A stretch of 64,000 nucleotides of DNA from Comamonadaceae bacterium (GTDB lineage: Bacteria > Pseudomonadota > Gammaproteobacteria > Burkholderiales > Burkholderiaceae_C), in assembly GCA_947447975.1 (NCBI GenBank), contig CANFLU010000008.1, positions 29,026 through 93,025 on the forward strand, in the 5' to 3' direction. Below, piece after piece: positions 1-64,000 of the stretch. The notes beneath the pieces were generated by a model that did not search any database, was not told the DNA's origin, and worked only from the letters and a program-made list of their open reading frames with translations. Both the position numbers and the translations under genes were made by a program. The first letter of the stretch is position 1, and each line of letters opens with the position of its first letter.

Positions 1-114
1 GCTGCGCATAGGCAGCATCAAAAAGTAAGTCGGGTAAGTAAAGGCGTGGCGCTTAGGCGCAAGCCGGGTGTGGCGCACCTGGCCAAAGCCAATCATTGCT
101 TGCGCCGCTGTCAT
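1..114 (-). CDS. DUF1365 family protein, N-terminal part (gene runs off window start)
   Basis: Minus-strand reading from ATG at 114 gives MTAAQAMIGFGQVRHTRLAPKRHAFTYPTYFLMLPMRS; 'G.VRH.RL.P..HAF.Y' is typical of DUF1365 N-termini, and adjacency to an FAD amine-oxidase-like gene is the usual neighbourhood. Confidence 0.75.
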   Translation of the reverse strand, partial: MTAAQAMIGFGQVRHTRLAPKRHAFTYPTYFLMLPMRS

Positions 115-116
115 CG

Positions 117-1415
117 TCAGCTACCGCGCGTGAGCAAAGGCTTTAAGGCTTCAGCCACGGCCAGGCCCGATTTCAAGCCGTCTTCATGAAAGCCATAGCC
201 GGTCCATGCGCCACAAAAATAGGTGTGCTGCCCGCCCTGGATAGCGGGCAAGCGCATTTGCGCCTCGGTCGCCGCCAGGTCAAACACCGGGTGTGCGTAG
301 TCGAAGCGGCCATGTACCAAGGCAGGGTCCAGCTCCTGTGCGGGGTTGAGCGACACCACGACCGGCTGGCTAAAAGGCAAAGGCTGCAACATATTGAGCA
401 GGTAATGCAGACAGACGCGCGGGCCATTTTCCCCATCGATTGCGCCGGCCGTGCGCTGGTAATTCCAGGCGGCCCAGGCCTTTTTGCGGCGCGGCAGCAC
501 CGACGCGTCGGTATGCAGCACCGCATGGTTGGCTTGGTAACGTATGGCGCTCAGGGTCTGACGCTCTAGGCCGCTGGCATCGGCCAACAGCGCCAGTGCT
601 TGGTCGCTGTGCGTCGCGATCACGACTTTGTCAAAGCGTTCGGTTTGGCCTTGTACCTGCACGAGCACACCATCGGCCTTGCGCTCAATCCACTGCACTG
701 GTGCGCGCAAGCGTTTGTCCGCAATCCCCGCGAGAATTTTTTCGACGTAATGGCGCGCGCCGCCTGGCACCGTGCGCCATTGGGGCCGGTTGGTCAGCGC
801 AATCAGCCCATGGTTATGGCAAAAACGGACCATGGTGGCGACGGGGAATGCCAACATCTGGTCGGTAGGGCAGCTCCAGATACAGGCCAGCATGGGCAGG
901 AAATACCAATCTTTGAACTCCTGCGAGAAGCCGTGCTGGCGCAAAAAATCACCCAGTGGCTGCACCAGCTCTGCATCGGCATTGCGCAAGGCCAGGTCGG
1001 TCGCCAGTTTGTTAAAGCGCACCACGTCAAGCAGCATGCGCCAAAAGCGCGGGCGCAGCAAATTGCTGCGCTGGGCGAACACCGCATCCAAAGAGGTGCC
1101 ACTCCATTCCAACGCCGGGGCATCGGCAGTGGCGGCGGTTTGCACAGAAAACGACATGTCAGAATCAGCCGAAGGCACGCCTAAATCAGCAAACAAGGCA
1201 ATCAATTGTGGGTAGGTGCGGTCGTTAAACACCAGAAAACCAGTGTCTACACCGTGGGTAAGCGCGCCGCTGGGCGTGTCCAGGGTGATATCTACGGTAT
1301 GCGTGTGTCCACCAAAATAATCGCCCGCTTCTAGCAAGGTGATATCGGCCAGTCCTTTGAGCCTGTGCGCGGCAGCCAGCCCGGAAATTCCTGAGCCAAT
1401 AACGGCTACCTTCAT
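117..1415 (-). CDS. FAD/NAD(P)-binding amine oxidase-like protein
   Basis: MKVAVIGSGISGLAAAHRL dinucleotide-binding motif; start at internal Met 21 of the listed ORF. Confidence 0.85.
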   Translation of the reverse strand: MKVAVIGSGISGLAAAHRLKGLADITLLEAGDYFGGHTHTVDITLDTPSGALTHGVDTGFLVFNDRTYPQLIALFADLGVPSADSDMSFSVQTAATADAPALEWSGTSLDAVFAQRSNLLRPRFWRMLLDVVRFNKLATDLALRNADAELVQPLGDFLRQHGFSQEFKDWYFLPMLACIWSCPTDQMLAFPVATMVRFCHNHGLIALTNRPQWRTVPGGARHYVEKILAGIADKRLRAPVQWIERKADGVLVQVQGQTERFDKVVIATHSDQALALLADASGLERQTLSAIRYQANHAVLHTDASVLPRRKKAWAAWNYQRTAGAIDGENGPRVCLHYLLNMLQPLPFSQPVVVSLNPAQELDPALVHGRFDYAHPVFDLAATEAQMRLPAIQGGQHTYFCGAWTGYGFHEDGLKSGLAVAEALKPLLTRGS

Positions 1416-1600
1416 ATACTTGTCTCCAGTGGAGTTACTATACAGTAATAGTACGACTGCAGAGTCGCTTTTCATATTTGTCCGTTTCGTACACGAATTG
1501 GTCAGTAATCAGCGGTCGGCAAAGCCAGACCCGCGGTAGTGGTTTATGGCGCTGATGTCCGTCTTGCCCGCCTAAAATCGAAAGTCACAGAAAGCACTGC

Positions 1601-2473
1601 ATGCTCTACCCGGAACTCTTTAGACAATTGGAATCTGTCCGCTGGGACATGGAACGCGACATCCCCTGGGCCAGTTTTGACCCTGCCGCCCTGTCCGACG
1701 AGCAAGCCAACACCATCAAAATGAACGCGATCACCGAGTGGGCGGCGCTGCCCGCCACCGAAATGTTTTTGCGCGATAACCGGGGCGACAGTGACTTTTC
1801 GGCCTTTATGTCTATTTGGTTCTTCGAGGAACAAAAGCATTCCCTGGTGTTGATGGAGTATTTGCGGCGCTTTCGGCCCGAGTTGGTGCCCACCGAGGCC
1901 GAGCTGCACAATGTGCGCTTTGAATTCGACCCGGCCCCGGCGCTGGAGACGCTGATGCTGCATTTTTGCGGCGAGATCCGCCTGAACCACTGGTACCGCC
2001 GCGCCAGCGACTGGCATACCGAGCCGGTGATTAAATCGATTTACACCCGCTTAAGCCAGGACGAAGCGCGCCACGGCGGCGCCTACCTGAAGTACATGAA
2101 GCGCGCTATTCAAAACGTAGGCCTGGAGGCCAAAAGCGCGTTTGCCAAAGTAGGCGTGCTAATGGCCAGCGCACGGCGCACCAGCCAGGCGCTGCATCCG
2201 ACCAATTTGCATGTGAATAAAGCGCTGTTCCCCAACGACACGGTGCAAGCGCGCCTGCCCAACCCGGACTGGCTGGAGCACTGGCTGGACAAACAAATTG
2301 ATTTTGACGTGGTCTGGGAAAACAAAGTGGTAGAGCGCATACTGCACAACATGAGCCTGTTGATGGAACGCAGCTTTGGCACCGTGCAAGAGCTCAATAA
2401 ATACCGCAAAGAACTGGCACGCGAGCTAGGCAGCGCCTTGGAGCCGAGCACTTCTGGTAGCAAAACGGCATGA
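1601..2473 (+). CDS. Ferritin-like di-iron domain protein
   Basis: Helical protein with EEQKH and DEARH di-iron-type motifs. Confidence 0.7.
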   Translation: MLYPELFRQLESVRWDMERDIPWASFDPAALSDEQANTIKMNAITEWAALPATEMFLRDNRGDSDFSAFMSIWFFEEQKHSLVLMEYLRRFRPELVPTEAELHNVRFEFDPAPALETLMLHFCGEIRLNHWYRRASDWHTEPVIKSIYTRLSQDEARHGGAYLKYMKRAIQNVGLEAKSAFAKVGVLMASARRTSQALHPTNLHVNKALFPNDTVQARLPNPDWLEHWLDKQIDFDVVWENKVVERILHNMSLLMERSFGTVQELNKYRKELARELGSALEPSTSGSKTA

Positions 2474-2979
2474 GCGACGCCAGCAGCGCCGCAGCCCCGC
2501 CAGCTATGCTGGGCAAGCTGTGCGAGCGCAGTAGCTTGGCGGGGGCACTTGCCCACTTGCCTCGGCCCTGGGTATTTACCAATGGCGTATTTGACGTGTT
2601 GCACCGTGGCCATGTGGTCTATCTGGCGCAGGCGCGCGCGCTGGGCGGCAGCCTGATCGTGGCGCTCAACACCGATGCCTCGGTGCGCCGCCTGGGCAAA
2701 GGCGAGGACCGCCCGCTCAACAATGAAATGGACCGCGCCATCGTCATGGCCAGCCAGGACGCAGTCAGCTTGGTCACCTGGTTTAGCGAAGATACGCCGC
2801 AGGCGCTGATCGCCGAAATCCGCCCCGACCTATTGGTCAAAGGCGGCGACTACCAGATGGACAGCTTGCCGGAAACAGCGCTCATGCACAGCTGGGGCGG
2901 CAAAGCACTGGCACTGCCATTTGTGTCGGGCTACTCCACGACCGCGCTCGTGAAAAAGATTCGGGCGCAGGACACCTAG
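2470..2979 (+). CDS. rfaE2: D-glycero-beta-D-manno-heptose 1-phosphate adenylyltransferase
   Basis: Nucleotidyltransferase motif FTNGVFDVLHRGHVVYL and NTDASVRRLGKG; ATGA overlap with upstream gene. Confidence 0.9.
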   Translation: MSDASSAAAPPAMLGKLCERSSLAGALAHLPRPWVFTNGVFDVLHRGHVVYLAQARALGGSLIVALNTDASVRRLGKGEDRPLNNEMDRAIVMASQDAVSLVTWFSEDTPQALIAEIRPDLLVKGGDYQMDSLPETALMHSWGGKALALPFVSGYSTTALVKKIRAQDT

Positions 2980-3261
2980 GCCCGGCCAACCAGTCCGCTG
3001 TATACGTTTTGGGAAAACTAAAACACTCCCCAAAAAATACACCAGCGTGTGTCACTAGTGTGGGGGCGATTTTTTGGTAGAGGCCTCTGGGGCCTTATGC
3101 CCGGCGTGATGCCATAAAGCGATTGACGCATCGGATCACGTTCTAGCGATGAGATAGTTATAGCACCCAAGGTGCATTGGAAAGTTCAAACCATCGATTG
3201 CGCAATCTAAGAAAACATTCCTACAACAATACCCCCGCTCGCACAAAAAGACACCAGTTAT

Positions 3262-4119
3262 ATGCAGCTCAAGCAAGTTCGACAATTGATTTATGGGTTC
3301 ATTTTTTTGCCGCTATGGTGCTTTGCGCAAGTGCCGGAAGTAATTTTCATTCCGAGTGCTGATGGAACTGTGATCAAGGCCCATGTACTGCATCCAGCAG
3401 GGATGCCGATGAACCAAGCCAGGCCAGTCGTTGTCGCTCTTCATGGATGCGGCGGGCTTTATGCCACGATTGGCGTAAATCAAGGGAAATTAAATGCCAG
3501 ACATGATGGAATGGCTCAATTGATTGCAGGCCATGGATATTCCATCGTGTTCCCCGATAGTTTCACATCCCGAGGGGAGACAAGTTTGTGCTCCCAGAAA
3601 TTTGACGTGCGCCTGATCAAACAATCGCACAGATCAGATGACGTAGACGGTGTTCTGCTTTGGCTTTCTTCGCAAACTTGGGCAGACACCGCAAAAATCG
3701 CTTTACTTGGTTGGTCCCATGGCGGCACTACGGTCTTAGTCAGTACCGACAAAAATCGACACAAAGTCACATCGAGAGAAGTACAGCCCAGCGTTGCCAT
3801 TGCCTTTTATCCTGGGTGCTCCGATGCATTGAAGTCTAACTATCGCCCACAGGTTCCATTGGCCATGATGTTGGCAGAACTCGATGACTGGACGCCGCCA
3901 GCACCGTGCATTGAATTAGCTAAAAAAACGGGGGCAGATTTGTACGTTTATCCTGAAAGCTATCATGATTTTGACAATCCAGTCGGCACTGTAAGGCTGC
4001 GAATGGATGTGGCAAACGGTGTGAATCCGGGACAAGGTGTCCATGTTGGGCGCAATCCTCAAACCGGCCCTCAGGCATGGGAACAACTACTGGCCACCTT
4101 GCGCAACACTTGGCAATAG
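3262..4119 (+). CDS. Dienelactone hydrolase family alpha/beta-hydrolase, probably exported
   Basis: VVALHGCGG, GWSHGG nucleophile elbow, ESYHDFDNP; hydrophobic N-terminus. Confidence 0.75.
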   Translation: MQLKQVRQLIYGFIFLPLWCFAQVPEVIFIPSADGTVIKAHVLHPAGMPMNQARPVVVALHGCGGLYATIGVNQGKLNARHDGMAQLIAGHGYSIVFPDSFTSRGETSLCSQKFDVRLIKQSHRSDDVDGVLLWLSSQTWADTAKIALLGWSHGGTTVLVSTDKNRHKVTSREVQPSVAIAFYPGCSDALKSNYRPQVPLAMMLAELDDWTPPAPCIELAKKTGADLYVYPESYHDFDNPVGTVRLRMDVANGVNPGQGVHVGRNPQTGPQAWEQLLATLRNTWQ

Positions 4120-4193
4120 ACCCCACACCTTAATTAGCCGCTGCTTTAGCCCAGCACGGCACTTGGTGATCATGCAATTTCACAAGCCTGGCA

Positions 4194-4829
4194 TCAGTCC
4201 AGAGGTATGTCGGAGGAGGCGATTCCGCGAAACCGGTACGAGTGTGCTGGCCGCCCCAGTTTGCCGGAACGTGGGAGCTCGTCCGAAATAACAAATCCAT
4301 TCCTGACGAGGTAATCGAGGTAACGATGTGCGGTGGCGTAGGACATATCGCACTCGAGCGACACCGCATTGATCTCGACGGGCAGATCATTGGACCTCAG
4401 GTAAGTCAGAACACGCCGCATTTTCTCCCGCGAGATACCCTTCTCGGGATTCTTTTTGGAAGAGTGCAACTTGCGGTGCAGGCTGATCCGCGATAAGAAA
4501 TCGGCGAGATGTATCGGCTTGTTGATGAAATCGTCGGCCCCCGCAACCAGGAGCTCTTCGGCAACCTGCGGCTGTTGCTCGACGGTCAAGATCAGCACTG
4601 GGAGCGTCGGCGCGATCGCTTTGATTTGGCCCAGCACGTCAAGTCCGTTAGCGCCCGGCATGTGATAGTCGAGCAAGAACATATCGATATCTTCTTGCGC
4701 GACCCATGCCAAACATTGCTCAACTCGGGTCGTACCCAGGAAAAACCATCCCTGCGTCTTGGCCATGGCCTCCAGCGTGCACAAAATGGATTCGTCGTCG
4801 TCTAGGCCGCACAAGGTAAATGGCATCAT
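4194..4829 (-). CDS. Response regulator, CitB/DcuR-like (receiver plus HTH)
   Basis: Receiver motifs DDD, LLDYHMPGANGLDVL, K in FINKPI; C-terminal HTH-like region. Confidence 0.85.
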   Translation of the reverse strand: MMPFTLCGLDDDESILCTLEAMAKTQGWFFLGTTRVEQCLAWVAQEDIDMFLLDYHMPGANGLDVLGQIKAIAPTLPVLILTVEQQPQVAEELLVAGADDFINKPIHLADFLSRISLHRKLHSSKKNPEKGISREKMRRVLTYLRSNDLPVEINAVSLECDMSYATAHRYLDYLVRNGFVISDELPRSGKLGRPAHSYRFRGIASSDIPLD

Positions 4830-6229
4830 CGATTCTCTTCACTGAGCGGCAGCTGCAAACTGACGACAGCCCCTCCGCTCGGACTATTGGCGATCAGAAG
4901 GCAGCCGCCGTGATTTTTGGCCACCTCTTGGACAAAGGCTAAGCCGAACCCGGTCGAACCCCATTCGGACACTCCGCGAGAATCAGACGAGAAGGCCTCG
5001 GAAAACCCTGGTCCGCTGTCGATCACCGATAGCAGCAAGGCATGGCCGTCCATGGTTGCCGCCAGCCGTATCTCCTTCACTGGCGAATCCCTCACCGCCA
5101 AGTTGGCATTGTCCAGGAGATTGACAAGGGCTCTGGAAAGCCGGATCTGGTTGATGTGGATCCGCTGGGCGAGCACGCGATCGTCGGCCGAGACGGTGAC
5201 CGAGTGTCGCCAGTCGAAGGCGCTGACCTGGCTAAGGACGTACTCGAAGAGCGCCGACACGGGAACACGCTGGCGCGCCTCTTCCCTGAGTAATTCATTG
5301 ATCATCTGATTCATGTTGGCGCCGCCCCGCGAAATCCGTTCGGCATAGCGCCGCAAATCACCGGGGGACAGGCTGTCGGCGATGACGTCCGCCAACCCCA
5401 GGATGGTGGTCAATGGTCGCGCCAAATCATGAACCAGCTGCTGGACTTCGCGGTGGCTCCGGATCCGAATCGCATCCTCGCGCAGCGTGGCGATTTCAAG
5501 ATCCCTTTCCCGGATCTTCTTCAGATTGGCATTGTGTCGGCTGGCGCCGACCAACAGCGCGGCGGCGGCTCCTCCGCCGGCTGCCGCAGAAAAGAACATG
5601 CCAAAGGAAAGCGCGTCCAACACCCAGTCCCAGTCCGCGGCCAGAGCGAACTGTTTGACGGCCGACGACAGTTCCCCGCCGCCAAAGCCCCAGTACGACA
5701 GCATGGGGGCAAGATCAAGCCATTGCACGGCAAAGACCAGCAAAGCAATGACAAGCAAGCGGGCGATCCAGCCTTTGATCTCACGCGTGGTGATCTGCAT
5801 CACGACGACGGTGATGATGCTCAACACCGCAGGCGCACCAAAATGCAATGACAGGCCGCTCTGAACTTGGGAGAGCAGTGTGTAACAGCATGGGACGCCC
5901 GCCAGCGGAACCAGCCAGTAAAAACGCCTCCATCTGCTCGACAGGTGGCTCAGGCTTTCGCCTAGGTTGAACCAACCCACATACAAGAAAACCGCGCGCA
6001 AGGTGTTCAGGCTGACCAAGGTAGTTGCCGAGGCCAGCAGATAGCGACCATCGTCGTGCAGCGCGAACCGTTCTAAATAATAGAGGACCGCACTGCCGCT
6101 AATTTGCAGGGTCGCCAGCCAAAGCACGAGGCAGACCGTGCCGGCGGCCAAAGTGCGACGCATACGCCACCGAATAGGGTCAAGCTCAGTCACCGCCGCT
6201 TGCCCACCGGCTCTATGCGCCAAGCGCAA
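4826..6229 (-). CDS. Membrane sensor histidine kinase
   Basis: Multiple hydrophobic N-terminal segments, H-box VHDLARPLTTILG, N-box NLLDNANLAV, FGLAFVQEVAKNHGG; 4-nt overlap with response regulator. Confidence 0.88.
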   Translation of the reverse strand: MRLAHRAGGQAAVTELDPIRWRMRRTLAAGTVCLVLWLATLQISGSAVLYYLERFALHDDGRYLLASATTLVSLNTLRAVFLYVGWFNLGESLSHLSSRWRRFYWLVPLAGVPCCYTLLSQVQSGLSLHFGAPAVLSIITVVVMQITTREIKGWIARLLVIALLVFAVQWLDLAPMLSYWGFGGGELSSAVKQFALAADWDWVLDALSFGMFFSAAAGGGAAAALLVGASRHNANLKKIRERDLEIATLREDAIRIRSHREVQQLVHDLARPLTTILGLADVIADSLSPGDLRRYAERISRGGANMNQMINELLREEARQRVPVSALFEYVLSQVSAFDWRHSVTVSADDRVLAQRIHINQIRLSRALVNLLDNANLAVRDSPVKEIRLAATMDGHALLLSVIDSGPGFSEAFSSDSRGVSEWGSTGFGLAFVQEVAKNHGGCLLIANSPSGGAVVSLQLPLSEENR

Positions 6230-6256
6230 GCAGGCACGCGTATGCGCAGCCGCACT

Positions 6257-6802
6257 TCATTTCACACCCCACTCTTCGAGGGTCGCTCCCAGAACTGGTA
6301 CGGCGGCGCGTGGCGTTTCGACTTCGGTCAAGGTCACGCCGGGTGATCGGCCTCTGGTGAAGATACCGTCAAGATTGCCTGAGGCGACGACAATAAGTCG
6401 ATCGGCAAGTCCTGCTGTGGCCTCGATGAAAGTGTCGGACAGTTCTCCTCTGCGACGTGCCCCGCCGATATGCATCAGCAACACCCGGATGCCCTTTTTG
6501 CGGGCTTCCTGCAGCAGCAGTCTGGCGCGCATGCGTTCCTGATCCAGCGTGACGCCGGCAGCACCCAGGCCCTTGGAACTTGCGCCGACGACGACGATGA
6601 TCGCTTTCTGCGTGCCTAAGGCTTGCGCCGACAGGCCGGAGTTATAGCCCGGGTCGACCGCCATCCCTTTCATCAAGACCTTGACCAGCATGCCATCCGA
6701 AGTCTGACCAACCGAGGTGATCGTCACCTCCTCGGCACCAGCCACTGACGCAAGCACCAGCCCGCCCACGACCATCAGGAACGCACCAATTAGATGTTTC
6801 AA
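6257..6802 (-). CDS. DUF6305-like secreted protein (copy 1)
   Basis: Signal peptide; GASSKGLGAAG and HIGGARRRGELSD blocks shared with 12210..12770. Confidence 0.7.
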   Translation of the reverse strand: MKHLIGAFLMVVGGLVLASVAGAEEVTITSVGQTSDGMLVKVLMKGMAVDPGYNSGLSAQALGTQKAIIVVVGASSKGLGAAGVTLDQERMRARLLLQEARKKGIRVLLMHIGGARRRGELSDTFIEATAGLADRLIVVASGNLDGIFTRGRSPGVTLTEVETPRAAVPVLGATLEEWGVK

Positions 6803-7196
6803 GGAGCACCCTCCGCCTTGTTGCTAGGTCGCCATTGCGCAGCGCTAAGGCCCAGCGCAGCACCAGCCCAGCAGCCATGAAAAGCGCAAGAGTCTACCCT
6901 TGCCGGATCATGGGACTGGGCCAGGCCGCGGACCGAGCTCACCGCACCGCCAGGCACATCACCGCGCCCGTGCTGCGTTCCAAAACTTTCTTGGAACGCA
7001 CAAGAAAGCATGACCAGTATCGCGTTCACGCATTGATTGAAAACGGGGCAGTTGCACTACCCCAAACCGATCCACGGTTGTGGAAGGTCTTGTGTAAAGC
7101 CTCGTATTTTCTGAGCCTCATGCCCGCAGCACACCGTCTTTTTTGCCTGGTGATTCAATTGCACCAGAGCACAGTGGTATCGGCGTGCGCATCGCA

Positions 7197-10100
7197 CTAG
7201 AGTGCGCGGGTGATTTCGACGTAGATGAAGCGACCCACTGCGTCGTGCAAGGCACCGTTAAATCCGTAGTTCGCGGATGTGATCGGAGGCGCCTTGTCGA
7301 ACAGGTTTCGCGCACCAATGCGAAAAGCGGTATCGCTTAACCAGCCGCCGTCCTTGGCGATGCGGTACTGGGCGAAGGCGTTGGTCGTAGTCCAGCTGGG
7401 CACTTCATAGAAATTGCCGTTCACGAGGGCCGTGCCACTGTCGTTATAGGAACCGACGGTGCTTACGCTCATGCCCATCGTCACGGCGCCCTGGTCCCAA
7501 GTCAGGTTCGCGCCCCACCGCCAGCGCGGATTACCATCTTGACCCACAAGGTCGCCGGCCTGGGTGATAGTGATGCCCGTACCGAGTTTGCCAGCGGCAT
7601 TGGCGTCCATCAGCTTTTGCTGGATATCCGAAGGCGACTGGTAATATTTTTCCAACTTGGCCACACTCGCATTCAGACGGAAGCGGCCGTGTTCGGTGCT
7701 GCCACTGTCCATGGTGAGGGACGCGTCCCAGCCCTCGAGAGTGCGCGGACCTAAATTGAAGTAATTGTCATTGACGCGATCCAGGGCTCCAACGGTTTGG
7801 GTTCCCACCGGCGCCATACGTACCACGCTCGGGTTGGAGCTGCCTGCGAGGCGCAGATAGTAGTCATAGATCAGCTGGTTCTGGGCGCCCAGAATGCCGA
7901 TTACGCCTGTCGACTTGATTTTCCAAGAATCAAAAGTCGCACCCAGCCACTTGTAGGGCTGCAGGGCCATGCCGATCGAATTGGTCTCCGAATTCTCCGG
8001 CTGCAATGCACTGTTACCAGCGCGTACTTCCAAGGTCGACGCTCCCGCGCAGGTAGTGGCATTCAAGCGGCAGGACGCCCAATCGGTACGCGTATTCGAG
8101 ACCGAGGTGCCATCACTGTAAAACTGCGGCAGATTGGGCGCGCGGAAGCTCTCCGACCAGGAAGTGCGCATGCGAACGCCGCTCATCACTTCCCAAAGTG
8201 CGGCCACCTTGGGTTTGGCTACGCCGCCAAAGTCGGAATAGCTTTCGGCGCGGCCGGCGATCTGCAGGTCAAGCGATCGAACGGCCGGTACGGCCATTTC
8301 AGGACTGACCAGCGGCACGGCAAGTTCTGCATAGGCCCCAATAACCGAGCGGCTGGCACTAACGTCAGGCGATGCGCTGGCTCCCATGATGTCTGTGTCG
8401 TAAGCCCGGCCGGTGACCGAATCGGTGTATTTGATGGTGCCGTCCAAGCGACCATCGCGATCGTCTTGGAAGGATTCCCGGCGCCATTCGACACCCGTAG
8501 CCAAGCCAACATTGCCGCTGGGCAGGCGAAAGAGCTCCTGCGTAGTGAAGCGGCCATCCCAGGTAGTCAAGGTCGTGCTGCTGATCCGATGCACTTCCAC
8601 CAGGAAGGGTGCCATCGTGGAATACGGGTTGGCCGTGCCGTCCCCGATCGAGTAGTTGCCTTGCGTCCCGCCATTAAAGGGGTTGTAGGCATTGGCGGTA
8701 CTGAGCCCCAACTGCTTTTGGAACAAGGTGTTGCTGATCGCATTGTGGGTGTTGTCATCGGTGCGGGCGCTGGCGTATGACAAGGCACTTTCCCATGCGA
8801 ACTTGCCGATATCACCGCGCGCGCCCAGCAAGGCTCGTCCCATGGTGTCCGCCACAGTAAAGGTGCGTGGGCCGGTATCGACTGGCCTGTAGTTGGTGAT
8901 TCGGATCGGCAGGCCCTCGGTCGGCACGCCAGTCAGGTTGGCCAGGCGATTGGGGCTGGTGCTCGGCCCAAAGGGGTTCCAGTAATTGGAAGCGGGGATC
9001 GTAATCACCGCGCTTGAGATCGGCGCCGACTGCTCGCGCATGCCATCGAGCTTGGCCTGGTAAAGGCTGGCCTCTCCGAAAAGCTCGCTCTCACCCATGG
9101 GCTTACGGAAGCTGGTAAATGCATTGAGTCGCTCCAGCCCGCCGCGAATCGTACGATCGGGATTTTCGTCGTAGCGCAGGGCGCGCTGGGCGGGGTCAGT
9201 AGCGCTTGTGAGACCGCCAGCGCGCAAGCACAGCGTGCTGCTATAAACAGTACTCGAGCAAGCAGCGGCGGTGTTGCTAGTGGGCTCTACGTGGAAAACA
9301 CCAGTCGTCGTCAGGGCTGTCGTGCCCTGACGCACCAGAACCGTCGCGCCCGCTGGCGTCACCGCCGTGAAGCTGCCCCAGGGCGAACTGGTACTACGGT
9401 TATCGAAATTGGTGTCGCCCGCCCAGTCGGTACCTGCCATGAGCGGCACCTTGTTCTCGCTGGCAGAGAAAGCACGGTCGCTGGCAAGCAAGGCCGAGCG
9501 CTTGGTACCACTGATAAACAGCTGCACATTGCCGCCGTCACTGGTTTCCATGCCGGACTTGAATGAGAGGTTGGATTCGTCCGTACCGTTGGCTTGGCCT
9601 TTACGGGCCTGCAGCTTGACACCCTTGAAATCGGTGTCCGTAAGCACATTGACCACACCGGCTACCGCATCCGATCCGTACAGTGCGGCAGCACCGTCAC
9701 GAAGCACCTCCACTCTATTGACCGCGCCAATCGGGAGCGAATTCGTATTGGCAGTCTGCACGGGGACAAAGTTCTCTGTCTGCGTTCCCGGAGTCAGGAT
9801 CAGGCGGCGGCCATTGACCAGCACCAAGGTATTACCGGTACCAACACCGCGCAGGTTGATCGAAGCATTGTCACCACGCGCATCGTTCAGATTGCCCGTG
9901 GTGCGGGCTTCCTGGAAATTCACATCACCGGCTTGCGGCAACGACCGGAACAGATCATCCCCTGAGACGCTTCCAACGGTCGCGATCTGGGACGCGTCGA
10001 GAACAGAAACGGGAAGCGCCTCTTGGAGCCTGGCAATCCGCGAGCCGGTCACCGTCACGGCGTTTATTTGTCCCACTGCACCACCTTGCGATGGGCTGTC

Positions 10101-10202
10101 AGGTGGCGTCTGGGCCGGGGTCTGGGCTTGCGCTAGGCCATCGACTAAAGAAAGTACCGTGGAGGCTAGGAGGGTGAGCGTTGCGTAACGAATCGTCTTC
10201 AT
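7197..10202 (-). CDS. TonB-dependent outer-membrane receptor
   Basis: Signal peptide, plug domain (NLRGVGTGNTLVLVNGRRL, VNRVEVLRDGAAALYGSDAVAGVVNVLTD), long beta-barrel. Confidence 0.92.
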   Translation of the reverse strand: MKTIRYATLTLLASTVLSLVDGLAQAQTPAQTPPDSPSQGGAVGQINAVTVTGSRIARLQEALPVSVLDASQIATVGSVSGDDLFRSLPQAGDVNFQEARTTGNLNDARGDNASINLRGVGTGNTLVLVNGRRLILTPGTQTENFVPVQTANTNSLPIGAVNRVEVLRDGAAALYGSDAVAGVVNVLTDTDFKGVKLQARKGQANGTDESNLSFKSGMETSDGGNVQLFISGTKRSALLASDRAFSASENKVPLMAGTDWAGDTNFDNRSTSSPWGSFTAVTPAGATVLVRQGTTALTTTGVFHVEPTSNTAAACSSTVYSSTLCLRAGGLTSATDPAQRALRYDENPDRTIRGGLERLNAFTSFRKPMGESELFGEASLYQAKLDGMREQSAPISSAVITIPASNYWNPFGPSTSPNRLANLTGVPTEGLPIRITNYRPVDTGPRTFTVADTMGRALLGARGDIGKFAWESALSYASARTDDNTHNAISNTLFQKQLGLSTANAYNPFNGGTQGNYSIGDGTANPYSTMAPFLVEVHRISSTTLTTWDGRFTTQELFRLPSGNVGLATGVEWRRESFQDDRDGRLDGTIKYTDSVTGRAYDTDIMGASASPDVSASRSVIGAYAELAVPLVSPEMAVPAVRSLDLQIAGRAESYSDFGGVAKPKVAALWEVMSGVRMRTSWSESFRAPNLPQFYSDGTSVSNTRTDWASCRLNATTCAGASTLEVRAGNSALQPENSETNSIGMALQPYKWLGATFDSWKIKSTGVIGILGAQNQLIYDYYLRLAGSSNPSVVRMAPVGTQTVGALDRVNDNYFNLGPRTLEGWDASLTMDSGSTEHGRFRLNASVAKLEKYYQSPSDIQQKLMDANAAGKLGTGITITQAGDLVGQDGNPRWRWGANLTWDQGAVTMGMSVSTVGSYNDSGTALVNGNFYEVPSWTTTNAFAQYRIAKDGGWLSDTAFRIGARNLFDKAPPITSANYGFNGALHDAVGRFIYVEITRAL

Positions 10203-10273
10203 GGCTATACGGTGTTATTGAATTGAGGTCGGGCGGCCTAGGTCGCTCGGGCAGATTTCATTTTGGATCAAGA

Positions 10274-10317
10274 GGCCGGAGCTGAAAAGGCTCTCCCATC
10301 GGCCGCACCTTTTTTTT
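10274..10317 (+). promoter_or_regulatory. Stem-loop plus U-tract in the TBDR/GGT divergent region (possible leader attenuator)
   Basis: GGCCG-GAGC-tgaaaag-GCTC-tcccat-CGGCC, then GCACC and TTTTTTTT. Confidence 0.4.
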
Positions 10318-10403
10318 CTTTTATATTTTTTTTGTTTTTCACCGCGCTGATAAGCTCGGTCTGTAGATTCGGCTTGTACACGTGCGTTCTTTTAGGGGGT
10401 TGT

Positions 10404-12092
10404 TTGAAGCGAATATTTATCACCCTGTGGTCTCTCTTGGCGGCAGCCGGGATGGCCTGCGCGCAGACGCCGGTCAATCTCTATGCCCGTGACGCGCAGG
10501 GTAAGCAAGGCATTGTCGCGTCGGCCAAACCAGAATCATCCAAAGTAGGCATCGACATCCTGCGCCGGGGCGGCAATGCCATCGATGCAGCCGTTGCTAC
10601 GGCATTTGCGCTCGGTGTTTTAGAACCCAACGCCTCGGGCGTGGGCGGCGGCGGTTTCGTGATCGTCAAGTTGGTCAACATGAAGGACGCGGTCGTCATT
10701 GACTTTCGCGAGTCTGCGCCGGCCGCCGCCAAGGCAGATATGTACCCGATCGGTGAAAACGGCAAGGTGACAAACGCGGCCAACGTGATCGGTGGCCTAG
10801 CCTGCGCAGTCCCTGGCGACGTCGCAGGTCTGCTCTATGCGCTGGACACTTATGGCTCGAAGAAGCTGACCCGCGCCCAAGTCATGCAACCGGCCATCGA
10901 CTGGGCGCGCAAAGGCTTCATCGTCACGCCCAACCTGTCCAAAATCGTTACGGAGGAACTGGGCAAGATCAACAAATTCCCAGCGACCGCCAAGCTTTAC
11001 ACCAATGACGGTCTGCCACTCGAAGCCGGCGACACCATCAAGAACCCGGATCTCGGCGCCACCCTGGAAATGATTGCCCGCAAAGGCAAAGATGGTTTCT
11101 ACAAGGGCGACATGGCCAAACGCATCGTAGCGGCTGTTCGCGATGCCGGCGGCGTCATCACCGAGGAAGACCTGTCCAACTACCAGATCAAGATTCGTCA
11201 GCCAGTCACCGGAACATATCGTGGGTACAGCATCCTATCGACGCCCCCTGCAAGCTCTGGCGGTATCCATGTCATCGAGATGCTCAATATCCTCGAAAAT
11301 TTCGACATGGCTAAGCTAGGCGATGGCACGCCTGCATCGCTGCACGTATGGAGCGAGGCCATGAAGATGGCCTTCGCCGATCGCGCGAAATACACGGCAG
11401 ATACCGACTTCGAAAAAGTGCCTCTTGCAGGTCTGACCAGCAAAGCCTACGCAAAAGAGCTGGCCGCAAACATTGACATGAAAAAACCGATGTCCGGCGT
11501 CCAGGCCGGCGACCCGTCACGCTATGAATCGGGATCGACCACCAGCCTGTCGGTCATGGACAAACAGGGCAACATGGTCACCATCACCAAGACCATCAAC
11601 CATTTCTTTGGTTCTGGCGTGATGGTTCCGGGTGCCGGTTTCATCATGAATAATGAAATGGACGACTTCGTGGCCAAGCCCGGATCGGCCAACTCGATCG
11701 AACCAGGAAAGCGCCCCTTGTCGTCGATGAGTCCGACCCTGGTGCTGGACCCCCAAGGCAAGCCATTCATGACCATTGGTTCGCCCGGCTCAACACGCAT
11801 CATCGGTGCAGTAGCAGAGGTCATTTCAAACGTCATCGACCACCAGATGTCCATTCAGCAGGCCGTTATGGCGCCGCGCTTCTTCCGAATGCACTCTGGG
11901 GACTACAACCTCGAAGGCCGAGTTTCCATCAACACCAAGAACGCGCTTGAAGCGATGGGACACAAGATTGTGCTCAAAGGCGATTGGGATGCCTTCTTTG
12001 GTGGCGTACATGCCGCGCTGTTAGACCGCAACAAGAAGATCCTGTTCGGCGGCGCCGATCCGCGTCGCGACGGCTACGTAGAGGCCTACTGA
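10404..12092 (+). CDS. ggt: Gamma-glutamyltransferase (copy 1, exported)
   Basis: GGNAIDAAVATAFALGVLEPNASGVGGGGF, catalytic TTSLSVMDKQGN, GGADPRRDG; TTG start at 10404 preceded by AGGGGG and followed by a signal peptide (MKRIFITLWSLLAAAGMACAQ-like). Confidence 0.9.
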   Translation: MKRIFITLWSLLAAAGMACAQTPVNLYARDAQGKQGIVASAKPESSKVGIDILRRGGNAIDAAVATAFALGVLEPNASGVGGGGFVIVKLVNMKDAVVIDFRESAPAAAKADMYPIGENGKVTNAANVIGGLACAVPGDVAGLLYALDTYGSKKLTRAQVMQPAIDWARKGFIVTPNLSKIVTEELGKINKFPATAKLYTNDGLPLEAGDTIKNPDLGATLEMIARKGKDGFYKGDMAKRIVAAVRDAGGVITEEDLSNYQIKIRQPVTGTYRGYSILSTPPASSGGIHVIEMLNILENFDMAKLGDGTPASLHVWSEAMKMAFADRAKYTADTDFEKVPLAGLTSKAYAKELAANIDMKKPMSGVQAGDPSRYESGSTTSLSVMDKQGNMVTITKTINHFFGSGVMVPGAGFIMNNEMDDFVAKPGSANSIEPGKRPLSSMSPTLVLDPQGKPFMTIGSPGSTRIIGAVAEVISNVIDHQMSIQQAVMAPRFFRMHSGDYNLEGRVSINTKNALEAMGHKIVLKGDWDAFFGGVHAALLDRNKKILFGGADPRRDGYVEAY

Positions 12093-12209
12093 ACCGAGCA
12101 CCCTTGGAACGCATCCTCTGAGTAGCGCGCGATACCCCCCTCCGGGTCCGGCCAGTGACGGGGCAGAAACGTTCTATTTAAAACCGTTTTACATCGAAGG
12201 AGAATTAGC

Positions 12210-12770
12210 ATGAACCACTTATCCATTGCCTTTTGCACGCTGTTGTTCGCAGCGGCGTCCGCCAGTGCACAAACCCTCAACCTCAAGGCACCGGTCGCCG
12301 ACAAGCCGGCGCTACTGACGTCGTCAGGCCAAAGCGCCGACATCGAGATGGTCAAGGTCCTGCTAGATCGCGCCAAACTGCCGTACAAGATGGATGCCAA
12401 GATCGCCGCGCCGGCATTGGCCGGCGCCGGTGCCAAAAGCCTATTGCTGGTGCTTGGCGCGAGTTCCAAGGGACTTGGCGCCGCGGGCATTTCTGCACAG
12501 GGTGAAATCGAGCGAACCAATTTGCTGATCGCCGAAGCTAAGAAGCAGGGCATGAAGATCATCGGCCTGCACATTGGCGGCAAAAGTCGGCGCGGCGAAA
12601 TGTCAGATAAATTCCTGACCGATGCCGTGCCCGCCTGCGATTACGTCATTGTGGTTGGCGAAGCCAATGATGATGGCCTATTTACCAAGCTGACCGGCAG
12701 CAAAGTCACGCTCGATACCGTCGAGAAGATCTCCAAGCTTGGGGATCCGCTAGGCAAAGCATTCAAATAG
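12210..12770 (+). CDS. DUF6305-like secreted protein (copy 2)
   Basis: Signal peptide; GASSKGLGAAG, HIGGKSRRGEMSD; RBS AGGAG upstream. Confidence 0.7.
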   Translation: MNHLSIAFCTLLFAAASASAQTLNLKAPVADKPALLTSSGQSADIEMVKVLLDRAKLPYKMDAKIAAPALAGAGAKSLLLVLGASSKGLGAAGISAQGEIERTNLLIAEAKKQGMKIIGLHIGGKSRRGEMSDKFLTDAVPACDYVIVVGEANDDGLFTKLTGSKVTLDTVEKISKLGDPLGKAFK

Positions 12771-12894
12771 GCTGCAAACCCAAGACCACTGAACCCAGTG
12801 TCGCCCGCGGTGTTGGCTCAGCCGCAGTGATGAGCGCCGCCCGGGCAGGCGACCCGACCCCCAGCATTTCCCTCCCGCAATACGGAGTCTCCCC

Positions 12895-14172
12895 ATGACC
12901 ACTGGACTGCTATTCGTCCTACTGATGGCGATATCGCTCGTCGTCTTCATCGTTGTCGCCAAGTGGCCTGTTTCGCTGAGCCTGGTTGCGACGTCCATCC
13001 TCATCCTATTGCTCGCCGGTGACGGCGGCCTCCATATCGATAAGCTGGTCGAAGGCATGTTTGGCTATCTCGACGTGGGCATCGTGCTGATCGCCGCGAT
13101 GATCTTCATGAAGATCTTGGAGGCCAACGGCATGCTTGCGGAGTTGACCCGCCGCATCATCGTCACCTTTGGGCGTTCGCCGCTCGGACTGCTGGTCGCG
13201 CTGACTGTCGTCGTGATGTTTCCGGGAATGATTACCGGATCCTGCACCGCCTCGGTACTGGGTACCGGGGCCATCGTCGCACCGATTCTGGTCGAGATGG
13301 GATTGCCTTTGCTGGTTGCCGGCGCCTTCATCTCCAGTGCTTCGGTTTACGGCATGATCGCCCCGCCGGTCAACGTGCTGGTCATGACGATCGGCGGCGG
13401 CATCGACCTGCCTTACATCGGCTTTGACCTGCCATTAGCGCTTGTTTCCTTCCCACTGGCTATCTTGACCAGCATCTATCTGGGTCATCGCTACGTGGAA
13501 AAAGACAAACTGGCGCGGGTCATCGAACGCAGTCGGGCCGCTGGCGGCGAGGAAGGAATTGTCCAATACCTCCCGCTGCTCGTCGTCTTCATCCTGATGA
13601 TCGGCCCAAAGGCCTTCCCGCAATGGTTCCCGGACCCGCGGCTGCCGCTAACTTTCCTGATCGGCTCGGCGCTGGCGCTATACACCGGCAAGCGGATCAA
13701 GCCTTTAAAGGCCGCGCTTGAAGGCGTCAACGAAATTCTGCCAGTGATAGGCATCCTCTTTGGCGTGGGTATGCTGATCGAAGTCATGACGCTTACCGGA
13801 ATGCGGGGCGCGATTGTCGTCGGCGCGTTGTCGCTACCGGATGTTCTGATGTTGGCTGGCCTCGCCCTGATTCTGCCCATCTTCGGCGGAGTGTCGGTAT
13901 ACGGCGGCGCCAGCGTGCTGGGCGTCCCATTCGCGCTGGCCATGCTGGGCCAGAACCAAATTATTGTGCTGACGGCCCTTTCACTGATAGGTGCCATGGG
14001 CAGCTACATGCCGCCGGTGGCACTGACACCTGTGGTCACCGCCAAGTTGATTGGCGAACCCAGCTACATGAAGATCGCTCGGCTCAGCCTGGTGCCGTCG
14101 ATCGCGGCCATCCTCGTCGGCCTGATGATGATCGTCTTCGCCAATCCGATCGCACACTTTCTGGGAGTATGA
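12895..14172 (+). CDS. DctM-like large permease (TRAP / ion-transporter superfamily)
   Basis: About 12 hydrophobic segments; GMITGSCTASVLGTGAIVAPILVEMGLP and PPVNVLVMTIGGGIDLPYIGFDLPLAL. Confidence 0.75.
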   Translation: MTTGLLFVLLMAISLVVFIVVAKWPVSLSLVATSILILLLAGDGGLHIDKLVEGMFGYLDVGIVLIAAMIFMKILEANGMLAELTRRIIVTFGRSPLGLLVALTVVVMFPGMITGSCTASVLGTGAIVAPILVEMGLPLLVAGAFISSASVYGMIAPPVNVLVMTIGGGIDLPYIGFDLPLALVSFPLAILTSIYLGHRYVEKDKLARVIERSRAAGGEEGIVQYLPLLVVFILMIGPKAFPQWFPDPRLPLTFLIGSALALYTGKRIKPLKAALEGVNEILPVIGILFGVGMLIEVMTLTGMRGAIVVGALSLPDVLMLAGLALILPIFGGVSVYGGASVLGVPFALAMLGQNQIIVLTALSLIGAMGSYMPPVALTPVVTAKLIGEPSYMKIARLSLVPSIAAILVGLMMIVFANPIAHFLGV

Positions 14173-14318
14173 CTATGACGCTGACCTATCGATTGATTGT
14201 CGTGCTGGCGATTGTCTTGATCACCATGGTGCTGTTCACCCAAAAGAATTTGACCTTAAAGATGAATGCTGGGCTCATCCTCATTCCGCTCGTCATGCGG
14301 GCACTAATGATCGTCTGA
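14169..14318 (+). CDS. Small 49-aa membrane protein, not in supplied ORF track
   Basis: ATG at 14169 overlaps stop of permease (ATGA); translation MTMTLTYRLIVVLAIVLITMVLFTQKNLTLKMNAGLILIPLVMRALMIV; two hydrophobic segments. Confidence 0.7.
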   Translation: MTMTLTYRLIVVLAIVLITMVLFTQKNLTLKMNAGLILIPLVMRALMIV

Positions 14319-14336
14319 GTTACGGGAGGACCCCCC

Positions 14337-15554
14337 ATGAATGCACTATTCAAAGACCGCAAGAACCTGGTGGCCTCGGTCGGGGTACTGGCCCTCGTTG
14401 TCGCCATCCTGTGCGTGGTGATTCCCCAAGCGCTGACGATGCGCCAACCCGACTTGATCCACCAAGGCCCGGGCGTCACCGAGGTCCGCAAATTGTCGGA
14501 CTTTTTCGATGGTATCGCCGGAACAAGCGGGGACACCGAGGTCTACGTGCTCGACTCCGGTAAGCCCGGGGCGAGCGCACTCCTTCTTGGCGGAACGCAC
14601 GCCAATGAACCCGCGGGCTATCTGTCCGCTGTATTGTTCATCGAAAACGCGGTACCCGCGACCGGCAAGCTGTATGTGATACCCACCGCCAACGCCTCGG
14701 CGATGAGCCACACCGACTATATGGAAGGCACTCCGCGCAGGTTCGCGATCGACACCCCGGCGGGACCGCGTTCGTTCCGCTATGGGTCGCGCGCAACGAG
14801 TCCGGCCGACCAATGGCCCGACCCGGATATCTATGTGCACGCATCCTCGGGACAAAGGTTGTCGGGCTCAGAAACGCGTAACCTCAATCGTGCCTATCCG
14901 GGGCGCGTGGATGGCACCTTCACCGAAAAAGTCGCCTTCGCGATTACCAGCTTGATCCGCAAGGAGAAGATCGATATCACCATCGATCTTCACGAGGCCT
15001 CGCCCGAATACCCTGTGGTCAACGCCATCGTCGCGCATAACAGGGCGATGAAGATCGCTTCGATCGCCCTGCTCAACCTAGAGATGGACGACATCCCCAT
15101 CGGCGTAGAGCCGTCGCCAACCAATCTGCGCGGCCTGTCGCACCGCGAATTGGGCGATGCCACCAACACGCTGTCCCTGCTCTTCGAATCGACGAATCCT
15201 GCACAGGGCCGCTTGCGTGGGGTCATCAACGAGGCGCTGATCGTGGAGGGCAAGGACGAGATGTATCTGGCGGCGCACAAGCTCGGAAGGCTGTTCGTTC
15301 CTTTCGGTCCGCAAGGCGAACCACTCAAGAAGCGCGTCGCCCGCCACATCAGCACGACGCAAGCGGTGTTCGATGCCTATGCCTCCGAGATGCCAGAGCG
15401 TCATGTGCTTGTTGGCGCTATGCCGTCCTACCAAGAACTGCTGGACAAGGGGATTGGCCCTTACCTCCAATCACCGAAAACCGCTGCTGGTGCAGCGCCT
15501 AGGGCCCCGCAGCAACTCGCTGAGGTGCCAGAACGAAGGGGCCTGGCTCAATGA
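14337..15554 (+). CDS. Succinylglutamate desuccinylase/aspartoacylase family (M14-like) hydrolase, copy 1
   Basis: Zn motif GGTHANEPAG (HxxE), TIDLHEASPEYPV; N-terminal TM/signal anchor. Confidence 0.85.
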   Translation: MNALFKDRKNLVASVGVLALVVAILCVVIPQALTMRQPDLIHQGPGVTEVRKLSDFFDGIAGTSGDTEVYVLDSGKPGASALLLGGTHANEPAGYLSAVLFIENAVPATGKLYVIPTANASAMSHTDYMEGTPRRFAIDTPAGPRSFRYGSRATSPADQWPDPDIYVHASSGQRLSGSETRNLNRAYPGRVDGTFTEKVAFAITSLIRKEKIDITIDLHEASPEYPVVNAIVAHNRAMKIASIALLNLEMDDIPIGVEPSPTNLRGLSHRELGDATNTLSLLFESTNPAQGRLRGVINEALIVEGKDEMYLAAHKLGRLFVPFGPQGEPLKKRVARHISTTQAVFDAYASEMPERHVLVGAMPSYQELLDKGIGPYLQSPKTAAGAAPRAPQQLAEVPERRGLAQ

Positions 15555-15598
15555 CTTGGGGCTCCGCATCATGAATCAAGCTTATTAGGAGCTGCCTT

Positions 15599-17287
15599 AT
15601 GTATACGAATCGGAATCGGATTTATTCCGCGCTCCTTAGGCTCTTCCTCGTCGTCGGCCTTGGTGCAGGTCTTACGGCCTGCACCAGCGATCCTGGCCTG
15701 CATAAGGATCTTGCTGCTGTGGCAACCAAGATCCCCCAGGTCAGCGCCAGACATGGGATGGTCGCCTCAGCCCACCCGCTCGCCTCGCAAGCGGGCCTGA
15801 CGATCCTCAAGGCCGGAGGCAATGCCGTGGATGCAGCGGTGGCCACCGCATTTGCCAACAGCGTTGTCGAACCCAACGCGAACGGTCTCGGTGGCGAGGG
15901 GATGATGGTGATCTGGCTTGCCGACCAGCGCAAGGCCGTCGCTATCGACTACCGCTCGATGGCGCCCTTGGCCGACAAAACCGGTCAAAAATGGCCATCG
16001 TCGGGCCCGCTGTCAGTGGCAGTACCTGGTACGGTAGCCGGTCTGTGCATGGCACTCGAAAAATATGGAACCAAGAGCCTGCAAGAGGTTATGGCTCCGG
16101 CCATCAGGCTCGCAGAGGACGGCTTCGTCATCAGCCCCACCCTTTCGCAAAGTATTGCGGACGACTTCGGCGCCATCAACAAGGAAGCCCCGCTCGCCAA
16201 GATCCTTGCACCTGAAGGACTGCCGCTGGAAGCCGGCGAGGTCCTCAAGAATCCGGATCTCGCCAAGAGTTTGCGCAAGATTGCAGCAGGGGGCCGCGAC
16301 GTGTTCTACAAGGGCGAACTGGCCGATGCGATCGCTAGCGACATGGCGGCAAAAGGGGGACTGATTAGCAAAGCCGACCTCGCGGCCTACCAAGCTATTG
16401 AGCGCGATCCGGTGCGCGGGAGCTACCGCGGATTTGACATCCTTTCGGCGCCACCACCTGTTAGCGGACTGACCGTCATCGAGAGCCTCCACATTCTGGA
16501 GAACTTCGACTTGGTGAAGCACGCGCCGCTTTCTAAGGCTAACGTCCACCTGATTGCCGAAGCCCTGAAGCGGGGCTTTGCCGACAATGCCGAATACATT
16601 GGGGATCCCGCATTCGCCAAAGTCCCCGTGGCAAGGCTGCTATCGAAGGGCTACGCCAAGTCGCTCGCGCAAGACATCCCCCTGGACATAGCGAGCCGTG
16701 AAATCAAGGCCGGTGAGCCGAGCAATGAGCATCCGAGCACGACGCACATGTCGACCGCAGACCAAATGGGTAATATGGTTGCACTGACCCAGACAATCTC
16801 CGGTTTCTGGGGCGCGCATACGATTCCCGCTGGTACCGGCATCATCCTTAACAACGAGATGCAGAACTGGTCAAGCAAGGGACCCAATACCTACGCCCCC
16901 GGCAAACGCATGCGGACCACCATTGCGCCGACGATACTGCTCAAGGACGGACAGGTCTTCGCCTCCCTCGGTACACCCGGTGCCGCCCGAATCATCTCCA
17001 CTATGGTGATCCTTATTACCAATCTCGTTGATCACGGAATGACCATTCAGCAGGCAATAGAGTCTCCGCGGTTTTACACCCGCGAGTCAGAGAAGAATAT
17101 TCACCTCGAGTCCCGGATTCCAGGACAAACCCTCGAGGAACTCAAGACAATGGGCTACTCCACGAGCGTAAAGGGAGCGTACGACCTTTTCTTCGGCGGT
17201 GCCCAAGGGATCGTCGTCGACCCGAAGCGACACATTTTTACCGGCGGCGCTGATCCGCGCCGCGACGGCGCGGTACTGGGCTATTGA
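15599..17287 (+). CDS. ggt: Gamma-glutamyltransferase family lipoprotein (copy 2)
   Basis: Lipobox-like LTAC, GGNAVDAAVATAFANSVVEPNANGLGGEG, TTHMSTADQMGN, GGADPRRDG. Confidence 0.88.
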   Translation: MYTNRNRIYSALLRLFLVVGLGAGLTACTSDPGLHKDLAAVATKIPQVSARHGMVASAHPLASQAGLTILKAGGNAVDAAVATAFANSVVEPNANGLGGEGMMVIWLADQRKAVAIDYRSMAPLADKTGQKWPSSGPLSVAVPGTVAGLCMALEKYGTKSLQEVMAPAIRLAEDGFVISPTLSQSIADDFGAINKEAPLAKILAPEGLPLEAGEVLKNPDLAKSLRKIAAGGRDVFYKGELADAIASDMAAKGGLISKADLAAYQAIERDPVRGSYRGFDILSAPPPVSGLTVIESLHILENFDLVKHAPLSKANVHLIAEALKRGFADNAEYIGDPAFAKVPVARLLSKGYAKSLAQDIPLDIASREIKAGEPSNEHPSTTHMSTADQMGNMVALTQTISGFWGAHTIPAGTGIILNNEMQNWSSKGPNTYAPGKRMRTTIAPTILLKDGQVFASLGTPGAARIISTMVILITNLVDHGMTIQQAIESPRFYTRESEKNIHLESRIPGQTLEELKTMGYSTSVKGAYDLFFGGAQGIVVDPKRHIFTGGADPRRDGAVLGY

Positions 17288-17371
17288 TGCACAGCAGGGG
17301 AAGCGTCGCCTGCGGCGAGCCCGTCTGACCAGTATCCTCCGATCAGCCTATTCAAAGAGTATTTAAAGACC

Positions 17372-18451
17372 ATGAGAAGACGTACCGCTATATCCCTCAT
17401 TGGCCTGCCCTTGCTGCACCTGACAGCAGGCTGTGCCGGCGTCCGGTCGTCCGACCAAAAGTCTCCCAACGCTGCGTTCAGGACCGAAATGAAGCCGGGA
17501 AGCGGCGTCACGGCCCAGCGCCGGCTCTCGGAGTGGCTGCCCTCGCTCGCCGGAACGCCTGGCGATACCGCAGTTTTCGTCCTGCAGGGCAAGGAGCCGG
17601 GGCCCACGGTGTTCGTAGCCGGCGGCACCCACAATATGGAGATGGCGGGGGTCATCGCGGCGGCCATTCTCGTGGAGCGGGCGGTGGTCCAGCGCGGACG
17701 CCTCATCGTGGTACCGCGTGCCAACGCCTCTGGCGCAAGCTGGCGCGATCCCAAAGACCTTGGGCCGGGTCAGTACACCTTCGATACGGCGTCCGCCAAG
17801 CGCACCTTCGCCGTTGGCACCCGCCTGACGCACCCTTCCCATCAAGGTGAACCCGACCCCTCGAGCTACCTGCACCCGGACTCCCGGGAAAAGCTTCCGG
17901 GCTTCGAGATGCGCAATCTCAACCGCGCCCACCCAGGCAAAGCCGATGGCAACCTGACGCAGAGGATGGCCTACGCCTTGACACGGCTGATCGCAAGCGA
18001 AGGAGCCACGGTCGCGTTCGACCTCCACGAGGCTGGACCGAGTTCTAGGCTGGCCTGGCTGATCATCGCCAACCCCAAAAATATCGAGCAAGCCGCAAAC
18101 GCGGCCCTGGACCTGGGCGACCGCGGGATCGATATGCGGATCGAGGCAAGTTCATCCACCTTCCGGGGACTTTCGCACCGCGAGTGGGGCGACGCCACGA
18201 AAGCAGCGGCTTACCTGATCGAGACGCCCAATCCGTATCAGGTTTCCTCCTACGACGGTGATCATTTGCTCGACCCGCGGCACGAAGCGGAGTTCCCCCT
18301 GTGGATGCGCGTCGGGGGCCACCTCGAAGCCGTCATGGCCATCCTCCATGTGCACAACACGGACGTGGTACCCACGGCGCGTTTTGAGGCCGTCGGCGTA
18401 CCCAGTCTGGCCGAACTGAAGGCGCGTGGGATTGGCGCCTTCCTGAACTAA
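17372..18451 (+). CDS. Succinylglutamate desuccinylase/aspartoacylase family hydrolase, lipoprotein (copy 2)
   Basis: Lipobox LTAGC; GGTHNMEMAG, NLNRAHPGKADG, AFDLHEAGPS; paralogous to 14337..15554. Confidence 0.85.
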   Translation: MRRRTAISLIGLPLLHLTAGCAGVRSSDQKSPNAAFRTEMKPGSGVTAQRRLSEWLPSLAGTPGDTAVFVLQGKEPGPTVFVAGGTHNMEMAGVIAAAILVERAVVQRGRLIVVPRANASGASWRDPKDLGPGQYTFDTASAKRTFAVGTRLTHPSHQGEPDPSSYLHPDSREKLPGFEMRNLNRAHPGKADGNLTQRMAYALTRLIASEGATVAFDLHEAGPSSRLAWLIIANPKNIEQAANAALDLGDRGIDMRIEASSSTFRGLSHREWGDATKAAAYLIETPNPYQVSSYDGDHLLDPRHEAEFPLWMRVGGHLEAVMAILHVHNTDVVPTARFEAVGVPSLAELKARGIGAFLN

Positions 18452-18470
18452 GCGCAGTACCAGCGGCGAG

Positions 18471-19013
18471 ATGCAAGACTGGTCCAGACTTCGTGGTGCG
18501 CAGGTCCTCGCGTTTGCCCGGTCCGTCGTCGGCGCCAGCCCTGGCGGCCGCGCGGCGGCACCCGAGCTGTTCACCGCGGCCTCGGACGATGGTCCGGCCT
18601 TCGCGGAGGCACATGCCTCGATCCTGGCGATCCCCGCTTGGGCCGGGGCCATAGGCGCCATTTTCTTGCGCAAACCGCTGCCATCGATCGAATCCGGCAG
18701 GAGTCTCCCAGACCTGCTCGTGGCTTGGATCGAACCCCGGCCCCAGCCGGGGCCAGGCTTTCCGAGCCAACTCGCCCTTGACCTGCCGACAGGGCGCTAC
18801 GTGATCTCGACCTATGACGGCGAGAAGCGCCTCGCAGTCGGATCAGAAACCGCCTGTGGAACGCCGCTCTTGTGTGGGCCACCGTTCGACGGGGCGGCCT
18901 TGGCGGTTCTCGTCCGCCCCTGGCCGGGCCCATGGGATAAAGTTTTGGACAGCGCGGTCCACCGCCAAGCAAGCCGCCAGCCCAAGCCCTTCAGCATGGC
19001 ATCCCGCCCATGA
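18471..19013 (+). CDS. Hypothetical protein preceding pgsB
   Basis: Open frame ending in ATGA overlap with pgsB start; no family recognised; exact start uncertain. Confidence 0.5.
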   Translation: MQDWSRLRGAQVLAFARSVVGASPGGRAAAPELFTAASDDGPAFAEAHASILAIPAWAGAIGAIFLRKPLPSIESGRSLPDLLVAWIEPRPQPGPGFPSQLALDLPTGRYVISTYDGEKRLAVGSETACGTPLLCGPPFDGAALAVLVRPWPGPWDKVLDSAVHRQASRQPKPFSMASRP

Positions 19014-20155
19014 CCACCTTCACCATACTGGCCTGTCTGGGCTATCTGGCCTGGTTGGTTCTCGAAAATCACCTCGCGCGCAAACACAGAAGCGCTATTG
19101 GCCATGTCATCCATGTGAACGGCATTCGCGGCAAGTCATCGGTAAGCCGGCTAATCGACGCCGGGTTGCGCGCTGGCGGGTTGCGCGTCCTGAGCAAGAC
19201 CACCGGCACCTGCCCGACACGCATCGATACAAACGGCGTGGAAATCCCACTCGTGCGTTGGGGCAGGCCCAGCATCAAAGAACAACTGCGCATCCTGCGC
19301 CTGGCGGCCCGGCAGCAGGCCGACGTTCTGGTCATTGAATGCATGGCCGTCCTGCCAGCCTATCAAAAAATCAGCGAGGAACGCATGCTGCGATCAGACA
19401 TCGGCGTGATCACCAACGTGCGCCCCGATCATCTGGACGAGATGGGCGAGACGCTGGATGCCATTGCCGCATCATTGAGCAATACCATCCCCACGGGCGG
19501 CAAGCTGTTTACGGCAGACGCCGCCTATGCCGACTTCTTCGCCGAGCGGGCCAAATCCAAAGGGACCTCACTTGTGCTAACCAACAGCGACGACGTCCAC
19601 GGCCATGCCGTGGATTTCGCCGAGAACCTCGCGCTGGCGCTGGCGGTGTGTCAACACCTGGGTATCGACCGCGCAACGGCGCTCAAGGGCATGGCGCACT
19701 ACCGCCCCGACCCTGGCGCGTTCAGGGTCGAGCGTTCCGTCGGCAAGTTCGGTAAGCAGCTGGTATTTCTCAATGCTATGGCGGCCAACGATCCGGCATC
19801 GGCCGAGAAGATTCTTGACTGGGTGCAGGCGCAGGGGCTGATGGCCTCCGGACGCCGAATGCTGCTGATCAACAACCGCTACGACCGCCCAGCGCGCTTT
19901 CGGCAATTCGTCGACTTTGCAGTCCAGCACCAGGACCGCTTCGACGCCTTTGTCGCCGCTGGGGCCGGCCGGCTGCTATTGCGCCGGGCGCTTAGCAAGC
20001 GAGGGATTGCGCTGGAGCGGATCACGCGACTAGGAAGCTACGCCGAACTCTGCGCGCTGGAGCATGATGCGGTAGTTTTCGCCGTGGGCAACATCGTCGG
20101 CTCGGGGCAAGCCCGCTGGGGGGCGCACCCACACACCGGTATTTCACATGTCTGA
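19010..20155 (+). CDS. pgsB: Poly-gamma-glutamate synthase PgsB/CapB
   Basis: N-terminal TM, VNGIRGKSSVSRLI P-loop, SKTTGTCPT, VIECMAVLPAYQ, ITNVRPDHLDEMG (Mur ligase-like). Confidence 0.93.
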   Translation: MTTFTILACLGYLAWLVLENHLARKHRSAIGHVIHVNGIRGKSSVSRLIDAGLRAGGLRVLSKTTGTCPTRIDTNGVEIPLVRWGRPSIKEQLRILRLAARQQADVLVIECMAVLPAYQKISEERMLRSDIGVITNVRPDHLDEMGETLDAIAASLSNTIPTGGKLFTADAAYADFFAERAKSKGTSLVLTNSDDVHGHAVDFAENLALALAVCQHLGIDRATALKGMAHYRPDPGAFRVERSVGKFGKQLVFLNAMAANDPASAEKILDWVQAQGLMASGRRMLLINNRYDRPARFRQFVDFAVQHQDRFDAFVAAGAGRLLLRRALSKRGIALERITRLGSYAELCALEHDAVVFAVGNIVGSGQARWGAHPHTGISHV

Positions 20156-20591
20156 CGAACTGATCATCTTTGGCGTGTTGGCCAGCATGGTCTTCCTCGA
20201 ACTCACCCAAATTTCGCCGGGCGGGATCATCGTCCCCGGGTATATCGCCCTGTTGCTCGACGATCCAGTGCGCGTGGCCATCACGATCGCACTTAGCATG
20301 GTCACCTGGGGCGTGGTCCGGCTGTTGTCCGAGGTGGTCATCTTGTTCGGCCGGCGCCATTTTGCAGTGTGCGTGGTGGTCAGTTTCCTGTTGCGCTACC
20401 TGACCGGACTGGCCGCCTCCGAGGCCAACCTACCGGTAAGTACGGCACTGGTCATCGGATACCTGGTGCCCGGCATTCTGGCCCACGAAATCGATCGCCA
20501 GGGTGCGGTGAAAACACTGTCGTCCATGCTAGTGGTGGCGGTGGCGCTGAAGCTGGTGGTCCTGGCGTTTGTCACATCCGGATACCCGTAA
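20148..20591 (+). CDS. pgsC: Poly-gamma-glutamate biosynthesis membrane protein PgsC/CapC
   Basis: SPGGIIVPGYIALLLDDP and GYLVPGILAHEIDRQG membrane protein; overlaps end of pgsB by 8 nt. Confidence 0.92.
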   Translation: MSDELIIFGVLASMVFLELTQISPGGIIVPGYIALLLDDPVRVAITIALSMVTWGVVRLLSEVVILFGRRHFAVCVVVSFLLRYLTGLAASEANLPVSTALVIGYLVPGILAHEIDRQGAVKTLSSMLVVAVALKLVVLAFVTSGYP

Positions 20592-20599
20592 GTTCCAGC

Positions 20600-21697
20600 A
20601 TGGCCACATGGACTCAAGGCTTTGAACGACGCGATGGACTATTGATCGCTGCGGCGGTAACACTCTATGTGGGGTACCTGTGTCTCGGGCATTTCAGTTC
20701 GGAGTCCCCATCGCCATGGTACGAAAAAAAATTAGCGGCATCACGCCTGGCGCAACAGGGAATGGCTGCCGTCAAACGCGAAAAGCGTGCACGCGGCATC
20801 TCGATCGATCGTGTCTCCGACGTCAACGAAACAGGAATGATAGGGATTCGCTACAGCGGCATGACGACGACCCTGGGCGTGCTCGAAGCCAAGCGAACTT
20901 CGACGCAGCCGGATTTTGCGGCGCTTGCCGTCGATCTCCTGCAGCAATGTGGCGCGCAGGACGGCGATCGCATCGCCGTGAACCTATCTGGATCGTTTCC
21001 GGCCCTCGGAATTTCCGTCCTGAGTGCGGCGCAGGTCATGCACCTGCGCGCCGTCGTGATTGCCTCGCTCGGCGCTTCGATGTGGGGCGCTAACGACCCT
21101 CGCTTTACCTGGTTGGACATGGTCCAGGCCATCCACGATACAACAGAGATCCGCACCCAGATGGCAGCAGTTTCGCTCGGCGGCGCCGGCGATGCCGGCC
21201 ATGATATGGACGACGAAATCCGCGAGCAGCTTCGAGCCCACATCAAGGCCAGCGCGATTCCATTGATCGAGGAGGTAGATTTTGAAAGCAACATCGCACA
21301 GCGAATGGCGCTGTATCTTGCCGGCGGCACCCCGGTCTGCTTTGTCAACGTCGGCGGGAACCTCGCTTCGGGTGGTGCGAAAGGCGACTATGGCGCGCTG
21401 CATCCAGGCCTCATCGGCTCCCAGGCTGCGTCTTCAGCAGGAACCGCCGGACTGATCGGTGCATTTCTTGAGCGCAAGGTTCCTGTCATTCACCTGCTCG
21501 ACATGAAGGCATTGGCATTGTTGGCCGGTTTGCCCTACGACCCGGTACCGGTTCCCGAACCCGGCAGCGGCGGCATCTTCCGCTCCCAACATTACAACCG
21601 CGCTTACATCATCGCACTGCTGGCCGTGGCCGCATCCTTGCTAGCGGCCTACGTTGGGATGGGGCGGCCGCGCAAGATAGTGTCGCCGATGCGCTAG
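20600..21697 (+). CDS. pgsW: Poly-gamma-glutamate system protein (PgsW-like)
   Basis: MATWTQGFERRDGLLIAAAVTLYVG; N- and C-terminal TM; follows pgsC directly; matches 'poly-gamma-glutamate system protein' type. Start at 20600, 77 codons inside the listed ORF. Confidence 0.8.
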   Translation: MATWTQGFERRDGLLIAAAVTLYVGYLCLGHFSSESPSPWYEKKLAASRLAQQGMAAVKREKRARGISIDRVSDVNETGMIGIRYSGMTTTLGVLEAKRTSTQPDFAALAVDLLQQCGAQDGDRIAVNLSGSFPALGISVLSAAQVMHLRAVVIASLGASMWGANDPRFTWLDMVQAIHDTTEIRTQMAAVSLGGAGDAGHDMDDEIREQLRAHIKASAIPLIEEVDFESNIAQRMALYLAGGTPVCFVNVGGNLASGGAKGDYGALHPGLIGSQAASSAGTAGLIGAFLERKVPVIHLLDMKALALLAGLPYDPVPVPEPGSGGIFRSQHYNRAYIIALLAVAASLLAAYVGMGRPRKIVSPMR

Positions 21698-21787
21698 CGA
21701 AAACGCAAGGCGAAGTGGCTGCGGTATTGAACCGCTTTTTTATTAAAGCGCGAGTTTCTATACTCGTTTGATCAACCTGGAGTCGTG

Positions 21788-23014
21788 ATGGATGTGTGTG
21801 TTTTAGGGGCTGGCATCGTGGGCCTGGCCTGCGCGTATGAACTCGACCGCCAAGGCGCGCAGGTGACCGTAGTCGATAGGGCGACGCCGGGCGCGGGCGC
21901 TAGCGGTGGCAATGGCGCTCAGTTGAGTTACAGCTATGTGCAGCCGCTGGCAGATGGCTCGATCTGGGGGCAGTTGCCCAAGCTCTTTCTGTCCAGTGAC
22001 TCGCCGCTCAAATTTCGCCCGCAGTGGGACCTGGCGCAATGGCGCTGGGGCCTGGCATTCTTGCAGGCCTGCAATGCACAGGCCTCGTCGCGCACTACGG
22101 CCAAGTTGCTGGACTTGGCAGCGCTGAGCCGTGCCGGCCTGGACCGCATGCGCGCGGCACACCAGCCGGACTGCGACTTCTCCAGCACCGGGAAGTTAGT
22201 GCTCTACCCTCATGCCAAGGCCTTCGCTGCCGCGCAGAAGCAGATGGACTTGCAAAGGGCATTGGGAAGCGAACAGTCTGCCCTGAGCGCCCAGGAAAGT
22301 TGCGAACTGGAGCCGTCGCTGGCCGCCTACCGCCAAAACATTGCGGGCGCTATTTACACCGCATCCGAGTGCGCGGTGGACTGCCTCAAGCTGTGCCAGG
22401 AATTGGAGCGCATTTTGCGCGCCCGCGGAGTGCGATTTTTGCTTGGAAAGCCGGTCACCACGCTGGAGACCCGGCAGCAGCGCATCGTGGCCGCACGCAC
22501 AGACACCCACACCATCGAGGCCAGCCAATTTGTATTGGCGCTGGGTAGCGAGAGCCCGCGCCTGGCACGCAGCGTAGGCGTACGCCTACCGGTGTATCCC
22601 ATCAAGGGCTACAGCATCACGCTGGATATTGCGCAGGTCTGGGCGCATGCAGCGCCCCGCATTAACGTGACGGACATTGCCCGCAAGGTGGTATTTGCCC
22701 GCATTGGTTCGCGATTGCGGGTGGCCGGCATGGCCGAATTGGTTGGCCATAACCTCCTAGTGCGGCCTAAGGCAATTGAAAGCCTTCAGCACAGCACACG
22801 CGCCCTATTCCCTACCTTGGAAGTTGGCAATGCCGATCTACCCTGGACGGGCTTGCGCCCGGCGACTCCCACCGGGCTGCCCATAGTGGGCGTGCCGCAG
22901 GGCGGACCACACAACCTGGTCGTCAACACGGGCCATGGCGCGCTGGGGCTGACGCTGGCGTTTGGCACAGCGCAGCAGGTGGCGCAGCAACTGCTGAAAA
23001 CGCCCGCGCCCTAA
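21788..23014 (+). CDS. FAD-dependent D-amino-acid dehydrogenase (DadA-like)
   Basis: MDVCVLGAGIVGLACAYELDRQGAQVTVVDR; LPWTGLRPATPTGLPIVG, NTGHGALGLTLAFGTAQQ. Confidence 0.87.
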   Translation: MDVCVLGAGIVGLACAYELDRQGAQVTVVDRATPGAGASGGNGAQLSYSYVQPLADGSIWGQLPKLFLSSDSPLKFRPQWDLAQWRWGLAFLQACNAQASSRTTAKLLDLAALSRAGLDRMRAAHQPDCDFSSTGKLVLYPHAKAFAAAQKQMDLQRALGSEQSALSAQESCELEPSLAAYRQNIAGAIYTASECAVDCLKLCQELERILRARGVRFLLGKPVTTLETRQQRIVAARTDTHTIEASQFVLALGSESPRLARSVGVRLPVYPIKGYSITLDIAQVWAHAAPRINVTDIARKVVFARIGSRLRVAGMAELVGHNLLVRPKAIESLQHSTRALFPTLEVGNADLPWTGLRPATPTGLPIVGVPQGGPHNLVVNTGHGALGLTLAFGTAQQVAQQLLKTPAP

Positions 23015-23103
23015 ATGCAAAAGACCAAGCGATACTGCGGATTGAAAAGGCCGCGCGAAGGTGCCATAGGCAGATTGGCTATAGCGTGGCCGCTAGCGCT
23101 TAC

Positions 23104-24735
23104 CTAAAGGCTCGGTGACTGCAGCACAAAGCTGTCCGCACTGGCTTTGGGCCAGTGGTGCTGGTAGACCATGGGCAGGCCGTCCAAGGTGTCTTTGAGC
23201 AAACTGCCTTCGGGGATTTCACGCAGCAAGGCATGGGCCAGGCTGTCCACCGTGTGGTCGCCGGTGCGGCGCACGATATGGTGGGCGTTGATCTCGTTAG
23301 GGTGTTGCACCCCGGCCGCTTGCACCAGCTCTTTGAGGGCATGCAAAGTATTTTGGTGGAAGTGATAGACACGTTCGGCTTTGTCGCCTACCACCAGCGC
23401 CTGCTGGCGCAGCGGGTCTTGCGTGGTCACGCCGGTCGGGCAGTGGCCGGAGTGACAGGTCTGCGCCTGTATGCAACCAATGGCAAACATAAAGCCGCGC
23501 GCGCTATTGCACCAGTTGGCACCCAGTGCCATCAGGCGCGCAATATCAAAGGCGCTGACCACTTTGCCGGCGCAACCAATCATGATCTGTGAACGCAGCC
23601 CGGCGCCGCGCAAACTGTTGTGTACCAGGATCAAGCCCTCTTGCAAAGGCGAGCCCACGTGGTCAATAAATTCCAAGGGCGCCGCGCCGGTGCCGCCCTC
23701 GGTGCCATCGACCACAATAAAGTCCGGCGTGATGCCGGTTTGCAGCATGGCCTTGACCATGGCAAACCATTCCCAGGGGTGGCCGATACAGAGCTTAAAG
23801 CCCGTGGGTTTTCCGCCCGAGAGTTCGCGCAAGCGCGCCACAAAATGCATCAACTCCACCGGCGTTCCAAAGGCGCTGTGCGACGCCGGCGATACGCAGT
23901 CCACCCCCACTGGCACGCCCCGCGCCTCGGCAATTTCCGGCGTCACCTTGGGGCCGGGTAGCACACCGCCATGGCCGGGCTTGGCGCCCTGGCTGAGCTT
24001 GATTTCAATCATCTTGACCTGCGGGTCGCGCGCATTGTTTTTGAATTTGTCGGCGTTAAACGTGCCGTCCTCATTGCGACAACCAAAATAGCCCGAAGCC
24101 ACTTCCCAAATCAGGTCGCCACCGTGCTTGCGGTGGTGTACCGAGATAGAGCCTTCGCCCGTATCGTGCGCAAAACCGCCGCGCTTGGCACCGGCGTTGA
24201 GCGCGCTGATGGCATTGGCGCTGAGCGCGCCAAAACTCATGGCCGAAATATTGAACACGCTGGCGCTATAAGGCTGCGCCGTATCGGGACCGATGGTGAT
24301 GCGAAAGTCATGCGAGGCCAGCGCGCTGGGGGCCACCGAATGCGTCATCCATTCATGGCCGGTGGCATGGGTATCGAGTTGCGTGCCAAAAGGCCGCTTG
24401 TCCGAATCGCCTTTGGAGCGCTGGTAGACCAGCGAGCGTTGCGCCCGCGAAAAAGGGGTTGCCTCGTTGTCGCTCTCTATGAAGTACTGCCGGATTTCAG
24501 GACGAATAAATTCGAGCAAAAACCGCATATGCCCAATGACCGGGTAATTGCGCAAAACGGCGCGCTTGGATTGCCACAAATCATGAAAACCCGTGCCCAC
24601 CAGATAGGCAAACACCAAGACGGGAAGCACATAGCCGCCGCCGACCCAAGCCAGCAAAGACCAGAGTAAACCGATGGCGCACAGCGTAAAAGCTAGATAG
24701 CGCATAGGGAACACCGAATGAAAGAAATTCAGCAC
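23104..24735 (-). CDS. FMN-binding glutamate synthase family protein
   Basis: GPKVTPEIAEARGVP, VVDGTEGGTGAAPLEFIDHVG, CHSGHCPTGVTTQDP. Confidence 0.9.
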   Translation of the reverse strand: MLNFFHSVFPMRYLAFTLCAIGLLWSLLAWVGGGYVLPVLVFAYLVGTGFHDLWQSKRAVLRNYPVIGHMRFLLEFIRPEIRQYFIESDNEATPFSRAQRSLVYQRSKGDSDKRPFGTQLDTHATGHEWMTHSVAPSALASHDFRITIGPDTAQPYSASVFNISAMSFGALSANAISALNAGAKRGGFAHDTGEGSISVHHRKHGGDLIWEVASGYFGCRNEDGTFNADKFKNNARDPQVKMIEIKLSQGAKPGHGGVLPGPKVTPEIAEARGVPVGVDCVSPASHSAFGTPVELMHFVARLRELSGGKPTGFKLCIGHPWEWFAMVKAMLQTGITPDFIVVDGTEGGTGAAPLEFIDHVGSPLQEGLILVHNSLRGAGLRSQIMIGCAGKVVSAFDIARLMALGANWCNSARGFMFAIGCIQAQTCHSGHCPTGVTTQDPLRQQALVVGDKAERVYHFHQNTLHALKELVQAAGVQHPNEINAHHIVRRTGDHTVDSLAHALLREIPEGSLLKDTLDGLPMVYQHHWPKASADSFVLQSPSL

Positions 24736-24750
24736 AGCAGTGGCTCCTTG

Positions 24751-25374
24751 TCAAACACCTGTCGGCACGCCTCCCTGCCCGAACCATACCATCAGCGCAA
24801 GACTGGCCATAGTGGCGGCGATGAAGCCGTCGAGCAAGCGCCAGGCCATTGGCCTGGCAAACACCGGACGCAGCAAACGCGCACCAAAACCCAGGGCGGC
24901 AAACCAGCATAGGCTGGCGCTGGCCGCGCCCAGACCAAACCACCAGCGCCCGGCCTCGCCGCGCTGCGTCGCCACGGCGCCCAGCAGCACCACCGCATCC
25001 AAATACACATGCGGGTTGAGAAAAGTAAAACCAAAACACGTAGCCAAGGCCGCGGGCAAGGACAGGCCAGGTGCATCCATCGGCAACAAAGCTGCCGGAT
25101 GCAGCGCGCGCCGCGCCGCAAACAGTGCATAGGCCGCCAAAAACACCGCGCCGCCGATACGGGCCGCTTCCAGTGCCTCGGGGTACTGCTGCACCAGCGC
25201 ACCGCCGCCGGCAACTCCAGCGATGATGAGCAGGGCATCGGACAGCGCGCAAAAAACCACCAGCGCCAGCACATGCTGGCGCACGATGCCCTGGCGCAAA
25301 ACAAAAGCGTTTTGCGAGCCGATCGCCACAATCAAAGCCAGGCTGGTGGCAAACCCCGCAATAACGTCATGCAT
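24751..25374 (-). CDS. LysE/ArgO family amino-acid exporter
   Basis: MHDVIAGFATSLALIVAIGSQNAFVLRQGI; internal Met 28 start. Confidence 0.88.
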   Translation of the reverse strand: MHDVIAGFATSLALIVAIGSQNAFVLRQGIVRQHVLALVVFCALSDALLIIAGVAGGGALVQQYPEALEAARIGGAVFLAAYALFAARRALHPAALLPMDAPGLSLPAALATCFGFTFLNPHVYLDAVVLLGAVATQRGEAGRWWFGLGAASASLCWFAALGFGARLLRPVFARPMAWRLLDGFIAATMASLALMVWFGQGGVPTGV

Positions 25375-25538
25375 GCTGGAAAGCTGTTCTGTGCATGTGG
25401 TGTGGGCAAACAGGTATGGCGTGACCATCGGTAAAACGGCGGCTTGCCCAAGCACTTGGCAAAGTCTGGCAAAAGTTCGCCATCACAAGAAGCGCAGCAG
25501 CGCGCCGACCCATACCGCATGAATGTCAGACCGCATTG

Positions 25539-26024
25539 TTAGCCCACCGGCGCCGCTTGCGCCAAGGACAAGAGCACGGCCAAGCTATGCTGTACGGTGG
25601 CGCTGCGCACCTGGGCGCGGTCTCCGTCAAAGCGCTGCATTTCGCTACGCACGCCGCCCGGCGTGGCCCAGGCAAACCAGACCGTGCCTACCGGCTTGTC
25701 CGCACTACCGCCGCCCGGCCCGGCAATACCGGTCACGGCCAGCGCACACTGCGCTTTAGAGTGCTGCAAAGCCCCTTGCGCCATGGCACGGGCTACCGGC
25801 TCGCTGACCGCGCCGTGGCGCGCAATCAGGGCCGCGTCCACGTCCAGCAATTCGGTCTTGGCGGCATTGGAATAGCTGACAAAACCGCGCTCGAACCAGT
25901 TGCTAGAACCGGCCAGGTCGGTACAGGCTGCAGCAATCAGGCCCCCGGTGCAGCTCTCCGCGGTGGCCAGCATCCAGCCACGTGCCAACAGCGCAGCGGC
26001 TACGTCCTCTACCAGGCGCGCCAT
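25539..26024 (-). CDS. pncC: CinA C-terminal domain nicotinamide-nucleotide amidohydrolase
   Basis: LATAESCTGGLIAAACTDLAGSS, GIAGPGGGSADKPVGTVW. Confidence 0.9.
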   Translation of the reverse strand: MARLVEDVAAALLARGWMLATAESCTGGLIAAACTDLAGSSNWFERGFVSYSNAAKTELLDVDAALIARHGAVSEPVARAMAQGALQHSKAQCALAVTGIAGPGGGSADKPVGTVWFAWATPGGVRSEMQRFDGDRAQVRSATVQHSLAVLLSLAQAAPVG

Positions 26025-26578
26025 ACCGCCATCACCAGCAGGGTGCAGCCCGCGGCCACCAGGTCATCGAGCATGATGCCCCACCCGGCTTTGGCCCAGG
26101 GCCAGCGCTCGCTGTGTACATCGATGCCATGAAACAAGGCATCGGCCCAGCCCACCGGCCCGGGCTTGACCGCATCAAAAAACCTAAAAAGAACAAAAGC
26201 CACCGCCTGGGCCGCAAAGCTGGCTGGCGTCAAGACCCACAGCACCAACCAAAAGGCCACCACCTCGTCCCAGACAATGCTGCCGGGATCGAGCACACCC
26301 ATATTGCGCGCGGTGACCGCACACGCCCACCAGCCCAGGAGCGTGGAGGCCAACAGCGTATAGCCCCACAGCGTATCGCTCATCCAAGGCGTCAGGCACC
26401 AAAACGTCAGCCAAGCCCAGAGCGTGCCAAAGGTACCCGGCGCGATGCGTGCCAGGCCCGAACCAAAGCCCATCGCAAACACATGGGCTGGGTGCGACAA
26501 CATAAAGGCAGAGGTAGGCCGCGCTGCAAAACGGCTGGCACCCGCACCCGTGGGGAACAAAGTCTCAGGTGCAGGCAT
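26009..26578 (-). CDS. pgpA: Phosphatidylglycerophosphatase A
   Basis: GFGSGLARIAPGTFGTLWA, VLDPGSIVWDEVVAFW, DAVKPGPVGWAD. Confidence 0.92.
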   Translation of the reverse strand: MPAPETLFPTGAGASRFAARPTSAFMLSHPAHVFAMGFGSGLARIAPGTFGTLWAWLTFWCLTPWMSDTLWGYTLLASTLLGWWACAVTARNMGVLDPGSIVWDEVVAFWLVLWVLTPASFAAQAVAFVLFRFFDAVKPGPVGWADALFHGIDVHSERWPWAKAGWGIMLDDLVAAGCTLLVMAVWRAW

Positions 26579-26608
26579 GGACTCAACAGCAGGTGCTAGC
26601 GACCAGTC

Positions 26609-27100
26609 TCAGGACAGTGTGGCCAGGTAAGTTTCTAACTTGGCAAAGGTACCGATCCACCCTTGACGCATGCTCTCGTGGCTGGCATCAAAAATAGCGA
26701 TCTCTTCGGGCGTAGCTTCAAAGGGGAGCCATTCCAGCTGCAAGCTGCTGCCGCTGCCTTCCTCCGTTAAGGTGCTGTTGGCCATGGTACGCAGTGGCCA
26801 GCTAGGCGCCATGGGATGGCGGGTGATACCGCCTTCCCGGTCGGAAAAATGCTGTATCAAAGACAGGCGCCGTGGTGCCTCTATGCCTAAAAATTCCCAC
26901 TTGCCCCACATTTGCGTGCCATCGGGTGCCTGCAGTGCATGCAAAAACACACCGCCCACGCGAAACTCCATGTCATAGGCCGGCATGGTGAAGCCTTGCG
27001 GTCCCATCCATTTGCACAAATGCTCAGGCTGGGTGTATACCGCCCATAGGGTGTCGCGCGAGACGGTAAAACTGTGTGAAATGCGAAATGGCGTCGACAT
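26609..27100 (-). CDS. SRPBCC/AHSA1-like protein
   Basis: ISHSFTVSRDTLWAVYTQPEHLCKWMGP; Met 7 start. Confidence 0.83.
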   Translation of the reverse strand: MSTPFRISHSFTVSRDTLWAVYTQPEHLCKWMGPQGFTMPAYDMEFRVGGVFLHALQAPDGTQMWGKWEFLGIEAPRRLSLIQHFSDREGGITRHPMAPSWPLRTMANSTLTEEGSGSSLQLEWLPFEATPEEIAIFDASHESMRQGWIGTFAKLETYLATLS

Positions 27101-27121
27101 GGTGTTTCCTTCCAACAATGT

Positions 27122-28153
27122 TTATGGCAATGCAAGCGCGGCTGCGAAATGGTCAAAGGCGGCAAAATCGTGAGGCACTGCATGCCCTGCGGCATCGACC
27201 AGGCGCAGGCCCGGCGCAGCCTCTATGGTAGCGACTCGGGTCAGGGGCAGGCCCAAGGTGTCCGAGAGCGCAGCCAAAGTGCTGCGCTGCGCTAGCGGCG
27301 CAGTGAACACCAGCTCATAATCATCACCCCCGGCCAGCACGCATTGCATGGCGGTGCGCGCCCCCATATCGCTGTCAAACTGCGCTGTACCGCCGGCATA
27401 GGCCTGCCGAGCGGCGAGCAAGGGCAATACCTTGTCCACCTCCAAGCGGGCCCCGCAATGGGAACGCGCAAGAATGTGGCCCAAGTCGCCCAGCAAACCG
27501 TCGCTGATATCGGCACAGGCGCTGGCGATGCCCCGCAAAGCCTGGCCCAAAGCCACCCGCGGCGTGGGTTGCTCCAGCCGCGCTCGCGCTGAGGGCAATA
27601 GCTCCGCGGGGAGCGTGAGCCGCCCTTGCAAAGCCAGCAAAGCCAGGGCCGCATCGCCCAGGCTGCCACTGACATACACCTCGTCCCCCGGCTGCGCACC
27701 GCTGCGCAGCAAAGCCTGCGTGGGGATCGGCAGCGCAGCCGCATCGGCCGGGACTTCGCCGTACACCGTGATGCAAACCGTCAAGGGTCCGCGCGTGGTA
27801 TCGCCTCCGATGAGTTCGCAGCCATGGGCATCGGCCAAGGCCAAGAGGCCTTTGGCAAAGGGCGCCAGCCATGCGTCTTCTGCCTGCGGCAATGCCAGCG
27901 CCAAACTAAAGGCCAGGGGACGGGCGCCGCAAGCGGCCAAATCGCTCAAGTTGACCGCGAGGCATTTATGTCCGAGTAAAAAAGGATCCACGTCCGCAAA
28001 GAAATGCCGGCCTGCAACCAACATGTCGGTGGAGATGGCCAGTTGCATGCCCGGCGCAATTTGCAGCAAGGCGCAATCATCGCCCACGCCCAGCACCGCC
28101 TTGCGCGCGGGGCGCGTGAAGTAGCGCGCTATTAGTTCAAACTCGCCCGGCAC
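27122..28153 (-). CDS. thiL: Thiamine-monophosphate kinase
   Basis: GVGDDCALL, STDMLVAGRHF, ACADISDGLLGDLGHI. Confidence 0.93.
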   Translation of the reverse strand: MPGEFELIARYFTRPARKAVLGVGDDCALLQIAPGMQLAISTDMLVAGRHFFADVDPFLLGHKCLAVNLSDLAACGARPLAFSLALALPQAEDAWLAPFAKGLLALADAHGCELIGGDTTRGPLTVCITVYGEVPADAAALPIPTQALLRSGAQPGDEVYVSGSLGDAALALLALQGRLTLPAELLPSARARLEQPTPRVALGQALRGIASACADISDGLLGDLGHILARSHCGARLEVDKVLPLLAARQAYAGGTAQFDSDMGARTAMQCVLAGGDDYELVFTAPLAQRSTLAALSDTLGLPLTRVATIEAAPGLRLVDAAGHAVPHDFAAFDHFAAALALP

Positions 28154-28161
28154 GCGGCGCC

Positions 28162-28572
28162 TTAATGCAAGGTGCGCGCACCACTGCCCGGCCCGGCACT
28201 AAGTGCATCGAGCACAAACATGGGAATGTCCACCTCAAATTTTTCCCCGTCTTCGGCAACGCAAAAAAAGCTGCCATGCATGGTGCCCGTGGGGGTGCGC
28301 AAGCGCGTGCCGCTGGTGTACTCAAACGCCTCACCCGGTTGCAGCAAAGGCTGCTGGCCGATCACGCCCAGGCCTTTGACTTTTTCGGTATGGCCGTTGG
28401 CGTCGTTCACATTCCAACTGCGCGAGATCAGCTGCGCTGCTATCTTGCCCGTGTTGGTGATGGTGATGGTGTAGGCAAACACATACAAAGCATTTTGCGG
28501 CGCCGACTGCTGCGGCAAATACTGTGGAATTACTTCCACACGGAACTGGTAAGCGGAGCTGGGTTTGGACAT
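28162..28572 (-). CDS. apaG: ApaG protein
   Basis: YVFAYTITITNTGKIAAQLISRSWNV, GVIGQQPLLQPGEAFEYTSG, GTMHGSF. Confidence 0.94.
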   Translation of the reverse strand: MSKPSSAYQFRVEVIPQYLPQQSAPQNALYVFAYTITITNTGKIAAQLISRSWNVNDANGHTEKVKGLGVIGQQPLLQPGEAFEYTSGTRLRTPTGTMHGSFFCVAEDGEKFEVDIPMFVLDALSAGPGSGARTLH

Positions 28573-28658
28573 AAGCGGATGCTAACGCGCAAAATCGGGT
28601 ATGTTTGACCCCCACACCTGAATAAGCCTCATTTTTCAAAGACGAAGCGAATGTGACC

Positions 28659-29336
28659 ATGAATTTCCGCATTGCCCCCTCTATTTTGTCCGCCGACTTT
28701 GCCCGCCTGGGCGAGGAGGTAAAAAGCGTCATCGCCGCCGGAGCCGACTGGATCCACTTTGACGTGATGGACAACCATTACGTGCCCAATCTCACCTTCG
28801 GACCCATGATTTGCCAGGCGCTCAAGCCGCATGCGCACACCGCAGCGGGCACGCCGGTACCAATCGATGTACACCTGATGATTTCGCCGGTCGATGCCCT
28901 AGCCGCCGCCTTTGCCGATGCGGGGGCCGATCTGGTTAGCTTTCACCCTGACGCCTCCACCCATGTCCACCGCAGCATCCAGGCACTCAAAGCCAAAGGC
29001 GTGAAAGCCGGGCTGGTGTTCAACCCAGCAGAGCCGCTAGACGTGCTGGACTGGGTGATAGAGGATATTGACCTGGTCCTCATCATGAGCGTCAACCCCG
29101 GCTTCGGCGGCCAGGGCTTTATCGATTCGGCGCTGCGCAAAATCGAAGCCGTGCGTCAACGCATAGACGCTTGCGGCAAGGACATACGCCTGGAAGTCGA
29201 TGGCGGCATCAAAACCGACAACATCCGCCGCGTGGCCGATGCCGGCGCCGATACCTTTGTGGCGGGCAGCGCCATCTTTGGCAAGCCGGACTACAAAGCC
29301 GTTATCGACCAAATGCGCAGCGCCTTGGCCGCTTGA
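28659..29336 (+). CDS. rpe: Ribulose-phosphate 3-epimerase
   Basis: [45 protein letters not shown]. Confidence 0.95.
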
Positions 29337-29362
29337 AGTAGCCCGCCAGCCTTGGGGGGGGC

Positions 29363-30577
29363 TTAGCGCACCAGCTGGTTCATCTGGATGATGGGCAGCA
29401 ACACAGCCAGCACGATCAGCATCACCAGCAAGCCCATCAAGACGATGAGCAAAGGCTCCAGCAATGTCGCCAGTTGCATGGCACGGCGTTGCACTTCGCT
29501 GCTGAGTTGGCTGGCGGCGCGCTGCAACATCAGCGGCAATTGACCGGTTTGTTCGCCCAAGCGCGCAAACATCGACAGCAAACCGGGAAAGCGTTTTTTC
29601 TGCGCCAAGGCCGAAGCCAAAGGCGCACCTTCGCGCACAGCCACCAAAGCGTCTTGCGCATCGCGGCGCATGGCCTGGTTGCTCAAGGTGTCCGAGGCGG
29701 CTTGCAAGGCTTTGAGAATCGGCACCCCCGCCGCTGCCAACATCGCGAGCGTGCTGGCAAAGCGCGCGGCGTTATAGCTGCGCGAAAGACGTCCGATGAT
29801 GGGCAAACCCAGCCAAGCGGCATCAAAGCGGTAACGCAAGTCTGGCGCGCGCAAGGCCCAGCGCGCAGCGACTATCCCCGCAGCCAGGCTCACCAGCATC
29901 AGCCAGCCATAGCTGCGAACGATCTCGCTAAAGCCCAACATCAACACCGTTAAAAACGGCAAGGCGCGTTTGCTGCCAGCAAAAACACTGGCCACTTGCG
30001 GCACCACATAAGTCACCAAAAACAACACAATGGCCATCGCCACCAAGCTGACGATGGCCGGGTACAAAGCAGCACCCAATAACTTGGCGTTGAGCACTTG
30101 CTGGTCTTCCAGGTCTTGCGCCAAATGCTCCAGCACCAGCCCCAAATTCCCGCTTTGCTCGCCTGCGCCAACCACCGCCACATAGATGGCAGAAAACTCG
30201 CGCGGGTGCTGTGACAGTGCCCGCGCAAAGGTGCTGCCGCTATTGACCTCGGCTCGCAAATCGGCCACCAGGTTGCGCTCGACATCGCGTTCGGCTTCAC
30301 TACTCAAAGAGGCCAAGGCGCGTTCTAGCGGTAGGCCCGAGACCACCAGGCCGGCCAACTGCCGTGTCCACACCGACAGGGCTTGGGCACCCAACACGCG
30401 CCGGCTCAACATCGCCCCGGCACTTCCGGTTTTGACCGCTTGCACCGCCTCCACACTGAGCGGCACCAGCCCCTGCGTGCGCAACTGGGTGCGGGCTGAT
30501 TTCGCCGAGTCCGCCTCCAAGGTGCCCTTGCGGGTTTGACCGTCGGCACTTAAGGCTTCGAAAGCGTAGGCGGGCAT
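29363..30577 (-). CDS. gspF: Type II secretion inner-membrane protein GspF
   Basis: MPAYAFEALSADGQTRKGTLEADS; three TM segments; cluster context. Confidence 0.93.
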   Translation of the reverse strand: MPAYAFEALSADGQTRKGTLEADSAKSARTQLRTQGLVPLSVEAVQAVKTGSAGAMLSRRVLGAQALSVWTRQLAGLVVSGLPLERALASLSSEAERDVERNLVADLRAEVNSGSTFARALSQHPREFSAIYVAVVGAGEQSGNLGLVLEHLAQDLEDQQVLNAKLLGAALYPAIVSLVAMAIVLFLVTYVVPQVASVFAGSKRALPFLTVLMLGFSEIVRSYGWLMLVSLAAGIVAARWALRAPDLRYRFDAAWLGLPIIGRLSRSYNAARFASTLAMLAAAGVPILKALQAASDTLSNQAMRRDAQDALVAVREGAPLASALAQKKRFPGLLSMFARLGEQTGQLPLMLQRAASQLSSEVQRRAMQLATLLEPLLIVLMGLLVMLIVLAVLLPIIQMNQLVR

Positions 30578-30626
30578 GGTGGAGCGCTAGCGATGTGGTG
30601 GTGTGCTGGTGCGAGGCGCTTAGCGC

Positions 30627-32015
30627 TCAGTCCCGCGTCACGCGCAGCAGCTCTTCGCGTGTGGTGATACCGGCATCGACCAAGCGCTGGCCGTCCTCGC
30701 GCATCAGCACCATGCCGCTGGCCAATGCCGCCTGGCGGATATCAGCCTCGGAAGCTTGGCTGTGAATTTGGGCGCGGATCGCATCGTCGGTGAGCAGTAA
30801 CTCAAACACGCCGGTGCGCCCGGCGTAACCGGTATGCCCGCAAACAGCACATCCGGCACCTGCGCAGGCGGTGCAGCGCTTGCGTACCAGGCGCTGTGCC
30901 AACACACCCAGCAGCGAGGAACTGAGGAGGAAGGGCTCCACGCCCATATCGGTAAGCCGGGTGACGGCGCTGGCCGCATCGTTGGTGTGCAAAGTCGCCA
31001 GCACCAGATGGCCCGTCAGCGAGGCTTGAATCGCAATTTGCGCGGTTTCAAAATCACGGATTTCTCCGATCATGATCACGTCTGGGTCCTGGCGCAAGAT
31101 GGCGCGCAAGGCCTTGGCAAAAGTCAGGTCGATTTTGGCGTTGACCTGGGTCTGGCCCACACCGGGCAATTCGTACTCAATCGGATCTTCCACCGTCATG
31201 ATGTTGCTGCCCTGGGTATCCAAGCGTTGCAAGCCGGCGTAAAGCGTGGTGGTCTTGCCCGAACCCGTGGGGCCGGTCACCAAAATAATGCCGTGCGGTT
31301 GCGCCAGCAGTTGGCTGAAACGCGCCAACACATCGCCCTGCATACCCACCGATTCGAGGCTGAGTTTGCTTTCACTCTTGTCCAAGAGACGCAATACCGC
31401 GCGTTCGCCGTGGGCGCTGGGCAAGGTGCTAACGCGCACGTCCACCGCGCGGGTACCTATGCGTAGCGAGATGCGGCCATCCTGCGGCAAGCGGCGCTCG
31501 GCAATGTCCAGCTCGGCCATGATCTTCAAGCGCGAAATCAGCGCCGCATGCAAGGCACGGTTGGGCTGCACCACTTCACGCAAATTGCCATCGACCCGAA
31601 AACGCACCACCGAATGGCGCTCGAAGGCTTCGATATGGATGTCACTGGCACCGTCGCGCGCGGCCTGGGTCAACAAGGCATTGAGCATGCGAATGATGGG
31701 CGCATCGTCCGAGGTTTCCAGCAAGTCTTCGATGGCCGGCAGGTCTTGCATCATGCGCGTCAGGTCGGCCTCGCCCTCCACTTCACTCACGACTGCGGCC
31801 GCGCTGGATTCGCCTTGCGCATAGGCAGCGCTGATACGCTGTACCAGGTCGGGGGCGCTGTGGTTCTGCACCATGGCCACCGGGTATTTGCGCATCACCT
31901 CACTCAAGCCGCCGGGCAGCGAGGCGGCGTGCACATGCAGCGTGAGCTGGTTACCCACATCCTCCAGCAGCACTTGCTGGGTGCGCGCAAACGCGTAAGG
32001 CAGGGGGTAGCGCAT
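30627..32015 (-). CDS. gspE: Type II secretion ATPase GspE
   Basis: GPTGSGKTTTLYAGL, RAILRQDPDVIMIGEIRD, cysteine-rich zinc segment. Confidence 0.95.
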   Translation of the reverse strand: MRYPLPYAFARTQQVLLEDVGNQLTLHVHAASLPGGLSEVMRKYPVAMVQNHSAPDLVQRISAAYAQGESSAAAVVSEVEGEADLTRMMQDLPAIEDLLETSDDAPIIRMLNALLTQAARDGASDIHIEAFERHSVVRFRVDGNLREVVQPNRALHAALISRLKIMAELDIAERRLPQDGRISLRIGTRAVDVRVSTLPSAHGERAVLRLLDKSESKLSLESVGMQGDVLARFSQLLAQPHGIILVTGPTGSGKTTTLYAGLQRLDTQGSNIMTVEDPIEYELPGVGQTQVNAKIDLTFAKALRAILRQDPDVIMIGEIRDFETAQIAIQASLTGHLVLATLHTNDAASAVTRLTDMGVEPFLLSSSLLGVLAQRLVRKRCTACAGAGCAVCGHTGYAGRTGVFELLLTDDAIRAQIHSQASEADIRQAALASGMVLMREDGQRLVDAGITTREELLRVTRD

Positions 32016-32016
32016 A

Positions 32017-34095
32017 TCAGTTTTTGGCGGGCAGCGCTGGCAGCAGCGGGCCTTCGTTGATCGGCGTGGTCTGGCTGGGCGCCGGTTGCGCCTCTTTCAT
32101 ACCGCCGAGCATTTGCTCATAGCGCTCCATGGACAGGCGGTCGCTGGACGCGGCATCTCGCACCACCACCGGCCGCAAAAACACCATCAAGTTCGATTTT
32201 TTTCGGGTGCGCGAATTGCTCTTGAACAAGCTGCCAAAGAACGGTAAATCGCCCAGGCCCGGAATCTTGTCGTTGTTGCCGGTGAAGTTATCCTGCAACA
32301 AGCCACCGAGCACCACTACCGAGCCGTCATCAACCAATACATTCGATTCGATGGTGCGCTTGTTGGTGGTAGGCCCGTTCGCGCTGGATGCGGAGCTGCT
32401 ATCGACGGCCGAGACCTCTTGGTAAATGGTGAGCTTGACGGTGCCGTTAGCGCTGATTTGCGGCTTGACTTTGAGCGTCAAACCGACGTCTTTGCGTTCA
32501 ATGGTTTGGAAAGGATTGACTGCGCCATTGCCGGTGCCGGTATTGGTGAACTGGCCGGTGACGAAGGGCACGTTTTGCGCGATCACGATCTTGGCTTCTT
32601 CATTGTCCAAGGTGAGCAAATTAGGTGTGGACAGCACATTGCCCGAACCCGAGCTCTCCAGAAAACGCGCCAGCGCGCCCAGAACGTATTTGCCGTCGTA
32701 TTGCGTGGCGATACCCAGGTTCAAACCCGGCTTGGGCAGTGCCGTACCCGCCGCAGCGCCCGCCGCCAAACTAATGAGATTGGCGCCGCCCGAGCCAAAG
32801 TTGGTGCCCAGCACGCCCACGGTGCCATCGCCCACCTTGCCCAATACGCCCTGCCACTGCACGCCAAAGTCGGCCGCTTTATCGGAGCTGACTTCGGCAA
32901 TCAGGCTTTCGATAAACACCTGGGCGCGGCGTCCGTCCAGCATGTCAATCACTTCGCGTAACTGGCGGTACTGCGGGTCCGGCGCGGTGATGATGAGCGA
33001 GTTGGTGGCCACATCGGCCTGCACCTGACCTCCTGTAGTGGCCGCCGAGGGGCCACCTGCACCGGGTGCTGCGCCCCCGCCCCCAGGCGCAGTTTGTGCA
33101 CCGGCGCTGCCCGCGCTCATGGCGGCACGCAGGGTCGCAGCCAGCTTGGTGGCATCGGCATTCTTGAGACTGACGACCCGCAAAATACCGGCCTCGCCAT
33201 TGCCCTGGTTGGACGCGCGATCGAGCTTTTCGACCAAGGATTTGATTTGCGCCATGCGCGCGCTGTTGGCTGCACGCACCAGCAGCGCATTGCTGCGCGC
33301 CTCGGCAATCACCGTGGTCTTGAAGCCGCCATCGGCCGCCGCACCCGGCGCTGCCCCTGCCACGCCGCCAGACTCTAGCAAGCGCGTGACCAAAGGCGCC
33401 ACATCCACCGCGATGGCGTTCTTCAGTTCAATCACTTCCACCTCGGTGGCGTTGCTGACATCGAGCGCCGCGATGATGCGCGCGATGCGGCGCAAATTGT
33501 CCGCGTAGTCGGTAATGACCAGGGAGTTATTCACCGGGTTGGCGTTGATGGTGTTGTTGGGGCTAATGAGCGGGCGCAGTATGGTCACCAAGTTGTTGGC
33601 TGACTCAAAATTGAGCTTGAATATCTGCGTGCTGATTTGCGCGCCAGGCGCGCCCTTAGGCGCGCTCTCATTGGTTTCTACCGCAGCGCTTTGCAACTTG
33701 GCGTCGGCCTCGGGCACTACCTTGAACAAGCCTGCCGACTCCACCATGGTGTAACCCTGCATACGCAAGCTGGTCAGGAACTGCGCCATGGCCACTTGCG
33801 GGCTGACCGATTTTTCACTCACCAAATTGATCTGGCCTTTGACACGGGGATCGACCACCACGTTCATACCTGAAATCACGCCCATGGTGCGGGCCACGGC
33901 CTCGATATCGGCCGCATTGAAATTGAGGGTGATGTGATCGCCGCGTTTGTAGGTCGCATCCGGCTTGGCCGCGGCAGATGCAGCCGAAGCCGGGGCCACG
34001 CTTTGCGCATACGCTGGCACCAGGCATGCGCAGCACAGCAGCAGGCCCAGGGCCGCTGAAAGACCGGACGTTTTGAAATGCGCAAATACTGTCAT
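32017..34095 (-). CDS. gspD: Type II secretion secretin GspD
   Basis: N-domains, VFIESLIAEVSSDKAADFGVQWQG, VLSTPNLLTLDNEEAKI, VPGLGDLPFFGSLF-like motif. Confidence 0.95.
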   Translation of the reverse strand: MTVFAHFKTSGLSAALGLLLCCACLVPAYAQSVAPASAASAAAKPDATYKRGDHITLNFNAADIEAVARTMGVISGMNVVVDPRVKGQINLVSEKSVSPQVAMAQFLTSLRMQGYTMVESAGLFKVVPEADAKLQSAAVETNESAPKGAPGAQISTQIFKLNFESANNLVTILRPLISPNNTINANPVNNSLVITDYADNLRRIARIIAALDVSNATEVEVIELKNAIAVDVAPLVTRLLESGGVAGAAPGAAADGGFKTTVIAEARSNALLVRAANSARMAQIKSLVEKLDRASNQGNGEAGILRVVSLKNADATKLAATLRAAMSAGSAGAQTAPGGGGAAPGAGGPSAATTGGQVQADVATNSLIITAPDPQYRQLREVIDMLDGRRAQVFIESLIAEVSSDKAADFGVQWQGVLGKVGDGTVGVLGTNFGSGGANLISLAAGAAAGTALPKPGLNLGIATQYDGKYVLGALARFLESSGSGNVLSTPNLLTLDNEEAKIVIAQNVPFVTGQFTNTGTGNGAVNPFQTIERKDVGLTLKVKPQISANGTVKLTIYQEVSAVDSSSASSANGPTTNKRTIESNVLVDDGSVVVLGGLLQDNFTGNNDKIPGLGDLPFFGSLFKSNSRTRKKSNLMVFLRPVVVRDAASSDRLSMERYEQMLGGMKEAQPAPSQTTPINEGPLLPALPAKN

Positions 34096-34101
34096 GAAAT
34101 T

Positions 34102-34908
34102 TCAACCCAGTTTGATAATCGAACGCGCACCTTTGCGCTGCCCAATGATGTTCAGGAGATTGGCCAGCGCCTCCTCGCGGTCGGGCGCGGCACTGGCCTC
34201 GCCCTCAAAACGCCATCGGCCACCGGACCACTGGCCGCTGCCTTGCAATTGCAAACCGCCGCGCAGCGTGCTCAATTCCAAGGGCGAGGACGAGCCGTCC
34301 TGCAAACGCAAGCGGTAGCTGCCCATGGGCCGCAACGTAGACAGGCGTGAGGCCATGTCCAGCGCGTCAATTTGCAACGCCCCTTGCCACGTCCAGCGCC
34401 CGGCCGCCCATTGCACCACAAAGGCCGTGCTTTGCAGGAGTAACTGGCCTTCGGGGCGGATGGTATTCCAGGGCGTGCCCAAACCCGCCAGCCATTGCGC
34501 AGACCAATGCGACTGGCGGTCTGCCAGTTGCAAGCGTGCGCCACTCCAAGACGGCAAGATATGGACTTGCAAACCTTCGGGGGTGCAGCAATCCGCATGC
34601 AGCTCCAGGTCCAAGGCTCCCAGGGCCGGCAACAAGCGCCAATGCAGTCTGCCAGGCAAGACGCTGACATCCTTGCTGCCTTGCCCGCCGTGCAAGCTGA
34701 GCTGACCCGAGCCCGCCCAGACAGTGCCTTGCGCATCCGACAGCCGCACGCGTCCTTCGCTGGCATGCTCCACTTGCACCGCCAGCCAGCGCGCCGGTGC
34801 AAACAAGAGCAGCGCCAGACACAGGCCGGCCAGGCATCCGGCTACCGTCCAAGTCCACGGAGCCTGGTGGCCCGGGGCAGCGACGAATGCGGAAGGTGTG
34901 TGTGCCAT
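34102..34908 (-). CDS. gspN: Type II secretion protein GspN
   Basis: Single TM plus beta-rich domain; position between gspM and gspD. Confidence 0.82.
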   Translation of the reverse strand: MAHTPSAFVAAPGHQAPWTWTVAGCLAGLCLALLLFAPARWLAVQVEHASEGRVRLSDAQGTVWAGSGQLSLHGGQGSKDVSVLPGRLHWRLLPALGALDLELHADCCTPEGLQVHILPSWSGARLQLADRQSHWSAQWLAGLGTPWNTIRPEGQLLLQSTAFVVQWAAGRWTWQGALQIDALDMASRLSTLRPMGSYRLRLQDGSSSPLELSTLRGGLQLQGSGQWSGGRWRFEGEASAAPDREEALANLLNIIGQRKGARSIIKLG

Positions 34909-34924
34909 GGTGCTGCGCGGTTCT

Positions 34925-35416
34925 TCAGGGTGCGCCTGGCGCAGGCAGTATCAAAACCAGGGTCCCTGACCACAAACCTGCGGCCTGAGAGAAGTGCATT
35001 TCCAGGGTGCTGGTGTGTGCCATCAGGCGCGCCTGCTCCAGATAGTGCGCCAGCGCATCGGGCCGTGCGTCTTTGAAGCTGATGGTGGCACGCTCGGCCA
35101 GCACCACCATGCGCGCATTTTTGTCCAAGCCACTCAAGGCATTTTGCAACACCGCTTTGGCATCGACCGATGCGGCCGGTGCCTGGGCGCGCAAGGCCTG
35201 CGCCTGTGCCTGTAATTGCACAACTTGTTCGTACTGGGCGCGCACTACCGGCGCTTGGGTACGCGCCGTATGGATGCCCACCCAGGCCGGACGCAGCGCG
35301 ATAAACCACAGCGCCGCCAGCAGCAAAACACTGATTGCCATGCGCACCAAGGTTTGCTCGCGCGCACTGGCTTGCGACCATCGAGCTTGCCACGCATTGC
35401 GCAGTGCGTGCATCAT
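34925..35416 (-). CDS. gspM: Type II secretion protein GspM
   Basis: REQTLVRMAISVLLLAALWFIALRPAW; position after gspL. Confidence 0.85.
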   Translation of the reverse strand: MMHALRNAWQARWSQASAREQTLVRMAISVLLLAALWFIALRPAWVGIHTARTQAPVVRAQYEQVVQLQAQAQALRAQAPAASVDAKAVLQNALSGLDKNARMVVLAERATISFKDARPDALAHYLEQARLMAHTSTLEMHFSQAAGLWSGTLVLILPAPGAP

Positions 35417-36690
35417 GGCGCGCCCTTTGCGCGCATCGTCAAGCTCGCGCCTTGGGCCTGCAACTGGTAACCGCGCGCCTGCATGGCGCGGGTCAATTCG
35501 GCCAATGCGTCTTTGCTCAGTGGCAAGCCTTCGATCTTGAGTTCAGCACCCTGGTAGTGCACAGACGTGGGCACCGCCGGGAAGCTGGCCGTTTGCAGCA
35601 GCACACTGAGCATGACCTCTGCATCGTCTTGCGCCACCTGCCCGCTGCGCTGGCGCAGCTGATCGACTTCACGCTGCATTTGCACAGGTGCGTCCACGAC
35701 CACTTGCACCTTGGGAAAAGTGCTGGTGAAAGCCGCTTGCATGGCACGGCGCTCTTGGTTTACCGCAGCTTGCTGCTGGTAGGCATACAAATTGAGGCCG
35801 AGTACCTGCACCAGCAACAAAGCCCAAAGGCCCCAGCGCACCGGGCGCCAACGCGCCGCGCTGTAAAACTGTTGCAAGCTCTGCGTGAAATGCCGAAAAC
35901 TGCGCCCGCCGCGCGAAGCGACGATGCCAAACTGCGCCAGGTCCCACGCGCCCTGGCTTGCCAGCCATGCACGCTGGGCCCCGGTTTGCAAAAACAGGGG
36001 GCGGCCCAAGAGCGCTTCGGCCTGGGTGGCTACTGCGGGTTCGGCGAACACGGGCAGGTCTTCAGCGGGTTGAAGTGCCGCTAATGCCGCGGCCTGAAGC
36101 GGCCAACGCGTCAGGCCCGTGGTGCTGCTGTGCACCCACTGCGGGCCTTGTGCGCTGTCCACGGCGTAGAGTTGGGCACTTGCGCGCGCAGCACCATCAC
36201 CCAAGGCAGACGGTGCCAATTCGGGCACCAAGGCGGAGATAAAGAAACCGGCCTGCTCCACTTCACGCACACTGTCTAGCAACCAGGCTTTGTCACATGC
36301 GGCCAACCACACCGGGCTTTGGGTGGGAAGCGGCGATTGCAAAGCCAAATGCAGATCAGCCACATCGTCGAGTAACTGGTCTTCCACCAGGCCTTCGAGC
36401 ACCGCACGCAAGCGTGCGGTGCGGGCAGCGCCCGGGGGTAATTGCACTTGGTGCCATGAAACACGTTCAAGCGGCAGCACCAGTACTACTTGCGTTACCT
36501 GCGCAGCGCGGGCGCTCGCGGGTAGCAGCGACCACGGCGCGCTGGACTGTGTATCTAGCGCCGAACCGTCGCGGCTGATCACATAGTCAAGCTGGGTAGC
36601 AGACCGGAGTGCTTGCGCGGGTAAGGTAATGATCAGTAGGGCCATGGCTTCAATCGCTGCTTTCATTGTAGGCGGCGGGCCTTTGCGCAC
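35413..36690 (-). CDS. gspL: Type II secretion protein GspL
   Basis: Actin-like N-terminal domain, TM segment, position; exact start uncertain. Confidence 0.87.
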   Translation of the reverse strand: MRKGPPPTMKAAIEAMALLIITLPAQALRSATQLDYVISRDGSALDTQSSAPWSLLPASARAAQVTQVVLVLPLERVSWHQVQLPPGAARTARLRAVLEGLVEDQLLDDVADLHLALQSPLPTQSPVWLAACDKAWLLDSVREVEQAGFFISALVPELAPSALGDGAARASAQLYAVDSAQGPQWVHSSTTGLTRWPLQAAALAALQPAEDLPVFAEPAVATQAEALLGRPLFLQTGAQRAWLASQGAWDLAQFGIVASRGGRSFRHFTQSLQQFYSAARWRPVRWGLWALLLVQVLGLNLYAYQQQAAVNQERRAMQAAFTSTFPKVQVVVDAPVQMQREVDQLRQRSGQVAQDDAEVMLSVLLQTASFPAVPTSVHYQGAELKIEGLPLSKDALAELTRAMQARGYQLQAQGASLTMRAKGAP

Positions 36691-36704
36691 GGGGCTTACG
36701 CATG

Positions 36705-37685
36705 CTAGAGCCTTGCGGGGGAAGACGCCGGAGCCACGGTGCGTTCGCGCCTGAGAATGCGTACGCGCTGACCGTCACGCTGCGTGAGTGCAATGTCATG
36801 TACCGGTTGGCCGTCAAGCTCCAGCGTGCCGCGCAATTCGAAAAACTTGGTTTGCGTGGCTAAGGCCTCCGTATCCAGCAACTTCGCCGCAATGCCTGCC
36901 GATTGCGCAAAGTCGTCCAAGCTTTCCCATGGTTTATTGCTGCGTTTTTGGAGCAACTGCTGGGCCGAGGCCGCGTCCAGGCCAGGCACAACAGCACGCA
37001 ACACCATGTCGGAGGCGGTGTTGACATTGACCTTGGTGGTTTCGGGCAGCATGGCCACATAAGGGCGCAGCTGCGCAATGGTGCTGTTACTCAGGCCCAG
37101 CCAGGCCAGTTGGTCCAGCGTTTGCGGTACCAGCGGCGCTTGCACAAGCACGCCCACCGGCGCATTGGCGGCCTGCTGCGCACTGACCATGCCGTTTAGC
37201 AGCAGTGTCAGTTCCTGATTAGGCAGGTTCAGCAGAGTGAACAAGCGGGCAAACTGCGCTGCGGTAGGCGCATGCACTTTCTCGCCCACCAACAGGTTGC
37301 GCAGATTCAGACGCGATTGCAAGTCCAGCATCTGACCCGAAAGCAGCGCGCTGCTGGTCTGTTCGGCCAGAACGGCATCGCCGCGGTCGACCGCTAAAAA
37401 AGTAGACAGCCGCGCCGCTTCCAGCGGCATGGACCAGGGCTCGGTCAGATTGTCCGAGCCGCCTTTACGACCGTCTTCCGCCAATATCAGGCGCGCCCAG
37501 TCGAGCGCCCCTTGCAGTATCCAGCCCGACTGCGCGCGGCTGCGCTCAGCGCTCTCGATTTCGACAGCACGCCATTGCTGCCACAGCGCGGCCGAGGCCA
37601 AGGTTGCCACCAAGACCACAACCAGCATGGCCATCAACAGCGCCGCACCGCCTTGGCGCTTGGGCTCTGGCGTGCGCGGCATCAA
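36705..37685 (-). CDS. gspK: Type II secretion minor pseudopilin GspK
   Basis: QGGAALLMAMLVVVLVATLA prepilin-like N-terminus, TKVNVNTAS motif. Confidence 0.92.
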   Translation of the reverse strand: MMPRTPEPKRQGGAALLMAMLVVVLVATLASAALWQQWRAVEIESAERSRAQSGWILQGALDWARLILAEDGRKGGSDNLTEPWSMPLEAARLSTFLAVDRGDAVLAEQTSSALLSGQMLDLQSRLNLRNLLVGEKVHAPTAAQFARLFTLLNLPNQELTLLLNGMVSAQQAANAPVGVLVQAPLVPQTLDQLAWLGLSNSTIAQLRPYVAMLPETTKVNVNTASDMVLRAVVPGLDAASAQQLLQKRSNKPWESLDDFAQSAGIAAKLLDTEALATQTKFFELRGTLELDGQPVHDIALTQRDGQRVRILRRERTVAPASSPARL

Positions 37686-38458
37686 GAGCCCCCCAATCCG
37701 GAGCGCGACCAGTCGCGCGTGATCGTGCCGCTGACCGCACCGCCTTCCGGCAAGGTCAGCACCAGCCGGACCCCCTCGGGCAAGGCTTCGGTTTTGGTTT
37801 GCGCCTGGGGCGTGGCGGTTACGGGCTCTTGCTTGACCGTTTCCGTGACCGCGCCACTTGCGCCGCTGGCCGGCGCGGCGGCCGTGGCGCTAAGCTGATC
37901 GGCGCTGGAAAGCGGGTTGGTCCAGGCGCCGCCACGGAAATACACAATCTGCCAGCTGCTCATGGGCGCGATCACGACCTCGCGCAGGCGCTCGGCATCG
38001 CCTGGGTTTTGCGCCCACAAAGCAGCCTGGCTCCAGGCAGCTACCAATTGGACGCGGTTGGTCAGCGGCGGCGAGGACCAGCGCAGCCACACATTGCCTT
38101 GCGCCCGCTGGCCCTGTGCCCAGGCCACCACGTACAAGCCCTCGCCGGCGCTTTGGCTGCCCCTGCGCAGCAGGCGCAAGGCCCGGCCGTCCCAGTCCAG
38201 ACTGCTCTGGCCCGGCTGGGTTTCTAGGGCCTGCAGGTCTGCCGTCCATTGGGCCAGGCCGTTTTGCAAACTCAGCACTTCTTGGGAATGGAGCGCCAGG
38301 CTGTTTTGGTTGCGTTGTATGGCGTCAAAGCCGCGCCAGCTCAGGGCCGCCATCAAGGCCATGAGCGCCAGCGCCACCAATAATTCAATCAGCGTGAAGC
38401 CGTGCTGGGGCCGCGTTGGCGGCGACGCATGGGTTCTGGGCGGGTAGTGGCAATACAT
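37682..38458 (-). CDS. gspJ: Type II secretion minor pseudopilin GspJ
   Basis: HGFTLIELLVALALMALMAAL class III signal. Confidence 0.92.
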   Translation of the reverse strand: MYCHYPPRTHASPPTRPQHGFTLIELLVALALMALMAALSWRGFDAIQRNQNSLALHSQEVLSLQNGLAQWTADLQALETQPGQSSLDWDGRALRLLRRGSQSAGEGLYVVAWAQGQRAQGNVWLRWSSPPLTNRVQLVAAWSQAALWAQNPGDAERLREVVIAPMSSWQIVYFRGGAWTNPLSSADQLSATAAAPASGASGAVTETVKQEPVTATPQAQTKTEALPEGVRLVLTLPEGGAVSGTITRDWSRSGLGGS

Positions 38459-38459
38459 A

Positions 38460-38840
38460 TCAGTTGCGTCCCACGATAGTGGTCAGACGCAGCACCGGCT
38501 CGGTGGTATTGCGCACCAGTGCGTCGACGCGCACGAAATTGGGGTTGGGCGTGGGCTGCACGTCCAGAACTACGGTATAGGTCTGCGTGCCTTGCTGGCA
38601 TGCGCGGCTGCTTTGGCCTACACCGGGCATTTGGCGCGACAAGTGCATTTGGTGCAACACGTTTTCTGCGCACATCTGACCAAGCAGCACATCGGTCTGG
38701 CGCTGCGCATGCAGGGTTAATGCGCCGCTGGCTTTCATGCCGGCCATCAATGCCACGGCCACAATGGTCAGCGCCACCAGCACTTCGATCAAGGTGAAGC
38801 CGCGGCTTGGGCGCATGGGCGCTTTGTGGCCATACCTCAT
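38460..38840 (-). CDS. gspI: Type II secretion minor pseudopilin GspI
   Basis: RGFTLIEVLVALTIVAVALMAG. Confidence 0.92.
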   Translation of the reverse strand: MRYGHKAPMRPSRGFTLIEVLVALTIVAVALMAGMKASGALTLHAQRQTDVLLGQMCAENVLHQMHLSRQMPGVGQSSRACQQGTQTYTVVLDVQPTPNPNFVRVDALVRNTTEPVLRLTTIVGRN

Positions 38841-39442
38841 GGCGTGCGGCCCGCGTTGGCAGGGGCCACACCATTTGCCGGCACGACGGCAAAGGGACGC
38901 ACCCCGTCGGTGGCCACGCGCACCGGATTGCCCGGGGTCTGTCGCGATACCAGCAGCACCGACTGCGGCGTTAGCACCGGTTCCGGGCCCAGCGCCAGCG
39001 TTGCCAGGGTGTCCAGGTCGGCAGATTGCGTTACTGGCTTGTGTGGCAGCACGTCTAGCACGCGGGTATCCTCGCTGAGCCAGGGTTGCTCAGGCACGGG
39101 TTTATTCAAGCCTTCTAAGGCAAAGCCATTGCGGGTGGCACGCCAGCGCACCGCAGTGCCTTGCAAGCGGGACTGCGCACGCGCGTATTCCAGCAGGGCT
39201 GCCAGGCGCTGGCCTTCGCGCTCCAGGGCGATGCCCTGGGTATCGCGCAAGCTAATAGCCACCATGCCCGAGGCCAGCGCCACGATCAGCACCACCACCA
39301 TCAACTCGATCAGGGTGAAACCGCGCTGTAATGCAGCGCCCCCTAGACGGCGGACTAGGCGCCGCTCAGGGCTGCCAGCTGCCGATGTCCGCATTCTTGC
39401 CCTCGCCGCCGGACTGACCGTCTGCGCCAAAGGACATGACAT
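38837..39442 (-). CDS. gspH: Type II secretion minor pseudopilin GspH (true start probably inside the listed frame)
   Basis: RGFTLIELMVVVLIVALASGM; listed frame overlaps gspG. Confidence 0.87.
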   Translation of the reverse strand: MSCPLAQTVSPAARARMRTSAAGSPERRLVRRLGGAALQRGFTLIELMVVVLIVALASGMVAISLRDTQGIALEREGQRLAALLEYARAQSRLQGTAVRWRATRNGFALEGLNKPVPEQPWLSEDTRVLDVLPHKPVTQSADLDTLATLALGPEPVLTPQSVLLVSRQTPGNPVRVATDGVRPFAVVPANGVAPANAGRTP

Positions 39443-39809
39443 CGATTTCCGCCTTGATGCCGGGGTTCAGATAAACATAGGGTTTGCCCCAGGGGTCATT
39501 GGGCAATTGGTCCAGATTTTTTTTCCAATTCGGTGCTATCGGCTCGCCTGTGGGCTTGTTCACCAGGGCGGCCAGACCCTGCTCGGCGCTGGGGTAGCGA
39601 CCATTGTCCAGGCGGTACATCTTGAGCGCCTGCATCAGATTGCTGATATCGGCCTTCGCAGCCGTCACCTTGGCATCGTCCGCCCTGTCGAGCACATTGG
39701 GAACGATCAAGGCGGCCAGCACGCCGATGATGAGCAGCACCACCATCAGCTCGATCAGGGTGAAGCCGCGTTGCAGCGCTGCGGTCAAGGGACGTGTGGG
39801 CTTAGGCAT
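39366..39809 (-). CDS. gspG: Type II secretion major pseudopilin GspG
   Basis: RGFTLIELMVVLLIIGVLAALIVPNV, DNGRYPSAEQGL, DPWGKPYVYLNPG. Confidence 0.96.
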   Translation of the reverse strand: MPKPTRPLTAALQRGFTLIELMVVLLIIGVLAALIVPNVLDRADDAKVTAAKADISNLMQALKMYRLDNGRYPSAEQGLAALVNKPTGEPIAPNWKKNLDQLPNDPWGKPYVYLNPGIKAEIDVMSFGADGQSGGEGKNADIGSWQP

Positions 39810-39918
39810 AGGCCGATGGTACGCAAAAAAGAGGCGATTTTGCCCGACATGGAAAAGTTGTATCCGAAGCGGCTTTTGCTTTTTAGCGGTGGGATGGGAT
39901 CAGGTCTGAAATGTACTG

Positions 39919-39946
39919 AAAAAAAAGAAGGGCACCGAAGTGCCCT
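39919..39946 (-). terminator. Rho-independent terminator after the 39972..41267 gene
   Basis: On minus strand AGGGCAC-TTCG-GTGCCCT followed by TCTTTTTTTT: perfect 7-bp stem, UUCG tetraloop, U-tract. Confidence 0.88.
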
Positions 39947-39971
39947 CTTTATACTGTTGGAATTCAAAGAA

Positions 39972-41267
39972 TTATTTGAAAGAAATACCGCCCTTGACTG
40001 CAAGCGTTGTTGGATAACCGCCATATTGATCTACCACTGTCGAGTTCGCGCCAGTCGACAGGCCACCCTGAGTCAATACCGAAGCACCGCCATTAGCTTG
40101 AAAGTCAACTTGCGAGATTGCCGAGATACCTAATGCGGCGCTTGCTGTTGTGATGCCGGTGCCACAATCTTGGCTCACAGAAAAACTACTTAACGACAAG
40201 GTGTAGTTTGTGTCACTTGCAGATGTCAACGGCATTACTTTAAGTAGCTTCAAGTTACAAGCAGCGCCTCCTACCGAGTAATATTTACCGAGTGTGAGCA
40301 ACACAGCGACATTGTGGTTGGTGTTTGCAAAGAACTCGGGATTGGCACCCAATGTGAAGTTCATTTTTGTCTGTGTTGTAGCGGTTACACCGGCCGTATT
40401 TGCCGTCGCACTGATATCGGTCACATTTGGCGCCTGAACAAAAATACCTGTGTATTGTCCGGTTGGAGCAGAAGGTACGCTGTAGTAATAGTAGAAGCGG
40501 CTATTTGCAGCAGTAACCGTTGGCACCAAATCTGCGCCACCCCCGCAAACTGGCGATCCACCACCGCAATTCCAATTATCTAGGCTGCTACCACTGTAGC
40601 CACCAAATTTGCCTGCCTCAACCGTGCGGTTGTTGGCACCGAAGCCAGTGGAAAATGCCAACACGGCCGGAGGAGTAACCGTCGAGGCCGCACTTGTGCC
40701 CGATGCATAGGCGGAGTTGCCAGCCTGCGATGCCGTCAGCGAACAAGCAGATCCCCCACTTACGAAGGTGACGACGCTGCCGGCGACGGTACAAATGCTT
40801 GGTGTAGAAGACGCAAAAGTAAAGGTCGTCAAATTCGAGCTTGAAGTTGCGCTGAGCGTGGCAGTATCACCCACGGTAGCAGTTGCTGGTGCGTTAAAGG
40901 TAATTGTTTGCCGGTTCAAAGGAGTAACGGACGAAGCAGCACTTGTAGCCGATGCGTACGTAGCATCGCCCGCCTGCGAGGCCGTTAACGAGCATGCCGA
41001 TCCTCCGGTCACGAACGATACGGTGTTCCCACTCACAGTACAAATACTAGGAGTGGAAGAAGCGAAGGTAAACGTTGTCAAACCGGAGCTCGCGGTCGCA
41101 GTCAGAGTTGCAGTGCCCCCTGCAGTCGCAGTTGATGGGGCGCTAAACGTGATTGTTTGCTGGATCAATGCCGGCGGCGTGGAACTACCCCCACCACAAG
41201 CCGAAAGAATCAATGCTGACACGGCAGCGCCGGCCAGCAGGGTGAATGAATGACGCGAGATTTGCAC
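39972..41267 (-). CDS. Secreted lipoprotein with two Ig-like repeats and a unique C-terminal domain
   Basis: GTG start at 41267 with GGAGG upstream; lipobox LSACGGG; two 83-aa repeats beginning QTITF. Confidence 0.75.
   Translation of the reverse strand: MQISRHSFTLLAGAAVSALILSACGGGSSTPPALIQQTITFSAPSTATAGGTATLTATASSGLTTFTFASSTPSICTVSGNTVSFVTGGSACSLTASQAGDATYASATSAASSVTPLNRQTITFNAPATATVGDTATLSATSSSNLTTFTFASSTPSICTVAGSVVTFVSGGSACSLTASQAGNSAYASGTSAASTVTPPAVLAFSTGFGANNRTVEAGKFGGYSGSSLDNWNCGGGSPVCGGGADLVPTVTAANSRFYYYYSVPSAPTGQYTGIFVQAPNVTDISATANTAGVTATTQTKMNFTLGANPEFFANTNHNVAVLLTLGKYYSVGGAACNLKLLKVMPLTSASDTNYTLSLSSFSVSQDCGTGITTASAALGISAISQVDFQANGGASVLTQGGLSTGANSTVVDQYGGYPTTLAVKGGISFK
40662..41159 (-). 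repeat. Two tandem 249-bp units encoding Ig-like repeats
   Basis: Residues QTITFSAPSTATAGG...VTPLNR (41159-40911) and QTITFNAPATATVGD...VTPPAV (40910-40662), each 83 aa. Confidence 0.88.
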
Positions 41268-41327
41268 GATGTTGCCTCCTATGGCGTTTGAGAAAGAGAT
41301 GGACTGGCGCTTTGTGAAAGCGCAGTC

Positions 41328-41341
41328 TGAAAGCGCTTTCA
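41328..41341. promoter_or_regulatory. Palindromic LacI-family operator TGAAAGCGCTTTCA
   Basis: Perfect 14-bp palindrome upstream of the 39972..41267 gene; extra half-site TGAAAGCGC at 41315-41323. Confidence 0.8.
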
Positions 41342-41451
41342 CAGATGTTACGGTGTGTTGAAAGGGCTTGCAAGATTTTTTTCCTAGGACTTTCCCTAGG
41401 TTTTATGGGTTTTTTTGCAAAGTTGCGGGCAAAAGCCCGGCCCTGAGGCAT

Positions 41452-43371
41452 TTAGGGCTTGCTGAAGTAAATCTGGTCCACCAATGCGCTAAATGCTGGC
41501 GTACCGCCCACCGCTTCGATGCTGAAGGGGATGGTGACCGGCGCTTGGGCGGCGGCGCCGAACTCGGTTAGTGGGATGGTGATGTCTTGCCAGGCCGTGG
41601 TGGACTGGAGTTTGGATGCCAGGGGTACTGAACCGACGGTGCCGGTACCCGCGATGCGCACGCGGACAAACTGCGCGGCGCTGGTGGTTTTGATTTTGAA
41701 GTGCAACTGGGCGTAGGCGCTCAGATCCTGGCTGGCACCCAGTAGCTGCCAGCCGGCGCCATCGCGGCTCAGGCTAAAGCTGATGGCGTGGCTGCCCTCA
41801 AACGCGTCGGTTTGCACTTCCTGCGCCACGCCGCCCACATAGACCTGCGGCGCGCTGGTGCCAACCCATGTACCGCCGAAAGGGATGTCGGCATACACCC
41901 CCAGGGTCGCCGGTGCCGCAAGCGGGTTGCCGCCTGTCGGGGTGCTGGCGACGGGTACGGGGAATGGCACGGTCGTCTGCGTGGGGTAGCTACCGGTGCT
42001 ACCGCTGGTGCTCCAGGGCATGCTGAGGTAGGAGTCGAAGTCGTTGCCATTGACCACCAGCTTCAAGGCGGGCCCGCTGAGCTTGCTCAGCTCTAGGCGG
42101 ATGGTCTCGTTGCTCAGGCTTTGGGCAGCAATGCCGGTGAAGTTAAAGCGGGTGCTGTGGTTGCCGCTGCCGCTGGTGAAGAGGTCGACCTGGGCTTCGC
42201 CGAGCAGGGTTTCCGTGGCGTCGGAGCGGCGGCGGTAAATGCGCGCGCGCACCGGGGCAGAGCCGGACGGTGCCAGCGTCCATACCTGCGCCGCCCAGGC
42301 GCCGGCGTCAAAGCTTCCGCTTAGATAGGGGGTGTACCAAGACAAAGCCGTTTCGGCCAGGGTGACCAGGGGTTGCGCACCCGTGGTGGTGCCAGCGGCG
42401 GCGGAGAGTTTGGGGTCGCCGCCCAAATGCCATACCGAGGGCAAGCCCGCCGCGCTGCCTTTGGCGGGCCAGGGGCGGGTGTAGTGGCGCACATAGTCGA
42501 TGGCATAGGTTTGCGGAAAAACCGTCGTGCTGTTGGCCCAGCCGCCCCAGTTGCCGCCCACGGCGAGGTTCAGCAAGATGAAGTATGGTTTGTGAAACTC
42601 CTCCATATCGGGCGTGATCAGGCGGGTGCCAAAGGCCACGCCATCGATGTACCAGGTAAAGCTTTGCGGCGTCCAGTCCATGCGGTACACATGGAAGTCG
42701 TCGCTGAGTTGGGTGGCGTTGCGGTAGCCGATGCTCAAGGCAGGGTTGTAGTTGGCGGCGTTGAGGTAGTGCAAGGTACCGTAGGTGGTGTAGTCGCTGG
42801 CGTTGCCGGTGGAGCCACCAATCATTTCCATGATGTCGATCTCGCCGCATGCGGGCCAGTTGACCGTGCCGCCATACAGGCCCCAGGAATTGCAGCTATT
42901 GCCCAACAGCCAGAAGGCCGGCCACATACCTTGGGTAGCCGGCAGTTTGGCGCGCATTTCAAAGCGGCCGTAGGTAAAACTTTGTTTACGCGAAGTTTGA
43001 ATGCGCGCAGAGGTATAGGGTGCATCGCCTGCGGTTTCCCGCTTGGCAGTGATGGTGAGTAGACCGCCAGCGACCACGGCGTTTTGCGCTTTGTAGTACT
43101 GAGATTCGCTATTGCCCCAACCGCCCGAGCCCAGATCCGCCGTCCAGACCGTGCTGTCCAGGCTATTGCCGTTGAACTCGTCGCGCCAATCTAGTACCCA
43201 GTCGTCTGCTGGCACGGTGGGTGCAGGCGTCTGCACAGATCCACTGGGCGGTGTTTGCTGCGCATTGGCGGCGGGAGGGTTGGTCACGGTATCCGTACCG
43301 CCGCCGCATGCGCTCAAGAACGTCAGGCTGAGGCAAAGCGCCAGGCGTGCGCTTGAGGGATGCAATGTCAT
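41452..43371 (-). CDS. GH16 family beta-glucanase lipoprotein with C-terminal accessory domain(s)
   Basis: LSACGGG lipobox; WRDEFNGNSLDSTVW, catalytic GEIDIMEM. Confidence 0.92.
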   Translation of the reverse strand: MTLHPSSARLALCLSLTFLSACGGGTDTVTNPPAANAQQTPPSGSVQTPAPTVPADDWVLDWRDEFNGNSLDSTVWTADLGSGGWGNSESQYYKAQNAVVAGGLLTITAKRETAGDAPYTSARIQTSRKQSFTYGRFEMRAKLPATQGMWPAFWLLGNSCNSWGLYGGTVNWPACGEIDIMEMIGGSTGNASDYTTYGTLHYLNAANYNPALSIGYRNATQLSDDFHVYRMDWTPQSFTWYIDGVAFGTRLITPDMEEFHKPYFILLNLAVGGNWGGWANSTTVFPQTYAIDYVRHYTRPWPAKGSAAGLPSVWHLGGDPKLSAAAGTTTGAQPLVTLAETALSWYTPYLSGSFDAGAWAAQVWTLAPSGSAPVRARIYRRRSDATETLLGEAQVDLFTSGSGNHSTRFNFTGIAAQSLSNETIRLELSKLSGPALKLVVNGNDFDSYLSMPWSTSGSTGSYPTQTTVPFPVPVASTPTGGNPLAAPATLGVYADIPFGGTWVGTSAPQVYVGGVAQEVQTDAFEGSHAISFSLSRDGAGWQLLGASQDLSAYAQLHFKIKTTSAAQFVRVRIAGTGTVGSVPLASKLQSTTAWQDITIPLTEFGAAAQAPVTIPFSIEAVGGTPAFSALVDQIYFSKP

Positions 43372-43456
43372 TCCATGCTTTCGTGAATGGTCACAGGGGC
43401 TGCCCCAATGACAGTCCACGATGGGGGTCTAGGCCAGCCCCCGTTGGCATGGCGGA

Positions 43457-45721
43457 TTACTGCGTGCTACCCAGCGTGCGCGGCGCCACTTGCAGGCTTT
43501 TGCCATCGCTAAACAACACCGTCAGGGGCTGTGCGCCGGGGTTGTAGGCGAGGTAGGTTTTGCTGCCGTCTGCGCGTTGGAATACGCTGTAGAGCGTGGT
43601 GTTGGCGGTGGTTGCAAAGTCAGGCGTGCCCATGGCTTGCAGGCTGAGCATCCAGTGCAGCGCGTGGCTGCGGGTGTCGCCCAGCTCAAAAGAGCCCCAT
43701 CGGTCCCACATGGCCAAAGCCGCCTGCGGGTCGGCGGTGGCCATGTATTTGGCAAACAGGTCTTGCCAAATGTCTATGGGCTTGGCGGCTTTGCCACGCG
43801 CGGCAAAGACTTCGGTTTCCGGTTTGAGCGTGGCCAGGCTGCGCTTCACAAAAGCCCCATCGCGCCCCAAGTAGGTGGACGCGGTGGTGATGGGAAGCAG
43901 ATTGATGCCTTTGATTTGGCGCGGCTCGTCAATCCACCAAGTGTTGTGCGCGTACTTGCCGCCAAACAGCATGCTGGTTTCCACGTTTTTGTATTCGGGT
44001 GGGAATACCAGGCGGTGGATATCAAACCAGTAGTAATTGATGGCCTCGATCTCGGAGGTGTAGAGGTAGATGCCCAGGTCACGCAAGGCTTTGTCGCCGG
44101 TGACTTCGGCCCACAAAATCAGGCCCGCCCAAGCGTTAATGGCCTCGGAGGACGACTCTTGGTTATTGCCGAATGGGCCCAGGCCGATACCAGAGGCCCA
44201 GGAGTGGCCTTCGTAGGGGTCAAAGTTGCGCACAAAGGGAAAATCTGCTGCACCCCGGCGCGGGGTGGCGATGTCTGCCACGAGCAAGTCCACCATGCCG
44301 CCCCACTGCGCTTTAGAAGCCCATTGCGGGTCGCGCAGCGCGATTTCGGCCATGGTGCGTATCCAGTAGCCGTAGTGGAAATGGTGGTCGTTCATTTGCT
44401 CGACCGCAAAATATTCTTCGGGGTAGGACGCGACCGTGCCTTGCGCTTTGTCGTAGTGAAAATAGGTTTTGTTGTCGTTACCGGAAAACCATTGTTCGAT
44501 GCGCGTTTTCATGTGCTTGAGTAGCTGGTCGCGCGCGTCCAGGTCACCCTGCTGCTCGACCACGTCCATCAGCTTGGATATACGTTGCAAGCCTTTGCCT
44601 TGCCAGTAAGGACCCACGCCTATTTCCAACATCATGCGCCGGGCGTTGCGCACATCGGTTTTCATGAGATCGCGCAATTCAGCGCTGCGGGTTTGCTCGG
44701 GCACGCCGGGCCAAAAAGGTACAAAGCCGTTGTAGGTGCGCGTGAGTTCAAATTGCTTGGCGGCCAGCAGCTTGATAGGCCCGCGCAGGGTTTCAAACGC
44801 AGGGCCGAGCTTGCCTTGCAAGGCGCTGTTGTTGTGCCACTGGTGGGGGAACAAACCCAAAAGTGGCGGCACATCCGGCCCTTCCATGCTGCGCGCGGTA
44901 GCGATAAAGGTGCTGCGCACGCGGCTGGCGGCTTCGTCAAACTGCCAGTCCACCCGCGTGTCCTGCAAAAACGCATAAGCATGGCGGGTGAATAAATCCA
45001 AGGTAGTTGCGCTGTCGTCCGGCAATGCCGCGGCCGAGGCGTAGCCTTTGCCTTCGGGCAAGTGGCCTATCCATTCCGTGCCTGAAACTTGTTCCCAGCG
45101 CACGCCGCTGGGGCCGAACAAGGCATAAGACTTGCCCTTGAGGCGCAAAGCCAATACCCGCGCGTCCGCATGCGGCACGCGGGTGGCCGCAAAGGGCAAT
45201 TGCAGGCGCACATTGCCTTTGGGGATTTGCAAAGAGACATAGGGGCTGCCGTGGGCCACGGTGGCGGTCATGGCAGCATCGTTGGGGCCCCAGGCGATGT
45301 CGATGGCCCAGTCGCTGGCATTTGCCAGCTTGGGGCGCTCCAGCGTGACGCCGGTGGGCGAGAGCAGCAAGCCGTCTTGGTGGGGGTAATGGATTTCCAC
45401 GTCGCGCCGCTCGGTGGGCACTGCCGTTTTGCTTGGCAACGCAAACTCGATACCTGCATTACTGGGCAATATCGTTAAGGGATGGGCAAACAAGACTTCG
45501 GGCTTGTCGCTATAGACCAGGGCCGAATACCACTGGTTGCTCGGCGCGGCGCGCTTGAGCATCGCCGGCGTGCGGTAAGGCGCGGCGGGCACCACCCGGT
45601 CCGCCGCCTTGGGCGCGAGGGTGTAGGCACCCGCCCCGGCTTTGACGGTCTGTGCCTGCACGGCAACAGAGGCGGCGCAGGCGCAAAGCAAACCAAGGCA
45701 CAAGGGGCGGATAGACGGCAT
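43457..45721 (-). CDS. GH81 family endo-beta-1,3-glucanase, exported
   Basis: Signal peptide; SNQWYSALVYSDKPEVLFAHPL, DHHFHYGYWI, GHSWASGIGLGPFGNNQESSSEAINAW. Confidence 0.92.
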   Translation of the reverse strand: MPSIRPLCLGLLCACAASVAVQAQTVKAGAGAYTLAPKAADRVVPAAPYRTPAMLKRAAPSNQWYSALVYSDKPEVLFAHPLTILPSNAGIEFALPSKTAVPTERRDVEIHYPHQDGLLLSPTGVTLERPKLANASDWAIDIAWGPNDAAMTATVAHGSPYVSLQIPKGNVRLQLPFAATRVPHADARVLALRLKGKSYALFGPSGVRWEQVSGTEWIGHLPEGKGYASAAALPDDSATTLDLFTRHAYAFLQDTRVDWQFDEAASRVRSTFIATARSMEGPDVPPLLGLFPHQWHNNSALQGKLGPAFETLRGPIKLLAAKQFELTRTYNGFVPFWPGVPEQTRSAELRDLMKTDVRNARRMMLEIGVGPYWQGKGLQRISKLMDVVEQQGDLDARDQLLKHMKTRIEQWFSGNDNKTYFHYDKAQGTVASYPEEYFAVEQMNDHHFHYGYWIRTMAEIALRDPQWASKAQWGGMVDLLVADIATPRRGAADFPFVRNFDPYEGHSWASGIGLGPFGNNQESSSEAINAWAGLILWAEVTGDKALRDLGIYLYTSEIEAINYYWFDIHRLVFPPEYKNVETSMLFGGKYAHNTWWIDEPRQIKGINLLPITTASTYLGRDGAFVKRSLATLKPETEVFAARGKAAKPIDIWQDLFAKYMATADPQAALAMWDRWGSFELGDTRSHALHWMLSLQAMGTPDFATTANTTLYSVFQRADGSKTYLAYNPGAQPLTVLFSDGKSLQVAPRTLGSTQ

Positions 45722-45784
45722 GGGTTTCCTGTTCCGGGCAAGCGCGCGGGCTTGTCCAACGATGGGTTTTTACCGTAGCGATTA

Positions 45785-45798
45785 TGAAAGCGCTTTCA
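45785..45798. promoter_or_regulatory. Palindromic LacI-family operator TGAAAGCGCTTTCA
   Basis: Perfect palindrome in divergent GH81/porin intergenic region (extended TATGAAAGCGCTTTCATA 45783-45800). Confidence 0.85.
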
Positions 45799-45933
45799 TA
45801 GATCCGGAACTAGGGTTTTCCATAGGTTTGGTGGCCTCTGCGTCTGCACCACAATGCAGGCGGCTTTTTCGCGGCAAGCAAGGGGAAACCCTAGTTTGTT
45901 GAGCGCCCCGAAACGCGCAGCATGCCATTAGAA

Positions 45934-45947
45934 TGAAAGCGCTTTCA
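45934..45947. promoter_or_regulatory. Palindromic LacI-family operator TGAAAGCGCTTTCA
   Basis: Perfect palindrome shortly upstream of the porin-like gene. Confidence 0.85.
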
Positions 45948-45969
45948 TACCTTTAGGCACACCCCTACC

Positions 45970-47337
45970 ATGAGCATTTCAAGCAAATCCCTCCCCTGGC
46001 GCCTGAGCGGCACGCGATTGGCCCTGGCCAGTGCGCTGCTAGCGTGGTCCGCCTCCAGCTACGCCATTGATTTCGGCCCCGACGGCATGTTCAGCCTGAC
46101 CGGCTTTGCCAAGATGGAAACCGCCATGAGCAGTAACCAATGCAAGGACTGTGCGCTCTTCCCACTGGAAGACAAGCAGCGCATTTGGGCCGACGAGTTG
46201 GTCAATGGCAAAGAATACAAAACGATGGCGCAGACCACCATCTTGTTCCAGCCCTGGCTGGGCGCCAAGTACAACCTAGGCCAGGGCTATACCGCCAGTG
46301 CATTGCTCAGCCAGCGCTTTCGTGGCGGCGGCGGCAGTGTGGCCGATTCGCTCAAGTCCATCGACAGGGATATGGCGTTTGATCCGAAGATTTGGTACGA
46401 AAAAAATATGGCCATTAGCCACGAGGACTATGGACGCGTCGCGCTTGGCAGCATGACGGCGCGCGGCTGGGCGGTGGCGGACTACCCCTACGGCACCAAC
46501 ATCGGCCTGTCCAATGAATGGGCAGGCAGCGGTGCCGGTTACGGCATGCTGGGCAATGCCATTCGTGTCACCACACGCCCATTAGATGTGTTCAATGGTG
46601 ACCTGGTGCTGGAAGCCTCTATCGACCAGGGCAACACTGGATTCACCAAAAACAAACCCTTGCTCATCGAGCTGTATGCGCAATACCACCAGGGCGACTT
46701 GGTCATCGATGCGGTGTACCAAAACGCCAAGAACGGCAAACCCATGGCCTGGGGCCATGGGCCATTTAGCGCCTTGACCGATTCAGCGAGCGATGACAGC
46801 TTGCTTACCACGGGCGCGGACCAAAGCATAACCATGGCGATGGCGCGCTACCAACTGACCTCGCAAATCGAGCTGTCGGGCGGCGTGCGCGCCAACCGCT
46901 GGAGCGGTATGCGGGCGATTCAGCTATCGGCCGGAGCGCAAGGGCTTTGGAACAATATGTTTAACGTGGCCTGGGACACGACTGTGGGCGGCGTGGCCAA
47001 TCCGGGCTATGCAGCCACGTCGTTGGACCTCAGCGCCGGCGCCCGCTACCGCACCGGGCCCTGGACCGCCTCGGTCGGCCTGATTTACCTCGGCACCGCC
47101 ACGACCAGCAACCCTAGCGAGCGCGGCCAAAGCAATGACGCCACTGCCGCTACGGTGGGCCTGAACTATGACTACGGACAAGGGGTGCAGTTTTACAGTT
47201 TTGCAGGGATGAGCCACTTTGGCCGCATCGGCCTGTCGCCCATGTCCATGCCGGGCAACACCGCGTTTTGGGGGGTGGACTCCCGCGTGACGCAGGACGG
47301 TAATTGGTTTGGCGCTGGTGTGGTTTACACGTTTTAA
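45970..47337 (+). CDS. Outer-membrane porin-like beta-barrel protein
   Basis: Signal peptide ending SYA; alternating aromatic beta-barrel pattern; C-terminal GAGVVYTF ending in Phe. Confidence 0.7.
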   Translation: MSISSKSLPWRLSGTRLALASALLAWSASSYAIDFGPDGMFSLTGFAKMETAMSSNQCKDCALFPLEDKQRIWADELVNGKEYKTMAQTTILFQPWLGAKYNLGQGYTASALLSQRFRGGGGSVADSLKSIDRDMAFDPKIWYEKNMAISHEDYGRVALGSMTARGWAVADYPYGTNIGLSNEWAGSGAGYGMLGNAIRVTTRPLDVFNGDLVLEASIDQGNTGFTKNKPLLIELYAQYHQGDLVIDAVYQNAKNGKPMAWGHGPFSALTDSASDDSLLTTGADQSITMAMARYQLTSQIELSGGVRANRWSGMRAIQLSAGAQGLWNNMFNVAWDTTVGGVANPGYAATSLDLSAGARYRTGPWTASVGLIYLGTATTSNPSERGQSNDATAATVGLNYDYGQGVQFYSFAGMSHFGRIGLSPMSMPGNTAFWGVDSRVTQDGNWFGAGVVYTF

Positions 47338-47361
47338 GGCTTGAGAGCCCAAAGGTTTCCC

Positions 47362-49158
47362 ATGAAATTTTCACAACTTTTTTCGGCGTCGGCGCAACAG
47401 GCTTGGTGGCTACGCACGGCAGCAATACTGATCGTCAGCGCGCTACTGGCTTCCTGCGGTGGCGGCGGTGTCGTGGTGACAGGTGTTTCGCAGCGACTGC
47501 TAAGCGCAGAAGTGTCGGCTCGCAACGCCGTCAACTATGCGCCTTACCGAACTTCCCAAGTGGAATCGGACCGTGCCAATGAGACGATTACTGAAGCCAT
47601 GATCAAGCAGGACTTGGAACTGATGGTGGCAGGTAACTTCAAACTGATCCGCTTGTTTGACAGCTCCGACAAAGTAGCCAAGCAAACCTTGAAAGTCATT
47701 CGGGACAACAACCTGGATATCAAAGTGATGCTGGGCGTCTGGATTGCCAGCGGCAATGATGCGTTCAACCAGACTGAAATTGCAAGAGGCGTTGCCCTGG
47801 CCAAGCAATACAACGACATCGTGGTAGCCCTGAGCGTTGGCAATGAGACCATGGTCAATTGGTCTTTCAATCGATTGACGGTGGCGCAAATGGCTACTTA
47901 CATCAAAAGTGTGCGCAGCCAAGTCACACAGCCCGTTACCACCGATGACAACTGGGCATTTTTTGCAAAAACCACCGAACAGGATCAGAACCCGCGCGCG
48001 GTGCTGGACGTGATCGACTTCGTAGCCATGCATACCTACCCCTTGGCCGAAACCATCCACCCGCCCGCTACCTGGGACTGGCAGCAGTTAGGGGTGGCAG
48101 CCGGACCTTTGCGGGCCACTGCCATGATGGACGCCGCTATTGCTGCCGCGCGTGCGCAGCACGCCTTAGTGCGGGCGTACCTTGATAGTCAGGGGTTTCC
48201 CAAGATGCCAATCGTCATCGGCGAAACCGGTTGGAAGGCCGTGGCCTCCAATGGCGAATTCAACCGCGCCCATCCGGTGAACCAGAAAATGTATTTCGAT
48301 CGGCTGCAAACTTGGACGAGCGAAGTGCGTGGCGGTGCGAACGGGCCCAAATCTATTTTCTACTTCGCGGCCTTTGATGAAGACTGGAAAGGTTCAGACG
48401 ATAAATGGGGACTATTCAACAAGAACAGGCAAGCACGTTATGTGGTCCAGAGCCTGTACTCTAAAACCCTGGGCTTTACGTATGAGGCCGGTACCTACAC
48501 CGCGACGGACGCCCTGTACGCCCCGGATGTGAGCCAGGCGGTCGTTAGTGGATCGCGCTTCACGCTGTATGCAGACAGTATCCCGACAGGCGCATCATCG
48601 GCGGTGGCGACAGGAGCAGATCTATTTGGCTGGGACAACCCACCCACGGCCTATGGTGGAGAAGAGGATGCAGGTGTGCGCGTCACCGGCGCACCTGGCG
48701 ACAGTGCCAATGGGCTGGTGGTTAAACCCGTTCCTAAGTCATGGGGATGGGGCATGCTGATCGCACCTAGCAATGGCACCTCGATCGCCAATCTGAGCGC
48801 CTATGAAGCGACAGGTAGTTTGAATTTCAGCATCAAAACGACATACCCTGGCAAACTGGAAGTAGGCTTCTACACAGGCAGCGGCGCCTCGGGCTATGAC
48901 GTTTACATGCTTCTAGTCAGCGGAAGTTACGGCTATGTGAACGATGGTAATTGGCACACGGTCAGCATTCCGATTCGGGATATCAAACCTTCTGGCAATA
49001 AAGGCTCTGGCAACGAGGGCTCGGCCACATCGGTATTTGATCTCAGCAAAGTGACCAACCCCTTCGTGATCGCGGATCGCTTTGGCAAAACCGGTAACAC
49101 CCAAGCCAGCGCTACCAACACCAAGATTTATATCGACAATATTTACTGGTCCAAATAA
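47362..49158 (+). CDS. GH17-like beta-1,3-glucanase lipoprotein with C-terminal carbohydrate-binding-like region
   Basis: Lipobox LLASCGGG; NYAPYR, FKLIRLFDSSDK, VVALSVGNETMVN, IVIGETGWKA. Confidence 0.85.
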   Translation: MKFSQLFSASAQQAWWLRTAAILIVSALLASCGGGGVVVTGVSQRLLSAEVSARNAVNYAPYRTSQVESDRANETITEAMIKQDLELMVAGNFKLIRLFDSSDKVAKQTLKVIRDNNLDIKVMLGVWIASGNDAFNQTEIARGVALAKQYNDIVVALSVGNETMVNWSFNRLTVAQMATYIKSVRSQVTQPVTTDDNWAFFAKTTEQDQNPRAVLDVIDFVAMHTYPLAETIHPPATWDWQQLGVAAGPLRATAMMDAAIAAARAQHALVRAYLDSQGFPKMPIVIGETGWKAVASNGEFNRAHPVNQKMYFDRLQTWTSEVRGGANGPKSIFYFAAFDEDWKGSDDKWGLFNKNRQARYVVQSLYSKTLGFTYEAGTYTATDALYAPDVSQAVVSGSRFTLYADSIPTGASSAVATGADLFGWDNPPTAYGGEEDAGVRVTGAPGDSANGLVVKPVPKSWGWGMLIAPSNGTSIANLSAYEATGSLNFSIKTTYPGKLEVGFYTGSGASGYDVYMLLVSGSYGYVNDGNWHTVSIPIRDIKPSGNKGSGNEGSATSVFDLSKVTNPFVIADRFGKTGNTQASATNTKIYIDNIYWSK

Positions 49159-49204
49159 GCGAAAAAATCAGCGTCCTGACGCGTCAGGGCGCTGGGCAAA
49201 GCGC

Positions 49205-50539
49205 ATGATCCGCCATTACCTCAGCAAGCAAGATGCTGCGTCCCATTTGGTAGAACAAGTACCATTGCTTGGCTACCAGAGCGCGGGTGGCGTGCCATCG
49301 CTCTACATCAACCCCCACAAAACTTTCCAGACGCTGGAAGGTTTTGGCGGCGCCTTCACGGAATCTGCGGCCACCACCTGGAAAAAGTTGCCCTTGTCGC
49401 AGCAGCAAGAAGTGCTGCGCGCTTACTTTGACCCGGTGCAGGGGCACGGCTATACCTTTTGCCGGGTGCATATGAATAGCTGCGATTTTTCACTGGGCAA
49501 CTATGCGCATGTGGAGACGGCGGGCGATGTGGACTTGCATAGCTTTAGCATCGAGCGCGACCGCGTGGCCTTGTTGCCCATGATTCAGGCGGCGCAGCAA
49601 GTGGCTGGGCGCACACTGCAACTACTGGTGTCTCCCTGGAGCCCGCCGGCCTGGATGAAAAGTAATGGGCAGATGAATCGTGGCGGGCATTTGCTGCCCC
49701 AATACCGCGCGGCCTGGGCACGCTGTTTTGTGGAGTTCATACGCGCGTATGCAGCCGAAGGCGTGCCGGTGTGGGGCGTTTCGGTGCAAAACGAGCCCGA
49801 GGCAGTGCAGGCCTGGGACAGCTGTATTTACACCGCCGAAGAGGAGCGCGATTTTGTGCGCGACCACTTGGGGCCGACGCTGGCGGCAGCGGGCCTGGGG
49901 CATGTGCGCATCGTGATTTGGGACCACAACCGCGACCGCATGGTGGAGCGCGCTGACAAGGTGTTGAGCGACCCCCAAGCGGCGCAGTACATCTGGGGAA
50001 CCGGTTTTCATTGGTATGTGGAAGACCATTTTGAGCATGTGCAACTGCTGCACGATGCCTGGCCCGACAAGCACCTGCTATTTACCGAAGGCTGCCAGGA
50101 AGGCGGGCCGCATACCGGCGAATGGGCGGTGGGCGAGCGCTATGCGCGCTCCATCATCAACGACCTGAACCGCTGGACTGTGGGCTGGATCGACTGGAAC
50201 CTGTTGTTGGACGACACCGGCGGCCCCAACCATGTGGGCAATTTATGCAGTGCGCCGATATTGGCGAACCCGCACACCGGGTCTCTGGACTACCAAAGCT
50301 CGTATTACTACCTAGGGCATTTTTCGCGCTTTATCCGGCCCGGCGCCAAACGGATTTTGTGCGCCGCGACGCGCGAAGCCTTGGAGTGCTGCGGCTTTAT
50401 CAATACGGACGGCTCGATTGCCGTAGTGGTGTGCAACCGCAGCGATACCGCGATGGCGTTTGATTTGCACTGGTGCGGCCAGCACTACGCCACCGAGCTA
50501 GCGGCGCATGCGATAGCGACGTACGTGCAAGCGGCCTGA
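49205..50539 (+). CDS. GH30 family glycosidase (beta-1,6-glucanase/glucosylceramidase-like), no signal peptide
   Basis: LEGFGGAFTESAA, SPWSPPAWMKSNG, GVSVQNEPEAVQAWDSC, LLFTEGCQEGG; Met start at 49205. Confidence 0.92.
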   Translation: MIRHYLSKQDAASHLVEQVPLLGYQSAGGVPSLYINPHKTFQTLEGFGGAFTESAATTWKKLPLSQQQEVLRAYFDPVQGHGYTFCRVHMNSCDFSLGNYAHVETAGDVDLHSFSIERDRVALLPMIQAAQQVAGRTLQLLVSPWSPPAWMKSNGQMNRGGHLLPQYRAAWARCFVEFIRAYAAEGVPVWGVSVQNEPEAVQAWDSCIYTAEEERDFVRDHLGPTLAAAGLGHVRIVIWDHNRDRMVERADKVLSDPQAAQYIWGTGFHWYVEDHFEHVQLLHDAWPDKHLLFTEGCQEGGPHTGEWAVGERYARSIINDLNRWTVGWIDWNLLLDDTGGPNHVGNLCSAPILANPHTGSLDYQSSYYYLGHFSRFIRPGAKRILCAATREALECCGFINTDGSIAVVVCNRSDTAMAFDLHWCGQHYATELAAHAIATYVQAA

Positions 50540-50574
50540 GCGCCGCGCGTAAACCAGCTGCTAAGGGCCGGTGT

Positions 50575-51627
50575 TTACAAGGCCTGGCCTGCGGCGTCAA
50601 AGCCCAACACCGCATCCGCTGGGGCGCGCAGAAACACCATTTGCCCGGCCTGAAACGCGCCGCTGTTGGCGGCCACTTTGGCCTTGAGTAATTCGGCTAC
50701 GCCTTGCACACGCATATGGAGCACGGACGCGTCACCCAGGTGCTCGGCCAGCACCACGGTGGCGGCCACGCCCTCGCCGCTTGCGTGTACTTGCAGGTGT
50801 TCGGGGCGCACACCCAGGTGCTTTGCTCCGGCCAGGCGTTCACCGGCCAGGGTTTTCCATAGCGCCTGGTGGGCCAGCTCGGCCGCGCTGCCGGGCTGTT
50901 CGAGCAAGTTGATTTTGGGCGCGCCCATAAAGCCGGCCACAAACACATTGGCCGGGCGCTGGTACACCTCTAAGGGCGCACCGATTTGTTCGATCACCCC
51001 TTTGTTAAACACCGCGATACGGCTGCCCAAGGTCATGGCCTCGACCTGGTCGTGGGTAACGTAAATCATGGTGGTACCCAGCTCTTTGTGCAGCCGGGCC
51101 AGCTCCACGCGCATGTCCACGCGCAAGGCAGCGTCCAGATTGGACAGAGGTTCGTCAAACAAAAATACTTTGGGTTTGCGCACAATGGCGCGGCCAATGG
51201 CTACGCGCTGGCGCTGGCCGCCGGACAGCTCTTTGGGGTAGCGCTGCAAGAGTTCGGTCATGCGCAGAGTTTCGGCCGCTTGCTGCACCTGACGCTCGCG
51301 CTGGGCCTTAGACACACCGGCCATCTTTAGCGCAAAGCCCATGTTGTCGGCCACGGTCATATGCGGGTACAGGGCGTAGCTTTGGAACACCATGGCCGCG
51401 CCCCGATCGGAGGGGCGCACATCGTTGGCACGTAGGCCATCTATGCGCAGTTCGCCCGCACTGATGCTTTCCAGACCCGCGATCATGCGCAGCGTGGTGG
51501 TCTTGCCGCAGCCCGAGGGCCCGACAAAGACGAGAAACTCGCCATCGCGCACATCGATGTCGATGCCACGTATCACCTCGGTGGTGCCGTAGCTTTTGCG
51601 TATGCCTTGCAGCGTGACGGTGCCCAT
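50575..51627 (-). CDS. Carbohydrate ABC transporter ATP-binding protein (UgpC/MalK type)
   Basis: FVGPSGCGKTTTLRMIAGLE, LSGGQRQRVAIGRAIVR. Confidence 0.94.
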   Translation of the reverse strand: MGTVTLQGIRKSYGTTEVIRGIDIDVRDGEFLVFVGPSGCGKTTTLRMIAGLESISAGELRIDGLRANDVRPSDRGAAMVFQSYALYPHMTVADNMGFALKMAGVSKAQRERQVQQAAETLRMTELLQRYPKELSGGQRQRVAIGRAIVRKPKVFLFDEPLSNLDAALRVDMRVELARLHKELGTTMIYVTHDQVEAMTLGSRIAVFNKGVIEQIGAPLEVYQRPANVFVAGFMGAPKINLLEQPGSAAELAHQALWKTLAGERLAGAKHLGVRPEHLQVHASGEGVAATVVLAEHLGDASVLHMRVQGVAELLKAKVAANSGAFQAGQMVFLRAPADAVLGFDAAGQAL

Positions 51628-51656
51628 GGGTGTGTTCCTTGTTGCGGTGGGCGCTA

Positions 51657-53009
51657 TTAGGCGGCGCGCTGCACCTGAGTCTGGCCGGCCAGAAAGTCGC
51701 GGTACCACTTAGCGCTGTCTTTGAGGGTGCGCTGCTGGGTGTCGTAGTCCACATAGACAATGCCAAAGCGTTTGGCATAGCCCGAGGCCCATTCAAAGTT
51801 GTCCATTAGGCTCCAGACCATATAGCCCTTCATGGGCACACCTTGCGCCATGGCATGGTGTACCGCCGCGATATGGGTTTGCAGATAGCGTATGCGGTCG
51901 GCGTCATGTACCTGGCCATTGACCAGGGGGTCTTTGAAGGCGCCGCCGTTTTCAGTAATCAATAGCGAAGGCACCGGATAGTCTTGGTGCAAACGCAGCA
52001 ACAACTCGGTCAGTCCCTGGGGATAGACCTCCCAGTCCATTTCGGTCACTTCCAGGCCGCTGCTGTGCACGTCGTAACTGCCTTGTGCGCGCACCACGGT
52101 GCGCGAGTAGTAATTGATGCCCATGAAGTCCATAGGCGTGGCGATGATGTCCATATCGCCTTCCTGAATCGGAGGCGCGTCGTCCCCGAGATGTTCCAGG
52201 ATGTCTTGCGGGTAGCTCGCTTTGTACAGCGGGTCCATAAACCAGCGCACCAGGCGGCCATCGTCAAGCCGGGCTTTGACCAGGTCTTGCGGGCTGTCGG
52301 TGGCAGCGTGGATGGGCGAGAGATTGAGCACAATGCCCAGTTCCGCTTTGCAGCCCACTTCGCGCAGAGCGCGTACTGCCATGCCATGACTCAGCAGCAA
52401 ATGGTGGGCCGCGCGCATAGCGATGCCACGCTCTTTGATACCGGGCGCGAAGATGCCGGTCTCGTAGCCCAGGATGGCCATGACCCAGGGTTCGTTGTGC
52501 GTGGCAATCGAGGCCACGCGGTCGCCTAAACGTTGGTGCATGCCCAGGGCGTAGTCGACAAAACGGTGGACGGTGTCGCGGTTAGCCCAGCCGCCCTGGT
52601 CTTGCAAGGCTTGGGGCAAGTCCCAGTGGTTGAGCGTGAGGTAAGGCGCCAATCCGCGTTCGAGCATGCCGTCGACCAGGCGCTCGTAAAAGTCCAGGCC
52701 TTGGCGGTTCCAGGCGCCACTTCCCAAGGGTTGCACGCGTGGCCAGGATACCGAAAAACGGTAGGTATTGACGCCCAGCTTGGCGATCAGGTCCAGGTCC
52801 GACTCCCAGCGCTGGTAGTGCTCGCAGGCACGGCTGCCATCGGTGCCGTCGGCGATAGCGCCGGGTTGGGCGCAAAACGTATCCCAAACTGACGGGCCGC
52901 GCCCATCGCTGGCCGTGGCGCCTTCAATCTGGAAGGCACTGGTGGCGACGCCCCAGACAAAATCATGCGGGAAACAAGCTTTGAGTTCTAAGTCGGTAAG
53001 GGATGACAT
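51657..53009 (-). CDS. GH1 family beta-glucosidase
   Basis: FVWGVATSAFQIEGA, THNEPWV, LLITENGGAF, YMVWSLMDNFEWASGY. Confidence 0.95.
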   Translation of the reverse strand: MSSLTDLELKACFPHDFVWGVATSAFQIEGATASDGRGPSVWDTFCAQPGAIADGTDGSRACEHYQRWESDLDLIAKLGVNTYRFSVSWPRVQPLGSGAWNRQGLDFYERLVDGMLERGLAPYLTLNHWDLPQALQDQGGWANRDTVHRFVDYALGMHQRLGDRVASIATHNEPWVMAILGYETGIFAPGIKERGIAMRAAHHLLLSHGMAVRALREVGCKAELGIVLNLSPIHAATDSPQDLVKARLDDGRLVRWFMDPLYKASYPQDILEHLGDDAPPIQEGDMDIIATPMDFMGINYYSRTVVRAQGSYDVHSSGLEVTEMDWEVYPQGLTELLLRLHQDYPVPSLLITENGGAFKDPLVNGQVHDADRIRYLQTHIAAVHHAMAQGVPMKGYMVWSLMDNFEWASGYAKRFGIVYVDYDTQQRTLKDSAKWYRDFLAGQTQVQRAA

Positions 53010-53051
53010 GGTTCTGATTTCGACAGTTCTTTGATAACGTCCAAGGAATAC

Positions 53052-53891
53052 TTATTTCACCGCGCCCGCGGTCAGGCCGTCGATCAAACGGCGCGAGGAA
53101 ATCGCAAATAAAACCAACAGCGGCAAGGTCGCAATGGCAGAGCCGGCCATGACAGCGCCCCACTCGGTATTGACCGGGCTTTGCATGCTGCGCAAGGCCA
53201 AGGGCAAGGTGTACATGTCGGGGGAACGCATGACGATCAGCGGGCCGATGAAGTTATTCCACGAGGCGATGAAGGTGATGAGGCCTAACGTGCCCATAGC
53301 CGGTTTAAGCAAAGGCAAGACGATGCGCCAGTAAATGCCCAACTCGCCGCAGCCGTCCATGCGCGCCGCTTCGATGAGCTCGCGCGGGATGGCGCTGCTG
53401 ATGAACTGGCGCATCATGAAAATACCGAAAGCACTGGCAGCACCGGGGATGTAGAGCGCGCGCGGCTGGTCGATCCAGCCAAAGGTGTCCATGATCATGA
53501 AGCTGGGAATCATGCCCAGAAACGAAGGCAGCAGCATGGTGCCCATGACCAGGGTGAACAAGGGCTGCTTGAAGCGAAAGTGAAACATCGCAAATGCATA
53601 GCCACCCATAGAACAAAACAACAGCGTTAGCGCGGTGGACGCCAGGCCCACATACAAACTCCAGCCCAGGCTGCGCCAGAAGGGAATCTTGGTGGTCAAG
53701 ATATCCAAATTAGCCATAAAGCTGTTGCCGAAAAACAGCGGCGGCGGCAGGTTGAATATTTCGGTGCGCGAATGGCTGGCAAACACGAACATGAAATAAA
53801 AAGGCAGCAGCATCACCACCGCGCCCAGCGCCACCATGGCATAGGCGGCGCGCGGCGCCAGTTGGCTCGGGGCGGACGATGCGCTACTCAT
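53052..53891 (-). CDS. Carbohydrate ABC transporter permease
   Basis: EAA-loop ELIEAARMDGCGELGIYWRIVLPLLKPAMG. Confidence 0.92.
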   Translation of the reverse strand: MSSASSAPSQLAPRAAYAMVALGAVVMLLPFYFMFVFASHSRTEIFNLPPPLFFGNSFMANLDILTTKIPFWRSLGWSLYVGLASTALTLLFCSMGGYAFAMFHFRFKQPLFTLVMGTMLLPSFLGMIPSFMIMDTFGWIDQPRALYIPGAASAFGIFMMRQFISSAIPRELIEAARMDGCGELGIYWRIVLPLLKPAMGTLGLITFIASWNNFIGPLIVMRSPDMYTLPLALRSMQSPVNTEWGAVMAGSAIATLPLLVLFAISSRRLIDGLTAGAVK

Positions 53892-54811
53892 GCGGAGGGG
53901 CCGCGCGGCTTGAAGGCGCGGTTGGTCAGCCAGGTCAAAACTGCCACAAAGACAAACAAGAGCCAGGACAGCGCGCTGGCGCCGCCAAAGTCATTGAACT
54001 CGAAGGCCGTGCGGTACATATACATGGCGGTAGTCATGCCGCTTTGGTCGGTGCCGCCACGCCCGCCCGTCAGGATAAAGGGCTCTTCAAACAACTGCAA
54101 ACCGCCGATCACGCTGAGCGTGACGCCGAAATAAATCATGGGCTGCAAGCTGGGCAGCGTGATAAACCAAAACTGCTGCCAACGCCCTGCTCCGTCCATG
54201 GTGGCCGCTTCGTAAATATCGGCGGGAATGGTTTGCAAGGCTGCCAGGTAAAGCACGGTGTTAAAGCCCACGTAGCGCCAAAACACCACCAGCGAAATCG
54301 CGGGCTTGACGTTTTCTGCCCGACCCAGCCAGTCCACGCCTTGCGACGGTGTGATCCATGCCAGCCCCGGTAATTCGTGCATGGCTAGCAAAGCCTGGTT
54401 GATCAGTCCATAGTCGGTGGAAAACAAGGTGCTGAACATCATGGCGATGGCCACGGTGCTGGTGATATAGGGCAAGAAGTAGGCACCGATCACGAAATTG
54501 CGGCTGCGCTTGAAGGACGTGTGGATAAAGTAGGCCAGCGGTATCGCCACCAGGTGCTGCGGCACACCGGACACCAGCGCCAGCCAGGCGGTGTTTTTCA
54601 GGGATTTCCAGAACCATTCGTCGCTAATGGCGAAGGCGAAATTGTCTAGACCGACAAATTTCATGGCCGACAAGCCGGCCGTTGGCTCCCAGCTTTGAAA
54701 GGCCAGGTAAAAAGAAAACAGCAGCGGAAAAACGCCGAACACCAAGAACAGCAGGACAAAGGGGCTGAGCAGCACATAAGGTACGGCGGCGGGGGACAAA
54801 CGCGGGGTCAT
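53888..54811 (-). CDS. Sugar ABC transporter permease
   Basis: EAA-loop DIYEAATMDGAGRWQQFWFITLPSLQP; 4-nt overlap with next permease. Confidence 0.92.
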   Translation of the reverse strand: MTPRLSPAAVPYVLLSPFVLLFLVFGVFPLLFSFYLAFQSWEPTAGLSAMKFVGLDNFAFAISDEWFWKSLKNTAWLALVSGVPQHLVAIPLAYFIHTSFKRSRNFVIGAYFLPYITSTVAIAMMFSTLFSTDYGLINQALLAMHELPGLAWITPSQGVDWLGRAENVKPAISLVVFWRYVGFNTVLYLAALQTIPADIYEAATMDGAGRWQQFWFITLPSLQPMIYFGVTLSVIGGLQLFEEPFILTGGRGGTDQSGMTTAMYMYRTAFEFNDFGGASALSWLLFVFVAVLTWLTNRAFKPRGPSA

Positions 54812-54869
54812 GCGATGGGCTCTTGGTTAGGCGTTTGTCGGGTGTAAAGCTGCGGTAGGCGAGGAAGGC

Positions 54870-56126
54870 TTAGCGCTTGACGCGGCGCTCTAGCAAGGCC
54901 TTGGCGTCGGCCAGCGCGGTGCGCACGTCTTTACCCTGGTCCAGCACTTTGTCCAGCTCGGTATTAATGATTTCTTCGGCGATGGGGTCAAGCTTGTGCA
55001 CATTGACCGCATTGATTTTTTGTGCGGCTTCGCGCCAAATCAGCCGCGCTTTTTGGCCGCCCAAAAATTCAATCGGCTGGTCAAAGAATGCGTCTTTATG
55101 CGTTTCGATCAGGGCGGGGAACGCGTCCTGTGATTTGAAGGCGGCCAGTTGCTGCTCTGGGGTGAGCGTCATCATGTAGATAAAGTCTGCGGCCAAGGCT
55201 TTGTTCTTTGCGCCTTTGGGAATGCTGTAAAAACTGCCGCCCCACGATGCAAAGGCTTTTTCGGGCAATTGGGCCGCGCGCCACAGACCCTTGGTTTCAG
55301 GGGCGAGCCAGTTGTTCAGATGGCCGGCCAACCAGGCGCCAGACATTTGGGTAGCAATAGTGCCGCGCTTAAAGCCTTCGGACCATTCGTTGGACCAGGC
55401 GCCGATTTTCCCGTCCAGCTTTTGGTCGCGCACTTTTTTCGCCATCTCAAAAGCGCGCACAAAGCGGGGCGAATCGACCAGCACTTTGCCGGTTTTATCT
55501 ATGTACATGGCCTCGCCGGTTTTTAGGTCGGCGCGAATCATGATGTCTTTGACGTCGCGCGCATGGGCCACCAAGTAAGCGCCGGTGGCGGACTTGATCT
55601 TCAGGCCTGAGTTGACAAAGCTGTCCCAGGACTGGGTCAGGTCGGCTTCGGTCAGGCCCGCTTTTTTCAGGATATCGGTGCGGTACAGCAAAGTACCCGG
55701 GCCGATGTCGGTGGGCATCGCCACCAAGGCGCCACCGGTGGACATGCCCTGCGCGTAAGCAAAAGGCACGATGCGCGCGCGCTGCGCCTGCAAGTTGTAA
55801 GGGGCTGCGCCCAAATCTTCCAGCCCGCCGCCTTCGGCAAATCGGCCCACATAACCGTACTCCACCACCATCACGTCCGGCAGGTTGGATGAGGTGGACA
55901 GGGCCGTGGTCATGGCGGTGTGGTGGTCAGGGTAGGCCCGGCTGGTGATCTTGACCTCCACGTCCGGGTGCTTTTTCTTGAAGGCCGGAATCGCCGCCTT
56001 GGCGATCTCGTCCACCGCCGGGAAAGCCGCGATATTGAGCACCGTCTGCGCTAACGCAGCGCCCAATCCCGTGGCCAGCCAAAGGACGGATATTCGTAAA
56101 GTGCGGCCAAAGATTCGCTGTGCCAT
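54870..56126 (-). CDS. Extracellular sugar-binding protein of ABC transporter
   Basis: Signal peptide; family 1 solute-binding architecture (IPAFKKKHPDVEVKI). Confidence 0.9.
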   Translation of the reverse strand: MAQRIFGRTLRISVLWLATGLGAALAQTVLNIAAFPAVDEIAKAAIPAFKKKHPDVEVKITSRAYPDHHTAMTTALSTSSNLPDVMVVEYGYVGRFAEGGGLEDLGAAPYNLQAQRARIVPFAYAQGMSTGGALVAMPTDIGPGTLLYRTDILKKAGLTEADLTQSWDSFVNSGLKIKSATGAYLVAHARDVKDIMIRADLKTGEAMYIDKTGKVLVDSPRFVRAFEMAKKVRDQKLDGKIGAWSNEWSEGFKRGTIATQMSGAWLAGHLNNWLAPETKGLWRAAQLPEKAFASWGGSFYSIPKGAKNKALAADFIYMMTLTPEQQLAAFKSQDAFPALIETHKDAFFDQPIEFLGGQKARLIWREAAQKINAVNVHKLDPIAEEIINTELDKVLDQGKDVRTALADAKALLERRVKR

Positions 56127-56194
56127 AGGCGCCTTTTGAAATGGTGGTGGAAAAAAGCCGATAAAACCGATTTCTAACAGCCTACAGACTGTTT

Positions 56195-56208
56195 TGAAAG
56201 CGCTTTCA
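56195..56208. promoter_or_regulatory. Palindromic LacI-family operator TGAAAGCGCTTTCA
   Basis: Perfect palindrome upstream of the ABC/GH1 operon. Confidence 0.85.
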
Positions 56209-56257
56209 ACAAATTATAAGAGCGGGATTTAGGCCTGCGCCCTAGGGTATTCCCGCA

Positions 56258-57310
56258 TCACGCGCGGCGGTTGTCGCTGGATGCGCGTACCAGCAGCGCT
56301 GGGGCCGGCAGCTGCTCGGTGGGGGTATTGCCCGCCAACAGCGCAAGCATTGCGGCAGCAGCCAGGCGGCCCAGGTCATAGGCCGGCTGTTGAATCGTAC
56401 TGAGCGGCGGGGTGGCATACATAGAAGTGGGCAAATCGTCAAAACCAATCAGGGCGACGTCTTTCGGAACGCGCAAGCCGCTTTGAAACAAGCCCAGCGC
56501 CGCGCCCGAGGCCATCTGGTCATTCGACGCAAAGATGGCACTAAAAGGCAGACCTTGTTGCACGAGGTAGTGGGCCGCCTCCAGGCCGCTGACCTCGTGG
56601 TACTGACCGGGCACCACCAGGCGCGGGTCAAACGCGATCTTCGCATCGGCCAGCGCATGGCGGTAGCCGCGCATGCGCTCTGCCGCGTCTGGGTGCTCAC
56701 CGGCGCCGGCGATAAACGCAATCTGCCGGTGGCCTTGGGCAATCAAATGCTCGGTAGCCATGCGTGCGCCGTTGAAATTGTCGAAATTGAGCGAGTAGAG
56801 CTGCGGGCCACGCAGGTCACGCCCGGTCACCACCATAGGCAATGCCTGGGCACAAGCCTCCAGCGCGGCATCGGATAAGCGCGGCATCAGCACCACAATG
56901 CCGTCCACACGCCGCGAGCGCAGCACATCCAGGCAGCGGGCCTCGGCTGCCGGGTCCCAATGTGCGCTCATAAAGAGGGGGCTGTAACCGGCAGGGTCTA
57001 AGGCGTCTTCAATACCGCGCAAGGCAGCGCCATAAAACGGGCTGTCGATGGCCTGGGTGACAACGCCGATGCTGAAAGTCTTGCCGCCGGCCAGTCCGCG
57101 GGCCAAGGGGTTGGGCACAAAACCCAATGCTTGCGTAGCATCCATCACCGCCTGGCGCTTGGCTTCACTGACCACGGCCGTGCCATTCAATATGCGCGAC
57201 ACCGTGCTGGGCGATACGCCTGCCCGCTTGGCCACCATTTCCAGGGTCACTGTCACCCGTTCGGGCGCAGTTGACGCAGCAGATGGAGGTGACGGTGTTT
57301 TATTTTTCAT
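56258..57310 (-). CDS. LacI family transcriptional regulator
   Basis: VTLEMVAKRAGVSPSTVSRILNGTAVVSEAKRQAV HTH plus periplasmic-binding-like domain. Confidence 0.95.
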   Translation of the reverse strand: MKNKTPSPPSAASTAPERVTVTLEMVAKRAGVSPSTVSRILNGTAVVSEAKRQAVMDATQALGFVPNPLARGLAGGKTFSIGVVTQAIDSPFYGAALRGIEDALDPAGYSPLFMSAHWDPAAEARCLDVLRSRRVDGIVVLMPRLSDAALEACAQALPMVVTGRDLRGPQLYSLNFDNFNGARMATEHLIAQGHRQIAFIAGAGEHPDAAERMRGYRHALADAKIAFDPRLVVPGQYHEVSGLEAAHYLVQQGLPFSAIFASNDQMASGAALGLFQSGLRVPKDVALIGFDDLPTSMYATPPLSTIQQPAYDLGRLAAAAMLALLAGNTPTEQLPAPALLVRASSDNRRA

Positions 57311-57355
57311 GCACTTGTTGAAATAGCGACCTTATGTAAAGGCTTATCGCATTCT

Positions 57356-57369
57356 TGAAACCGCTTTCT
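57356..57369. promoter_or_regulatory. Degenerate LacI-type operator TGAAACCGCTTTCT
   Basis: 12/14 match to the perfect palindrome, between divergent lacI-type gene and gspC. Confidence 0.5.
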
Positions 57370-57439
57370 ATCATACCGCCATGTGATAAACGACCCTGAT
57401 TGAAGCGTGCCGCGCATTGATTTCCCGGATAATCAGCGC

Positions 57440-57883
57440 ATGCAATGGAGCGTGTTTCAAATCTGGTGGATCCGAGCGGTCACTTTTCTAGTGGCCGTGT
57501 TGCTTAGTGGCAGCGCCGTCTGGTGGGGCGTGACCTTGAGCAATTCCGCGCCTTGGCAGCCTGCAGTGTCTGTCGCACCGTCTGTGCAATTGGATGTGGC
57601 TTTGCTGGCACAGGCCTTGGGCGCCGGAACCACGACCGCTAAGCCAGTGCCCGCCGCTGCCCCCTTGGCCATTCAACTGCTGGGCGTGGTAAGTGGTGCC
57701 GGCGGCAAAGGCCATGCGCTACTGGTAGTGGGGGACGCACCGCCCAAGACCTTTAAAGTAGGAAGCGCGCTAGGAGAGGGTCTGTATTTGCAATCCGTGG
57801 GTCCGCGCAGCGCGCAAGTGGGCGCGGACATGAAGGGGCCGGCACGACAGGTATTGGAACTACCGCCCTTGAGCAAGCCTTAG
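57440..57883 (+). CDS. gspC: Type II secretion protein GspC (isolated)
   Basis: Single TM, then LAIQLLGVVSGAGGKGHALLVVGDAPPKTFKVG HR-like domain; GTG at 57407 is an alternative start. Confidence 0.8.
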   Translation: MQWSVFQIWWIRAVTFLVAVLLSGSAVWWGVTLSNSAPWQPAVSVAPSVQLDVALLAQALGAGTTTAKPVPAAAPLAIQLLGVVSGAGGKGHALLVVGDAPPKTFKVGSALGEGLYLQSVGPRSAQVGADMKGPARQVLELPPLSKP

Positions 57884-58004
57884 GCCAGTGATCCGCTTAC
57901 TTTTATCCCATGAACAAGGGGCGCTTAAGGCGAGGCCATGGCGCTGGGCATTAATCAGTTAAGCTCACAATCGACAAATATTTGCTATTCAGAGGAGTGT
58001 TTTC

Positions 58005-59135
58005 ATGCACATAGGCGTCCCCGCCGAAACCGTTGCCGGCGAGACCCGGGTAGCGGCGACCCCGGAAACAGTCAAAAAAATCATTGCCCAAGGCCACACG
58101 GTCGCGGTGCAAGCCGGTGCCGGTGTGGCCGCCAGCGTGACCGATGCGGCCTTTGAGGCCGTGGGTGCGCAAATCACCGACGCAACCGGTGCTTTGGGTG
58201 CCGAACTGGTGCTCAAAGTGCGCGCACCGTCAGCGGCCGAGTTGCCACACATGAAGTCCGGCAGCGCACTGGTGGGCATGCTCAACCCCTTTGATGCAGA
58301 AGGCTTGCAGCGTATCGCCACCGCCGGGTTGACCAGCTTTGCACTTGAAGCCGCACCGCGCACCACGCGCGCGCAAAGCATGGATGTCTTGTCCTCGCAG
58401 GCCAATATCGCCGGTTACAAAGCCGTGATGATGGCGGCCGACAAATACCAGCGCTTTTTCCCCATGTTGATGACTGCGGCCGGAACCGTCAAGGCCGCGC
58501 GCGTCGTCATTCTGGGCGTGGGCGTAGCAGGTTTGCAGGCGATTGCCACTGCCAAGCGCTTGGGGGCAGTAATCGAAGCCTCGGATGTACGCCCCAGCGT
58601 GAAAGAACAAGTGGAGTCACTTGGTGCCAAGTTCATTGATGTGCCCTATGAAACCGCCGAAGAAAAAGAAGCCGCCGAAGGCGTGGGCGGTTATGCGCGG
58701 CCCATGCCGGCAAGTTGGCTGGAGCGCCAGAAAATCGAAGTGGCCAAGCGGGTAGCGCAGGCCGACGCGGTCATTTCGACCGCCCTGATTCCAGGCCGCG
58801 CCGCGCCGGTGCTCATCACTGAGGACATGGTCAAGAGCATGAAACCGGGCTCGGTCATCATCGACCTGGCAGCCGGTAAAGGCGCCAATGGCCTAGGGGG
58901 CAACTGCCCCTTGAGCGAAGCCGATCGCACGGTCATCAAGCATGGCGTCACCTTAGTGGGCGACACCAATTTGCCCGCACTGGTGGCCGCAGACGCCTCT
59001 GCGCTGTATGCGCGCAATGTGCTGGACTTTTTGAAACTGGTGTTACCCAAGGACAAGGGCTTCACGGTTGACATGGAAGACGACATCGTGGCGGCCTGCC
59101 TTATGACGCAGGGCGGCGAAGTCAAAAGGAAATAA
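58005..59135 (+). CDS. pntAA: NAD(P) transhydrogenase subunit alpha part 1
   Basis: [42 protein letters not shown]. Confidence 0.95.
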
Positions 59136-59137
59136 GC

Positions 59138-59440
59138 ATGGACCACACCACTACCAACCTCATTATTTTCGTACTGGCGATTTATGTGGGCTACCACGTC
59201 GTCTGGAACGTCACCCCCGCATTGCATACACCGCTGATGGCAGTGACCAATGCGGTCTCGGCCATCATCATCGTCGGCGCCATGCTGGCAGCGGCGCTCA
59301 CAGTCACGCCATTAGGTAAAACCATGGGCGTGCTAGCCGTGGCTTTGGCCGCAGTCAATGTGTTCGGCGGCTTTTTGGTCACTCGGCGCATGCTCGAGAT
59401 GTTCAAGAAAAAAGCCCCCAAGGCAGGAGCTGGCAAATGA
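59138..59440 (+). CDS. pntAB: NAD(P) transhydrogenase subunit alpha part 2
   Basis: [31 protein letters not shown]. Confidence 0.95.
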
Positions 59441-60867
59441 GCATGAACCTCGTTGTACTGCTGTACCTGGTCGCCAGCATTTGCTTTATCCAAGCCTTGA
59501 AAGGCTTGTCACACCCGACCACGTCGATTCGCGGCAATCTCTTTGGCATGAGCGGCATGGCTATTGCCGTGCTGACCACGGCAGCGCTGATTGTTAATCT
59601 GGCCGGCCATGCGGACGGACTGGGCTGGGTGCTGCTCGGTCTGGTAATCGGCGGTGGCGCCGGTGCCATCATGGCGCAGCGGGTCGAGATGACCAAGATG
59701 CCCGAATTGGTCGCCTTTATGCACAGCATGATCGGCTTGGCGGCGGTGTTTATTGCTGTCGCGGCCGTGGTCGAACCTGCTGCGTTTGGCATCGTGGCAC
59801 AAGGCATGGGCACGCTAGACATTCCCAACGGTAACCGCCTCGAGTTGTTCTTAGGTGCAGCCATCGGCGCCATCACCTTCAGCGGCTCGGTCATTGCGTT
59901 TGGCAAGTTGTCAGGCAAATACAAGTTCCGCTTGTTTCAAGGCGCGCCGGTGGTGTTTGCAGGTCAGCATATGTTGAACCTAGCCATCGGCTTGGCGACC
60001 GCCGGTTTGGGCGTGTACTTCATGGTCACTGGCGACTGGAATGCGTTTTTGCTGATGCTGGCACTGTCATTCGTGCTGGGCGTGCTCATCATCATCCCGA
60101 TTGGCGGCGCCGACATGCCGGTGGTGGTGTCCATGCTCAACAGCTACTCGGGTTGGGCAGCGGCGGGCATCGGTTTTAGCTTGAACAACAGTATGCTGAT
60201 CATTGCGGGCAGCTTGGTGGGCTCCTCGGGCGCCATCTTGTCTTACATCATGTGCAAAGCCATGAACCGCTCCTTCTTTAACGTGATCCTGGGTGGATTT
60301 GGTGGCGAGGCAGGTGCAGCCGCTACCGGCAGCACCGAACAACGCCCTGTGAAAAGCGGTAGCGCGGATGACGCCGCCTTTATTTTGGGCAACGCCGAAA
60401 CCGTGGTCATCGTGCCCGGGTATGGCTTGGCAGTCGCACGCGCACAGCATGCGGTGAAAGAGCTCGCTGAAAAGCTGATCCACAAAGGCATCACGGTGAA
60501 ATATGCCATCCACCCGGTGGCAGGTCGTATGCCGGGCCACATGAATGTCTTGCTGGCCGAGGCCGAAGTGCCCTACGACCAGGTGTTCGAAATGGAAGAC
60601 ATCAATGGGGAATTCGGCCAGGTCGATGTGGCCATCGTCTTGGGCGCCAACGACGTCGTCAACCCAGCGGCGATGATCAAGGGCAGCGCCATCTACGGCA
60701 TGCCGATTCTGGAAGCCTACAAAGCCAAAACCATCATCGTCAACAAACGCTCCATGGCTGCGGGCTACGCCGGCCTAGACAATGAGTTGTTCTACATGGA
60801 CAAAACCATGATGGTGTTTGGCGATGCCAAGAAGGTGGTGGAAGATATGGTCAAGGCGGTGGAGTAA
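59437..60867 (+). CDS. pntB: NAD(P) transhydrogenase subunit beta
   Basis: [43 protein letters not shown]. Confidence 0.96.
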
Positions 60868-61107
60868 GCCATCTGGCTACGAGGCCCCAGCTGCTGGGTT
60901 TACCCATTGGTGGCGTAAAACAAAGTGCGACTGCTTGCGCCGTCTGCGCGATGGGATTTTTGTCCTGTCGCGCCATAAAGCTTAGGCAACTTCTGCCGAT
61001 GTCTTCCAATGTACGCCCATGATTGCAGCTATGCCCGGACGGGCGCCCGCAGAATCGGCTCACCCACCACCATTGCGCGCACACATAGCGCAACCAACTG
61101 GCACTAG

Positions 61108-62508
61108 ATGAAAAAATTTGCTTGGACTTGGCTGGTCAACATCTCTCTTTGCCTCCTCAGTGCGTGTGGAGGCGGGGGGGGTGATGGGGCCAGCACTACG
61201 CCCAGCCCAGTTACGCCGCCCGTGACTTCCGTGCCGCCCAGCCCAGTTTCGCCTACCGCATTACTTGGGGTATTTTTGGATTCGCCGGTATCCAACATGA
61301 GTTACAAAACCAGCACGCAGACAGGTACAACCGACCTACAAGGTCAGTTCAAATATGTCGCCAATGAACTGGTAACTTTTTCAGTGGGCAAGGTGGTGCT
61401 TCCTTCTGCCACTGCGTCTGCGATTATCACGCCTATGGAGCTGGCCAAAACCTCCGACATGAGTAATAACGTGGTACTCAATATGCTGGTCTTTTTGCAA
61501 AGCTTAGACAAGGACGGTGATCCCAGCAATGGCATCCAAATTCAAGACGCGGCGATTAGCGCAGCAACAAGCGCCATCGACTTCAATGTATCGCCTGCGT
61601 CTTTTCGCGCCAACACCGTTTTCACCACGCTAATAGCAAATTCGGGTTCGGTTACCAAAACGCCGGTTACCTTGGCATCGGCGCTAGAGCATTTCAACAC
61701 TACTTTGGCTGCAAGCAAAATTGTCGTGGCGGACCCACGCCCTAGCGCGAAAATTGCTACAGTTGCTGAGACCAAAGTGGGTAATTCCATTGTGCTGGAC
61801 GGTTCAGCGAGCACCGACCCAAAATCGGCCACCCTAAGCTACAGCTGGACACTCACTGCGCCGACGGGCAGCCATGCAAAATTGTCCAAAGCCAATGAGG
61901 CCAAGCCGAGCTTCTCCATCGACGTTTCGGGTGACTATGTCGTGAGCCTGGTCGTAGACAACGGCGCGCTGACTAATTCCAGCAAGCTCACCGTGAAGGG
62001 CATCGATAATGTTTTTGGAAGTTCCAATTTATACCTTTACGGTAAAGGCACCAGCAACAATCTCCAGACGGTGTACATCGGCTGCCTTACCTGCGATGCG
62101 AGTCAACCCGATTCCATATGCAGCGCAGACCCCGCAAGTGCCTACGGCATTACATCGAGCGCCAGTAGCATTTGGGATGTCAACTCGGTGTACGGCAATC
62201 CCGACGGCCCCCACAGCCCCTGGGACTTTCCCGGCTATTACCCGGTAACGCCATTAGTTTTTAATGACAAAGACGCCATCGCTCTGTTTTCGGTTGATAA
62301 AGCTGTACGCGATGTATTTGACAAAATATTTGACGTAACAACAGGTGGAGCTACAACGGCCGACCCTCGAGCAACCGCTTATGTAGAAACCCTTTTTGCC
62401 GCACCGAACGCGGGCCGAGCCGATGTGTTGACCGCACTATGCGGTGCCGCCGCAGGGCCTATGGCCGTCATGAATGCCATGCAGGCGGTGAAGAAAAAAC
62501 AGCGCTGA
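61108..62508 (+). CDS. Lipoprotein with PKD-like domain
   Basis: LLSACGGGGGDG lipobox; Pro/Ser/Thr linker; LDGSASTDPKSATLSYSWTLTAPTGS PKD-type segment. Confidence 0.7.
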   Translation: MKKFAWTWLVNISLCLLSACGGGGGDGASTTPSPVTPPVTSVPPSPVSPTALLGVFLDSPVSNMSYKTSTQTGTTDLQGQFKYVANELVTFSVGKVVLPSATASAIITPMELAKTSDMSNNVVLNMLVFLQSLDKDGDPSNGIQIQDAAISAATSAIDFNVSPASFRANTVFTTLIANSGSVTKTPVTLASALEHFNTTLAASKIVVADPRPSAKIATVAETKVGNSIVLDGSASTDPKSATLSYSWTLTAPTGSHAKLSKANEAKPSFSIDVSGDYVVSLVVDNGALTNSSKLTVKGIDNVFGSSNLYLYGKGTSNNLQTVYIGCLTCDASQPDSICSADPASAYGITSSASSIWDVNSVYGNPDGPHSPWDFPGYYPVTPLVFNDKDAIALFSVDKAVRDVFDKIFDVTTGGATTADPRATAYVETLFAAPNAGRADVLTALCGAAAGPMAVMNAMQAVKKKQR

Positions 62509-62528
62509 GTCGGAAGCAAACGCCATCA

Positions 62529-63518
62529 CTACTTCAACCACCCTCGCTTGCGGAAATACCACATAGGCACTAAGGCGCTGCCTACCATCAAGGCCACGGT
62601 GTAAGGGTAGCTCCAGCCACCCAAAAATTCCAACTCCGGGAATTTCAGGTTCATGCCATAGACGCTGGCAATCAAGGTCGGGGGTAACAAGGCCACGCTG
62701 GCCACCGAAAAGATCTTGATGATCTTGTTTTGGTTGATATTGATGAAACCCACCGTCGCGTCCATCAAGAAGTTGATTTTGTCAAACAAAAACGCGGTGT
62801 GGCTGTCTAGCGAATCGATGTCGCGCAGGATTTGGCGCGCATCTTCAAACTGCTCTGCATTGAGCATTTTGGATCGCATCATGAAGCTAACGGCGCGGCG
62901 CGTATCCATCACATTGCGGCGGATGCGTCCGCTCATGTCCTCGTGGCGGGCAATCGCGGCCAGGGCCTCGCCAGCGATTTCATCGGTCACATTGCCCGCT
63001 AGCACTTTGCGGCTGACGTTTTCCAAATCGTCGTAAATGCCTTCGAGCGTATCGGCCGAATATTCGGCGTCGGCATCGAATAATTTAAGCAACACTTCTT
63101 TGGCATCCTCGATCAAGCCCGGGGCGCGGCGCGCACGCATGCGCAGCAAGCGGAACACCGGCACGTCTTCGTCGTGGATGGAGAACAAGACGCCCTTGCT
63201 TTTTAGGCTGTCATTGACCAGGTTGAGAATAAAAGCGGCACGCACGGTGCGCGGTTCATCTTCGTCGGCAATCAAAAAGTCACTGCGGATGTGCAGTTCG
63301 CCGTTGTCTTCGGTATAGAAGCGGGCGGACTCCTCAATGTCCTCGTCCATCGCGTCTTCGGGGATGGACAAGCCGTAGTACTGCTTGATCCAGCGTTTTT
63401 CTTCGACAGTGGGGGATTCCAAATCCACCCAAATGGGCTGGAATTTGGAGAGTTCTTCCAGGGATTCGATTTCTTCCTGGAACAGGCGGCCGTTGGCCAG
63501 GGTAAAAATATTGAGCAT
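62529..63518 (-). CDS. corA: CorA family magnesium transporter
   Basis: ASVYGMNLKFPE (GMN motif) with two C-terminal TM segments. Confidence 0.93.
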   Translation of the reverse strand: MLNIFTLANGRLFQEEIESLEELSKFQPIWVDLESPTVEEKRWIKQYYGLSIPEDAMDEDIEESARFYTEDNGELHIRSDFLIADEDEPRTVRAAFILNLVNDSLKSKGVLFSIHDEDVPVFRLLRMRARRAPGLIEDAKEVLLKLFDADAEYSADTLEGIYDDLENVSRKVLAGNVTDEIAGEALAAIARHEDMSGRIRRNVMDTRRAVSFMMRSKMLNAEQFEDARQILRDIDSLDSHTAFLFDKINFLMDATVGFININQNKIIKIFSVASVALLPPTLIASVYGMNLKFPELEFLGGWSYPYTVALMVGSALVPMWYFRKRGWLK

Positions 63519-63903
63519 GGCAAATGGTTGAAGGTCGGGGCCTACGGTTCGACGGGGCGGCAGGGATACGGCAGCTTTCGAACGACAGGGCCGAGCGGCC
63601 TACACCATCCGAAAGCTACCAACTAGGGTAGTGTTCCAAGAATGCTCTCCAGAGTGGGAATCCCAGGATTATCGCACTGCAGCACGCCCGCCGACGAGGG
63701 CTTTACAGACGGCCTGGGTACCGCAGCGCCCCCGCGGCCGGGCCCCAAGCCCTCGCCACGTCAGGCCATCGAAAAAGCTTTGCTTTTTTGCGCAAACAGG
63801 CGCATAGTGGGGTCGGGATTTCCGCGAAATAGGTAATTTTTGCGGAATTTAGACTGGCGACCGCCAGGTCGCCGGATGTGTAGCAAGCAACTGGAGGCTA
63901 TTT

Positions 63904-64000
63904 ATGAATTTGACAATCAGCGGCCATCATCTGGAAGTAACGCCGGCCCTGCGTAGTTACGTGACCGAAAAATTGGACCGCATCATGCGCCACTTTGACC
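63904..64000 (+). CDS. hpf: Ribosome hibernation-promoting factor, N-terminal part (runs off window end)
   Basis: GGAG RBS then [32 protein letters not shown]. Confidence 0.9.

What the first reader, a model, noticed from the sequence alone, without database searches (positions are those of the whole stretch)
4194..21697. Gram-negative poly-gamma-glutamate synthesis, processing and sensing locus
PgsB, PgsC and a PgsW-like protein sit in a contiguous region with two gamma-glutamyltransferases, two M14/aspartoacylase-like hydrolases, two DUF6305-like proteins, a DctM-like permease with a smORF, a TonB-dependent receptor and a two-component system. Established: PgsB/C are PGA synthase components, and GGT-family enzymes cut or transfer gamma-glutamyl bonds (CapD is a GGT). 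Inference: the locus both makes PGA and senses, trims or recovers it across a Gram-negative envelope. The TBDR and permease suggest a recycling or scavenging arm not described for classical Bacillus capsules.
Basis: partly seen in the sequence, partly recalled or inferred. Interest (0 to 1): 0.85.

Follow-up and report, generated by a model that had tools for sequence, protein, structure and literature searches.

The report
Poly-gamma-glutamate synthesis and turnover operon
This bacterium carries a widely scattered but strictly co-inherited gene set that combines the enzymes for making poly-gamma-glutamate with secreted trimming enzymes, an unusual transporter that includes a previously unlisted 49-residue membrane protein, and a matching sensor, which suggests a make-trim-reimport cycle not found described for the well-known Bacillus capsule.

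Summary
In detail: PgsB, PgsC, PgsW, two GGTs, two M14/aspartoacylase-type hydrolases, two DUF6305 proteins, a DctM-like permease, a TonB receptor and a two-component system lie at 4194-21697. DUF6305, GGT, DctM and M14 recur together in many phyla. 39 of 42 DUF6305-bearing genomes also carry PgsW; in Synergistota the two coincide in 48 of 54 genomes that have either. New here: a 47-54 residue two-helix membrane protein between DctM and M14 in nearly all such loci, under purifying selection, in no library searched, with exactly the same genome distribution as DUF6305 in Synergistota. The two-component system recurs too. The TonB receptor does not: it is confined to Comamonadaceae relatives. 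Because the transport module almost never occurs without PgsBCW, scavenging of foreign polymer is unlikely; processing and re-import of the cell's own polymer is the best reading (inferred, about 0.5). PgsBC in Gram-negatives is already known; the accessory module is not described in the papers I could search.

The parts
4194..4829 (-). Response regulator (receiver + IclR-type HTH)
   Evidence: Pfam Response_reg 75.6 bits and HTH_IclR 25.4 bits; relatives next to GGT/PgsBCW in Bacillota and Cetobacterium
4826..6229 (-). Histidine kinase with its own multi-helix membrane sensor domain
   Evidence: HisKA/HATPase_c; sensor region alone finds the kinases at PgsBCW/GGT loci of Bacillota (E 5e-25 to 2e-13) and Cetobacterium (3e-9)
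6257..6802 (-). DUF6305 paralogue b, secreted, in tandem with the kinase and regulator genes
   Evidence: PF19823 131.9 bits; the same DUF-HK-RR order in L008
7197..10202 (-). TonB-dependent receptor (lineage-specific addition)
   Evidence: Pfam Plug + barrel; close homologues only in L008 and L009; terminator-like stem at 7064-7044 separates it from the DUF6305b-HK-RR genes
10404..12092 (+). GGT1, secreted, lid-less gamma-glutamyltransferase (ORF from 10263; likely TTG start 10404)
   Evidence: TIGR00066 543.6 bits; nucleophile Thr426 and short lid segment, 14 against 24 residues in E. coli; AGGGGG before TTG 10404
12210..12770 (+). DUF6305 paralogue a, secreted single-domain alpha/beta protein
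   Evidence: PF19823 155.5 bits; predicted model pLDDT 89
12895..14172 (+). DctM-like permease (TRAP large-subunit type)
   Evidence: PF06808 39.8 bits; family profile matches PDB 9pym DctMQ, E 4.7e-6
14169..14318 (+). 49-aa two-helix membrane microprotein, start overlaps DctM stop
   Evidence: Conserved in the DctM-M14 gap across phyla, dN/dS about 0.1, no Pfam/NCBIfam family
14337..15554 (+). M14a: membrane-anchored AstE/AspA-type zinc hydrolase
   Evidence: PF24827 32.8 bits; zinc and substrate residues H88, E91, R185, H219, E284 invariant in 31 sequences
15599..17287 (+). GGT2, predicted lipoprotein, lid-less
   Evidence: TIGR00066 457.7 bits; lipobox LTAC in the translation; Thr381, lid segment 12 residues
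17372..18451 (+). M14b: predicted lipoprotein zinc hydrolase of the same family
   Evidence: PF24827 35.5 bits; same invariant residues; lipobox TAGC in the translation
18471..19013 (+). 180-aa conserved protein of unknown family, follows M14b
   Evidence: Homologues directly after M14b in Comamonadaceae and five Spirochaetota loci; no Pfam match
19010..20155 (+). PgsB, PGA synthase ligase
   Evidence: TIGR04012 369.5 bits
20148..20591 (+). PgsC
   Evidence: TIGR04011 126.7 bits, PF14102
20597..21697 (+). PgsW, 'poly-gamma-glutamate system protein', takes the place of PgsA/CapA
   Evidence: TIGR04332 331 bits; predicted fold two terminal helices + alpha/beta domain, pLDDT 92, no PDB match at E<0.001
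21721..21735 (+). Possible terminator at the end of the GGT1-to-PgsW gene run
   Evidence: GC stem followed by T run; such sites are no more frequent in the region than in shuffles, so weak

Best explanation
A dedicated poly-gamma-glutamate (PGA) synthesis and turnover system. PgsB/C/W polymerise and pass out PGA. Two extracytoplasmic lid-less GGTs attack the amino end of the chain, and the AstE/AspA-type M14 zinc enzymes, anchored outside the inner membrane, release glutamate from the carboxyl end, since N-gamma-glutamyl-glutamate is an N-acyl-glutamate like the substrate of succinylglutamate desuccinylase. A TRAP-like carrier made of the DctM permease, the new two-helix microprotein (in the place of DctQ) and a DUF6305 protein as extracytoplasmic binding partner brings the glutamate or short oligomers back in. 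A second DUF6305 with the membrane-sensor histidine kinase and its regulator reports the pool. Shown: gene content, co-inheritance, intact catalytic residues, coding nature of the microprotein. Inferred: polymer, direction of transport, substrates, sensing.
For: Families over curated cut-offs. Co-conservation: of 28 DUF6305 loci with 5 kb on each side, GGT in 26, M14 in 26, DctM in 22; 39/42 DUF6305 genomes have PgsW; Synergistota 48 both, 3 and 3 single, 67 neither, Fisher p 3e-26. Cultured Cetobacterium somerae has the run HK-RR-GGT-DUF6305-DctM-47aa-M14-PgsB-C-W on one strand. M14 catalytic residues invariant, profile hits AstE/AspA-type enzymes and the 4wck group. GGTs lack the E. coli lid loop, as CapD and B. 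subtilis GGT do (the latter from general knowledge). Microprotein validated by cross-phylum profile, dN/dS 0.067/0.63 and 0.066/0.87, distribution identical to DUF6305. The DUF6305b gene lies in tandem with the kinase genes, as binding proteins often do with sensors.
Against: No biochemical datum from any of these loci. DUF6305's predicted fold matched only generic Rossmann-like proteins (TM at most about 0.5) and is too small to be a classical TRAP binding protein. The microprotein has 2 predicted helices, whereas TRAP small subunits have 4, and no homology to DctQ was shown. A make-and-degrade cycle is wasteful unless regulated. Seven sampled Spirochaetota genomes have PgsBCW with no DUF6305 anywhere, so the module is not essential for PgsBCW.
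Confidence: 0.5

Rival explanations
1. Capsule maturation and anchoring: the GGTs act like CapD, cutting and transferring PGA onto an envelope acceptor; M14 enzymes trim; the permease exchanges ions or substrate needed for synthesis, and nothing is recycled.
For: CapD is among the structural relatives of both GGTs (E 6e-42 and 3e-46 for the large chain); GGT2 and M14b look like lipoproteins, placed for envelope work.
Against: The closest solved relatives of both GGTs are ordinary GGTs, with CapD well behind. A TRAP-type permease with its partner protein is not needed for anchoring, yet is among the most strictly conserved neighbours.
Confidence: 0.22
2. Substrate supply: DUF6305-DctM-microprotein imports glutamate or a dicarboxylate as feedstock for PgsB, and GGT/M14 liberate glutamate from environmental gamma-glutamyl compounds such as glutathione.
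For: TRAP carriers typically import organic acids and N-acyl or amino acids (general knowledge); the module almost always accompanies the synthase.
Against: It would not call for two enzyme types that fit the two ends of a gamma-glutamyl chain, nor for a permease-hydrolase pair kept together in nearly every phylum.
Confidence: 0.15
3. The product is not a PGA capsule but another gamma-glutamylated molecule or a small signalling or stress polymer made by PgsBCW.
For: In Francisella the homologous capBCA locus (CapA annotated as the same 'poly-gamma-glutamate system protein') was reported not to be involved in LVS capsule production (PMC4688374; PMC5362203).
Against: Fusobacterium nucleatum, of a family shown here to carry the module (Cetobacterium), is reported to make polyglutamate (Candela 2009, cited in PMC3815933 and PMC4497714); whether its own locus carries the module was not tested.
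Confidence: 0.13

Closest known systems
PgsBCA / CapBCADE poly-gamma-glutamate synthesis systems of Bacillus
   Same: PgsB and PgsC equivalogs; a GGT-family enzyme in the locus (CapD is one)
   Different: No PgsA/CapA (PF09587) at the locus, PgsW instead; extra DUF6305, DctM, microprotein, M14 and two-component system
Francisella capBCA and other PgsBCW loci (TIGR04332)
   Same: PgsB-PgsC-PgsW order and family
   Different: The seven sampled Spirochaetota genomes with PgsW but no DUF6305 have PgsBCW alone in 15-20 kb; the accessory module is absent there. Francisella's own surroundings were not examined
TRAP transporters (DctPQM)
   Same: Permease matches DctM and the PDB DctMQ structure 9pym
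   Different: No DctP-like two-domain binding protein and no four-helix DctQ; instead DUF6305 and a 49-aa two-helix protein
Succinylglutamate desuccinylase / aspartoacylase family (AstE/AspA) and 4wck-type secreted M14 enzymes
   Same: Zinc ligands, NLNR substrate motif and catalytic Glu are kept
   Different: Extracytoplasmic, membrane-anchored or lipoprotein; only distantly similar to the solved members; substrate unknown
PgsE/CapE small proteins of Bacillus PGA operons
   Same: Tiny protein encoded in a PGA operon
   Different: Here two helices and always next to DctM, not the synthase; no sequence comparison was made, likeness in size only

Membership tests
Poly-gamma-glutamate synthase (PgsBC) | PgsB and PgsC equivalog models over cut-off, adjacent | tested here: met
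   TIGR04012 369.5/222.7, TIGR04011 126.7/96.45 bits; ORFs overlap by 8 bp
Poly-gamma-glutamate synthase (PgsBC) | Makes gamma-linked polyglutamate | not testable with these tools
   Needs culture and polymer analysis
Bacillus PgsBCA/CapBCA type | PgsA/CapA (PF09587) in the operon | tested here: not met
   Only PF09587 gene of the genome lies on another contig (C1); 15 of 34 genomes searched have none at all
PgsBCW type (TIGR04332) | TIGR04332 protein next to PgsBC | tested here: met
   331 bits against cut-off 100
CapD | GGT-family autoprocessing Thr and no lid loop | tested here: met
   TTSLS/TTHMS at the small-subunit start; lid segment 14 and 12 against 24 residues in E. coli
CapD | CapD as nearest relative (its transpeptidation of PGA cannot be tested here) | tested here: not met
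   Nearest solved relatives are E. coli and other GGTs; CapD ranks lower
TRAP transporter | DctM large subunit | tested here: met
   PF06808 39.8/23.8 bits; profile hit on 9pym E 4.7e-6
TRAP transporter | DctP binding protein and DctQ small subunit | tested here: not met
   No DctP or DctQ domain found among the locus proteins scanned; DUF6305 and a 2-helix protein stand in those places
AstE/AspA (M14) hydrolases | HxxE...NLNR...H...E active site | tested here: met
   Invariant H88, E91, R185, H219, E284 in 31 sequences; N182, L183, N184 nearly invariant

The most novel reading that the evidence does not exclude
DUF6305, the ~48-aa two-helix microprotein and DctM form a new kind of three-part TRAP-like carrier dedicated to gamma-glutamyl oligomers, giving PGA-making bacteria of many phyla a regulated make-trim-reimport cycle so that the polymer serves as an extracellular glutamate store rather than only a capsule.
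Probability: 0.4. Interest if true: 0.82.

Novelty: new variant of a known kind. Interest (0 to 1): 0.7.

Why it matters
PGA is studied almost only as a Bacillus capsule or industrial polymer. If a whole second class of PGA systems, spread over at least eight phyla, carries its own hydrolases, carrier and sensor, then PGA may act as a reusable store in anaerobic and environmental bacteria. The finding also assigns a context to a domain of unknown function on which no paper was found, and adds a microprotein family absent from the libraries searched that may be a minimal subunit of a TRAP-type carrier.

Tried and rejected
Foldseek of DUF6305 and PgsW against the PDB gave no specific relative. 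The DUF6305 profile against PDB sequences gave only marginal dihydropteroate synthase hits (E 0.01) and PgsW none below 0.1; both set aside. The TonB receptor as core part was rejected: absent from all loci outside the close relatives, bar a generic hit in L050. Scavenging as the main role was rejected on co-occurrence. Whole-order and class samples were too sparse for statistics, so Synergistota was used. PADLOC gave nothing, so no defence role is indicated. Literature: no paper on DUF6305, one on 'poly-gamma-glutamate system protein', none of the listed papers contains pgsW; only open-licence papers are held.
Full report
OBSERVATION. The plus-strand run is GGT1 (TTG 10404), DUF6305a, DctM-like, a 49-codon gene, M14a, GGT2, M14b, a 180-aa gene, PgsB, PgsC, PgsW. 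On the minus strand lie the TonB receptor and, behind a terminator-like stem, DUF6305b, histidine kinase and response regulator. The genome is a 3.03 Mb draft; its closest relatives with the locus are Comamonadaceae MAGs (L008, L009), and the rest of the window reads as ordinary chromosomal genes (type II secretion-like, sugar ABC transporter and others; my reading of the ORF translations).

CO-CONSERVATION. A DUF6305 profile scan of 84,980 species genomes gave 56 loci. In 57 loci examined (L007 and L039 are the same Burkholderiales locus) GGT is near DUF6305 in 48, M14 in 47, DctM in 44 and PgsB in 28, with many contigs cut short. Of 28 loci with 5 kb on both sides: GGT 26, M14 26, DctM 22, complete PgsBCW 8. 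Where PgsBCW is not beside the first copy it is usually elsewhere in the genome: 39 of 42 DUF6305 genomes carry PgsW, against 0 of 14 control genomes. In 7 of 13 such PgsW regions fetched from other genomes a DUF6305 gene lies near PgsBCW, with DctM and, where the sequence reaches far enough, M14 (L142-L146, L148, L149). In Synergistota (121 genomes) 48 have both PgsW and DUF6305, 3 only PgsW, 3 only DUF6305, 67 neither (Fisher p 3e-26). In Spirochaetota 7 of 8 PgsW genomes lack DUF6305 and have PgsBCW alone. So DUF6305 implies PgsBCW, but not the reverse.

A CULTURED EXAMPLE. On a plasmid of Cetobacterium somerae (Fusobacteriota) the genes run HK, RR, GGT, DUF6305, TRAP large permease, 47-aa hypothetical, succinylglutamate desuccinylase, pgsB, pgsC, pgsW on one strand; all ten match the window's genes (33-57% identity for most, HK and RR 23 and 31%). 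This is independent evidence, from a finished record, that these genes belong together.

THE MICROPROTEIN. The gap between DctM and M14 is about 150-200 bp in nearly all phyla and encodes a 47-54 aa protein with two predicted helices and an ending like LRLLMIK. A profile built from 25 Bacillota copies found it in 24 of 24 non-Bacillota gaps (E 4e-19 to 3e-5); among 10,223 six-frame fragments of the same loci only 40 matched, at most two per locus, the loci with two being those with two DctM-M14 pairs. Window against L008 and L009: dN/dS 0.067/0.63 and 0.066/0.87. No Pfam or NCBIfam family. In Synergistota it occurs in exactly the 51 genomes that have DUF6305. In the window its ATG overlaps the DctM stop.

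ENZYMES. M14 relatives keep H88, E91, R185, H219 and E284, the zinc, substrate and catalytic residues of the AstE/AspA family (roles from general knowledge). The family profile hits AstE/AspA-type structures and a secreted M14 enzyme group (4wck; I recall this as the Helicobacter shape protein Csd4, which cuts next to gamma-D-Glu; not checked). Both GGTs keep the nucleophile Thr motif and lack the lid loop: 12-14 residues where E. coli has 24. Signal peptides or lipoboxes place these enzymes outside the cytoplasm. The known PGA depolymerase PghL is also a zinc enzyme of carboxypeptidase-like fold (PMC6506827).

SENSOR. The kinase's sensor region alone finds the kinases of the Bacillota and Cetobacterium PGA loci (E 5e-25 to 3e-9), so this is a specific co-conserved sensor and not a chance generic kinase.

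STRUCTURE. DUF6305 is predicted as one alpha/beta domain (pLDDT 89) and PgsW as an alpha/beta domain between two terminal helices (pLDDT 92); neither has a specific PDB match. PgsA/CapA is absent from the locus, and 15 of 34 searched genomes have no PF09587 gene at all, so PgsW probably stands in for it.

HISTORY. Trees place the Comamonadaceae DctM beside a Spirochaetota sequence (100/100), and PgsB among Bacillota (95/94) with the same Spirochaetota sequence just outside, apart from the other Pseudomonadota carriers: the locus was very likely acquired horizontally, perhaps in blocks.

INTERPRETATION. The strict dependence on PgsBCW argues against scavenging of foreign polymer; two enzyme types suited to the two chain ends plus a carrier argue for trimming and re-import of the cell's own polymer. 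Direction of transport, substrate, polymer and the grouping of DUF6305, microprotein and DctM in one carrier are inferences. Known before: PgsBC in hundreds of species and most phyla (PMC4497714, PMC5542703) and polyglutamate in Fusobacterium nucleatum. Not found described: the accessory module, DUF6305's link to PGA, the microprotein.

Noticed in passing
window 18471-19013: 180-aa protein without any family match that directly follows M14b in Comamonadaceae and in five Spirochaetota loci; the second half ends in a conserved LPxGRY...GVEIA...GPP pattern.
   Followed up: partly
window 21785-23014: FAD-dependent D-amino-acid-dehydrogenase-like gene just downstream of PgsW, also there in L009; could act on D-Glu, untested.
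   Followed up: no
L025, L033, L034, L037, L054, L056, L059: Clostridial loci carry two DctM copies, each with its own microprotein and M14; the two DctM types form separate clades.
   Followed up: partly
L153-L159: Seven Spirochaetota PgsBCW loci without any accessory gene; a stripped-down class worth comparing for polymer type.
   Followed up: partly
L195:3849-4912: In Cetobacterium a pair of small chromate-transporter-family genes sits between the first GGT and the two-component system of the PGA operon.
   Followed up: no
G000:C1:216092-216796: The genome's only PGA_cap (CapA-like) gene lies far from the pgs locus, on another contig.
   Followed up: no
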